Source: a virus. From it: 38,428 bases of DNA. The notes beneath the pieces were generated by a model. That model saw only the letters and a program-made list of their open reading frames with translations. It did not search any database and was not told where the DNA came from. Both the position numbers and the translations under genes were made by a program. Where the stretch lies: positions 1 to 38,428 of the IMG/VR virus record IMGVR_UViG_3300021963_000300. The stretch is one strand, 5' to 3'. This document shows positions 1 to 38,428 of this stretch, piece by piece; positions within the stretch are counted from its first letter, which is position 1, and each line of letters begins with the position of its first letter.

Positions 1-87
1 CAGTAATTACTATTGCCTGAGAAGTCTTTTCCTAGTCCAGCATTAGATGATGTAGTCAGAGCAGAGTTATCTGTGAAAGGCAGATAG
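1..87. repeat. Terminal direct repeat, left copy (circular overlap)
   Basis: Bases 1-68 are identical to 38342-38409. Bases 69-87 align with 38410-38428 at 13 of 19 positions. The repeat lies inside one fibre gene and the reading frame is continuous across the join, so it is best read as the overlap of a circular or circularly permuted assembly. A true terminal repeat of the packaged DNA, or a second paralogous gene copy, is less likely. Confidence 0.85.
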
Positions 88-755
88 AATCCATTAGTGC
101 CGTATGTTCCTGTGTATTTCTTAGGAATCCATACACCTGTGGTTGCGGATGTTTCACCGAATGAGGATGGGGTTAGGGCTTGACCATCAATGAAGTTTAC
201 TTCAGCCATGTAGCCATCAAAATTGTTTCTTACAGTAGTTGAAGATTGTTCTGCGCCTATGTTATATAACTGTCCATTTTCATTTAAAAATTTAAATGAT
301 GAGTTTTGTGTTGGCGCAACATTAAAAGAACCAGCAGTTTGACGGACATTATTTACCCAAACTTGCAATCTATCATTAGCAGTAGCCAAAGTTGTATCAA
401 AAACGCAAAGCACATGATACCAAGATGAAGGGTCACGATATACTGCGGCAGTTGAAAAATATCCGTTAGAACCTCTTTCGCCAAAATAAAGATTTTGACC
501 ATAATATTGAATTAAAGCATACCCACTACTTTCACCAGAGCCAACTAAATCCCCATTATTAGGGTCTGTTGATTGTGTAAATTTGCCTCTTTTAATCCAT
601 GCACTATAAGTCCCTTTTTGAGCATTAGTAGGGGTAGTTGCAGTCCTGTTTAGATAAGCAGAAGCACTAGACCGAAAGCGTAGGGAGTTGGTTAGGTTAT
701 AACCACCACCTTGACCAGATGCACCAGCAAGGATATTAGAACCGATAACTGACAT
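1..755 (-). CDS. Tail fibre, LamG-like N-terminal part (partial, continues at right end)
   Basis: The ATG at 755-753 begins MSVIGSNILAGASG and runs off the left edge after 251 complete codons, ending ...SGNSNY. The last two bases plus the base at 38341 make the Trp codon that continues as WTTNNIS in the gene at the right end. Joined over the 68-bp identical overlap, the protein is 813 residues (814 codons with stop). This segment resembles a LamG/concanavalin A-like lectin fold, a sugar-binding jellyroll common in phage receptor-binding fibres: it has a WIKRG-type strand, a SSWYHVLCVFDT strand and an FDGYMAEVNFIDG strand. It starts 8 nt after the stop of the preceding fibre gene, so it belongs to the leftward late operon. 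Assignment to LamG is by motif, not by search. Confidence 0.85.
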   Translation of the reverse strand, partial: MSVIGSNILAGASGQGGGYNLTNSLRFRSSASAYLNRTATTPTNAQKGTYSAWIKRGKFTQSTDPNNGDLVGSGESSGYALIQYYGQNLYFGERGSNGYFSTAAVYRDPSSWYHVLCVFDTTLATANDRLQVWVNNVRQTAGSFNVAPTQNSSFKFLNENGQLYNIGAEQSSTTVRNNFDGYMAEVNFIDGQALTPSSFGETSATTGVWIPKKYTGTYGTNGFYLPFTDNSALTTSSNAGLGKDFSGNSNY

Positions 756-763
756 TATTAGCC

Positions 764-1696
764 TTAACTGTAGTTAGCTGTAAATACTGCATGGATAGAG
801 GTTGCTGTTCTTACTACATAATCTATTCTATCAACTGCTGCTGCTGTAGTTGAGAGTGTAGGTGCAGTACCACCAGCAAAATCAAAATTAGAACCATAGG
901 CTAGAGTTCTACTTCCTGTGCCATCTTGGGTAATAAAGATAGAACCAGACTGACCAGCAGTTAAGTTGCTAGGGTTTGCTAGTGTTCTGTTACCACCAAG
1001 TGTAACGGAGAAGTTATTAGCGACTGCAAAGTCTGGAGTAATAGTAGAGCCATCAGTCAATGCAGAGATAGCACCACGCTGTGCAGCAGTAAACGACTGT
1101 GCAGAATTTAGTACAGCAATATTAGCACCAGACAAACTTGTAAATCCTTGAATATCTGCATCCCAAGATGCTGCTGTAGTTCCAGAAGTTAAAATGCAAG
1201 TAAGCACTACTGTATATGTTGGTAATACTGTTGCTACTAAATTGCTTCCAGACGAGTTAACAGTAATATTGCCTGTAGAGTTATTATGAATTTCAAATCT
1301 TTGTCCTGCTGTTAATGTAGAGGCAACAGGTAAAACTACAGTCTGAGTTGTTGTTCCAGTAAAGAACTGTAAACAATTGCTAGAAACAGTCAGGGTTGTT
1401 GTTCCTGCTGCTGTAGCTGTTGTTGTGTATCCATTGGTAGCAATAGAGGCTGCTGCTAAAGAAGAAGCACCTGTACCACCATTTGCGACTGGCAATGTTC
1501 CTGTAACTCCAGTTGTTAGTGGTAATCCAGTTGCGTTTGTTAGAGATGTTCCTAACTCAACAACAGTACCACTTGCGTTTTTAGTATATAGTCTTTTATC
1601 GGTGACATTGACTGCTAATTCACCTTGTGTTAACGAACCAGCGGAAGGTACTGCTGAGGCAGTTGAGCTGTTCTTAGTTACGATTGTGGTTGGCAT
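764..1696 (-). CDS. Putative tail fibre protein (310 aa)
   Basis: This is a Thr/Ser/Gly/Ala-rich, Cys-poor protein with the low-complexity beta-strand character of phage fibres. The N-terminal 35 residues (VTKNSSTASAVPSAGSLTQGELAVNVTDKRLY) resemble the short start module of many fibres, followed by a TLPVANGGTG segment near residues 67-76, a motif frequent in tail fibre repeats. A second half with ...LTAGQSGSIFITQDGTG... looks like a beta-structured tip. Its ATG overlaps the stop of the collagen-like gene by one base (TAATG), so the two are translationally coupled. Its exact place on the fibre cannot be told from sequence. Confidence 0.75.
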   Translation of the reverse strand: MPTTIVTKNSSTASAVPSAGSLTQGELAVNVTDKRLYTKNASGTVVELGTSLTNATGLPLTTGVTGTLPVANGGTGASSLAAASIATNGYTTTATAAGTTTLTVSSNCLQFFTGTTTQTVVLPVASTLTAGQRFEIHNNSTGNITVNSSGSNLVATVLPTYTVVLTCILTSGTTAASWDADIQGFTSLSGANIAVLNSAQSFTAAQRGAISALTDGSTITPDFAVANNFSVTLGGNRTLANPSNLTAGQSGSIFITQDGTGSRTLAYGSNFDFAGGTAPTLSTTAAAVDRIDYVVRTATSIHAVFTANYS

Positions 1697-2586
1697 TAAT
1701 ATGTTCCTCCGTCAAGGGTTCCTGTGATTTTGCTACCTGCCAAGGAGGTTATCCATGATGGGTCAGCATATGAACCGCCTAATGCAACATAGGTGCTTGC
1801 AGCGGTTGATGATGTTAAATAACTCGATAAATCTAATGTACTCCATTGAGTAGCATAATTGGTATTTGATGATTTTACTAAATATTGTCCGGTAGTGCCT
1901 CCCGCAGGAACACCAGCACCGTCAGCACCAGCAGGACCCGTTGCACCGGTTGCTCCTGTTGGTCCTTGTGGACCTGTAGCACCTGTTGCGCCTTGTGGAC
2001 CAGTATCGCCAGTGTCGCCTTTAGCACCCTGTGGACCAGTCGCTCCCGTTGCTCCTGTGGAGCCAGTTGCGCCTGTATCGCCTTTGTCGCCTTTAGCTCC
2101 TTGTGGTCCTGTAGCGCCGGTTGCGCCTGTAGCTCCGGTTGAACCGGTAGAGCCTGTCGCACCTGTGTTGCCTCGTGGAATACCAAGAGAAACAATTAAA
2201 TCATTTGAATCGTAACTAACTGTTGCATCAGCACCAGCAGATAAAGTAGTGACTTGAAATACAACTTCATCACCAAAGTTTAAAGTTGCATCTCTTGCTG
2301 CTTCTGCGTTGGTTTCTGCTGTTTCGGCATTTGTTTCTGCAACCAAAGCAGCATCTCTTGCTGACTCAGCAGAGTTCTTTGCATTAGTTGCGGTAGTAGC
2401 AGAGCTTGATGCTGAAGACGCTGAACCACTTGCTGCACTTGCAGAACTAGATGCGGCTGTGGAGCTGTTTTGTGCTTGGTTCTTGAAGTTTTCGGCTTGT
2501 TGTGCATATCCCTGTGCAACTACGGCTTGGTTAGAAGCATCGTTTGTAGCGTCTCCTGCACCACCGGGTCCTCGATAAATTGACAA
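1696..2586 (-). CDS. Collagen-like fibre protein
   Basis: This is a 296-residue virion protein. Residues 1-35 are a short head region. Residues about 36-100 are Ala/Ser/Thr/Asn-rich with a regular helical repeat (probable trimeric coiled coil). Residues about 139-224 form an almost unbroken Gly-X-Y run of roughly 28 triplets ([19 protein letters not shown] type). The C-terminus is a small domain ending [11 protein letters not shown]. Collagen-like runs in phage fibres form rigid trimeric rods. Its neighbours are an HNH gene upstream and two further fibre genes downstream. The DGGTY ending is shared with the 89-residue protein at 31882-32151, suggesting a common tip or docking element. The opposite strand of the Gly-X-Y run is open in several frames, which is a composition artefact. 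Confidence 0.85.
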
Positions 2587-2595
2587 GCTATTCTC

Positions 2596-3036
2596 CTAAA
2601 CTTTATTTGATTTACTTAAATTATCTTTTGCAGATAATACTTGTAAATTCCAAGGTACATGGAGACCACACACTGTTTTTCCTCGTAAAGGAACAATATG
2701 GTCTACATGAAAGTCAATATCAGTTAATTCTTTCTGTAGTTTTGCTAACCAATATAGTGATTCAATTTGTAAATAATGCTCCTTTGTTAGCCAACTTGGT
2801 GTAGCGTTTCGTTTACTATATTTATAAGTTGCTCGTGTTGCTCGTACTTTATCTTTGTTTATAAATTGCCAGTTTTTTACTTGAATTAAAACTTTATCTT
2901 TATTCTTTTTATAATATTCTTTTCGTGCTTTTTTGTTGCAAGTTTTACAATGAAAAGTATATTTGTCTTTAGTTTGTTTTGTTTTATGAAAGTCAACTAA
3001 AGATTTATACTCTTTACATTTTGTACATTGTTTCAT
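2596..3036 (-). CDS. Free-standing HNH endonuclease (homing-type), copy 1
   Basis: This 146-residue protein starts with two Cys pairs (CTKC near residue 4 and CKTC near residue 30), a zinc-finger pattern. A very Lys-rich linker follows, then an HNH core HVDHIVPLRGKTVCGLHVPWNLQ with the paired histidines and the Asn of the beta-beta-alpha metal fold. The C-terminal third matches the HNH at 36155-36646 closely. The gene is noticeably more AT-rich than its neighbours. It sits between the capsid terminator and the fibre block, as expected of a mobile intergenic endonuclease. It probably nicks or cuts DNA at related loci; the target is unknown. Confidence 0.85.
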   Translation of the reverse strand: MKQCTKCKEYKSLVDFHKTKQTKDKYTFHCKTCNKKARKEYYKKNKDKVLIQVKNWQFINKDKVRATRATYKYSKRNATPSWLTKEHYLQIESLYWLAKLQKELTDIDFHVDHIVPLRGKTVCGLHVPWNLQVLSAKDNLSKSNKV

Positions 3037-3047
3037 AAGAACATTAT

Positions 3048-3080
3048 AAAAAGACCCCCAGCCGAAACTGGAGAGTCTTG
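3048..3080 (-). terminator. Rho-independent terminator after capsid gene (leftward)
   Basis: Read on the minus strand just after the capsid stop, AAGACTCTCCAG pairs with CTGGGGGTCTT around a TTTCGG loop (3051-3079; one mismatch and one bulge), followed by a T run TTTTTATAATG. It should end most capsid transcripts before the HNH gene. Confidence 0.75.
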
Positions 3081-3091
3081 AGATGCCTATA

Positions 3092-4048
3092 TTAGGCGTT
3101 TACAGCGAGTACGAAGCCAGCTTCTGGGCGTACAGTCTTCACACCGAACAATGTGTCGGCAGTGTAGAGCGTAGACAGATACTCTTGCTTGTACTGAGTC
3201 TGGGAACGAACACCAAGTTGCTCGGCAAATACCATAGTATCAGTATGGAACAAGAGAGCAGCTTTAACTGCGTCACCAACAGAGTTAGCTGCAGCGGTCT
3301 CAATAACAGGCATATTGCTCGATACATAAACATCGATACCATATAACTTGCCAATTTGACCGTTGTTAACACCACGACCATCAACGAAGTCAGAGCTATT
3401 GTAACGGTCAATGCCCATGATAGCGTTGCGGAGTGATGGAGGAATAGCAAACTTACGACCATCCATTGGAACATCAGCGTCGTCCATCAACTGGATGAGC
3501 TTACGGAAACCAGCATCGGTGAATACATCGGAAGTAATAACGGTGTCTTCTGCGTACAGAGTTAAACCAGTCGTTGCATCAATGTAATACGAAGTGCTAT
3601 GTGTCCAGTCAGTTCCGTCACCGTCGCCAAAGGACTTGCCTAAAGCGATGAGTGTGTCATCAACTTTCTTAGCCAAAGCGTAACCAGCATCATCAGTGTA
3701 GAACGAACGCAAAGAAGACAATGCTTGAGTCTCAACGATGTCCTCGATGAAGCGTGAATACTCGAAGTGTTGGTCGATGAGAACTTGTACTTCGCTCTCG
3801 GTGTTAGCTTGGATGGTTACTGCAGTGTTAGCTGCTTTAGCTGCTGCTACGCCACGAGTTGGCTTAGGAATATGCAGTGTGTCGCCTTTTTTGCCTTTGA
3901 AAGACATTTTACGGACGAGGTTTGCAAGAACTAAGTTTGCCTTGTAGGCAGCGATGACTTCGTCACTCCAAATCTCTGGAATAAACTTGTCTGCTGCTGT
4001 TTTGTTGACGATAGATGTACTACCGCCGGGGTATGTTACTGCTGCCAT
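3092..4048 (-). CDS. Major capsid protein
   Basis: This 318-residue protein begins MAAVTYPGGSTSIVNKTAADKF and contains FIPEIWSDEVIAAYKANLVLANLV, typical of N-terminal regions of podovirus major capsid proteins of the HK97/P22 N4-gp56-like group. Later segments include EDIVETQAL, a Gly/Asp loop (GDGDGTDW), a SSNMPVIET strand and a C-terminal TLYTADTLFGVKTVRPEAGFVL strand pattern. It lies 34 nt downstream of the scaffold-like gene in the usual head order portal-scaffold-capsid. It is followed by a strong terminator, consistent with very high expression. No Cys residues are seen. Function is assigned from fold-like segments and gene order. Confidence 0.9.
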   Translation of the reverse strand: MAAVTYPGGSTSIVNKTAADKFIPEIWSDEVIAAYKANLVLANLVRKMSFKGKKGDTLHIPKPTRGVAAAKAANTAVTIQANTESEVQVLIDQHFEYSRFIEDIVETQALSSLRSFYTDDAGYALAKKVDDTLIALGKSFGDGDGTDWTHSTSYYIDATTGLTLYAEDTVITSDVFTDAGFRKLIQLMDDADVPMDGRKFAIPPSLRNAIMGIDRYNSSDFVDGRGVNNGQIGKLYGIDVYVSSNMPVIETAAANSVGDAVKAALLFHTDTMVFAEQLGVRSQTQYKQEYLSTLYTADTLFGVKTVRPEAGFVLAVNA

Positions 4049-4082
4049 GATTAATTTCCTTTGTTAATTATTAAGTCTAAAA

Positions 4083-4904
4083 TTACTTAACTCTCCCTTC
4101 GCTATAAGCTAACAAGATTTCATCCTGCAGTGCTTCATAACGACTAGGGTCGGTAAGTTTCAATTTAATTAGGTCTGCTCGACGATATACTTTTCGGCTA
4201 CTCTCGCCAGCACCACCAACATCAACTGTAGCTGCCTTCATTGCTTGTTCTTGAGCTTTGCTTTCTACTGCTGCAGTTTGAGTCGTTTGAGTCTGCTGTT
4301 TGATTTGTTTAAGTTCTTTGTAAGTACTTAACAACTCATCAGCGGCATCAAAGTCAAATTCTGCATCAGCTTTGGCAAACAAATTCAGTCGAATCTTAGA
4401 AGACTTTACCCAATCTTGGAATCCAGTATCTTGTGCGATAGTGGTAAAATCAGGATGTTTAGCCGACAGTTGTTGTGCCGTCTTCATCTTCTTCATTTCT
4501 AATGCTGCTTGTCTAGCTTCAATTACAGCAGGATGCTTTTCTACTTGTCTGTTGACAGCCTGTTTAGGGTCTACAAAAAAGTCTTCTTCAAGCGATTCTT
4601 CAATAGGCGCTGTTTCTTTTGTTCGAGCTTCGAGTTGTTGTTTTAAAAGCTGGTCTGCAAGACTTCGTACTTCGTGAACCTCGTTTGCTTGACGACCAAT
4701 GAGCTTTTCAGCCTCTTGGTGCATCTTTGCAATTTCTGATGCTGATTTACCTCGGTACTTCTCAGGTAACTCTTCTACTGGTTCTTGCTGTTTAACTTCA
4801 GGTTGTGCATCGGTTGATGATGCCTCTGGGGTTGTAACATCTTGTACTACTTCTTGCTCGTTGCTTTCAAACAGTTCTTCTTCTTGAATAAAATTTGCTG
4901 CCAT
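4083..4904 (-). CDS. Capsid assembly scaffolding protein
   Basis: This 273-residue protein is highly charged, rich in Glu, Gln, Lys and Ala. It has an acidic N-terminus (QEEELFESNEQEVVQDV), a predicted helix/coiled-coil middle (YRGKSASEIAKMHQEAEKL; VRSLADQLLKQQLEARTKE) and a C-terminal basic/helical segment (YRRADLIKLKLTDPSRYEAL). The YRGKS.E.IAKMH.EAE signature is common to podovirus scaffold proteins. Its position immediately upstream of the capsid gene supports a role as internal scaffold that guides procapsid assembly and then leaves. It is not homologous by eye to T7 gp9, but composition and position are the same. Confidence 0.85.
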   Translation of the reverse strand: MAANFIQEEELFESNEQEVVQDVTTPEASSTDAQPEVKQQEPVEELPEKYRGKSASEIAKMHQEAEKLIGRQANEVHEVRSLADQLLKQQLEARTKETAPIEESLEEDFFVDPKQAVNRQVEKHPAVIEARQAALEMKKMKTAQQLSAKHPDFTTIAQDTGFQDWVKSSKIRLNLFAKADAEFDFDAADELLSTYKELKQIKQQTQTTQTAAVESKAQEQAMKAATVDVGGAGESSRKVYRRADLIKLKLTDPSRYEALQDEILLAYSEGRVK

Positions 4905-4970
4905 TTAAAGTCTCCTGTCACCGAATCAAGTGATTTTAGGATTAATAATCTGAGGCTCTTACGAGGTATC

Positions 4971-5201
4971 TCAGGCGTTTTGCTTTGCTTCTTGCTTCTG
5001 TTTGTCTTCGTGCCTTTTTGCCCATCTATCGTAGGCAGACACAAAAACGGGGTCAGTGCCATCTAAACTAATTCGTATAGGCGAAATAATTCGGTTAGCA
5101 TCTAAACCACATTCACAGGGAATTACTGTTGTTTTATCTCCAACAAAACTCTCTGTGATATGTCCTTCTGAACATTTAAAGTCATATAACTTCCTACTCA
5201 T
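4971..5201 (-). CDS. Small zinc-ribbon protein (FmdB-like)
   Basis: The protein is 76 residues from the ATG at 5201, MSRKLYDFKCSEGHITESF. This start is preferred over a start 48 nt upstream because it overlaps the end of the preceding gene by only 8 nt and begins exactly at the conserved domain. The pattern YDFKCSEGH...IPCECG resembles the FmdB-type zinc ribbon (Zn_ribbon_8), although the first pair reads C-x3-H and the second CxC. The C-terminus is charged (RWAKRHEDKQKQEAK). Such proteins occur between portal and scaffold genes in many aquatic podoviruses. Their job in the particle or in expression is not known. Confidence 0.75.
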   Translation of the reverse strand: MSRKLYDFKCSEGHITESFVGDKTTVIPCECGLDANRIISPIRISLDGTDPVFVSAYDRWAKRHEDKQKQEAKQNA

Positions 5202-5445
5202 TCGCCGTATCTCCCGATAAGAGCTGCTCGTAGGATTGCTCTGAAACATCTTTTAAGCTGATTAACCACTGGAGAATGTCCAGTTGTCCACGCTTTAGTT
5301 GTAAATCAGATTCATTTTGGATTGGTAATACTTGATTTAAGGAATTGAACATATTCTGTGCATCTTCCATCAAATCTAACCAACCTTGAGTCGCCATCAT
5401 TGCAAAGCGACTCTCATAGTATTCTTGTAGTTTTTTATCTATCAT
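5194..5445 (-). CDS. Hypothetical protein between portal and scaffold (83 aa)
   Basis: This is a largely alpha-helical, Gln/Leu-rich protein (MIDKKLQEYYESRFAMMATQGW at the start; LKRGQLDILQWLISLKDV in the middle). It has a good ribosome site (AAAGGACAAAGAATG on the minus strand). It is the first gene after the promoter at 5569-5597 and overlaps the zinc-ribbon gene by 8 nt. The length, helical content and place beside the portal are reminiscent of small head-completion or head-decoration accessory proteins, but no family is recognised. Confidence 0.7.
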   Translation of the reverse strand: MIDKKLQEYYESRFAMMATQGWLDLMEDAQNMFNSLNQVLPIQNESDLQLKRGQLDILQWLISLKDVSEQSYEQLLSGDTANE

Positions 5446-5536
5446 TCTTTGTCCTTTTGGAGAATGTCTTTTTTATTACTAATTTAGTATTTACATACTG
5501 TAAATTTCTTTGGGCATCGGTTTGTTTAGGCATTAA

Positions 5537-5556
5537 GTTAGTTAGCGCTTACTTAC
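5537..5556. promoter_or_regulatory. 20-bp near-palindromic operator-like box, copy 1
   Basis: GTTAGTTAGCGCTTACTTAC matches its own reverse complement at 16 of 20 positions. It lies just downstream of the leftward promoter at 5569-5597, over the start of the transcript. Two further copies occur at 9898-9917 and 9945-9964. The length and symmetry are those of a dimeric repressor site. Confidence 0.65.
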
Positions 5557-5568
5557 ATTTATAACCGC

Positions 5569-5597
5569 ATTTTACCACAACTTTATAAAAAAGTCAA
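5569..5597 (-). promoter_or_regulatory. Sigma-70-like promoter for the head genes (leftward)
   Basis: On the minus strand TTGACT (5597-5592), a 17-nt spacer and TAAAAT (5574-5569) match the sigma-70 consensus closely. Transcription would start near 5562 and run into the small gene at 5445, the zinc ribbon, scaffold and capsid genes, ending at the terminator at 3048-3080. The promoter lies in the 159-nt gap after the portal stop, and the 20-bp box follows directly. Confidence 0.75.
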
Positions 5598-5604
5598 GTG
5601 ATTT

Positions 5605-7605
5605 TTATTGGTTTCGTTGTTTTTGCATCTGTAGTTCTACAATCTTGCCTTTATTCTTAATATCAGCCTCTTTGAGCATCAATTCAGCAATCTTGGCTCT
5701 CTTTTCAAACTCAGATTCTTTGTTTTTACCATCAATGTTGGTAGAAAGTGAACTAATGACCTTGGCACGAAGCTCTTCAGGCATCAGTTGGGTCTCTACA
5801 ACGGTCTTAGCAGCCTCTGCAGAGTCTTTTTGCGCCCTAGCCTGTAACGATTGAGTCGTCGCTTGCTTCTGTTCCATATCCATCTGTAGCGCCATCTGCT
5901 GCATTTGCGCTTGTTGTGGGTCTGGTTGACTCATTTGGGTCAATGCTTGCTCCAATTCAGCCCGATTAGAGAGGCTAGAGTTACCAATAATGCCTTTAAG
6001 GATGATTGGCAGGACTGGAGTATTAGGTCCAAGAGTCTGTAACAAGCCAATAAGCTGCTGTTGTTCGTACTCACGAGCCATGATACCCAAAGTAGCGCTA
6101 GGAATAAATGTCATGTCTACAGAAGGATAACGCTCAGGGTCAAACTGCATATAACGGAAGGCTGCTTTCTTAATCAGCGGAACCATGAAGTCTTCTTGGA
6201 AGTTTGTCAGAGTCCGCTTATACTTCTTGATAATACCAGCCATTGCCATTGACATACCAGCGCCAGACGCATCACGAGAGGCTTGAGATACAACTCCTTG
6301 GCTATCAAGTGTACCAGTTGCCATTAGGAGCATACGCTCAAACTCTTTAGAGGTAGCGAAGTTCTCTGGACTGGTTTGACCGAACTTGAATGGGAATAGA
6401 ATCTCTGCTGGATTACCATTCGTGAGGATTGCTTTACCGGGCTTAACTTCAAAGCGTGAGCCACGAGGTAGACGAGTAGCATCCATTGCAATCATTGGTG
6501 CTGTAGTCAGTGCTAGACTGTCAAGGTGACTGCGTAGTTGAGCATCGATAGCCTTTTGCATATTATAGGCTTTCTCAACAGTGCCACGACCCCAGAATCT
6601 ATTAGGGACAGTGTCATCCTGATACGCCAACACAGGGCGGTCTTGCATCATGTATGGGTTCTTCTCAGCTTTGAGTAAGAGTCCATCGTTAGCGATAACG
6701 ACAATCGCCTCTACTAGACCGCTGTAGGTATCAGCAGTGCTATCTTCAGGGAAGAGGTCAACAACTTCTTCACCTTCGTTTTCTAACTGTTCTAGGTACT
6801 CTCTAGGAACTAATCCATAATATGTCAGAAGTTTGACTTTGTCATCTTGGTACTGCACAACTTCTTGGGTAACTTCTAAGTCATCATCGTTGCCAGCAGG
6901 TCCGATGTCTACCTTACGATAGATACCCTTCTCCATACCTTCAACCACTTTGTGAATAGACACAAACTTCTCAATGGCACAACCCATCGCATCGTCAATC
7001 GAGGTAGCATTGGGGTCAATGAGGAAGTTCTTAGGATTAACAGGGTTTACCTTAACGCAGAAGTATTCTCTTTCTTGTACGCCATAGGCGGCTTGTTCCA
7101 TTCCCGGCATTGGCATCGTAGCAGGAACAAACTCTTTCTCTTGCTTAACAATAATTTCACCGATACCAGTTCCGTAAATCTCTGCCATTAATTCAATCTG
7201 GTCAATAGACTTACGAATCTTATGCTTTTCTAAATCTTCTTTGAGTTGAACCTTTAGTGCCTCAACATCCATCGGATTGTTGTTGTAGTCACGAACATCG
7301 TCTTTGATGTCAAAGAACTCTCCGTTACCAAAGATAGCTTCCATGATTTCAGCGTGGCGGGTTTCTACCGCTTGCTGAGTAGCTGGAGAAATTAGACGAC
7401 TTCTCTCGGACTCTCGTGTTTTGTCTTCGTCAGCCCAGATTCCACGAAAGATTCTTTCGTACTCTTTCCAATCTTCAAGGTAGTTCTCATCACGAGAATC
7501 TCTCCATCTGTCACAATGTTGAATAACAAAGGCACAAAGCTCTTTGTCTGCTTCAGAAGGTTCTTCCCAGCTAATACCTTCGTTCATGTCCATATTTTCA
7601 GCCAT
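5605..7605 (-). CDS. Portal (head-to-tail connector) protein
   Basis: This 666-residue protein forms the dodecameric ring through which DNA enters and leaves the head. The acidic N-terminus (GISWEEPSEADKELCAF) is followed by a conserved-looking helix (DENYLEDWKEYERIFRGIW), an SRLISPATQQAVETRHAEIMEAIF segment typical of podovirus portals, NPKNFLIDPNATSIDDA, a wing region, and DRPVLAYQDDTVPNRFWGRGTVEKA. The C-terminal 120 residues are Gln/Met/Lys-rich and helical (QMQQMALQMDMEQKQATTQ), matching the barrel or crown helices. It is longer than T7 gp8 (536 residues) and not obviously close to it. It lies 12 nt after the terminase large subunit gene, as usual. Confidence 0.9.
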   Translation of the reverse strand: MAENMDMNEGISWEEPSEADKELCAFVIQHCDRWRDSRDENYLEDWKEYERIFRGIWADEDKTRESERSRLISPATQQAVETRHAEIMEAIFGNGEFFDIKDDVRDYNNNPMDVEALKVQLKEDLEKHKIRKSIDQIELMAEIYGTGIGEIIVKQEKEFVPATMPMPGMEQAAYGVQEREYFCVKVNPVNPKNFLIDPNATSIDDAMGCAIEKFVSIHKVVEGMEKGIYRKVDIGPAGNDDDLEVTQEVVQYQDDKVKLLTYYGLVPREYLEQLENEGEEVVDLFPEDSTADTYSGLVEAIVVIANDGLLLKAEKNPYMMQDRPVLAYQDDTVPNRFWGRGTVEKAYNMQKAIDAQLRSHLDSLALTTAPMIAMDATRLPRGSRFEVKPGKAILTNGNPAEILFPFKFGQTSPENFATSKEFERMLLMATGTLDSQGVVSQASRDASGAGMSMAMAGIIKKYKRTLTNFQEDFMVPLIKKAAFRYMQFDPERYPSVDMTFIPSATLGIMAREYEQQQLIGLLQTLGPNTPVLPIILKGIIGNSSLSNRAELEQALTQMSQPDPQQAQMQQMALQMDMEQKQATTQSLQARAQKDSAEAAKTVVETQLMPEELRAKVISSLSTNIDGKNKESEFEKRAKIAELMLKEADIKNKGKIVELQMQKQRNQ

Positions 7606-7617
7606 TTTAGTCCTTTA

Positions 7618-8874
7618 TTAATAGCCACTAACCACATCTAATGCTTGCCATTCGTCTTCGTCATTGTCAATACTGTAGCTAGTGACAGCGAGTTGGTCAA
7701 TATAACTTAATGCATCCACTAAGTCGTCGTGTACATTAGAGGTAGGAAACATCAATAGTTGGTCAACAAACTCATCAAAGTCTTCTTCAGCATTGAGTAT
7801 AACTCGTCCATGCTCAAAGCGTCCTTGTAGTCCCCAAACAATCCTATCTACTTTTTTCTTATTGCCATGCGTTAAATCTAAGATATGTGCGTAACAGTTG
7901 TTCTTTCGCATCAAATCACTGAGATAAGGCAAGACTGCATTCTTTAGCGCCCCTCGCTCAATTCCAACTGCTAGAGGTTCGTATTCTCTAATATTCTTTA
8001 AGATGTTCAGTGCGGTGGTTTGTATATCCCAACGACCAGCTTCAATCTTATCGACAAACCAAATGCCATCATCGGTTACTTTTACAACTGCGATAGCGGA
8101 CTGGTCTAGTCTTTTCTTAGTGGCATTGGCGCTTTTAGCGACATCTTCAAAGCCAGCTAGGTCTACTGCAATATACCACGAACCAATCTCAGGTTCATCG
8201 CCAAACTTAATCCATTCTTCTTTAAATAATCCTGCACCAGCATTATTGAAGGAAGACAAATATTCTTGATTGAACGCAAAAGAACTTAATGTGCGTTTAG
8301 CAGCTTCAATCTCTTTCGGGTCAATCGTTTCATTGTCAGCGGTGGTAAAGTGCCACGACTTCCAATCTGCATCGTCTCCACTCTGTCCCAACTGAAACCA
8401 ATCATAGAAATGGTTTCGTCCAGACGGAGTCGAGATAAACATTGCTCTACCTTTTTTATCCGACAAAGCAGCACGAAGCACTCGTTCCCAAATCTCTGAC
8501 TTGATAAAAGCGACCTCGTCCATTACCAAGTACGACAAAGACACACCACGCAAAGAGTCTTGGTTGTCAGCGCCTCGAATGAGGATTTTCTTGCCGTTAA
8601 CCAAAGTTATCTCAAGATTGTTGATATGTGCGGATTTGATGACAGGCTTTCCTAAGTCCATCAACAAGTCCCACATAATCGTCCGGGCTTGTCCTAGTGT
8701 TGGTGCAACATACATCACACTTGAACCTTCTGGACAGTTTAATCCTTCAATCAACAGCGTTACTGCTGACAACCTTGACTTTCCACAGCGACGACCAGCA
8801 GCGATTACTTTGAATCTGCTTTGGTCTTTGAAGACAGTTTGCTGCCACTTCAGCAGTTTAAAATCAAGATTCAT
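7618..8874 (-). CDS. terL: Terminase large subunit
   Basis: This 418-residue packaging motor ATPase and nuclease carries a Walker A variant AAGRRCGKS at residues 25-33, an adenine-side motif near VMYVAPTLGQAR (53-64), a Walker B LVMDEVAF (116-123) and a coupling STPSG motif (FISTPSGRNHFYDW). The C-terminal RNase H-like nuclease starts at WYIAVDLAGFED and ends at VHDDLVDALSYI with its acidic residues. It overlaps the small subunit gene by 11 nt. Length is usual for the family (about 400-600), slightly short. It cuts genome concatemers and drives DNA into the procapsid through the portal. Confidence 0.95.
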   Translation of the reverse strand: MNLDFKLLKWQQTVFKDQSRFKVIAAGRRCGKSRLSAVTLLIEGLNCPEGSSVMYVAPTLGQARTIMWDLLMDLGKPVIKSAHINNLEITLVNGKKILIRGADNQDSLRGVSLSYLVMDEVAFIKSEIWERVLRAALSDKKGRAMFISTPSGRNHFYDWFQLGQSGDDADWKSWHFTTADNETIDPKEIEAAKRTLSSFAFNQEYLSSFNNAGAGLFKEEWIKFGDEPEIGSWYIAVDLAGFEDVAKSANATKKRLDQSAIAVVKVTDDGIWFVDKIEAGRWDIQTTALNILKNIREYEPLAVGIERGALKNAVLPYLSDLMRKNNCYAHILDLTHGNKKKVDRIVWGLQGRFEHGRVILNAEEDFDEFVDQLLMFPTSNVHDDLVDALSYIDQLAVTSYSIDNDEDEWQALDVVSGY

Positions 8875-9349
8875 CGATGTCCTTAATGGTTACATCAGTA
8901 ACATCGTTGTCAATTACTTCTTCTGCTTCTATCGTTGGATTTGTTAGTCCACTGATGTTAATTGAAATCTGTGGTGTTCCTCCACCAGTCTTGCCCTCGA
9001 AACTAGACAGAGGTAACAAGCGTTCTCCACAGAACTTTAGCATTGCTCCCTGTGCAGGGTGTCCATCTTGTAGGGCGGTGGTGATTATCTTCTCAATCAC
9101 GCTGTCGCCATGTGTTGCTAACAGTCTTGCTTTAAACTCTGCTATTCGTGCTGCGTCGCCCGGTGGTCTCCCCACAATACCGGGATTCTTTTTCTTTGCA
9201 ATCGCCTTCTTGGAGGGACGACCACGAACAGGTTTACCATCGACAACTTCTCGTCTAACCAGCTTTGGTCGCTTCTTTTTTAAGACAACACCACCATCGT
9301 CTGAAGACTGAGCATCTTCGGTAGATAATTGTTTTTCAACTTCTAACAT
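8864..9349 (-). CDS. terS: Terminase small subunit (DNA-recognition, AT-hook-like motifs)
   Basis: This 161-residue protein is encoded immediately before and overlapping terL. The N-terminal half is strongly basic with AT-hook-like elements VRGRPSKK (about residues 41-48) and VGRPPGDAAR (about 60-69). The middle is helical (RIAEFKARLLATHGDSVIEKIITTALQDGHPAQGAMLKFCGERL), matching small-terminase or DNA-binding proteins that end in LKFCGERLLP. The C-terminus is acidic (IEAEEVIDNDVTDVTIKDIDES), as in small terminases that contact the large subunit. It is the first gene of the late operon. Assignment rests on position, size and the basic DNA-binding part. Confidence 0.8.
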   Translation of the reverse strand: MLEVEKQLSTEDAQSSDDGGVVLKKKRPKLVRREVVDGKPVRGRPSKKAIAKKKNPGIVGRPPGDAARIAEFKARLLATHGDSVIEKIITTALQDGHPAQGAMLKFCGERLLPLSSFEGKTGGGTPQISINISGLTNPTIEAEEVIDNDVTDVTIKDIDES

Positions 9350-9469
9350 AAAGCCTTTTTATCCTTAAAGGGAAAGACAAAGAAAATACTTATTAAGACA
9401 AACAAAAAATTCAAAGCCCTATAGTTACTATAGTATGCTATCGTAAGATTGAGCAGTTCGCTATCAGGA

Positions 9470-9493
9470 GGGGGATTTTGGTTTTAATCCCCC
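9470..9493. promoter_or_regulatory. Perfect 8-bp hairpin in the late-operon leader
   Basis: GGGGGATT (9470-9477) and AATCCCCC (9486-9493) pair perfectly around an 8-nt loop. It lies in the untranslated leader between the promoter at 9576-9604 and the terminase start at 9349. It could be an attenuator, an RNA-stabilising hairpin, or a weak rightward terminator (only TTT follows). Confidence 0.6.
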
Positions 9494-9575
9494 TTTGCTA
9501 CAGTGCGCTATAATAATTCACTGCTTGCAGGGCTTACACGATTCTTTATAGTGTGTTGTTTGAACTTGTAAGGCG

Positions 9576-9604
9576 ATTTTAGCACATTTTTGTAATTTTG
9601 TCAA
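9576..9604 (-). promoter_or_regulatory. Consensus sigma-70 promoter for the late operon (leftward)
   Basis: On the minus strand TTGACA (9604-9599), a 17-nt spacer and TAAAAT (9581-9576) are a near-perfect sigma-70 promoter. Transcription from about 9569 would cross the hairpin at 9470-9493 and enter terS, terL and portal. Confidence 0.8.
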
Positions 9605-9897
9605 GCATTATTTTTACACCTGTTACAAAACAATAACATAGACGGTAGCATAGTCGTCTGCGACTGTGCGGGTCTGCCTAGACAATATAGGTCTCCGCTG
9701 GGGACAACAGCGACCTCCTACGGAGTGAGCATTTCCAGCTACTCTGTCCCTATTTTATTCTTTCTTACTAATCAATGACATACACCATCATTGACTATGT
9801 CCCTTTTTTATCAATTTAACATAGGTCTATTTTACTTTTTTGTATGCTATGGAGGCTCCGCCAACATTACACAACATAGTCTACCCCTCCCCCCTAT

Positions 9898-9917
9898 GTT
9901 AGTTAGCACTTACTTAC
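9898..9917. promoter_or_regulatory. 20-bp operator-like box, copy 2
   Basis: GTTAGTTAGCACTTACTTAC differs from the copy at 5537-5556 at one position, and the following CAT is also shared. It is 47 bp from copy 3. Its place upstream of the first early gene suggests control of the rightward transcript. Confidence 0.6.
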
Positions 9918-9944
9918 ATCATCCTTGCACCAATATAGTGCTAG

Positions 9945-9964
9945 GTTAGTGAGTGCTTACTTAC
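9945..9964. promoter_or_regulatory. 20-bp operator-like box, copy 3
   Basis: GTTAGTGAGTGCTTACTTAC matches copy 2 except at three positions in the centre; the right half GCTTACTTACAT is kept in all copies. It directly precedes the 8-bp iterons. Confidence 0.55.
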
Positions 9965-9979
9965 ATGACAATATCGATA

Positions 9980-10019
9980 TATACGCATATACGAATATAC
10001 GCTTACACGCATATAGTTA
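9980..10019. repeat. Five tandem 8-bp iterons
   Basis: The tract divides into TATACGCA, TATACGAA, TATACGCT, TACACGCA and TATAGTTA, an exact 8-bp period with consensus TATACGCA. It is AT-rich and preceded by a TATCGATA palindrome. Iterons of this kind serve as binding sites for replication initiators or regulators; here either use is possible. Confidence 0.65.
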
Positions 10020-10199
10020 AATACTATTGACCTGTGATGGTTGATAGCGTGAGTGTATGGGGCTAAGTTGCACCTACACAGCACCACTAAAGACTAAGGG
10101 TAAACCCTATTAGGGAATGTCATAATATTGACAATGGTAATATTAATACATAATTGATACTGTAATATTTAATTAATCACTAATCATGGAGCTAAAATT

Positions 10200-11069
10200 A
10201 TGAGCGCATTAGTCTATCAACAAGTAACCGATAAAATCATTGCTGAGCTAGAGAGCGGTAACATCCCTTCATGGGTTAAAAATTGGAGCGGCGAAGCCGG
10301 TAGTGACTGTAATGTTATTAGTAAGAAAACCTACAGCGGCATTAATACTATTATTCTCGGCATGAGCGGGTTTAAATCACCGTATTGGGGTACATATAAG
10401 CAATGGGTTAGTATCGGCGCTCAAGTAAGCAAGGGAAGCAAGGGTACCCATATTATATTTTATTCACCGGTAGAAAACGGTAGTAAGATAACCGAAGCCG
10501 GCGAAGTTAAAAACTATAGCTATGTCCTAAAATCCTACACTGTATTTAATGCCGAGCAAGTTACCGGGTTTGAAGCGCCGGCAATACCAGCACCGAAGGT
10601 TTTTAATGATGTCGCTAGTATTGAAGCGCTAACGGTTAAAAGCGGAGTACAGTTACAATTTGGCGGAGATAGAGCGTACTATTCACCGTCGCAAGATTAT
10701 ATTGCAATGCCGCATAAAACCCAATTCAATAGCGAAGCCAGCTATTATGCAACATTGTTGCATGAGTTAGCGCATTGGAGCGGGCATAAATCAAGATTAG
10801 ATAGGGATTTATCGGGACGGTTTGGTAATGAAGCATACGCCGCCGAAGAGCTAATCGCTGAGCTAAGCGCCGCATTTTTATGCGCTCGTTACAGTATCAC
10901 CGGTGAATTGCGGCATTCTAGTTATATTGCTAGTTGGCTAAGGGTATTAAAAAACGATAATAAAGCAATATTTAAAGCGGCGGCATTAGCGCAAAAATCC
11001 GCCGATTATCTAGCTGGGTTTGCCGGTGAAATGGTAAGCGAAGAGAGCGAAGAGCTAGAAACAGCATAG
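10200..11069 (+). CDS. ArdC-like antirestriction protein with zincin-type domain
   Basis: This 289-residue protein has an N-terminal ArdC-type domain (about residues 1-125: VYQQVTDKIIAELESG, IPSW, YSGINTIILG, YWGTYKQW, GAQVSKGSKGTHIIFY) followed by a metallopeptidase-like domain with the zinc motif HELAHWSGH at 188-196 and a downstream Glu-rich helix (YAAEELIAELSAAFLC). ArdC proteins bind single-stranded DNA and protect incoming DNA from type I and II restriction. Being the first gene of the early block fits entry-phase defence. It and the next two genes use many AGC, ACC and GGC codons and contain unusually many CCGG sites compared with the rest of the phage, suggesting a separate origin. 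Confidence 0.85.
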   Translation: MSALVYQQVTDKIIAELESGNIPSWVKNWSGEAGSDCNVISKKTYSGINTIILGMSGFKSPYWGTYKQWVSIGAQVSKGSKGTHIIFYSPVENGSKITEAGEVKNYSYVLKSYTVFNAEQVTGFEAPAIPAPKVFNDVASIEALTVKSGVQLQFGGDRAYYSPSQDYIAMPHKTQFNSEASYYATLLHELAHWSGHKSRLDRDLSGRFGNEAYAAEELIAELSAAFLCARYSITGELRHSSYIASWLRVLKNDNKAIFKAAALAQKSADYLAGFAGEMVSEESEELETA

Positions 11070-11148
11070 TAAGGGTTTGCCCTAGTGTTGCATTATTGCG
11101 GCATTAGGGTTATTCTATTTTCAGTATCCTAAAATTGGAGGTTTTAAA

Positions 11149-11814
11149 ATGAGCTATACCGTTATGAATTTCGCAATACCTAAAAGTAAGTTATTCCCTA
11201 AAATAGCGGCGGCAATCGCTGGTAATTTGGGTAAACCTAGTAAAATGCCGGGGTTTACTTATGGCATAAGCGCTAAACTATGTAAAATTGGCGCTAAACT
11301 GGCTAAAATTAAGGGTAGCGTATGTTTTGATTGTTACGCATTAAAAGCTAATTACCAATATCCTAGTGTAACTAAAGCGCACGATAAGCGAGAACGCTCT
11401 ATTAGCTCGATATCATGGGTTGATAGTATGGTTACGCTAATCGAGAAAACTAAAAACCCATATTTTCGTTGGCATGATGCCGGGGATATCCAAAATTTTC
11501 AACACTTACTAGATATTGTTAAAATTGCGGATAGTTTGCCCGGCGTTAACTTCTGGTTACCTACTAGAGAGAAGGCGCTTATATTACGATATCGGGATAC
11601 CTTCGGGGATTTTCCCGCTAATTTATGCGTAAGATTATCGGCGGCAATGGTTGACGCTAAACCATTGGCGGGTTTTGAAAATACCAGTACCGTACACTCT
11701 AACGCTAACCCTTGCGGGAATGAATGCATTGCTTACAAGCAAGGTAATAAGTGTTTAGATTGCCGGGCTTGTTGGGATAAGACTATTCAAAACATAAGTT
11801 ACCGTAAGCATTAA
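11149..11814 (+). CDS. GP88-family protein with cysteine clusters
   Basis: This 221-residue protein resembles the phage/plasmid Gene product 88 family (PF17338): FTYGISAKLCKIGAKLAKI, GSVCFDCYALKANYQYPSV, FRWHDAGDIQN, FWLPTREK. Cys residues sit at 45, 59, 62 and 160, with a dense C-terminal cluster at 189, 193, 202, 205 and 208 (C-x3-C-x8-C-x2-C-x2-C), suggesting bound zinc or an iron-sulfur centre. The family's biochemical function is not established. A clear ribosome site (TTGGAGG) precedes the ATG by 9 nt. Composition matches the antirestriction gene upstream, so the two may have arrived together. Confidence 0.75.
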   Translation: MSYTVMNFAIPKSKLFPKIAAAIAGNLGKPSKMPGFTYGISAKLCKIGAKLAKIKGSVCFDCYALKANYQYPSVTKAHDKRERSISSISWVDSMVTLIEKTKNPYFRWHDAGDIQNFQHLLDIVKIADSLPGVNFWLPTREKALILRYRDTFGDFPANLCVRLSAAMVDAKPLAGFENTSTVHSNANPCGNECIAYKQGNKCLDCRACWDKTIQNISYRKH

Positions 11815-11899
11815 TTAAGTATTAACCTATAGGCGCTTATCTTAGGCGCTTATGGGATTAGTATTTACTAATCATTAACCTATACTAGGAGGTATTACC
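11815..11899. other. Intergenic repeats with a perfect 8-bp inverted repeat
   Basis: The 85-nt gap contains two copies of TAGGCGCTTAT, two of ATTAACCTATA, and GATTAGTA/TACTAATC (11856-11873), a perfect inverted repeat with a 2-nt loop. No T run follows, so it looks more like a protein-binding or RNA-processing site than a terminator. Confidence 0.5.
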
Positions 11900-12121
11900 A
11901 TGCTGTATGAATACGATTTTACCGGTAGAAAACCGAGCATTGTACAAATTAAAAAACAAGTAAGCGAAGGTATCAAACAAAATGCTAGTATGATTTTAAT
12001 TAGCTGGGGAGAAAACCGTATAGATATTGAGCGGTCATTTAACGGTACTCAATGGCTCGGCTCAGGATGGATTAAGAGAATATCCGGCTCAGATATTGCG
12101 GAGGGTTTAAACCATGCTTAA
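11900..12121 (+). CDS. Hypothetical early protein (73 aa)
   Basis: The ATG has a strong ribosome site (TAGGAGG, 7 nt before it). The protein is a mixed alpha/beta small basic domain: YEYDFTGRKPSIVQIKKQVSEG, then ASMILISWGENRIDIERS and QWLGSGWIKRISGSDIAEG. It shares the codon style of the two preceding genes. No family is recognised. The small size and early place fit a host-takeover or anti-defence role, but nothing in the sequence shows this directly. Confidence 0.65.
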   Translation: MLYEYDFTGRKPSIVQIKKQVSEGIKQNASMILISWGENRIDIERSFNGTQWLGSGWIKRISGSDIAEGLNHA

Positions 12122-12194
12122 ATCATTGCTATTGACCGGGGTTTGCTTATACACTTATATTGCTGCTGTAATCTCTATCGTATTTTATTTATAA
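12114..12194 (+). CDS. Tiny membrane peptide (26 aa)
   Basis: MLKSLLLTGVCLYTYIAAVISIVFYL starts inside the last codons of the previous gene (8-nt overlap) and is almost entirely one hydrophobic segment after a single Lys, so it would insert in the inner membrane. The preceding gene ends in GGAGGGTTTAAACC, a usable ribosome site. It is too short to assign. It is supported by the overlap arrangement, which recurs along this gene chain. Confidence 0.5.
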   Translation: MLKSLLLTGVCLYTYIAAVISIVFYL

Positions 12195-12205
12195 AAGGGT
12201 TTATT

Positions 12206-12445
12206 ATGAGTCTATTACAAGAGATTGAAACCTACGGTTTAGCTGATTGTGAATTTAATCGAGGGCTAATTAAGGATAAATGGTATTGCGTTGATATTAA
12301 AGGCGAATTATGGCTTATCGGTGAGCATAGCACAGAATACGAGGCAAGGCAAAACGCACGATTACAAGGGCATGATGTTATTTGGTTAGTAGATAATAAA
12401 ACTGCTAAACAATGGTTTAATACACTCTATGAGGAGATTGAATAA
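12206..12445 (+). CDS. Hypothetical early protein (79 aa)
   Basis: The start at 12206 (MSLLQEIETYGLADCEF) is chosen over an in-frame start 63 nt upstream because AAAGGG lies at good spacing and the upstream part would be an unlikely Cys-rich leader overlapping the membrane peptide. The protein has a compact alpha/beta look: WYCVDIKGELWLIGEHSTEYEARQNARLQGHDVIWLVDN. The stop is immediately followed by the ATG of the next gene with no gap. Unknown family. Confidence 0.65.
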   Translation: MSLLQEIETYGLADCEFNRGLIKDKWYCVDIKGELWLIGEHSTEYEARQNARLQGHDVIWLVDNKTAKQWFNTLYEEIE

Positions 12446-12625
12446 ATGGATAAATTAGAGCAAGCCTATACTATTGACCTATTGGCAAGGCTTACGGAAT
12501 CAATAGAAACCTATTTAGATGATGATAGATGGGACGGCATTAAGGCAATGCACTCAGAGATTAAAGAGGCTAACAAACTGATTAGGAAGTATTACAAACG
12601 ATTAAGAGAGGAGTCGATAGGATGA
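12446..12625 (+). CDS. Hypothetical helical protein (59 aa)
   Basis: MDKLEQAYTIDLLARLTESIETYLDDDRWDG... is a short, charged, helical protein ending KRLREESIG. It starts directly after the TAA of the previous gene, and the ATG of the next gene overlaps its own TGA (ATGA). GAGGAGATTG upstream provides the ribosome site. Function unknown; it is part of a translationally coupled chain. Confidence 0.6.
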   Translation: MDKLEQAYTIDLLARLTESIETYLDDDRWDGIKAMHSEIKEANKLIRKYYKRLREESIG

Positions 12626-12786
12626 ATAGAAGCGAAATGCAATACCAAATATGGAAAGACCTAGGTTATCTTGAGGGTAAGACTGACCCACAATATCAAA
12701 AGCACCTTTGGCGCTTATCCGATACTGAACTATTTAATTTATGGCTTAACATTCACAATGCACGAGAGGCTTATAAAAATGGATAG
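12622..12786 (+). CDS. Hypothetical protein (54 aa)
   Basis: MNRSEMQYQIWKDLGYLEGKTD... ends AREAYKNG. Overlap with the gene before (ATGA) and an 8-nt overlap with the gene after (ATGGATAG) argue for real coupled translation. GAGGAG lies 8-13 nt before the ATG. Aromatic and charged residues alternate and there is no membrane segment. Unknown family. Confidence 0.6.
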   Translation: MNRSEMQYQIWKDLGYLEGKTDPQYQKHLWRLSDTELFNLWLNIHNAREAYKNG

Positions 12787-12925
12787 ATTTGACTATTACA
12801 TGGAATTTATGTCAATGCGCTTAGACGACCCTAATTTTAGGCTTATGTATGGCATTAATGATTTTGATAAGTGGTATCAAGATTATATTAAAATGTTAAC
12901 CATAGAGAAGGATAAGACAAAATGA
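12779..12925 (+). CDS. Hypothetical protein (48 aa)
   Basis: MDRFDYYMEFMSMRLDDPNF... is acidic and rich in Tyr and Asp, ending EKDKTK. The start at 12779 is the first in-frame ATG that gives the short overlap used throughout this cluster; GAGAGG lies upstream. The stop overlaps the next ATG (ATGA). Unknown function. Confidence 0.55.
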   Translation: MDRFDYYMEFMSMRLDDPNFRLMYGINDFDKWYQDYIKMLTIEKDKTK

Positions 12926-13023
12926 AATATGCACTATTTTGGTGCATGACATACCTAATTTTAGCCTATGTTGTGTATCATCTTGTTGGAGTGGTATTGT
13001 GCTATACTTGGGAATACCTCTAA
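12922..13023 (+). CDS. Tiny membrane protein (33 aa)
   Basis: MKYALFWCMTYLILAYVVYH is one continuous hydrophobic helix, then LVGVVLCYTWEYL. It begins by ATGA overlap with the gene before and is the last of the coupled chain. It probably sits in the host inner membrane. A 90-nt gap without a gene follows. Confidence 0.5.
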   Translation: MKYALFWCMTYLILAYVVYHLVGVVLCYTWEYL

Positions 13024-13113
13024 AACGCTCTAAAACAGCGTATACGGGGTTTTCTTAGGGTAGTTAAGGGGTAGCCCTATGCTACTATGTTTTAATCGAA
13101 TAGAGAGGCTTTT

Positions 13114-13371
13114 ATGAATTACAACAACAATCGATATTATGAACCCGAAGACGGGGATTTTGACAATGATGCATTTAACGAGTCAGTAGATTGTCTAATT
13201 GCTAGTGATGGGCAGTGTTATTGGGCTGACCCTGACAATTGGGATGAGGCTTTGATGCAATTAGAATTAAATGAGGATTATAAACCCGATAGCGCACCTG
13301 CTGAGGTTATAGACAAGGTTAAGGCTTATTGGTTGGATATTGCTCAAGGTATTGCGGAAGGGGAATTCTAA
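13114..13371 (+). CDS. Acidic hypothetical protein (85 aa)
   Basis: The N-terminus is very acidic (YYEPEDGDFDNDAFNESVD) and is followed by WADPDNWDEALMQLELNEDY and a helical end (VIDKVKAYWLDIAQGIAEGEF). Strong net negative charge and small size are features of DNA-mimic or inhibitor proteins in phage early regions, but this is only a resemblance. GAGAGG precedes the ATG. The stop TAA overlaps the ATG of the next gene by one base. Confidence 0.65.
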   Translation: MNYNNNRYYEPEDGDFDNDAFNESVDCLIASDGQCYWADPDNWDEALMQLELNEDYKPDSAPAEVIDKVKAYWLDIAQGIAEGEF

Positions 13372-13631
13372 TGAGATGCCAATGTTGCAATGCGTCATTA
13401 ACTGACTTTGAGGCTACCATAAAACATGGTATCACTAGAAAATATATTGAACTATGCTCTGATTGTCTTAAAACGATTGAGGCTTACATACCGATACAGG
13501 TAAGGCAAGATTTAATGAATGAATCAGATACTGCTATGACTGAATCATTGATTGATGATAATGGGTATATTGATGGAGGGTTAGATTCTGAAGACCCAGA
13601 AGACTACTGGACTGATTGGGATAATCGATAA
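13371..13631 (+). CDS. Zinc-finger-like phage protein (86 aa)
   Basis: The start at 13371 gives MRCQCCNASLTDFEATIKHG and places CQCC at the N-terminus to pair with CSDC at residues about 29-32, a four-Cys zinc knuckle. This MRCQCCN...L.DFEAT opening is a recurrent small protein of T7-like and T4-like phages. The C-terminal half is acidic (DDNGYIDGGLDSEDPEDYW). It is coupled by TAATG with the gene before. Function is not known. Confidence 0.7.
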   Translation: MRCQCCNASLTDFEATIKHGITRKYIELCSDCLKTIEAYIPIQVRQDLMNESDTAMTESLIDDNGYIDGGLDSEDPEDYWTDWDNR

Positions 13632-13754
13632 TGCACTCGCTTGCGGGTAATATAGTTATCGTTATAGTTAATATAGTCTATGTCGTAACTGTGAATATAG
13701 ACTACTATCAATTAACATAAAGAAACAATCAACGATAGTCTATGTTGTAAAAGC

Positions 13755-13783
13755 ATTATACTCAATTTTGTAAATGTTGTCAA
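13755..13783 (-). promoter_or_regulatory. Perfect-consensus sigma-70 promoter pointing against the early genes
   Basis: On the minus strand TTGACA (13783-13778), 17 nt, TATAAT (13760-13755) is an exact consensus promoter. Transcription would start near 13748 and run antisense into the early gene cluster. No minus-strand gene lies in front of it. Confidence 0.75.
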
Positions 13784-13806
13784 GTAGTTTATTTTTGTCT
13801 TATGTA

Positions 13807-13834
13807 TTGACTTTTTATGATTGTGTCTTATGAT
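13807..13834 (+). promoter_or_regulatory. Sigma-70-like promoter for the middle genes (rightward)
   Basis: TTGACT (13807-13812), a 16-nt spacer and TATGAT (13829-13834) would start transcription near 13841, just before the ribosome site GGGAGG of the gene at 13865. It would serve the primase-helicase and polymerase group. Confidence 0.65.
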
Positions 13835-13864
13835 TGGGGTTGTCTTTAACTAACGGGAGGTTTT

Positions 13865-14032
13865 ATGCAATCGCATAACGAAGAAGCAAGATACCATTTC
13901 ATATTGATGGATATGGTTGATTTGATTGGGGATTATGGTTACGAGGCGGTGATGGACGACTTATCTACTGCTATCGCTGACAAGGTTAATCGATTGGTGG
14001 GTAGGGCGGTGGCGGAATATGCAGATGAATAA
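13865..14032 (+). CDS. Hypothetical protein (55 aa)
   Basis: MQSHNEEARYHFILMDMVDL... is a small helical protein (VMDDLSTAIADKVNRLVGRAVAEYADE) preceded by an excellent ribosome site ACGGGAGG. It is the first gene behind the rightward promoter at 13807-13834 and overlaps the next gene by 8 nt. Unknown family. Confidence 0.6.
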   Translation: MQSHNEEARYHFILMDMVDLIGDYGYEAVMDDLSTAIADKVNRLVGRAVAEYADE

Positions 14033-14207
14033 AATGGGTATGGAATTAATTACTGATAGCGAAAAATCAGCAAAGTGGAACCATGAACAAAATAATTGGG
14101 ATGTTGCTGATAAGATGGTATTCCAATGGAAGAATAAGACAGAACAGTCACCTAGATTTAGTATTCTTCATGATGCTTTAGATTGGATGATTAAGAGGAA
14201 TTCATGA
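14025..14207 (+). CDS. Hypothetical protein (60 aa)
   Basis: The start at 14025 (MNKMGMELITDSEKSAKWN) gives an 8-nt overlap with the gene before; an in-frame ATG 6 nt earlier is also possible. The product is basic and Trp-rich (WNHEQNNWDVADKMVFQW...LDWMIKRNS). The stop overlaps the ATG of the next gene (ATGA). No recognised domain. Confidence 0.55.
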   Translation: MNKMGMELITDSEKSAKWNHEQNNWDVADKMVFQWKNKTEQSPRFSILHDALDWMIKRNS

Positions 14208-14425
14208 AAGACCTTATATTCATTGGGGTATTTGTTTTGGGTTGTTTATGCGGTTGGGTTGCTAATCAGGTTGATTTTGACCACGCTGGTTGTGATGATT
14301 ACTCCGGCAAATATCAACGCTATGAGGCTTGGCTTAGTGTTCGTGACGGCGTGTATCGATGCTTTTGGGTTGAAACACAATACCCACATCGGGTTAAGAT
14401 GCAAGGTGTAATCGATGTTAAATAA
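14204..14425 (+). CDS. Small membrane-anchored protein (73 aa)
   Basis: The N-terminal hydrophobic segment (residues about 3-22, LIFIGVFVLGCLCGWVANQV) is a signal-anchor or lipoprotein-like start. A hydrophilic part follows with Cys30 and Cys53 (GCDDYSGKYQRYEAW; YRCFWVETQYPHRV), possibly a disulfide in the periplasm. It is in the coupled chain (ATGA with the gene before). Unknown function; superinfection exclusion and envelope modification are possibilities only. Confidence 0.6.
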   Translation: MKDLIFIGVFVLGCLCGWVANQVDFDHAGCDDYSGKYQRYEAWLSVRDGVYRCFWVETQYPHRVKMQGVIDVK

Positions 14426-14486
14426 TGTAACATAAACGATACACAAAGTAGGGTTATTGTAACAAATATGATACATTAGGAGATTT

Positions 14487-14708
14487 ATGACTCAAAAAAC
14501 TAGAGCAATGCTTGAGGCTGAGAACGATGAACTGCGCAGAGGAATCATACCCGATGGCTATGTTTTCCTTTGCATTCACTGTGCAAAAGAGTTAAAATTA
14601 TTTGAAGGAACTGAAGATGGTATGGAAGTGTCCGCCACTAAACCTAGTGAATTGGAACAATCTATGGAAATGGAGAGAAAAGATGACAACTTGGACAAGC
14701 GAGGATAG
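14487..14708 (+). CDS. Hypothetical protein with CxxC (73 aa)
   Basis: MTQKTRAMLEAENDELRRGI... has a coiled-coil-like start, then YVFLCIHCAKELKLF with a CxxC knuckle and an acidic/Met-rich end (ELEQSMEMERKDDNLDKRG). A clear ribosome site (TAGGAG) lies upstream. It overlaps the next gene by 26 nt. No second Cys pair is present, so a zinc site would need a dimer. Confidence 0.6.
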   Translation: MTQKTRAMLEAENDELRRGIIPDGYVFLCIHCAKELKLFEGTEDGMEVSATKPSELEQSMEMERKDDNLDKRG

Positions 14709-14853
14709 GCAAATATGCGAACAGGATTTAACGAGGCAGGTCTTGGAACTTCAGGACCAATTAGTCAAAACACAAACCGAACTAGTTATGGCACTGGCGG
14801 AAGTCGAAGCGCTACGCTGTCAACTTATTACGGCGGAAAGAAGTCAACATTGA
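14683..14853 (+). CDS. Small coiled-coil protein (56 aa)
   Basis: The ATG at 14683 follows TGGAGAG with good spacing. The product is helical: MTTWTSEDRQICEQDLTRQV, then LELQDQLVKTQTELVMALAEVEALRCQL with a heptad pattern. Its TGA (14851-14853) overlaps the TTG start of the primase-helicase (TTGA). This gene explains why the primase frame is open for 135 nt upstream of its likely start. Confidence 0.6.
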   Translation: MTTWTSEDRQICEQDLTRQVLELQDQLVKTQTELVMALAEVEALRCQLITAERSQH

Positions 14854-16436
14854 CTGAAAGCAAATACATTAAACACATACCCTGTGAGGCGTGTGGCAGT
14901 AGCGATGCAAACAGTTTGTTCGATGATGGACACCAATACTGCTTTGCTTGCGAGACCTATGTCGCAGGTGATGGCACAACCACGAAGGTATCTAAAAAAC
15001 CAATGAATAAGGAACTTAAATTTTATGACTCTGCTACTTATCTTAGTATCGTTGACCGTAGTATTACTTCGGCTACTTGCATAGCATTTGGCGTTAAGCA
15101 GGACAATGGCAAACACTATTATCCTTACTATAACCCTGATGGCAGTATGGTTGCTATCAAGACTCGAAGTGTGGAAGACAAAGCATTTAGTGTCACTGGC
15201 GACTTCAAAGACGCTACGCTGTTTGGACAGAACTTGTTCGCCAAGTCTGGTCGCTATCTGACTATCTGTGAGGGTGAATTAGACGCTCTAGCGGCTTATC
15301 AGATGCAAGGTAGTAAGTACCCTTGCGTGAGTATCCGCAGTGGCGCTAGTGGCGCTCTAAAGGACTGTAAAGCCCAATATGAATGGATTGATTCGTTTGA
15401 GAACATTGTCTTAGCGTTCGATGCCGATGAACCCGGACAGAAAGCAGCACAGGCAGTCGCTGAGTTATTCGGTGGCAAAGTTAAAATCATGAAACACAGG
15501 ACTGGATACAAAGATGCGTGTGATTATCTTGAGAATAACGCTAGTAAAGAATTTGTTGATACTTGGTGGGGTGCTGAGTCTTATATCCCTGATGGGATTG
15601 TGCAAGGTAACAGTCTCTGGGATATGGTATCAGCGCCTATTGAGAAGGCTGATTGTGACTACCCGTACGAGGCACTTAATAAGCTCACATACGGCATCCG
15701 CAAGGGTGAACTCGTTATGGTCACAGCAGGAAGTGGACTTGGCAAATCACAATTTCTTAGAGAGATTGTATGGCACATACTTAACAAGACAACCGACAAC
15801 ATTGGACTTATGTTTCTTGAAGAGGGAGTCCGCAAAACAGCTCGGTCTCTCATGTCATTAGCAATAAACAAACCGATTCATCTACCTGATGTTGAGGTAT
15901 CACCGGAGGAGTTAAAAGATGCATTTGATAGAACTTTGGGAAGTGACCGTGTTTATCTGTTTGACCATTTTGGCAGCACTTCTTTGGAAAATATTGTCAA
16001 CAGAGTGCGATACATGGCTAAGGGTCTTGGCTGTGGTTATGTCTTTCTTGACCATATTAGTATTATTGTCAGCGGCGGTGATGTTGGCGATGAACGCAAA
16101 GCTCTAGATGCTATCATGACCAAGCTACGCATGATTGTGCAAGAGACTGGTATCAGTTTGATTTGTGTCTCACACCTAAAGCGTAACGAAGGTCGTGGAC
16201 ACGAAGAAGGTGCTGTGACTTCGTTGGCGCAGTTGCGTGGTTCAGGTGCTATTGCACAGCTATCAGACATCGTGATAGGGCTAGAGCGCAACGGACAAGC
16301 TGAAGATATGATTGAGAGGAACACCACCAGTGTTAGGGTATTAAAGAATCGATTTAGCGGATACACTGGTAATTGTGGCGCTTTGCTGTATAATGGACAA
16401 ACTGGAAGAATGTTAGAAATTAAGGACACACTATGA
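14850..16436 (+). CDS. Bifunctional DNA primase-helicase (T7 gp4-like)
   Basis: This replication primase-helicase is 528 residues from a TTG start at 14850. That start overlaps the upstream stop (TTGA), has GGAAAGAAG 6 nt before it, and places the zinc finger where T7 gp4 has it. In order: zinc ribbon HIPCEACGSSDANS...CFAC, TOPRIM primase with ICEGELDALAAYQ and LAFDADEPGQKAAQ, linker, then RecA-like helicase with Walker A TAGSGLGKS, EEGVRKTARS, Walker B-like VFLDHISIIVSG, motif H3 ICVSHLKR and an arginine-finger region (VRVLKNRFSGYTG). A longer form from an ATG at 14715 would overlap a better-supported gene. T7 gp4 is 566 residues. Confidence 0.95.
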   Translation: MTESKYIKHIPCEACGSSDANSLFDDGHQYCFACETYVAGDGTTTKVSKKPMNKELKFYDSATYLSIVDRSITSATCIAFGVKQDNGKHYYPYYNPDGSMVAIKTRSVEDKAFSVTGDFKDATLFGQNLFAKSGRYLTICEGELDALAAYQMQGSKYPCVSIRSGASGALKDCKAQYEWIDSFENIVLAFDADEPGQKAAQAVAELFGGKVKIMKHRTGYKDACDYLENNASKEFVDTWWGAESYIPDGIVQGNSLWDMVSAPIEKADCDYPYEALNKLTYGIRKGELVMVTAGSGLGKSQFLREIVWHILNKTTDNIGLMFLEEGVRKTARSLMSLAINKPIHLPDVEVSPEELKDAFDRTLGSDRVYLFDHFGSTSLENIVNRVRYMAKGLGCGYVFLDHISIIVSGGDVGDERKALDAIMTKLRMIVQETGISLICVSHLKRNEGRGHEEGAVTSLAQLRGSGAIAQLSDIVIGLERNGQAEDMIERNTTSVRVLKNRFSGYTGNCGALLYNGQTGRMLEIKDTL

Positions 16437-16762
16437 AAGATGATTTAATTGACAAAGCCAAGCGCTATGCACAAACCGATGAATATCATGTCACTCGCAA
16501 AATCATCACTGATTTATGCACCGAGATTGACAGACTGAAAGAACTCAATCGTAATGTGTTTAGTAAGATTCAGGATAATCAGGAAGTGTACAAGAACGCT
16601 GAACGCTATCTCTGGCTACGCAGTGCATCGTGGGATGTTGACCCTGAGATTGCAGCACCCTCTGTGATTCTGTGCAATGGCGACATGACTAAATGGCAGT
16701 GGATGTTAGGTCAAGAGATTGATGATGCGATTGATTCTTATTTAAAGAAGGAGAAAGTATGA
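16433..16762 (+). CDS. Hypothetical protein (109 aa)
   Basis: It starts by ATGA overlap with the helicase gene. The first half is a charged helix (DDLIDKAKRYAQTDEYHVTRKIITDLCTEIDRLKELN). The second half has NAERYLWLRSASWDVDP and IDDAIDSYLKK, a C-terminal pattern (RYxWLR ... DxAIDxYL) shared by many small phage proteins of unknown function. The stop overlaps the next start. Confidence 0.65.
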   Translation: MKDDLIDKAKRYAQTDEYHVTRKIITDLCTEIDRLKELNRNVFSKIQDNQEVYKNAERYLWLRSASWDVDPEIAAPSVILCNGDMTKWQWMLGQEIDDAIDSYLKKEKV

Positions 16763-17025
16763 CTACACGAACAGTTAAACTAGACAGTTTTATCTGGATT
16801 GCTGAGAATGGCAGCATGGAGTATGGATTCTATATTGGTGATAGCGATGACCCGATTACATTTAAAAGCACATTAAAAGAAGTTGTGAGGCAGACTTTAC
16901 AAATGTATTTGGTTGGTGTCGTTATTCATCCGGACCATCGTGACGATGTGAAACAATTAATCAAGAGTTTAAAAGCTGCTACAGCGTTAGCTGAGCATGA
17001 GCTAGAGAGAATGGGCGATGAGTAA
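16759..17025 (+). CDS. Hypothetical protein (88 aa)
   Basis: MTTRTVKLDSFIWIAENGSM... is a mixed alpha/beta small protein with a long C-terminal helix (RDDVKQLIKSLKAATALAEHELERM). GAAGGAGAA lies just before the ATG. It overlaps both neighbours by 4-8 nt. Unrecognised; probably an accessory in the replication operon. Confidence 0.6.
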   Translation: MTTRTVKLDSFIWIAENGSMEYGFYIGDSDDPITFKSTLKEVVRQTLQMYLVGVVIHPDHRDDVKQLIKSLKAATALAEHELERMGDE

Positions 17026-17224
17026 ACTACTTAGAATTGGCGACAGGCTTATCAATCCTGAGAATGTTACTTACATCATTGACAGAGAGATTCACTTTAA
17101 TGATGGCAGTCGTTGGGTTGCTACAGAGCCAGAGATTCAAGATTTGTTGGCAATCATGTTTGAAACACCTAGACCAGTGCCAATTACACCAGTCGTTGCT
17201 AAGAAAGTAGTTAAGAAGAAATGA
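17018..17224 (+). CDS. Hypothetical protein with basic tail (68 aa)
   Basis: It starts MSKLLRIGDRLINPENVTYI, a small beta-rich domain (IIDREIHFNDGSRWVATEPEI), and ends with a Lys tail (VVAKKVVKKK). Opening and length resemble small single-domain DNA-binding or regulatory modules, without a clear family. Overlap with both neighbours; GGGCGATGAG holds the coupled start. Confidence 0.6.
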   Translation: MSKLLRIGDRLINPENVTYIIDREIHFNDGSRWVATEPEIQDLLAIMFETPRPVPITPVVAKKVVKKK

Positions 17225-17370
17225 GTCTAGAACACTACATTGTTGGCGCCACCGGCATTGGCTATTTAGTTGTTGGTGTGTTACAATTAAGCAAAGGCAG
17301 TATGTCTAACGCATTGATTTGGATAGGTTATGCTGCAGCGCAAATAGGACTATGGATTAATCTTAAATGA
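17221..17370 (+). CDS. Small two-helix membrane protein (49 aa)
   Basis: MSLEHYIVGATGIGYLVVGV begins with one hydrophobic helix; a short LSKGSMSN turn leads to a second, ALIWIGYAAAQIGLWINL. ATGA overlaps tie it to both neighbours. It probably forms a hairpin in the inner membrane. Why a membrane protein is encoded amid replication genes is not clear. Confidence 0.6.
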   Translation: MSLEHYIVGATGIGYLVVGVLQLSKGSMSNALIWIGYAAAQIGLWINLK

Positions 17371-17741
17371 AACTCAATAACGATAATCGTTTTGATATTG
17401 ATTTAGAATATGGACAAATCTTTGAACAAAAGATTGCTGATATATTTCAGAACAGTAAAATTGAAGTTAAAACTGAGAGAGATAAATGGAATTCTACCGG
17501 TAACATTGTAATTGAATTTGAGAGTCGTGGACATCCTAGTGGCATTGCTGTTACAAAATCAGACTTTTGGTTTCATAATCTAGCGTTGAATGGTGAACTA
17601 ATTATGACACTTGTGTTCCCTGTGGCGGTGCTAAAACGATATATTGCAGATAATAAACCTAGAGTTGTGCGTGGTGGTGATGATAATACTTCTAAATTAT
17701 ACTTGATTAATCTTACAGACTTGGTTACAATAATTAAATGA
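17367..17741 (+). CDS. Putative PD-(D/E)XK-like nuclease (124 aa)
   Basis: The segment YGQIFEQKIADIFQNSKIEVK followed by TERDKWNSTGNIVIEFE has the order of a small restriction-fold nuclease: helix with Glu, then an acidic residue and an ExK (IEVKTE) strand, then a second strand with E. GHPSGIAVTKSDFWFHNL follows, a region found in phage endonuclease-like proteins of this type. It overlaps the DNA polymerase start by 4 nt. It could resolve replication intermediates or degrade host DNA. Assignment is by motif only. Confidence 0.65.
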   Translation: MKLNNDNRFDIDLEYGQIFEQKIADIFQNSKIEVKTERDKWNSTGNIVIEFESRGHPSGIAVTKSDFWFHNLALNGELIMTLVFPVAVLKRYIADNKPRVVRGGDDNTSKLYLINLTDLVTIIK

Positions 17742-19387
17742 GAATTGTTCTTGATATTGAAACCAATTTATTTCCAGATAAAATCTGGTGCGTTGTTGCT
17801 CGTGATATTGACACCAATCAAATACACATTTGGCAGAACTTTGTTGGATTACAGAATTTTCTAGACCGAGCAGAACAGATTATTGCTCACAATGGAATTT
17901 TCTTTGATGTGCCTGTTCTAAAGAACTTATGGAAAATAACGATTGCGGAAGAAAAGATTGTTGATACCTTAGTGATGTCTCGTCTTTATAATCCACAACT
18001 TGAAGGTGGACACAGTCTAGCGGAGTGGGGTAAGCGTATTGGATTTTTTAAGAGTAGTTTTGAATCATTCAACGGCGGTCTTACTCAAGAAATGCTTGAC
18101 TATTGCATTCAAGATACATTAGTAACACAGAAACTGTATGAACATTTAACCAAGGAGATGTCACATGACTATTCGCAAGAAAGTATCAAACTCGAACACG
18201 AAGTTGCGTTCATCATCGCAGAGCAAGAACGAAACGGATTCCGATTCGACGAAGTTAAAGCTCTACAATTACTATCTGTTCTTAAAACTAAGCTGGACGC
18301 TATTTGCGTTGAAATGCAAAGGATATTTCCTCCCAAGGTCACTTCTGGTCGCACCCACAAAACTCATGGTAGACCCCTTCCCGACATCGTGGAAGACTTC
18401 AATCCCGGAAGTCGCAAGCAAATCGCCGAAAGGCTCATCGAGAAGGGTTGGAAGCCGAAAAAGCGTACCGAAAAAGGTAGCGTCATCGTCGACGAAACCA
18501 CGCTCGAAGGTCTCGACTTCCCCGAAGCGAAAGCCATCGCTGAGTACTTGATGTTACAAAAGCGGATTGCACAGGTTGAGAGTTGGATTGATGCAATTCA
18601 AACCGATGGGCGTGTGCATGGTCAAGTGATTACTAACGGCGCAGTTACAGGTCGTATGACACACCACAGCCCTAACATGGCGCAGGTTCCCAATAGCGGT
18701 AGTCCTTATGGACCAGACTGTAGAGAACTTTGGACAGTTAATAAAGGATATAAATTAGTTGGCATCGATGCAAGCGGTTTAGAGTTACGGATGCTGGCTC
18801 ATTATATGAAAGATGATGCGTATACTAATGAAGTTGTATCAGGCGACATTCACACAGCAAACCAGAAAGCAGCAGGGCTTGAGACAAGGAACCAAGCTAA
18901 GACTTTTATCTATGCATTTCTCTATGGTGCGGGAAGTACCAAGATTGGGTCAATTGTTGGAGGTTCATCGAAAGAAGGACAAGCACTCATTACTAGTTTT
19001 CTACGCAACACGCCGAGGCTCAGAGCGTTGCGGGAAAAAGTATCTCGTATCTATGCTCAGAAAGCGTGGCTACCGGGTCTTGACGGACGCAAGCTACTCG
19101 TTCGGGCGGAGCATTCAGCGCTCAACACGCTATTGCAGGGCGCTGGTGCGATAGTAATGAAACAGGCTGTAGTGATTTTACACAAGAAGTTGCGTAAGTC
19201 AAAGATAGACTTTAAGATGGTGGTAAACTGCCATGACGAATGGCAAATAGAAACAACTCCTGAATCTGCAGAACTTGTTGGTAAGTTAGGCGTTGATTCA
19301 ATACGGGAAGCTGGAGAACACTTTAATATGAGATGTCCGTTAACAGGAGAATATAAGATTGGGGAGTCTTGGCGTGATACCCACTAG
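17738..19387 (+). CDS. DNA polymerase I family (T7-like), with 3'-5' exonuclease
   Basis: This 549-residue replicative polymerase has exonuclease residues D6/E8 (LDIETN), HNGIFFD (51-57) and YCIQD (122-126). Polymerase motif A is GIDASGLELR (342-351), motif B RNQAKTFIYAFLYG (384-397) and motif C NCHDEW (497-502). T7 gp5 is 704 residues; this enzyme is shorter and shows no long thumb insertion corresponding to the thioredoxin-binding loop, so processivity must come from elsewhere. Bases about 18165-18545 (residues about 143-269) are visibly more GC- and CpG-rich than both flanks, suggesting a recombined segment. The 3' end overlaps the next gene. Confidence 0.95.
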   Translation: MRIVLDIETNLFPDKIWCVVARDIDTNQIHIWQNFVGLQNFLDRAEQIIAHNGIFFDVPVLKNLWKITIAEEKIVDTLVMSRLYNPQLEGGHSLAEWGKRIGFFKSSFESFNGGLTQEMLDYCIQDTLVTQKLYEHLTKEMSHDYSQESIKLEHEVAFIIAEQERNGFRFDEVKALQLLSVLKTKLDAICVEMQRIFPPKVTSGRTHKTHGRPLPDIVEDFNPGSRKQIAERLIEKGWKPKKRTEKGSVIVDETTLEGLDFPEAKAIAEYLMLQKRIAQVESWIDAIQTDGRVHGQVITNGAVTGRMTHHSPNMAQVPNSGSPYGPDCRELWTVNKGYKLVGIDASGLELRMLAHYMKDDAYTNEVVSGDIHTANQKAAGLETRNQAKTFIYAFLYGAGSTKIGSIVGGSSKEGQALITSFLRNTPRLRALREKVSRIYAQKAWLPGLDGRKLLVRAEHSALNTLLQGAGAIVMKQAVVILHKKLRKSKIDFKMVVNCHDEWQIETTPESAELVGKLGVDSIREAGEHFNMRCPLTGEYKIGESWRDTH

Positions 19388-19769
19388 AAAATGTAATTCG
19401 TGTGGTCTTGTGTCAGACCAACTGGAAAAATTTGTAAAAAGTAATACGAGTAAATACGGACGAAGAAACGAATGTATCTCTTGTCGTGTTTCTAGGAATT
19501 TATTAAATCCAAAGATTAAGGACTGGAAAACAGACCATCAAACCAAGAAACGATACGGAGTTGATGCTGAAACCTACAAACAAAGAATGGCTGCACAAAC
19601 AAGTTGTGAAATCTGTGGAAAAACAGAAGAACTTTGTTATGACCATTGCCATGATACAATGGAGTTTCGAGGTGTTTTATGTCGAGGATGCAACCTGTCT
19701 TTAGGACAACTTGGTGATAACCTAGAGGGTATTCTTAAAGTTGTTAAATATCTCACCAAAGGAAAATGA
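19374..19769 (+). CDS. Endonuclease VII-like HNH nuclease
   Basis: The protein is 131 residues from the GTG at 19374, chosen because GGGGAG lies 7 nt upstream; an in-frame TTG at 19359 is possible. The N-terminus has a CNSCG...CISC zinc pattern. The core CEICGKTEELCYDHCHDTMEFRG and VLCRGCN matches recombination endonuclease VII (PF02945), which cuts branched DNA such as Holliday junctions. In T7-like phages an equivalent enzyme (gp3) resolves junctions before packaging. It overlaps the polymerase by 14 nt. A homing role is an alternative. Confidence 0.85.
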   Translation: MIPTRKCNSCGLVSDQLEKFVKSNTSKYGRRNECISCRVSRNLLNPKIKDWKTDHQTKKRYGVDAETYKQRMAAQTSCEICGKTEELCYDHCHDTMEFRGVLCRGCNLSLGQLGDNLEGILKVVKYLTKGK

Positions 19770-19954
19770 TGGACAGAAATAAAGAAAACATACTTGGCAT
19801 GACTGTTGTCACTGCCTATATTGATGGTACTTACAGTTTAGAATCCTCTTTTGACCTTGAAGAGACCTACGAGTTATTAAAGGATGCTTTACTTGATATT
19901 GAGGATGGTACACTAGAGGCTAGTATTGATTACTCAACACAGACATTGCAGTAA
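19766..19954 (+). CDS. Hypothetical acidic protein (62 aa)
   Basis: MMDRNKENILGMTVVTAYID... is an acidic alpha/beta protein (SFDLEETYELLKDALLDIEDG). Two adjacent ATG codons (19766, 19769) overlap the stop of the preceding gene. Unknown family. A 91-nt gap with promoter-like sequence follows. Confidence 0.55.
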   Translation: MMDRNKENILGMTVVTAYIDGTYSLESSFDLEETYELLKDALLDIEDGTLEASIDYSTQTLQ

Positions 19955-19956
19955 CT

Positions 19957-19999
19957 ATTTCATATAATGAAATCATATAGTTGTAAGTTGTTGTATAAT
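19957..19999 (+). promoter_or_regulatory. Promoter region before the SSB gene with operator-like inverted repeat
   Basis: ATTTCAT-ATA-ATGAAAT (19957-19973) is a perfect 7-bp inverted repeat that covers a TATAAT (19963-19968). A 17-nt spacer upstream leads to CAGACA, a weak -35. A second TATAAT lies at 19994-19999. It would boost SSB and downstream genes, possibly under repressor control. Confidence 0.5.
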
Positions 20000-20045
20000 A
20001 GTAGTTGCAGTATTTCTAAAACCAGTTGTAGATAAGGAGAGTATT

Positions 20046-20462
20046 ATGGAAATGAAACCAGTAAAAATTCAAGCAGAAGTTCAGTGGGCTTTCTTTGACC
20101 GTGTCAATGAGATGAGTGGCAAGTTCCAATGCGACTTGGCTAACTTATCCGATGCTGCAGTCAAGGCACTCGAAGAGATTGGTCTTGCACCACGCAAGCG
20201 TGAGGACAAACCTGAGAAGGGTTGGTTCTTGACTGTGAAGTCAAACTATGCTATTCAGCCGTACGATAAGTCTGGCAATGAAATCAAAGATACTGTTGGT
20301 AATGGTTCTAAAGCAGTTGCACTCATTAAGCCTTACGAGTGGAAGTGGAAGAACAAGAATGGTGTCTCAGCTTCATTAGCAAAGATTGTTATTACTGATT
20401 TAGTCAAGTACAGCGCCGATGGCGTTACTGCTGACGAAAACATGGATGATGACATCCTGTGA
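20046..20462 (+). CDS. Single-stranded DNA-binding protein (gp2.5-like)
   Basis: This 138-residue protein has a compact beta-rich core (VKIQAEVQWAFFDRVNEMSG; KGWFLTVKSNYAIQPYD; SKAVALIKPYEWKWKNKNG; KIVITDLVKYS) and a short acidic tail ending DENMDDDIL, the hallmark tail by which phage SSBs contact polymerase and helicase. Basic and aromatic residues in the core are consistent with ssDNA binding. It has its own strong ribosome site (AAGGAGAG) and upstream promoter. It overlaps the exonuclease gene (GTGA). T7 gp2.5 is 232 residues, so this is a shorter type. Confidence 0.8.
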   Translation: MEMKPVKIQAEVQWAFFDRVNEMSGKFQCDLANLSDAAVKALEEIGLAPRKREDKPEKGWFLTVKSNYAIQPYDKSGNEIKDTVGNGSKAVALIKPYEWKWKNKNGVSASLAKIVITDLVKYSADGVTADENMDDDIL

Positions 20463-21139
20463 TAACAGCTCTGATTGACGCTGATTCGTTAATCTATGCA
20501 GTAGGCTTCTCTAGCAATGATGTAGAGGAGCCTATTGCTATTGCACGACTTGAGCAGACGATGGTTGAGTTGTGTATGGATTTAGAATGTGAAGATTACC
20601 AAGGTTTTCTAACTGGCAAAGGTAACTTTCGAGATACTTTAGCGGTAACTGCGCCTTACAAAGGACAACGCACTTCAGAGAAACCTATGCATTTTCAAGC
20701 ACTTAGAGACCATTTAGTGAACTCTTGGGGCTTTACTGTAGTAACTGGCATTGAAGCTGACGATGCGGTTGGCATCGCTGCTTATGCGGTATCAGAAGAT
20801 GAATCTATCATGGTTCATATCGACAAAGACTTGAATCAGTTTAGAGGTTGGCATTATAACTATCGCAAGCAACAAAAGTATTATGTCTCAGAGTTTGAAG
20901 GCTTAGTGGCTTTTTATACACAGATATTAACTGGCGACAGAATTGACAATATCATTGGATTAAAAGGCATTGGACCTGTGAAGGCAAAGAAGATACTAGC
21001 AGACTGTACCAATGAAACAGAACTCTACAGCGCTGTCTTAAAAGCGTATGACGGCGATGAAAAGCGTGTATTAGAAAATGGACAACTACTGTGGTTACAA
21101 CGAAAGGAACACGAACTGTGGCAACTACCCCAGATATAA
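20459..21139 (+). CDS. 5'-3' exonuclease (T7 gp6 / flap nuclease type)
   Basis: This 226-residue protein from a GTG start overlaps the SSB stop (GTGA). The N-terminal IDADSLIYAVGF gives the first metal Asp pair; TGKGNFRDTLAVTAPYKGQR is the PIN/FEN arch region; GIEADDAVGIAAYA and MVHIDKDLNQ hold further acidic ligands. GDRIDNIIGLKGIGPVKAKKIL is the helix-3-turn-helix DNA-binding motif. In T7 this enzyme removes RNA primers and digests host DNA for nucleotide recycling. It matches the T7 order of polymerase, then exonuclease. Confidence 0.9.
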   Translation: MITALIDADSLIYAVGFSSNDVEEPIAIARLEQTMVELCMDLECEDYQGFLTGKGNFRDTLAVTAPYKGQRTSEKPMHFQALRDHLVNSWGFTVVTGIEADDAVGIAAYAVSEDESIMVHIDKDLNQFRGWHYNYRKQQKYYVSEFEGLVAFYTQILTGDRIDNIIGLKGIGPVKAKKILADCTNETELYSAVLKAYDGDEKRVLENGQLLWLQRKEHELWQLPQI

Positions 21140-21519
21140 TTCAAATCTCATGGATTGATGCTGTTGCTGATTCCGGATGGGAAGAGAAAGTTAAAGCAGA
21201 GATTCATCAGTGTATTACTGTTGGGTTTCTAGTACATGAAACCGATGAAGCAATCTGCATTGCATCAACTTGGTCTGATACAGAAACCAATGCCCGGATG
21301 CACATTCCCAAAGCATGGATTAAAGATAGAAAGGTATTGAATGAAACCACAGTCAGCGAAAGCCAAGGGACGAAACCTACAAAAGTGGGTAGTAAAAGAG
21401 TTGTTAAAAAGGTATCCGCAACTAAGCGAACTCGACTTACGCAGTTGTCCGATGGGCAGTCATGGGGAAGATATAGTGATGTCTCAGTTGGCGAAGGACG
21501 AAATCCCAGCCTCAATTGA
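21118..21519 (+). CDS. Hypothetical protein with long overlap (133 aa)
   Basis: The GTG at 21118 lies 22 nt before the exonuclease stop; AAGGAAC is upstream. Residues 1-75 form a plausible domain (IIQISWIDAVADSGWEEKVK; VGFLVHETDEAICIASTW; ARMHIPKAWIKDRKVL) that looks like a small beta-rich protein seen in other aquatic podoviruses. The last 59 residues are basic and share 179 nt with the next gene in another frame. Either the C-terminus is a real basic tail or the natural stop has been lost. Confidence 0.55.
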   Translation: MATTPDIIQISWIDAVADSGWEEKVKAEIHQCITVGFLVHETDEAICIASTWSDTETNARMHIPKAWIKDRKVLNETTVSESQGTKPTKVGSKRVVKKVSATKRTRLTQLSDGQSWGRYSDVSVGEGRNPSLN

Positions 21520-21676
21520 ATGTAAATCATTAGCCAAGGTTGCAGTATACAAGTATTATGAACAAGCACAGTCTCACGGTAATTATGAACCGATTGTTAT
21601 TGTGAAACAGAATGGCAGTAAACCTTTAGCAGTAATTGATGCAGAAGTTTTATTTAATTTAATGGCAAGACCTTAG
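21341..21676 (+). CDS. Putative PD-(D/E)XK endonuclease / resolvase-like (111 aa)
   Basis: The start MKPQSAKAKGRNLQKWVVKE is the usual opening of a conserved small phage nuclease. The helix-strand pattern RSCPMGSHGEDIVMS...IECKSLAKVAVYKYYEQA contains D (in GEDI) and ExK (IECK), the catalytic pair of the restriction fold. YEPIVIVKQNGSKPLAVID follows. It is likely a structure-selective or host-DNA-cutting nuclease. It starts deep within the preceding gene in another frame. Confidence 0.75.
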   Translation: MKPQSAKAKGRNLQKWVVKELLKRYPQLSELDLRSCPMGSHGEDIVMSQLAKDEIPASIECKSLAKVAVYKYYEQAQSHGNYEPIVIVKQNGSKPLAVIDAEVLFNLMARP

Positions 21677-21688
21677 AAAGGAAATGTG

Positions 21689-21979
21689 ATGGACGACAAT
21701 ACTTATCGTTTTAGTTTTGAGTCAGGATATGACAACAGAGACGATGGCTACGGCTATCCTAAGCAGCGCACAGTTGAAGTTAGTGTGTCTCACGATGAGA
21801 CTGCCGAGTGGACTTCGGTAATGCTTGACTTTGCAGACTTCCTTAGCAGTATTTATGGCTATGATGTCAAGAACAAACTGAGATTTGTAGATTATGGTGG
21901 CGGTTCCGTACGAGCGCAAGAGTACAGCATTGACCCATCACAGTCAGAGTTTAAGTTTGATGACGAGGAATGGTCTTGA
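21689..21979 (+). CDS. Hypothetical acidic protein (96 aa)
   Basis: The ATG at 21689 has AAAGGA 6 nt upstream; the GTG directly before it is less likely. The protein is acidic and aromatic (MDDNTYRFSFESGYDNRDDG; FADFLSSIYGYDVKNKLRF) ending FKFDDEEWS. Its acidic end is reminiscent of SSB-like tails but is not diagnostic. It overlaps the next gene by 10 nt. Unknown family. Confidence 0.6.
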   Translation: MDDNTYRFSFESGYDNRDDGYGYPKQRTVEVSVSHDETAEWTSVMLDFADFLSSIYGYDVKNKLRFVDYGGGSVRAQEYSIDPSQSEFKFDDEEWS

Positions 21980-22713
21980 AAATACTTCTCTTAGACATTG
22001 AGTCAAGTCCTAATACAGCTCATGTGTGGGGTCTTTGGCAACAGAATGTCAGTATCAATCAGTTGATGGAGTCTTCTTATGTTCTATGCTACGCAGCAAA
22101 GTGGCTAGGACAGAAAGATGTGCTGTTTGATTCTGTACACCAATCAAGACCAAAGACAATGCTGAAAGGAATTCATGCCCTTCTTAACGATGCAGATGCT
22201 GTGGTTCATTATAATGGTACTAAGTTTGATATTCCTACACTTAACAAGGAATTCTTACTACATCGTTTTAATCCACCATCGCCTTATAAACAAATTGACC
22301 TACTGCGTGTTGTTCGTAGCAACTTTAGGTTTCCTAGTAACAAGCTGGACTATGTAGCACAACGCTTAGGATTAGGAAAGAAACACGAACACGAAGGACA
22401 CGAGTTGTGGGTCAAGTGCATGAACGGAGATAAAGATGCTTGGAAGCGTATGGAGAAGTATAATATACAAGATGTCGTTTTACTTGAGTCGTTGTATAGC
22501 ACTCTTCTTCCTTGGGTTAAGCATCATCCTAATCACAATCTCTTCTTGGATGGACACCATTGCCCTAATTGTGCTTCGACGAATCTGCAAAGACGAGGCA
22601 CTGCTATATCTACTACAGGAGCGTATCAACGCTATCAATGTAGAGATTGCGGAACATGGTCGCAAGGAACAAAGTCACTTAAAAAATCAGTAGAGGTAAA
22701 ACAATATGCCTGA
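21970..22713 (+). CDS. DnaQ/RNase H-like exonuclease with C-terminal zinc ribbon
   Basis: This 247-residue protein has a DEDD-type nuclease core: LLLDIESSPNTAHVWGL (D and E), VHYNGTKFDIPTLN (D), and YNIQDVVLLESLY (final Asp), as in the YprB-like RNase H-fold group (PF13482). Residues about 198-230 form a zinc ribbon (HCPNCAST...YQCRDCGTW). It is widespread in aquatic phages as an exonuclease accessory to replication or recombination. An ATG at 21970 is used here; a TTG at 21976 overlapping the upstream stop (TTGA), with GAGG at better spacing, is a serious alternative. Confidence 0.8.
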   Translation: MVLKILLLDIESSPNTAHVWGLWQQNVSINQLMESSYVLCYAAKWLGQKDVLFDSVHQSRPKTMLKGIHALLNDADAVVHYNGTKFDIPTLNKEFLLHRFNPPSPYKQIDLLRVVRSNFRFPSNKLDYVAQRLGLGKKHEHEGHELWVKCMNGDKDAWKRMEKYNIQDVVLLESLYSTLLPWVKHHPNHNLFLDGHHCPNCASTNLQRRGTAISTTGAYQRYQCRDCGTWSQGTKSLKKSVEVKQYA

Positions 22714-23011
22714 TAACCCAATTGCAATGCCAGCACACTATGGTTACGAAGTATTAACCGAATATGAGGCTGGAATGGAAGACCCCGGCGATGTTCTTTC
22801 AAGACAGGTCGGTGGTACTCACTACAAACGAGCGCACCAGCCTTGGGAAATCATTGAAGAATGGGGTCTTGACTACTGGGCAGGAAATGTGGTAAAATAC
22901 ATCCTTCGCTATAAATTTAAGAATGGAGTTGAAGACCTAGAGAAAGCTAAACACTACTTAGAATACCTTATTCAGAAAGAGAAAGATGCCATTACTGCTG
23001 CACGAGATTAA
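22706..23011 (+). CDS. DUF3310 (SaV-like) protein
   Basis: This 101-residue protein contains VGGTHYKRAHQPWEIIEEWG and LDYWAGNVVKYILRYKFKNG, the diagnostic DUF3310 core, followed by VEDLEKAKHYLEYLI. The family is common in phages and is often annotated as a nucleotide kinase-like or nucleotide metabolism protein; true activity is unproven. Its place directly before the ribonucleotide reductase supports a role in nucleotide supply. An N-terminal extension of about 30 residues precedes the domain. Confidence 0.85.
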   Translation: MPDNPIAMPAHYGYEVLTEYEAGMEDPGDVLSRQVGGTHYKRAHQPWEIIEEWGLDYWAGNVVKYILRYKFKNGVEDLEKAKHYLEYLIQKEKDAITAARD

Positions 23012-23141
23012 AGAGCGTCTTAAAGAATTGGACGAAATCACACTGCTAGAGTTGTTAGAAATTAGTAGTGAAGAAATCGTCCAAATGTTTTCTGATAAAA
23101 TTGAAGAACACGCCGATAAACTAGAACAGGAAGTTAAATAA
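22986..23141 (+). CDS. Small acidic helical protein (51 aa)
   Basis: MPLLLHEIKERLKELDEITL... is a short Leu/Glu-rich helical protein, ending DKIEEHADKLEQEVK. It starts within the DUF3310 gene in another frame (26-nt overlap) and stops 2 nt before nrdJ. The opening LLHEIKERL...D.ITLLELL.ISSE.IV is a recurring mini-protein of aquatic podoviruses located next to replication and nucleotide genes. Function unknown. Confidence 0.65.
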   Translation: MPLLLHEIKERLKELDEITLLELLEISSEEIVQMFSDKIEEHADKLEQEVK

Positions 23142-23143
23142 TA

Positions 23144-25051
23144 ATGACACAATACACAATGAGTCCCTATAACACTTTTATTGCTAAATCACGATACAGT
23201 CGCTATCTTGACGATAAAGGTCGCAGAGAACACTGGAGTGAAACTGTAGCACGCTATTTTGATTTTATGACAGAACACCTACAGAAGAAACAGAACTACA
23301 CATTACCACCCGAGTTACGCAAAGAATTAGAAACTGCTGTTGTTAATCTTGAAGTAGTGCCATCTATGAGAGCTGTGATGACAGCAGGACCAGCACTAGA
23401 GCGTCAGAATGTCGCAGCATTTAATTGTTCATATTTACCAATTGATGACCCTAAAGCCTTTGATGAAGCAATGTATATTCTTCTGTGTGGCACTGGTGTC
23501 GGCTTTTCTGTGGAGCAACAATATGTTTCTAAATTACCTGAAGTCCCTGAGCAGTTGTTTTCTAGTCAGACTACTATTGTTGTGTCGGATTCTAAAGAAG
23601 GATGGGCTAAATCACTTAGACAGCTCATTGCTTTACTATATTCTGGTGAAGTTCCAAGGTACGACTTATCCAAAGTTAGACCTGCCGGAGCTAGACTCAA
23701 AGTATTCGGAGGTCGTGCTTCTGGACCCGGACCTTTGGAAGAACTTTTTAAGTTCACTATTGCCAAGTTTAGAGGGGCAGTTGGTCGTCGTTTGTCATCC
23801 ATTGAGTGTCACGATATTCTCTGTAAAATCGGGGAAGTTGTTGTTGTGGGTGGAGTCAGACGCAGTGCAATGATTAGTCTGTCTGATTTGTCAGACGACA
23901 AGATGGCACACGCTAAAGCAGGTGCGTGGTGGGATGGTCAAGGACAACGAGCCTTAGCCAATAACTCTGCCACCTATGCCGAAACACCTAGTATCGGTCA
24001 GTTTATGCGTGAATGGTCAAGCATCTATGAATCACACTCTGGAGAGCGAGGTATATTTAATCGTGAAGCATCTCAGAAACAGGCAGCAAAGAATGGTCGC
24101 AGAGACGAAACCTATGCTTTTGGCACTAATCCTTGTAGTGAAATTATCCTTCGTCCTTACCAGTTTTGTAATCTTTCCAGTTGTATTGTTCGTAGCTACG
24201 ATACTGTATCTACCTTGGAGAATAAGATTCGCTTGGCAACGATTCTTGGTACATTTCAAGCATCGCTAACAGAGTTTCCTTACTTGCGTAAGATTTGGGA
24301 AAAGAACACCAAAGAAGAGGCGCTATTGGGTGTGTCTATGACTGGTATCTGCGACAATAAGCTACTGAACAATCCTGATGATGAGGACTTACCTGCAAGA
24401 TTGGAGAGACTACGAGATGTGGCTATCACTACTAACATTGAATTTGCTTCAGCTATTGGTATTAATCAGTCTGTGGCGGTTACTGCTGTCAAACCAGAAG
24501 GAACAGTTTCTCAGCTTTGCAGTACTGCTTCTGGGATTCATCCTCAACATAGCAAGTATTACATACGCCGTGTTCGGGCTGATAACAAAGACCCACTAAC
24601 ACAGTTTATGCTCTCCTCTGGCTTTGTCGGTGAGCCTTGCTATCTAAAACCAGACTCTACAACTGTCTTTAGCTTTCCAGTTAAGGTAGATGATGGTGGT
24701 CTATTGCGTGAGGATTTGACAGCGATTCAACACTTACGCCTGTGGCTACTGTTCCAGCGACATTACTGTGAGCATAAGCCATCTGTCACCATTTCAGTGC
24801 GTGAAGACGAATGGATGGATGTCGGTGCGTGGGTGTTTAAGCACTTTGATGAGGTAACAGGGGTGTCTTTCCTACCGATGGATGGTGGCACTTATAAGCA
24901 AGCGCCTTATGAAGAGTGTGATGAAGAGACTTACAACAAGTTAAAAGCCTTAGTTCCTAGTGCGGTAGACTGGGAGAACTTCAAGGAGTATGACGATAAT
25001 GTTGAAGGCGCTCAGACTTTGAGCTGTACTGCAGGTGGGTGTGAAATCTAA
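23144..25051 (+). CDS. nrdJ: Adenosylcobalamin-dependent (class II) ribonucleotide reductase, monomeric type
   Basis: This 635-residue enzyme reduces ribonucleotides to deoxyribonucleotides for phage DNA synthesis using coenzyme B12. C95 (FNCSYLP) and C342 (FCNLSSC) form the reducible pair; C331 in NPCSEIIL is the thiyl radical site with E333. The 2-residue and 11-residue spacings to E333 and C342 equal those in the Lactobacillus enzyme. The C-terminus SCTAGGCEI supplies the re-reducing Cys pair (C628, C633). LLCGTGVGFSVE and VKPEGTVSQL are typical barrel segments. The protein is about 100 residues shorter than the L. leichmannii enzyme. It is the last gene of the rightward block. Confidence 0.95.
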   Translation: MTQYTMSPYNTFIAKSRYSRYLDDKGRREHWSETVARYFDFMTEHLQKKQNYTLPPELRKELETAVVNLEVVPSMRAVMTAGPALERQNVAAFNCSYLPIDDPKAFDEAMYILLCGTGVGFSVEQQYVSKLPEVPEQLFSSQTTIVVSDSKEGWAKSLRQLIALLYSGEVPRYDLSKVRPAGARLKVFGGRASGPGPLEELFKFTIAKFRGAVGRRLSSIECHDILCKIGEVVVVGGVRRSAMISLSDLSDDKMAHAKAGAWWDGQGQRALANNSATYAETPSIGQFMREWSSIYESHSGERGIFNREASQKQAAKNGRRDETYAFGTNPCSEIILRPYQFCNLSSCIVRSYDTVSTLENKIRLATILGTFQASLTEFPYLRKIWEKNTKEEALLGVSMTGICDNKLLNNPDDEDLPARLERLRDVAITTNIEFASAIGINQSVAVTAVKPEGTVSQLCSTASGIHPQHSKYYIRRVRADNKDPLTQFMLSSGFVGEPCYLKPDSTTVFSFPVKVDDGGLLREDLTAIQHLRLWLLFQRHYCEHKPSVTISVREDEWMDVGAWVFKHFDEVTGVSFLPMDGGTYKQAPYEECDEETYNKLKALVPSAVDWENFKEYDDNVEGAQTLSCTAGGCEI

Positions 25052-25071
25052 TTCCTAAGTCGTGTCTTTAT

Positions 25072-25098
25072 AGCCCCGCTTCGGCGGGGTTCTTTTTT
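25072..25098 (+). terminator. Strong rho-independent terminator ending the rightward block
   Basis: CCCCGC-TTCG-GCGGGG (25074-25089), extended by two weaker flanking pairs, is followed by TTCTTTTTT. It lies 20 nt after the nrdJ stop. The reverse strand lacks a T run, so it acts rightward only. Confidence 0.9.
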
Positions 25099-25151
25099 GT
25101 TTCTGATAATGTACAAATTGTCTGTAAATGTTAATAAATACCGACATTCTG

Positions 25152-25586
25152 TTACACAAAATTCCTAGTACCAGCCTTATCAATAATTAGGGCTTGTCTA
25201 CGAGGCTTATCAGAAGCACCATTAGGAACGCTTATATGTGTCCAAGAGCCGAATTCTTCGATGATTTGGTCAAAGGGTATATCCGAAGCCAAACACGCCT
25301 CTACGACCTCTTTAGGGGTCATTCCGGGGACTCTAATATCAGCAGCACAACCTATCCTATGTTGGCTAGTGTCTTTGCTACCGACAGAGTCATTGACTGG
25401 TTTAGACCTAAAGCCAGAATTAATCATTATTGGCTTGTTTAGGAGGGTTCTAACCTGCTCTAGCAAGGCTGCCAATCGAGTTAGATTAGCAACCTCTGTA
25501 GCGTTAGGGGTATTATCTAGGTTCTTACGCTCCGCTACTTCAGAATGGGTTAGTTCTTCTAAGGTGAAATTAGGACTTAGGTTCAT
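25152..25586 (-). CDS. Endolysin, M15-type peptidase
   Basis: This 144-residue peptidoglycan peptidase has the M15 family metal site: SQHRIGCAADI (H76, D83) and SWTHIS (H117), with MINSGFRSKPVND before it, as in D,D-/L,D-carboxypeptidase and T5-type endolysins (Peptidase_M15_3). No signal peptide is seen, so it needs a holin to reach the wall; the holin gene lies directly before it with a 17-nt overlap. It is the last gene of the late block, about 100 nt from the converging rightward terminator. Confidence 0.9.
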   Translation of the reverse strand: MNLSPNFTLEELTHSEVAERKNLDNTPNATEVANLTRLAALLEQVRTLLNKPIMINSGFRSKPVNDSVGSKDTSQHRIGCAADIRVPGMTPKEVVEACLASDIPFDQIIEEFGSWTHISVPNGASDKPRRQALIIDKAGTRNFV

Positions 25587-25983
25587 CTTTACCTTTCTTC
25601 ATATCCATTATCTTCTCCAGCGTGCGTCCGCCAAAATAGAAGGACATAATGAGCATACCCCACTGACCTAGTAGTTCAACATAGTTGTTGTTGACTTCAA
25701 TGTCCCATGCGGACATCGTAGCGAATGTTGAATAGACCAACAGGATAAAGACTAGCGTCATAGGTCGTATATTCTTAGACAACCAAGAGTCCGAAGCCAT
25801 GTCTGCTTGTTGACGCTTAGTAAGTTCTTGTGCCTCAATATTGTCAGCGTTTAACTCAGCTAACTTACCTTCTTGTTGCATCTGTAGCAACTCTTTCTGC
25901 GCCTTAGCCTTAGCTTCAGGGTCAGGAATGAATTTATCTAGGACTTTCATCCCAACATCAAATAGTGCCATTAATGGTAACAT
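25570..25983 (-). CDS. Holin (3TM-type), lysis timing
   Basis: This 137-residue protein has an amphipathic charged N-terminal half (PDPEAKAKAQKELLQMQQEG; coiled-coil-like) and membrane segments at about 74-93 (PMTLVFILLVYSTFATMSAW) and 102-119 (VELLGQWGMLIMSFYFGG), ending in a basic tail. IRPMTLVF...GMLIMSFYFGGRTLEKIM matches the 3TM holin/GTA holin family (3TMs_holin). The first ATG region overlaps the stop of the preceding gene by one base. It forms membrane lesions that release the endolysin. Confidence 0.8.
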   Translation of the reverse strand: MLPLMALFDVGMKVLDKFIPDPEAKAKAQKELLQMQQEGKLAELNADNIEAQELTKRQQADMASDSWLSKNIRPMTLVFILLVYSTFATMSAWDIEVNNNYVELLGQWGMLIMSFYFGGRTLEKIMDMKKGKDEPKS

Positions 25984-26435
25984 TATTGTTTATACCCCCA
26001 AGTTAGATACCAAGCAATGACCGCAGCCACTGCATAGCACATGAACATTGCTCTACGAACCTTTGCCAAATCGTGTTTAAACTCTCGATTAAGTTCATTA
26101 TCTTGTTTCTCTATCTTTTGTTTAATGGATTCGATTTCACTCCAGCGTTTAGCTCCATGCTTTCTTATGAAATCAGCTTTGACTTTAGCTTCTTCGATAC
26201 GGATGGTTTCTTGGCGTTGCCATTCCATCATTGCTCTCTTGAAATACTGCTCTTTAAAGACCTGAGCTTCTCTTATCTGTCTCTTACGCTCTAGGTCCTT
26301 CTGCTGCGCTACTGCTGCAGCGTCCTTCTGTACATCGGTAATGCTTTTGGTAATAGATTTACTAGCCTCTCGACTAGCATCCATGCTACTGGTTACAGAC
26401 TTTGCTCCTTCGATAAACCCAAATTGGTCTGACAT
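25983..26435 (-). CDS. Coiled-coil protein with C-terminal membrane helix (150 aa)
   Basis: Residues about 25-125 are one long, highly charged helix (DLERKRQIREAQVFKEQYFK; IEEAKVKADFIRKHGAKRW; IKQKIEKQDNELNREFK). Residues about 130-147 form a hydrophobic segment (MCYAVAAVIAWYLTW). No signal peptide or lipobox is visible. The place before holin and endolysin suggests a spanin-like or lysis accessory role, but the membrane segment is at the wrong end for a classic i-spanin. An internal virion or tail-anchored protein is the alternative. Confidence 0.6.
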   Translation of the reverse strand: MSDQFGFIEGAKSVTSSMDASREASKSITKSITDVQKDAAAVAQQKDLERKRQIREAQVFKEQYFKRAMMEWQRQETIRIEEAKVKADFIRKHGAKRWSEIESIKQKIEKQDNELNREFKHDLAKVRRAMFMCYAVAAVIAWYLTWGYKQ

Positions 26436-26451
26436 GGAATCATATTCTTAA

Positions 26452-28644
26452 TTATTGTTGGCTTTGTACAACCGCTGGTCTAATAATGATTGCTCTGCTA
26501 AAGGCATCTCTAGTTTCAGGAGTCAAGCGAGACATAAAAGCAGTTACAATACTTTTCATTTTGTTTGTGGGGATTCCTTCAATAAATGCAGCTAGTTTAG
26601 GAGGGTCTAATAACATATCGGCAGCGTAGCGATTAATGTCGTCAGTCACATCTTTCTTTATTAACTTTAAAACAGTATTGGTAATCGTAGCGTAACGGTT
26701 AAGCAATTGCGGTAATTCATATGCTTGCTGTCCTGCAACCTTAGACATACTTGCTAATTCTTCTGATTTAGCTTTACGCTGTACATCCACTAATACTTTA
26801 TTAATATCGCCAATTTGCTGTGGTGTTAATACATCTTCTAGTTTAGAGAAACGATTCTGTCCTGTTGACCGTTTAATAATGGAAGCTCCATTTTCAACAG
26901 CAGCAGCAAACTGTGCAGCTCTTTCTTTGTTTCCTAAAGGAGTTCCCAATTGCTTTTCCAGTGCCTGTGCAATTTGCATTTGATTAATCTTAGTAGACTC
27001 TTTCTGGAAAGTATCTAAGTATTTCTGCCAAGTTGAATTCTCTCTCTTAACTCCAGACTCACTTGCTTTTATGATAGCATTATCAATATAGTCTTTGACA
27101 TTTTTCTCTAACCCGCTAGTTAGTTTAGCATCCCAGTTTTGGGATTCCTGTGAAAACTTCTTAATGTCATTACCGATTTCTTTACGAATTGTATACAAAT
27201 CTCTTGAATCAATAATTTCAGTAGCGGGGTCTGTTAGACGAGTTAATTTCTCTTTCAATGAACTAAATACATTAGTCACCACATCGGAAGCCCGTTCACC
27301 GGGTTTCTGAAGAATTGTATCTACATTATCAATAATAGACTGTACTCGTAAAGGATAAAAACCTTCATCAGCTAAACTTTGCAATTGAAACTTCTTAAAT
27401 TCTGCTTCTGCTTGGCGTTGAGCCGCAATGTTTTTAGATAGAGTTGAACCTTGTAGGTTTTCTACAATCCTATTGTAATTCTGACTATATTCTGGCGATA
27501 CTCTAGGATAGCCCGGTACAGGAAAGAACTCCCGTGATAACTGCTGTTGCTGCATTGCTTCTGTTTCTAGTTTACCGCCAACTTGCAATGCCCCTGCTTT
27601 ACTTTTAAACTTCTCAGCAATCTGCTGTTCTAATCTAGGAGCAACCTGCCCTGCAATATTTGCTTGAGATAATACATCTTCTCTTAATGGTTCTGTAACA
27701 CGAGTTCTATTTGCAATAGCCTCTAAGATGTCTTCTTCTGTACCGCCTGTTTTCTGTAGTACTTGCTGTCTTGCTGTTTGCTGTGCTACATCCCGTACAG
27801 CAAAATCAGCGGATATTCCTTTTTGTGGTGAGGTTTCTAATGCCTTCTGGTAGGCAGCTAATCCGGTAGCTGCTGGAATATCAGCAATTGCTTCTGCGGC
27901 TGTTGGTTTAGAGCCGGGAACAGTTTCCGGGGCGTTGCGTAATGCAGCAATAATCTTCTCAGGTTCTTTGCTGGCAAGTTCTTGGAGTCTTTCTTGTAGA
28001 ATAGCTTTCTGACCAGTAGTGGTAAGAGGCTTTACAAACTCTTTAGAAATATTATAAACGCCTTTACCTAAATCAATACCGGAGCTTAGTAAACCTCCTA
28101 ATACAGCACCAAAACCTATTTGACTAATCTTTTCTGATAATAAATTCTTTGCATCTTCTGCAGGAGTTAAAGCGCCTAAAACAGCACCCTGTCCTGCATA
28201 TTGAGCTGCTCTACCTGTTGTCGTTGCTGCTGTAGCTGCTGGTAGAAAGCGATTTAAAGGATTGATAATTGTCCCGACTACTTCACCAACATCTAATCCT
28301 TTACCACCAAGTTCTGTTCTTGCTTCTTTATATCGACTTAGTAAATCCTGAGTTCGTTCTGGAGCAACAAATTGTCCTACTGCTAATGCTGGATTTACGA
28401 TTCCTTTTCCAATTCCTAGCAGAGTACGACCAATTGCTTTTTCTCTTTCAGAAGGAGCCTCACCACTGAAGCCGACATCTTCAGGTGAAGACGGAGCCAT
28501 CTGCTCTGCAGTGTATTCTGTTTGGCGTGGGCGGGCTGGCTGTGCTGAAACACCTAAATAAGATTGAATCTTAGCAATCGCTTGTTCATTTGACAATCCG
28601 TCTGGAAGGTCATAATGAACACCTTCGTATTGATATACTGGCAT
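26452..28644 (-). CDS. Large internal virion / DNA-ejection protein (730 aa)
   Basis: The N-terminus MPVYQYEGVHYDLPDGLSNE... is a short domain (VHYDLPDGLSNEQAIAKIQSYLG) typical of phage ejection proteins. An Ala/Gly-rich hydrophobic stretch follows near residues 85-190 (IGKGIVNPALAVGQF; AATAATTTGRAAQYAGQGAVLGAL; GFGAVLGGLLSSGIDLG), which could insert in membranes. The remainder is long helical, Gln-rich coiled coil (AEAEFKKFQLQSLADEGF; KSEELASMSKVAGQQ). No lytic-transglycosylase motif is seen. By position (after the tail tube genes) and composition it corresponds to T7 gp15/gp16-type internal proteins. Confidence 0.7.
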   Translation of the reverse strand: MPVYQYEGVHYDLPDGLSNEQAIAKIQSYLGVSAQPARPRQTEYTAEQMAPSSPEDVGFSGEAPSEREKAIGRTLLGIGKGIVNPALAVGQFVAPERTQDLLSRYKEARTELGGKGLDVGEVVGTIINPLNRFLPAATAATTTGRAAQYAGQGAVLGALTPAEDAKNLLSEKISQIGFGAVLGGLLSSGIDLGKGVYNISKEFVKPLTTTGQKAILQERLQELASKEPEKIIAALRNAPETVPGSKPTAAEAIADIPAATGLAAYQKALETSPQKGISADFAVRDVAQQTARQQVLQKTGGTEEDILEAIANRTRVTEPLREDVLSQANIAGQVAPRLEQQIAEKFKSKAGALQVGGKLETEAMQQQQLSREFFPVPGYPRVSPEYSQNYNRIVENLQGSTLSKNIAAQRQAEAEFKKFQLQSLADEGFYPLRVQSIIDNVDTILQKPGERASDVVTNVFSSLKEKLTRLTDPATEIIDSRDLYTIRKEIGNDIKKFSQESQNWDAKLTSGLEKNVKDYIDNAIIKASESGVKRENSTWQKYLDTFQKESTKINQMQIAQALEKQLGTPLGNKERAAQFAAAVENGASIIKRSTGQNRFSKLEDVLTPQQIGDINKVLVDVQRKAKSEELASMSKVAGQQAYELPQLLNRYATITNTVLKLIKKDVTDDINRYAADMLLDPPKLAAFIEGIPTNKMKSIVTAFMSRLTPETRDAFSRAIIIRPAVVQSQQ

Positions 28645-28652
28645 AATTGTCC

Positions 28653-29669
28653 TTATTTTAACACTATTGGATTAGCGGCTGTACCTTGTTTACCAGCCTC
28701 CGGCGTTGTTCCGGTTGGTGTTGCTTTTCCTGATTTACGAACAGTGTCTCTCCAATTAGAATAATGGAATTCTATTTTATCTAATGCTTCTTTTAATTGA
28801 GCAGGACTTTGGTCTTGGTCTAACGAAGCAATTGTAGATTGCAATGCAATTAATTCCTGAACCGCAACTTGACCTAAAGCTCCTCCAGTCGGAGACGCAT
28901 CACGCATTTGCTGTAGACGGTCAAATCCAAGATTAGCTTTAATGGTATTTAAACGCTTAGACAAATCTTTTGCTTCTGTTAACGGGACGACTGACAAAAG
29001 CGCACCAGCACCAGCGGTAAATCCAGATACTTTATCTCGTGCTTGTTTAACTTCGTTAATAACTCTATCAGCGGCACCAATAGCCATATCAGCAGCTTGT
29101 TGTTGCTTTTCAATCTTTTCTTGTTTCTTTTCGTCGGCAGTGTCTCGTCTAAGATTTAGTAGTTCTTCTTTAAACGCAGCATTTATACGAGCTATTTCTT
29201 TCTGGTCAGCGCCCCGCTGTTTTGCTTGTTCTAACAATGCGTCATTTCTTTCACGAGCAATTTGAATCTGTGTATCACGAGTTGCTTGTCTCTCGTCTAC
29301 TTTAGTTCTAATCTCTAATGCTCTTTTTGCTAATGCCTCAGCAATATCAGGACGACCTGCCGCAGTTGCTTGCTGTGCGCCTCTAGTTAGTGATTCTAGA
29401 TTAGTAAAGTCAACATCGCTCAATAACTGTTGTTGTTGCGATACACGCTGCATTAGCGGGTCCTGAACGCCAAAGACACCGCCTAGTTCTCGAACTCCTC
29501 TAGCGCCCATTACATTAGCACCTAAGACAGAACCTAAGCCGGGTTGTTGTCCTTCTGCAGTGGCAACCTTGCTTGCAAAGTCTAGCATTTGCTGCTCACG
29601 AGCAATATTCAACGCTTCCGGAGAAGCTCCAAATAGACCACCTACAATACTATCAAACTGTTGTGCCAT
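28653..29669 (-). CDS. Internal virion protein, coiled-coil type (338 aa)
   Basis: MAQQFDSIVGGLFGASPEAL... opens a helical protein with a long charged coiled coil in the middle (TKVDERQATRDTQIQIARER; KQRGADQKEIARINAAFKEELLNLRRDTADEKKQEKIEKQQQ) and a Gly/Thr-rich end. GLFGASPE.L...R.QQ....A.K.A opening segments occur in ejection proteins of aquatic podoviruses. It lies between two larger internal-type proteins with 8-9 nt spacing, so all three are probably made together and packed in the head core. Confidence 0.65.
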   Translation of the reverse strand: MAQQFDSIVGGLFGASPEALNIAREQQMLDFASKVATAEGQQPGLGSVLGANVMGARGVRELGGVFGVQDPLMQRVSQQQQLLSDVDFTNLESLTRGAQQATAAGRPDIAEALAKRALEIRTKVDERQATRDTQIQIARERNDALLEQAKQRGADQKEIARINAAFKEELLNLRRDTADEKKQEKIEKQQQAADMAIGAADRVINEVKQARDKVSGFTAGAGALLSVVPLTEAKDLSKRLNTIKANLGFDRLQQMRDASPTGGALGQVAVQELIALQSTIASLDQDQSPAQLKEALDKIEFHYSNWRDTVRKSGKATPTGTTPEAGKQGTAANPIVLK

Positions 29670-29678
29670 GATTATTCC

Positions 29679-31481
29679 TTATGCTAACCAATTCTGAATT
29701 GCTGGGATTTGGCTAAAGATACCGCCAACAGTATTACCTACGCCAGTTGCTACTTGTCCTAACTGATTGTAAGTGCCTTGCATTGCTGCATTACCTAATA
29801 ATGAACCCTCAGCCGCTAGTTGAGCAGCTTGTCGTTGTCCTGTCAGTCCAAGTTGACCAGCGTATGCACCAGAAGCGGCTTGAGCTTTTGCTAAATCGGT
29901 AGACAAGGCTAATGGCTGTCTTGCGTAACCTTCTAAGGTATTCGCAGCTCCAAATAAACCAGTACCAGTATTAATCTGAGCATTAAGGAGATTCTGAGCA
30001 TAAGTAGGGGCGTTAGCAGATAAAGTAGCGTCTTCCCTTGCAAGTGCATTATAATAAGCAGCCATCTCAGGATTTGTAGCCATTAACCCAGCAGCATTGG
30101 GAGCATATCCTGCTACAGTCCCACCAGTAGCTAGACCAGTGGTTCCACGCTGATATTGACGATTACGCAACTGCGCTAATTGTTGTTCCCTACCGGGCGC
30201 TAATAGACCTTGTTGTTGAGCAATGTATTGTTGCTGGATTGTTTGTGTATCTGCTGTTGTTGGCAGTGCTTGAGCGCCCAGACCAAACAGACGCTCACGC
30301 TGTGCTGCAACTTCTGGAGTTGCTGTGTATCCAGCAGAAACCAATTGTCCTGTTGTTGGGTCTACTTGGAACTGAGACTGACCAAAAGCAGTTGTAATTC
30401 CAACGGGTTTAAAGGTAGCTTGTTGTTGCGCTCTAGCAGCAGCCTGTGCTACTTGTTGAGACTGTTGATTGTAAGCGTTTTGAATTGCTTGTCTTTGTTG
30501 TGCAGACAAATAAGCATTAACACCCCCACCGAGTAAACCCCCTAAACCAGTGTTCCCACCTGCGCCACCTGCCCCAGAACCACCACGACTTGTCAATAAC
30601 GCTCTAAGTGCTTGAGTACCAAACTGTTTAGCATAGTTCGTTAGTGTAGTGCTGTCAAAGCCCAGAGACTGTGCAGCTTGGATGTCTGCTCCTGAAGACA
30701 AGATAATGTTACCTTGAGCGTCTTGAATAATGTCTCCAAGTTCACCGGGGATAATGTTGGGATTACCACCCATGTTAAAGTCTTCACCTGTGCCGCTAAA
30801 TATGCCGCCCATGTTAAAGTCTTCACCAGTCGTATTAAATAGTCCGTCCATACCTGTACTTCCTTTAAATAAGTTTGCTCCTGCATCAACTCCGTAATTT
30901 ACGCCTTGACCAATTGCTGCATTTGTGGCACCTGTTAATAATCCTGTTACTGGGTCTCTTCCTGTTGCAGCAGCACCAATTGCACCTGAAGCAGCGCCAC
31001 CAGCAACTTGTCCTACAGCGGTTGATAATGCACCGCCTGTGCCAATACCAGCATTCTGTGCCGCTAACATTGCGGTTTGTTGTGAACCAATTTCAGTACC
31101 AAATTCAGCAAGCGTTCCAACATAGTCAGCAACACTAACTCCTGCAGCAGTAGCAGCAGCAGAGATTGCTGCCATCTTTGCTACATCTTCAATTGGCACA
31201 CCCGCAGCAATTGCTTTAGTGGCTGTATAGGCTGGAATAGCATACAACGATGTTCCTCCGGTAGCCGGGGCTGCGGCAATAGCGCCAATCTTAACTGCAG
31301 TGCCTACAGGGTCTTGTAGTGCTGGTTGTAAAACATTCTTGTCAATAACTTCACCAGCATCGCCGATGAACCCACCAACATCCTCTACAGCACCTAATAG
31401 ACCGCCACCACCACCCGAAGTACCTAGTACATCAGAAATTGGGTCTGTTATCGCTGATACAAATCCGCCTCCGCCACCCAT
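29679..31481 (-). CDS. Internal virion protein, Gly/Ala- and Gln-rich (600 aa)
   Basis: Gly-rich start (MGGGGGFVSAI; SGGGGGLLGAVEDVGGF). Hydrophobic Ala-rich helices lie near residues 55-170 (IGAIAAAPATGG; MAAISAAATAAGVS; GQVAGGAASGAIGAAATG). Two tandem near-copies of FNTTGEDFNMGGIFSG/GTGEDFNMGG follow near 215-240. A Gln-rich middle (QQAQNAYNQQSQQVAQAAARAQQQ-like) and a Gln/Ala helical end complete it. Ejection proteins have this hydrophobic, low-complexity style and insert in the cell envelope. It is the first of three in the tandem set. Confidence 0.65.
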   Translation of the reverse strand: MGGGGGFVSAITDPISDVLGTSGGGGGLLGAVEDVGGFIGDAGEVIDKNVLQPALQDPVGTAVKIGAIAAAPATGGTSLYAIPAYTATKAIAAGVPIEDVAKMAAISAAATAAGVSVADYVGTLAEFGTEIGSQQTAMLAAQNAGIGTGGALSTAVGQVAGGAASGAIGAAATGRDPVTGLLTGATNAAIGQGVNYGVDAGANLFKGSTGMDGLFNTTGEDFNMGGIFSGTGEDFNMGGNPNIIPGELGDIIQDAQGNIILSSGADIQAAQSLGFDSTTLTNYAKQFGTQALRALLTSRGGSGAGGAGGNTGLGGLLGGGVNAYLSAQQRQAIQNAYNQQSQQVAQAAARAQQQATFKPVGITTAFGQSQFQVDPTTGQLVSAGYTATPEVAAQRERLFGLGAQALPTTADTQTIQQQYIAQQQGLLAPGREQQLAQLRNRQYQRGTTGLATGGTVAGYAPNAAGLMATNPEMAAYYNALAREDATLSANAPTYAQNLLNAQINTGTGLFGAANTLEGYARQPLALSTDLAKAQAASGAYAGQLGLTGQRQAAQLAAEGSLLGNAAMQGTYNQLGQVATGVGNTVGGIFSQIPAIQNWLA

Positions 31482-31879
31482 TATTTAATCTCCAGTGACC
31501 ATGCAAATGACTTACCCTTCTTCTTTACTTCTACAGGTAAATTCATCTTTTGCATCATTGTTATTAGTTTATAGTTATCAGTTTCAGATACTAACTTCTT
31601 AATACCAGCTTTCTTGACTGCATCAATACCAACTTTCATTGCACCAAGAAGCATATTAGGAGTGTCTACTGTATACATATGCACTTCTAATACACCCGGT
31701 TCTTTACGAATACCGATAAACACAGTGTTATTGTGTCTAACAACAACAGCTTTGTTCTGTTGAATCATAATGGCTAAGCTCTTGAAGAACTTCTCTTCTT
31801 GTTTGCTCAAACCACCACGCTCTAGGTCTTTACGGATAATCTCCGTAGCAGACATCTGTTTGTCGATAATCTCTGCCAT
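31481..31879 (-). CDS. GNAT-like acetyltransferase-fold protein (132 aa)
   Basis: The order of elements is that of a small GNAT fold: VVVRHNNTVFIGIRKEPG strand pair, EVHMYTVDTPNMLLGAMKVG (strand then helix), IDAVKKAGIKKLVSETDN strand, YKLITMMQKMNLPVEV helix and terminal strand FAWSLEIK. The usual acetyl-CoA P-loop (Q/RxxGxG/A) is not clear, so it may be inactive or a structural relative. Similar proteins occupy this place beside internal virion genes in T7-like phages (T7 gp13 position). It overlaps the next gene by one base. Confidence 0.65.
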   Translation of the reverse strand: MAEIIDKQMSATEIIRKDLERGGLSKQEEKFFKSLAIMIQQNKAVVVRHNNTVFIGIRKEPGVLEVHMYTVDTPNMLLGAMKVGIDAVKKAGIKKLVSETDNYKLITMMQKMNLPVEVKKKGKSFAWSLEIK

Positions 31880-31881
31880 GA

Positions 31882-32151
31882 TTAGTATGTACCGCCATCA
31901 ATAGTTCCGCCTGTTAGCGTACCTGTTAGAGTCATGCCGCTAGAGGCAGTCATAGTTCCAGAAACAGTTAAATTAACGGCGGTAGCAGTTCCAGTCAAAG
32001 CAGGACTTGCTAAGTCAGCTTTAGTGGTTACTGCTGTAGCAATATTATTGAATTCAGTATCGAACTCTGAACCACGAATAATCTTATTCGTATTACCAGT
32101 AGGTAACGAATCTTTCGCAGTAAAGTTAGTTGTTTTTGTGTAATTAGACAC
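31882..32151 (-). CDS. Small fibre-like/tail protein ending DGGTY (89 aa)
   Basis: MSNYTKTTNFTAKDSLPTGN... then KIIRGSEFDTEFNNIATAV, a conserved head segment of phage fibre-associated proteins, followed by Thr/Ala-rich beta repeats (SPALTGTATAVNLTVSGTM) and a TLTGGTIDGGTY end. The DGGTY ending matches the collagen-like fibre at 1696-2586. It could be a short fibre or an adaptor binding the same partner. It sits between tail and internal protein genes with 2-nt gaps. Confidence 0.65.
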   Translation of the reverse strand: MSNYTKTTNFTAKDSLPTGNTNKIIRGSEFDTEFNNIATAVTTKADLASPALTGTATAVNLTVSGTMTASSGMTLTGTLTGGTIDGGTY

Positions 32152-32153
32152 GA

Positions 32154-33734
32154 TTAAGCCACCCTTCCTAATTTAATATAAGCATCCAATTTCTGTACGG
32201 ATACTGCATTACCATTAATATCACACTCTAATCCAATCTGTAATACTCGTCCTGTACCAGAAGTTGGGACATCTAATCGACTAATAACTGTACCACCAGC
32301 AAATTTACCAATGTTGTATTCAGCAATACCGTATTCAGAAATTGATAACGCATCTAAAGTTCTGATTTCTGATTCGTAACTACCTTCGTAATCAAAGTCC
32401 CATTTAATTGCAACTGTTTGTGACGCACCGCCAATAATATAAAAGTCAGCCTTTTTAAATATCTTTAAGGTTGTTGGTGTTTGATAATCAAAATAGTTAG
32501 TAAAGTAAGCCATTAAATAATCCACACCATTATCTTGGTATCCTGTATACTTACCAACATAACCAGCTACACCTAGATAAACTTCTTTGTCTTTTGTTAA
32601 AGCAAAACTATGAGGAACTAAGCTAGTCCAAGTTGTAGTCCGTGCTGCACCGTCTTGCATCATTACTCTAGTATCAAAACAATAGACAATAGACTGAGGA
32701 GGAAACGACAATAAATAAAAAGCATCGGTTGGGCTGTAAACAGACTTAATCGTCTTGGCTACAGTGCCATTTACATAGCTAATTAAATCATCACGAACAT
32801 TCTTTGACAAGTCTCTAAATGGTGCAGACTTCTCTTGAATTGTTCTGGTCAAAGACCGAACACCAGTATCTGACAAGAAGATAACATCAGAACCAGTTGT
32901 TTGTACAGAATCTCTTGCCACACAACCAATACCAGTAATAACATCAGACAATAGCATAATGGATGGGTCTTGTGCATTGCTGTAGACAACAATATGTCTA
33001 GTGCAAAATATAACCAAGAAACCATTGTGAGATGCTAAAGCAACAATAGGGTCTCCATCACCCACTACTTCAGATATATCTAAACGACCTGATGTTCCTG
33101 TCGTATAGTTCGTAGCGTCTAACAAATCACTAAAATACACAGTCTGTCTATCACCAGAAATATCTGCTACCCAAGTTCTGCCGTATGCCGCAATTGCACA
33201 GTTTGGCATAAAGGTGGCAGTTACATATCCTGTCGGTAAAGTTCCTAAATCACCTAGACGCTGAAAACCAAATGCAGTTGTTAAATAGTTAAGTAGTAAA
33301 ACTGGATGTCCTTCTTGGACAATTGTAGCATACGACTTTGTTTCACCTGTTTGCTGTATATTAGCAACTTGCCAATGACTGTCGGTAATCGTATAGCTTA
33401 CATTAGCAGAGTCAGCAGCATTACGCACATTCTTAGCGACTAAGGCACTAGACTCTTCAATAAATAGTTTGTTATTTCCAGCAGCAAAAAGAACTGTATT
33501 ATTATCCGGTCCTCTAACATCTGCAATTGTTTTAACGACTGCAGTAGATAAATCAGCATTGGTTGCGTGGACATTGTCCCAACCCTTACGGGAACCAATA
33601 CGACCAAATTTATCAATGATGCAGTTATTTGCAACTAAAGCAAAGCCGGACTCTAGTGTAACGCTACTATCCTGCGTATTTAAACCCATGAATCCGGGCG
33701 CAGCAATAGTGGCTGCTTGTAGTGGCTTACTCAA
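32154..33734 (-). CDS. Tail tube / DNA-stabilisation protein (526 aa)
   Basis: MSKPLQAATIAAPGFMGLNT... and NCIIDKFGRIGSRKGW form an N-terminal region found in podovirus packaged-DNA stabilisation or tail-nozzle proteins. It is followed by beta-propeller-like repeats (VLFAAGNNKLFIEES; GFLVIFCTRHIVVYS; SDVIFLSDTGVRSLTRT; KEVYLGVAGYVGKY). By position (after the T7 gp11-like gene) it corresponds to tail tubular protein B (gp12), but the start is closer to P22 gp10-type. It closes the portal and continues the short tail tube. It overlaps the preceding gene by 4 nt. Confidence 0.75.
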   Translation of the reverse strand: MSKPLQAATIAAPGFMGLNTQDSSVTLESGFALVANNCIIDKFGRIGSRKGWDNVHATNADLSTAVVKTIADVRGPDNNTVLFAAGNNKLFIEESSALVAKNVRNAADSANVSYTITDSHWQVANIQQTGETKSYATIVQEGHPVLLLNYLTTAFGFQRLGDLGTLPTGYVTATFMPNCAIAAYGRTWVADISGDRQTVYFSDLLDATNYTTGTSGRLDISEVVGDGDPIVALASHNGFLVIFCTRHIVVYSNAQDPSIMLLSDVITGIGCVARDSVQTTGSDVIFLSDTGVRSLTRTIQEKSAPFRDLSKNVRDDLISYVNGTVAKTIKSVYSPTDAFYLLSFPPQSIVYCFDTRVMMQDGAARTTTWTSLVPHSFALTKDKEVYLGVAGYVGKYTGYQDNGVDYLMAYFTNYFDYQTPTTLKIFKKADFYIIGGASQTVAIKWDFDYEGSYESEIRTLDALSISEYGIAEYNIGKFAGGTVISRLDVPTSGTGRVLQIGLECDINGNAVSVQKLDAYIKLGRVA

Positions 33735-34384
33735 CTTGGAACCCAGTTCGTATCTTCAAGATAACGATTAGACTCTAAAGATATATAATCAGCCATTAAG
33801 TTCCGAGCTAAAGCGTATGCTTCGGAAGACTGTAATCCGCCATCTTCACCACGCTCTACTAATGCTCTTGCATAAGCATTTAGAATAACAACATCGGCAG
33901 GAACTTTAATAACAGTGCTGTCAGATGTTAAATCTGCTTGTGGTAATATGACATTAAACCGTAATGTATAAACACCATCAGGGATTGGGAAGACATCAAC
34001 TAATGTATCTCCGTTACCATCCTGTCCGTTAAAGTTATAGTAATTAGGAGAACCCTTCTGTGGGCTTGTTGGTAAAAACTGCTGATTCATCCATGTTGTA
34101 GGTGCTAAACGCATAACAGTATCTTTACTGTCGTTTAATACATCCACAATACGGAACCGTACACCGGAACCAGTTAACACATAACTAAACAAATCTGCCG
34201 TAGTCGTAGCCGTTAAAGTAGTCGACAATGCATTCCAGTTATAGGCTGATTCAACGGAAGACTTAGCATCGTTAACAAAATCACCAATTAACTTAGAATA
34301 GGAGGTTGAGCTAACGGTAGCTACTTCGGTTTCTCTTAACCGTCGTAACACACTATTAACTGCTTGTAAGTAAGTCGTTGCCAT
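33731..34384 (-). CDS. Tail tubular protein A / head-completion adaptor (217 aa)
   Basis: MATTYLQAVNSVLRRLRETEV is the classic opening of T7 gp11-like tail tubular protein A (YLxAVNxVLRRLRE). It continues with FVNDAKSSVESAYNWNALST, a beta segment (YTLRFNVILPQADL) and a helical C-terminus (ADVVILNAYARALVERGEDG; ALARNLMADYISLESNRY). Such proteins form the ring directly under the portal. A promoter with extended -10 lies just upstream (34395-34423). It is the first gene behind it. Confidence 0.85.
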   Translation of the reverse strand: MATTYLQAVNSVLRRLRETEVATVSSTSYSKLIGDFVNDAKSSVESAYNWNALSTTLTATTTADLFSYVLTGSGVRFRIVDVLNDSKDTVMRLAPTTWMNQQFLPTSPQKGSPNYYNFNGQDGNGDTLVDVFPIPDGVYTLRFNVILPQADLTSDSTVIKVPADVVILNAYARALVERGEDGGLQSSEAYALARNLMADYISLESNRYLEDTNWVPS

Positions 34385-34394
34385 AATGTTCCTT

Positions 34395-34423
34395 AGTGTA
34401 GCATACTTTTAACTCTATGTCAA
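34395..34423 (-). promoter_or_regulatory. Sigma-70 promoter with extended -10 for the tail genes (leftward)
   Basis: On the minus strand TTGACA (34423-34418), 17 nt, TACACT (34400-34395), preceded by TGC (extended -10). It lies 10 nt upstream of the tail tubular A start, so the transcript leader is very short; the start point falls at about 34388. Confidence 0.75.
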
Positions 34424-34431
34424 GAGTTATT

Positions 34432-34677
34432 TTAACAATCCCATTTCTTTAGGGCTAAGGCTTTACGAGTAGGTCTACCTTTTTCATCCTTCATTGGACC
34501 TTTAACACCGCCCATCCTTGCACAGAAGCTCTTACGCCTTCCAGCCGCTTTAGGCGACTTTGCAGCCGCTTTAGCAGAAACTGGAGGTTTGAGGTTAGCT
34601 CCTTCAGTTCGCTTGAAATAAGCCCTTCCTTTGGCATTTAAACCGCCTTCTGGGTTCTGATATGCTTTCTTAGGCAT
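34432..34677 (-). CDS. Lysine-rich small basic protein (81 aa)
   Basis: MPKKAYQNPEGGLNAKGRAY continues with KRTEGANLKPPVSAKAA, a run of AAKSPKAAGRRKSFCARMGG, and ends RPTRKALALKKWDC. It is about one quarter Lys/Arg. The central segment is a well-conserved phage module (RRKSFCARM.G.KGPMKDEKGRPTRKALAL). Two Cys residues are at RKSFCARM and the end. Ala/Lys/Pro composition is like histone H1 tails. Function unknown; DNA binding is likely from charge. It overlaps the next gene upstream by one base (TAATG). Confidence 0.7.
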   Translation of the reverse strand: MPKKAYQNPEGGLNAKGRAYFKRTEGANLKPPVSAKAAAKSPKAAGRRKSFCARMGGVKGPMKDEKGRPTRKALALKKWDC

Positions 34678-34832
34678 TATTTCTTCTTCTTAGCAGTCTT
34701 TGCTGACTCAATAAAGGCTGTAGCAGTGGGAGCGCCTTTAGAGCCAACCTTACGCATCTTCTCGCCTGAGCCAGCCTTAATACGACGACGCTTGGCGGCG
34801 ATATTGGCATATAAGCCGGGTTTAGTAGCCAC
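34677..34832 (-). CDS. Lysine-rich mini-protein (51 aa, GTG start)
   Basis: From the GTG at 34832: MATKPGLYANIAAKRRRIKA, GSGEKMRKVGSKGAPTATAF, ending SAKTAKKKK. The PGLYANI.AKR.RI..GSGEKMRK.GSKGAPTA block is a recurring mini-protein of aquatic phages. It is strongly basic. The start overlaps the preceding gene by 11 nt. The GTG is chosen because no ATG precedes the conserved block. Confidence 0.7.
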   Translation of the reverse strand: MATKPGLYANIAAKRRRIKAGSGEKMRKVGSKGAPTATAFIESAKTAKKKK

Positions 34833-34956
34833 GCATCGCTCCCATCTTCTTCATTGGTTTAGCGACCACTTTAGTGCCAGTCTTCTTAGCGTATGTCTTA
34901 GCTTCTTTCTTACCCTTTGTTGTGTAAGGGAACTTCTTGTCTTTTACCATTGGCAT
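34822..34956 (-). CDS. Lysine-rich mini-protein (44 aa)
   Basis: MPMVKDKKFPYTTKGKKEAK, then TYAKKTGTKVVAKPMKKMGA and MRGY. It is almost one third Lys. The FPYT.KGKKEAK.YAKKTG block recurs in related phages. The ATG follows AAAGGAAATA. It starts 1 nt after the stop of the gene before and overlaps the next gene. Confidence 0.7.
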   Translation of the reverse strand: MPMVKDKKFPYTTKGKKEAKTYAKKTGTKVVAKPMKKMGAMRGY

Positions 34957-34957
34957 A

Positions 34958-35098
34958 TTATTTCCTTTTCTTGGGTTTAGCTACTTTAGCGGTTGATAAA
35001 GCGATTGCAACAGCTTGCTTCTGAGGACGACCTTCTTTAACCATCTTAGAGATGTTCTTACTGATTGTCTTCTGTGACTTACCTTTAGCGAGTGGCAT
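34958..35098 (-). CDS. Lysine-rich mini-protein (46 aa)
   Basis: [20 protein letters not shown], then [20 protein letters not shown] and KPKKRK. The pattern SQ.TISKNI..(M/L)..EGRPQ.QAVAIAL..A is a known small phage protein block found in many genomes, with no proven function. The Lys tail is strongly basic. It is the first of four tandem basic genes. Confidence 0.7.
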
Positions 35099-35103
35099 AA
35101 TAA

Positions 35104-35448
35104 TTATCCGTGTTGATTGGTTGATTTATATTCTTGCTCTAATGTAATGATAATGCTCACAGTAGAACCTGTTTCAGACCTAACTCTAATTTCATCGCCT
35201 TCTTCTAAGAAAATATAAGAAGAACCATTAAGATGTAAATAAGTTTTAGTAGAAAGATTGTATTCTAATAAAATAACAATCTCTGTGTTTTCACTCTTGT
35301 CATACCACCAAGCACTAAAGTGTTTTGTACTGCCACCTGAATTATGTGCATATAAGTTATAAAACCGAGCAGTATGTTGGCGTGGTACAGTGTACAGCGT
35401 TGTTAAGGTATTAGCGGTAAGATTCTTACCAACTGATATTTCTCTCAT
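35104..35448 (-). CDS. Putative virion protein, beta-rich (114 aa)
   Basis: [24 protein letters not shown]... is followed by [35 protein letters not shown] and [18 protein letters not shown]. Alternating strands with an EGDEIRV turn give a jellyroll-like look, as in small capsid-decoration or tail proteins of phages. The start overlaps the XhlA-like gene by 4 nt. Confidence 0.6.
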
Positions 35449-35597
35449 TTTAACACTAATGTTAACAAGGTTATAATAATGAATCCAGCAGTACCGAGGA
35501 GAATCTGTTCTAGTCTCTTTAGTCTAGCGTTAATCTGTTCATAGCGAACCTTACAGACTTCTTCATGGCTTAGGAGTTTTAAGTCAGCTTCGGTCAT
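35445..35597 (-). CDS. XhlA-like small membrane protein (50 aa)
   Basis: MTEADLKLLSHEEVCKVRYE and QINARLKRLEQIL form a cytoplasmic coiled coil, followed by one hydrophobic helix (LLGTAGFIIITLLTLVL) and a final Lys. This coiled-coil plus C-terminal membrane-helix design is that of XhlA/haemolysin-type lysis accessories. Overlaps with both neighbours are ATGA-like. It may assist the holin at 25570-25983; alternatively it is an unrelated anchor. Confidence 0.65.
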   Translation of the reverse strand: MTEADLKLLSHEEVCKVRYEQINARLKRLEQILLGTAGFIIITLLTLVLK

Positions 35598-36151
35598 ACA
35601 GTCTCGCTAGGAAAGGACATATCTAAAGCAATCAATTGTTCTACAGTTGTTACTCCAGTAATCGCTGCCTCTAACTCACTTGCTTTAGCGACAACCGCAG
35701 CACGATAAGTAGCAACAGAACTAGGAATATCAACATTGCGTTCAGCTTTACGGATTACCATCCAATCAGTTTGTGCGAGTATAGTGCCAGCCGTAGTCTT
35801 GATTTGGGCGATAAAGTTAGACTTTAATCCTTTTGTTACTAATCTCTCTGTGCTATCGACCATTGCTGGTTTACCATCTACTGTGCCTAATACCTTGACA
35901 TAGAGAGGATTGCCATTTTCATCGGATTCTTCTCTATCTTCTAAGGCTTTAGGATTGTTGATGTTGCCATCCCAGTAGAAAACATCAGATGCTCTTACAG
36001 GGTCAGCTTCCCAAATAATTCCCAAAGCAGATTTTTCTTCTTCTGTAGAAAGTCTAAGAAAATTAGCTGGATATTGAATCAAAGAATTACCTTCACCAAT
36101 GGTAAAAGGTGTATCTAATTGAATTGTTTTGTTTCCAATTTTAAATGGCAT
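35594..36151 (-). CDS. Tail fibre assembly-like protein (DUF4376-type, 185 aa)
   Basis: The C-terminal part LAQTDWMVIRKAERNVDIPS...YRAAVVAKASELEAAI has the QTDW..(V/I)R..ERN...P......YR..V pattern typical of phage tail fibre assembly/DUF4376 proteins. The N-terminus (FKIGNKTIQLDTPFTIG) is a beta domain. It follows the receptor-binding fibre gene, separated only by an HNH gene. It likely chaperones or attaches the fibre. Confidence 0.7.
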   Translation of the reverse strand: MPFKIGNKTIQLDTPFTIGEGNSLIQYPANFLRLSTEEEKSALGIIWEADPVRASDVFYWDGNINNPKALEDREESDENGNPLYVKVLGTVDGKPAMVDSTERLVTKGLKSNFIAQIKTTAGTILAQTDWMVIRKAERNVDIPSSVATYRAAVVAKASELEAAITGVTTVEQLIALDMSFPSETV

Positions 36152-36154
36152 TTT

Positions 36155-36646
36155 TTACACTCCTATAAATTTGTTGCCTTTGCTTATATTTTCAAAGGCT
36201 GGTAAATATTGTAAATTTGTTTCTACATGAAGCCCACAAACATTATTACCTTGTAATGGAATTATATGGTCTACATGGTAACCTTTTGGTCTATTCATGT
36301 ATATATCTTTTATTGCTTGAACATTAGCCCATTTAGGTATTTGGTTTTTTTGTGCTTTGTCATATTTTGTAGAATTAAATGTTTTGTATTCTTTTGTATA
36401 TGATTGTCCATGAGTTGTATTAAGTTTTCTTAATATTTCTCTAGATTTTTCTTTTCTAAAACACCCACAAGAAACAATAAGTTTTCTTCTTAAATTTGTT
36501 CCAGTAATAACCTTTGATTCTCCACAATCACAAATACAAAGCCATTGCAAATTACTGTGTTTATCTTTACCGCAATCAGAAATGACAGTAAGCCTACCAA
36601 ACCTATAGTTTGTAATGTCTTTTCCTTTATTGGTAACTAAAGGCAT
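36155..36646 (-). CDS. Free-standing HNH endonuclease (homing-type), copy 2
   Basis: This 163-residue protein begins with a NYRFGRLTVISD domain and a four-Cys site (CICDCGE...SCGCF) typical of homing-type phage endonucleases. A C-terminal HNH core HVDHIIPLQGNNVCGLHVET matches the HNH at 2596-3036, including NLQ and ASN/K-rich ends. It is AT-rich compared with neighbours. It is wedged between the fibre gene and its assembly gene with 3-8 nt spacing. The target is probably a nearby tail gene allele lacking it. Confidence 0.85.
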   Translation of the reverse strand: MPLVTNKGKDITNYRFGRLTVISDCGKDKHSNLQWLCICDCGESKVITGTNLRRKLIVSCGCFRKEKSREILRKLNTTHGQSYTKEYKTFNSTKYDKAQKNQIPKWANVQAIKDIYMNRPKGYHVDHIIPLQGNNVCGLHVETNLQYLPAFENISKGNKFIGV

Positions 36647-36654
36647 ATTAGTTC

Positions 36655-38428
36655 CTATCGTGCGTTGGAAAATTTCAGGGGGGTTTCGGCAAATGCCATG
36701 TATATTAAAGTTTGACCGCTATCATTTAAGCCGTTTCCTGTGCCTCTTATTTTAAATCCATTTGATGTTAAATCTATTGGATAAGAACCAAATGTTCCTT
36801 CTGCGGAAGAAGATGATGGAAGTAACAATAAGTCTGTTGCGTTATATGTATTTCTAGCTGAATCATAAATTTGCCAGTTTGTTCCGCCAGCGCTTGATAG
36901 CTTTATAAGCACAAACCTAGGTCTAAACCCAGTAAATATAAACGGACCATCAGCACTTCCGTTGCCTGTGTATGAGCCAAATGCAGAGTATCCAGCAATT
37001 TGTGCAAAGCAGTAGGCTACATAGGTGTCTGAACTTGCATTTACACTAACATCGGTTGAAATATAAAACACAGATGATGTTGGTGCAGTATTTTGCCAAA
37101 AGTTAAATGTTGCGGCAGCATTAGTAGAATTTAATCTTAAATATTGAGTTGCCGCTAACTGATTGCTATACACAAACCAAGCATCGACATTATTTCTTCT
37201 TTTAACAATATATATAGAGGGTGCAACACCAAGTCCATGCCCTACAGTTGAATTTGCTCCATTACCTGTATAAGTAACAATACTAAATCCAGCAGTTGTA
37301 TTAGCACTTACTGTAGATGTAATAGAACCTGCTGTGTTGGTTACGGCTGGAGTTCCATTTGCTCGCCATTGCCAAGCGACATAGGTATAACCACTTTGGT
37401 TGGTTTGATAGCTTCCGCTATTAACAAGGGTAAATCCATTGCTATTAAAAGCCGTTAATTCGCCTGTTCCACCATAGTTTGCCGCACCTGTTCCGTTTGA
37501 AGCTAAAACATTTTGCACACCTCTAACAGAGTCAAATAATCCATGGTCAAGTGCATTGCTTCTTGATTTAAGCCATACAAAGTCAGGTTGCATAGAACCG
37601 CTATTAGTAATGCTTTGAGTTCCGCTATTACCTGTATACAAACTTGCATCAAAATACTTATTCGCTGTTGTAGATGCAGTAGCACCAATCGTAGGAGTAG
37701 GTAAGTTAAATGTGTTGAGTCTATTAAAGCCTGTTGGTGGGGTGTAGGTAAATGGTTGTTGTCCAAAGTTAAATTGTGCATCATTTGTAGACGCTATTCG
37801 ACCAACTGAAACAAACCAAGTTTCCGATGCAATAGAGCTTACTGTTGCGTTTGTGCCAGTGGCAGGATTACCTGAATTATAATAAGTTCCGTTTTTAGCA
37901 AACCAAAGTTTTCCAGTATCAGCATCAAAAGCAAGGCTAATAATATCGCCACTTGCAAATGTAGACATTCCACTTACTAAAGCAGAACTGTTATACATTA
38001 CTGCACCAGTATCTCCACGATAACCATAACCTTTAGTATCGCTACCAACCCAACTACTTAAATTTGCGCCAGCAGTAGTAATTCCAAAAATACTACCACC
38101 GCCACCAGCCGTCATTTCGCAATACCATTTACCGCTTGACATTCCTAATGTAGATTGCAAACTTTCAGCAGAACCACCTGAAATTACGGCATTTAAATTA
38201 CCATTAGTTGCGCTAACATTTGCACCTTTAGACAAAGGATTTAACACACAATAATTAGCCGCAGTAGCACTTGTCAGCGTAGGCACATCGGTCATGCTGT
38301 CATAAGTAGAGCCTGATGTAATGCTGATATTGTTTGTAGTCCAGTAATTACTATTGCCTGAGAAGTCTTTTCCTAGTCCAGCATTAGATGATGTAGTCAG
38401 AGCAGAGTTGTCGGTAAATGGTAAATAG
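36655..38428 (-). CDS. Tail fibre, SPRY and DUF7483-like C-terminal part (partial, continues at left end)
   Basis: The open frame enters from the window edge as YLPFTDNSALTTSSNAG and runs to the stop at 36655. It is the continuation of the gene at 1-755; the ATG at 38295 is internal. Joined length is 813 residues. Domain order after the LamG part: linker NISITSGSTYDSMTDVPTLT, a SPRY-like domain (KWYCEMTAGGGGSIFGI; GYGYRGDTGAVMYN; GDIISLAFDADTGKLWFAKN), then DUF7483-like repeats (DFVWLKSRSNALDHGLFDS; YVAWQWRANG; SIYIVKRRNNVDAWFVYSN; FVLIKLSSAGGTNWQIYD), ending FAETPLKFSNAR. It is likely the receptor-binding fibre. Confidence 0.85.
   Translation of the reverse strand, partial: YLPFTDNSALTTSSNAGLGKDFSGNSNYWTTNNISITSGSTYDSMTDVPTLTSATAANYCVLNPLSKGANVSATNGNLNAVISGGSAESLQSTLGMSSGKWYCEMTAGGGGSIFGITTAGANLSSWVGSDTKGYGYRGDTGAVMYNSSALVSGMSTFASGDIISLAFDADTGKLWFAKNGTYYNSGNPATGTNATVSSIASETWFVSVGRIASTNDAQFNFGQQPFTYTPPTGFNRLNTFNLPTPTIGATASTTANKYFDASLYTGNSGTQSITNSGSMQPDFVWLKSRSNALDHGLFDSVRGVQNVLASNGTGAANYGGTGELTAFNSNGFTLVNSGSYQTNQSGYTYVAWQWRANGTPAVTNTAGSITSTVSANTTAGFSIVTYTGNGANSTVGHGLGVAPSIYIVKRRNNVDAWFVYSNQLAATQYLRLNSTNAAATFNFWQNTAPTSSVFYISTDVSVNASSDTYVAYCFAQIAGYSAFGSYTGNGSADGPFIFTGFRPRFVLIKLSSAGGTNWQIYDSARNTYNATDLLLLPSSSSAEGTFGSYPIDLTSNGFKIRGTGNGLNDSGQTLIYMAFAETPLKFSNAR
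38342..38428. repeat. Terminal direct repeat, right copy (circular overlap)
   Basis: Matches 1-87: 68 identical bases, then 13 of 19 in the last part. The six differences are all in synonymous codon positions of the fibre gene. Removing this copy gives a circle of 38,341 bp with the fibre frame intact. Confidence 0.85.

Follow-up and report, generated by a model that had tools for sequence, protein, structure and literature searches.

Widespread absence of type II-like recognition words, and of the dipeptide Trp-Pro, in a metagenomic phage contig and its relatives

The DNA stretch analysed here, referred to as the window, is 38,428 nucleotides long (IMG/VR virus record IMGVR_UViG_3300021963_000300) and is probably the genome, or most of one, of an uncultured tailed phage. 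Its features are listed in Table 1; 17 of the 50 script-called ORFs were compared with PHROGs and/or Pfam. The first-pass annotation treated the stretch as a whole genome, but this is unproven: the IMG/VR topology class is 'linear', and both ends carry an 87-base direct repeat with 93% identity. Records of HMO-2011-type phages are of about 55 kb; the window is 38.4 kb and may be incomplete. Two ORFs, 2596-3036 and 36155-36646, looked HNH-like by eye and gave no Pfam match.

Table 1. Genes and zero-copy words of the window
Feature	Position	Strand	Remarks
Major capsid protein	3092..4048	-	Best E-values with Mastigocladus phage CHP58 and Leptolyngbya phage LPP-2 (32-36% identity; among 25 listed of 84)
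Portal protein	5605..7605	-	
Terminase large subunit	7618..8874	-	
ArdC-like anti-restriction protein	10200..11069	+	ArdcN + zincin metallopeptidase (PF08401 + PF18818)
GP88-like phage protein	11149..11814	+	PF17338
DNA primase-helicase	14715..16436	+	Query for relatives and tree
DNA polymerase	17738..19387	+	PHROG DNA polymerase and DNA polymerase I family matches
Endonuclease VII-like protein	19359..19769	+	Also PADLOC 'REase_II' model, E 2.3e-9
Ribonucleotide reductase	23144..25051	+	Nearest named relatives annotated cobalamin-dependent
Zero-copy words, whole window	1..38428		GATC, GGCC, CGCG, ACGT, CCWGG, GDGCHC, RCATGY, AAGCTT, CAGCTG, CTTAAG, TTCGAA, GCTAGC (word counts)

Four palindromic tetramers, GATC, GGCC, CGCG and ACGT, were absent from the window, the maximal-order Markov expectations being 121.1, 49.7, 53.2 and 72.7, and no other word among all 256 tetramers had a zero count. 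The absence and selectivity noticed in the first-pass annotation were thus borne out, as the remaining 12 palindromic tetramers were at 0.60-1.12 of expectation and are not equally rare. When codons were permuted within the 50 ORFs, with protein and codon usage kept, 300 synonymous shuffles gave mean counts of 94.5 for GATC (minimum 67), 48.3 for GGCC (34), 46.2 for CGCG (27) and 91.9 for ACGT (68). CCWGG, mentioned only in passing before, was indeed at zero (34-46 expected; shuffle minimum 17), and the degenerate class GDGCHC showed 0 copies against 28.5 expected. The number of avoided sites had therefore been set too low: besides these two, roughly twelve more sites were depleted in seven pooled related contigs, and almost all of these were palindromes or belonged to degenerate palindromes. 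The zeros of CTTAAG, GCTAGC and TTCGAA are weak in the window alone (Poisson p 0.0013, 0.0046 and 0.077, respectively), and their depletion became strong once relatives were pooled. The main words at zero lie far below the elimination threshold of Rusinov et al. 2018 (observed/expected < 0.1), in a genome long enough to judge.

The pooled k-mer analysis used 7+5+3 of the 18 contigs, all but G012 (end cluster), G014 and G033; the clade A pool consisted of 7 contigs (237 kb). Loci L045 and L066 were placed in A, and L004, L023, L053, L068 and L074 fell outside every group. In clade A, elimination was found for 4/16 palindromic tetramers versus 0/120 non-palindromic ones, and for 13 of the 47 testable palindromic 6-mers versus 5/1921 non-palindromic ones, four of these five belonging to the degenerate palindromes GDGCHC, GRCGYC and RCATGY. 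The single non-palindromic 5-mer eliminated among 496 testable was CCAGG, half of CCWGG. Near-miss words were mostly at normal frequency. In the clade A pool, the observed/expected counts were 6/191 for GDGCHC versus 155/127 for the rest of GNGCNC, 0/63 for RCATGY versus 567/504 for its near-misses, 1/234 for CCWGG versus 154/87 for CCSGG, and 1/64 for AAGCTT versus 853/790 for its near-misses. An exception was GGYRCC, for which the rest of GGNNCC was also low (124/177 in A and 63/131 in B). In clade C, GGNNCC (0/109) and GCTNAGC (1/40) were depleted, and in group B GATNNNNATC (3/35). The eliminated words are thus type-II-like, being palindromic and, where degenerate, depleted across the entire class; their near-misses are mostly normal, GGYRCC excepted. 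We know of no enzyme for two of the depleted words, GCGAGC (A) and GAATGC (B).

Gain of the four tetramers was then measured by a SNP test between the window, common to all pairs, and six relatives of 10-14% divergence. In all six pairs the number of gained GATC, GGCC, CGCG and ACGT was zero, while 30-49, 18-28, 15-23 and 22-42 gains per pair, respectively, were expected with base and codon position kept. Since relatives this different have gained none of them, selection against the four words is ongoing, rather than mutation bias. The other 12 palindromic tetramers were gained at 0.5-1.2 of expectation (sum over pairs). As several of these controls were gained below expectation (CCGG 56/109, TATA 157/290, TCGA 135/233, AATT 237/395), a milder general effect may also exist.

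The banned set was unlike between sister lineages. On a quick tree of the primase-helicase (28 of its 70 inner branches weak, group B not one clade), ACGT underwent at least 7 changes; rows with an intermediate ratio or low expectation, 0-19 per word, were not counted. Absence was scored in 77 of 82 tree rows for GATC and likewise in 77/82 for GGCC, the contig names spanning many IMG/VR sample numbers. GGCC was absent or almost so, with 0-5 copies, in 18/18 contigs including the window. Lineage G033 contained 60 GATC versus 108 expected; none of three methyltransferase Pfam families searched matched there, leaving a phage methyltransferase unsupported as the cause of GATC return.

The first-pass annotation had recognized no methyltransferase, and none was found in the families searched: PF01555 and PF05869 in 0/38 related records (the window not among these), PF02086 in 0/20 records including the window, and PF00145 likewise absent from the window, the one record searched for it. 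Its proposal of several host restriction systems plus the ArdC-like protein stood as to selective type-II-like avoidance but failed as to the latter. A relative of ArdC is present in only 5/18 contigs including the window, and GGCC is lost or nearly so in all 18, by which ArdC was rejected as cause of the missing sites. Against plasmids, ArdC matched 3057 records; identity was 60-80% in one and under 60% in all others, and the 25 records listed were proteobacterial.

Avoidance of GGCC extends into protein. Trp-Pro is encoded by TGG-CCN, which necessarily contains GGCC. This dipeptide was absent from 80/80 related loci (122 expected over all 80), against 125 copies of Pro-Trp; the count included all 18 contigs, an earlier run having used 16 of them. 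Trp-Pro is missing because GGCC is banned and no synonym of TGG-CCN avoids it. Tyr-Pro in the window's primase-helicase is aligned with three Trp-Pro of phages that retain GGCC, two of them from CRP-804 and one from HTVC119P; in the DNA polymerase, Trp-Pro of HTVC119P aligns with Phe-Pro and that of ICBM2 with Asn-Cys. Among the open-licence papers listed for a Trp-Pro ban, no precedent was found.

For comparison, 14 control phages were analysed (first 50 kb only for six). Escherichia phage T7 is like the window in depletion of GATC (6/143) and CCWGG (2/59), but only one tetramer is eliminated and Trp-Pro is present (2). Anabaena phage A-4L, the positive control, had GGWCC at 0/28 and CYCGRG at 0/10, words recognized by the Anabaena enzymes AvaII and AvaI, respectively. 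Both A-4L and Microcystis phage Mic1 (first 50 kb) eliminate GATC, GGCC and GDGCHC and have no Trp-Pro, as in the window, and GGYRCC is eliminated in both. Unlike the window, both keep ACGT, A-4L keeps CGCG and CCWGG, and a DNA adenine methylase is annotated in Mic1; GGWCC, eliminated in both, is kept in the window at 21/36. The top three primase matches were HTVC115P, HTVC104P and HTVC103P, Pelagibacter phage HTVC115P being the first among named phages (52% identity). It shares with the window the elimination of ACGT, GATC, GGCC, CCWGG and GDGCHC and the absence of Trp-Pro (0), but differs in additional loss of GCGC, GC content (33%), record length (54.8 kb) and its marine SAR11 host.

Loss of restriction sites is a known survival strategy of phages, of which the present case is extreme. 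Rusinov et al. (2018; PMC6286503) describe phages that have lost nearly all orthodox type II sites, and put the excluded share of their experimental phage-site pairs at 3.9%, or at 7.5% in the Fig. 4a subset. Compared with the phages described there, the present case combines zero counts for five or more sites with near-complete depletion of degenerate classes, differences between sister lineages and the loss of a dipeptide. The taboo-free sequence theory of Manuel and von Haeseler (2020; PMC7560954) is a mathematical treatment of sequences in which recognition words are lethal. Its authors state that some 87% of the bacteria in REBASE possess fewer than four type II enzymes, against more than ten sites avoided by the phage family of the window. 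The interest thus lies in breadth, lineage switching and the protein effect, the kind itself being already known.

We infer, with a probability of roughly 0.86, that many orthodox type II restriction enzymes, spread over the host range, exert the purifying selection. The phage lineage would meet hosts jointly carrying many such systems and, as no protecting methyltransferase of its own is recognized, a genome with a cognate site would be cut on entry and lost. Site-creating mutations would be purged continuously, most sites being dodged via synonymous codons and, where no synonym exists, the amino acid pair being absent. The avoided list would track the systems that each lineage meets, and hence differ among sisters and be relaxed in some. 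Against this reading stand the depleted words for which no enzyme is known to us, the low near-misses of GGYRCC, the reduced gain of several control palindromes, the 60 GATC of G033 and the disagreement among phages of one isolation strain described below.

The words might instead be read by other defences, such as BREX-, DISARM- or phosphorothioate-linked systems, or by modification-dependent nucleases after host methylation. All of these exist, but the words are mostly palindromic, of 4-6 bp and degenerate like orthodox type II sites, which makes this reading improbable. Somewhat less probable still is that nucleases of the phage itself cut these words in host DNA, its own genome being purged to survive. 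The Endonuclease VII-like protein with its REase_II match and the two HNH-like ORFs fit such a scheme, but more than 10 unrelated specificities need about as many enzymes, the former protein is the only scanned window ORF that matched a restriction-enzyme model and could explain no more than one specificity, and banned sets differ between sisters.

General palindrome avoidance, or a bias in composition or mutation with restriction playing no part, agrees with several other palindromes being mildly low (0.6-0.8) and with gains of TATA, TCGA, CCGG and AATT at 0.5-0.6 of expectation. We consider it very unlikely, since elimination strikes only 4/16 palindromic tetramers, the window has CCGG and GCGC at normal counts although they share the composition of GGCC and CGCG, CCSGG exceeds expectation where CCWGG is gone, and no shuffle brought the five words near zero. 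An artefact of assembly or library making might be suspected for a metagenomic contig, but is hardly credible: the same words are missing in loci from many sample numbers, and a single digestion step would not remove five words.

If type II enzymes are responsible, restriction reaches far into a viral genome, hundreds of expected sites being missing and zero being held through 10-14% divergence, and its effect extends into protein sequence. It is an even question whether the words banned in each lineage record, in readable form, which restriction systems occur throughout its host range. Such a list could be decoded into degenerate specificities (possibly some without an assigned enzyme), would mark imported gene modules by a differing list, and would bar Trp-Pro wherever GGCC is banned. 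Should host restriction genes match, the restriction systems of hosts not yet in culture could be read from metagenomic phage genomes, and the list could hint at host range and flag recent exchange of genes.

Clues to the host were mixed. Capsid relatives include freshwater cyanophages, and the best-listed relatives of replication genes are mostly alphaproteobacterial phages. Bloom-forming cyanobacteria, being rich in restriction systems (PMC8262939), are no more than candidate hosts. A primase-helicase scan of genome contigs gave a single distant locus, a 35% relative in Marinicella marina; positions 1-25000 gave no spacer-like match to plasmids (E up to 1) and no near match to phages. Three phages recorded from strain HTCC7211 disagree with each other: HTVC115P eliminates GGYRCC in addition to the six sites named above, HTVC103P (recorded from HTCC7211) eliminates ACGT, GATC and four longer sites, and HTVC119P (recorded from the same strain) eliminates 0/25 words tested, indicating that the isolation host does not predict avoidance.

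The first-pass annotation had claimed, from reading alone, that GATC, GGCC, CGCG and ACGT are absent. Counting all 4-mers against a Markov expectation upheld this claim: in the 38,428 bases each was found 0 times, for expectations of 121, 50, 53 and 73, respectively, and no other of the 256 tetramers was missing. CCWGG, remarked on there only in passing, was likewise absent (34-46 expected). After 300 synonymous-codon shuffles, keeping proteins and codon usage, each tetramer was present at a mean of 46-95 copies, with a minimum of 27 across all shuffles. Among longer words, the window alone lacked GDGCHC (28.5 expected), RCATGY (10), AAGCTT (9.7) and CAGCTG (8.4), while GGYRCC (4 against 24.8 expected) and GRCGYC (1 against 12.8) were low.

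Orthodox type II restriction enzymes read DNA as palindromes or degenerate palindromes, and near-misses are spared. In the clade that includes the window (clade A; seven contigs, 237 kb pooled), 4 of 16 palindromic tetramers and none of 120 others were eliminated. CCAGG alone was eliminated among 496 testable non-palindromic 5-mers, and 13 of 47 palindromic 6-mers were eliminated, compared with 5 of 1921 that are not palindromic. Four of these five are asymmetric members of the degenerate palindromes GDGCHC, GRCGYC and RCATGY; no assignment was made for the fifth, GCGAGC. Near-misses were mostly undepleted (observed/expected: rest of GNGCNC, 155/127; rest of NCATGN, 567/504; CCSGG, 154/87), except that those of GGYRCC (rest of GGNNCC) were also low, 124/177.

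The window differs from six relatives by 10-14% in aligned DNA. When the same substitutions were moved randomly among sites of equal base and codon position, the expected gains per pair were 30-49 for GATC, 18-28 for GGCC, 15-23 for CGCG and 22-42 for ACGT; none was observed for any word in 6 of 6 pairs, which are non-independent as all contain the window. Selection against the four words is ongoing. It is also selective among palindromes, as proposed earlier: the other 12 palindromic tetramers were still gained at 0.5 to 1.2 times the expected number, summed over pairs. Since some of these gains were clearly low (TATA, 157/290; CCGG, 56/109; TCGA, 135/233), there may be a milder general effect.

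Searching IMG/VR with the primase yielded 452 related stretches; the top 80 served as loci. Three avoidance patterns were observed. In clade A, GATC, GGCC, CGCG, ACGT and CCWGG are absent or nearly so. Group B, not one clade in a quick tree, is without GATC, GGCC and CCWGG and mostly without CGCG, and ACGT is usually at about half of expectation (loci with zero include L022, L031, L039 and L040). Clade C retains CCWGG, and GATC, GGCC, CGCG, ACGT, CCGG, GCGC and all GGNNCC are absent or nearly so. On a quick primase tree of 82 rows, with the HTVC115P outgroup counted and rows of intermediate status left uncounted, the minimum number of status changes was 7 for ACGT, 2 each for GATC, CCWGG and GCGC, 1 each for CGCG and CCGG, and 0 for GGCC, as for the unaffected AGCT, CATG and CTAG. 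One GATC change (locus L004) and the sole CGCG change (locus L029) come from local clusters. In group B contigs (G015, G016, G017, G019, G020), GAATGC (7/67) and GCAGGC (4/44) were depleted, matching no specificity that we can name with confidence; GATNNNNATC was also depleted in this group (3/35).

Local clusters of banned words were found in four relatives, in stretches that remain without most other banned words. This suggests modules acquired from phages with a different banned list, only a suggestion because expectations in these stretches are small; we cannot explain the CGCG excess in contig G016. The 29-kb contig G033 (locus L068) represents a lineage freed from some pressures, carrying GATC throughout (60/108) and GDGCHC (20/31) with no GGCC or CGCG; a search there for three methyltransferase families found none of them.

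Coordinates of features in the window and its relatives (counts as observed/expected where paired)
Feature	Record	Positions	Remarks
Direct repeat, 87 bases	window	1-87 and 38342-38428	93% identical
Endonuclease VII-like protein	window	19359-19769	also matches PADLOC model REase_II, E 2.3e-9
GATC cluster	L004 (primase protein 99% identical to window)	1913-4048	12 GATC, 0 elsewhere in its 10.6 kb; GGCC 0/2.5, CGCG 0/2.5, ACGT 1/7.7
CGCG cluster	G016	24539-25578 (L029 7119-8158)	12/1.9; 0 in rest of contig
CGCG cluster	G017	32772-33145	7/1.0; 0 in rest of contig
End stretch	G012	25441-27810	13 ACGT, 3 GATC and 1 CCWGG; GGCC 0/8, CGCG 0/8, but GATC 3/9.8
ORF immediately 3' of primase-helicase	L068	~3242-3748	HNH homing endonuclease-like by eye

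The best reading is that many type II restriction enzymes across the host range would remove any genome bearing a cognate site. The earlier statement that no methyltransferase gene was recognised agrees with the lack of PF00145 in the window, of PF02086 in 20 records including the window, and of PF01555 and PF05869 in 38 related records; records may be fragments. The ArdC-like protein, formerly offered as part of the explanation, was found in only 5 of 18 contigs and can therefore be no more than an accessory factor. Anabaena phage A-4L, which served as a positive control, was without GGWCC and CYCGRG, the sites of AvaII and AvaI. Pelagibacter phages HTVC115P, HTVC103P and HTVC119P, with the same SAR11 strain on record, range from four eliminated tetramers down to none; because phages of one strain differ so widely, what a phage avoids may mirror its range of hosts over the long term, or its lifestyle, rather than the strain it was isolated on. 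Across 14 control phages 0 to 4 tetramers were eliminated, the four of the window being at the top of this range and not beyond it. Elimination of sites has been described as a way for phages to counter restriction (PMC6286503), and the window is a new, extreme case of it.

The GGCC ban extends to protein sequence. Because TGG-CCN always includes GGCC, synonyms cannot avoid it in Trp-Pro. No other dipeptide, and no additional tripeptide, is bound to contain one of the five short words. In ORFs of at least 60 residues, called by a simple script, Trp-Pro was absent from all 18 contigs (79 expected from composition; 73 Pro-Trp) and from all 80 loci, which are related and overlap the contigs (expectation 122; Pro-Trp 125). 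Control phages with three or fewer GGCC (6 of 14) had none for about 40 expected, and the eight keeping GGCC had 40 for about 52. Disappearance of Trp-Pro alongside GGCC is a logical necessity; the biological point is that selection is strong enough to remove it. No report of such loss was found in the open-licence literature searched. Alignment to the window was possible for five Trp-Pro in control proteins: three (primase) face Tyr-Pro, one (DNA polymerase) faces Phe-Pro and one faces Asn-Cys.

The window encodes terminase, portal, capsid, primase-helicase, DNA polymerase, ribonucleotide reductase, endonuclease VII-like and ArdC-like proteins. No host was found in the host searches made. The closest named-phage relative of the primase is that of Pelagibacter phage HTVC115P (52%), and for the capsid the best E-values among the matches listed were those of cyanophages CHP58 and LPP-2 (32-36%). 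The record is classed as linear in IMG/VR, and the direct repeat at its ends could be an imperfect terminal repeat, or the end of a gene that has been duplicated.
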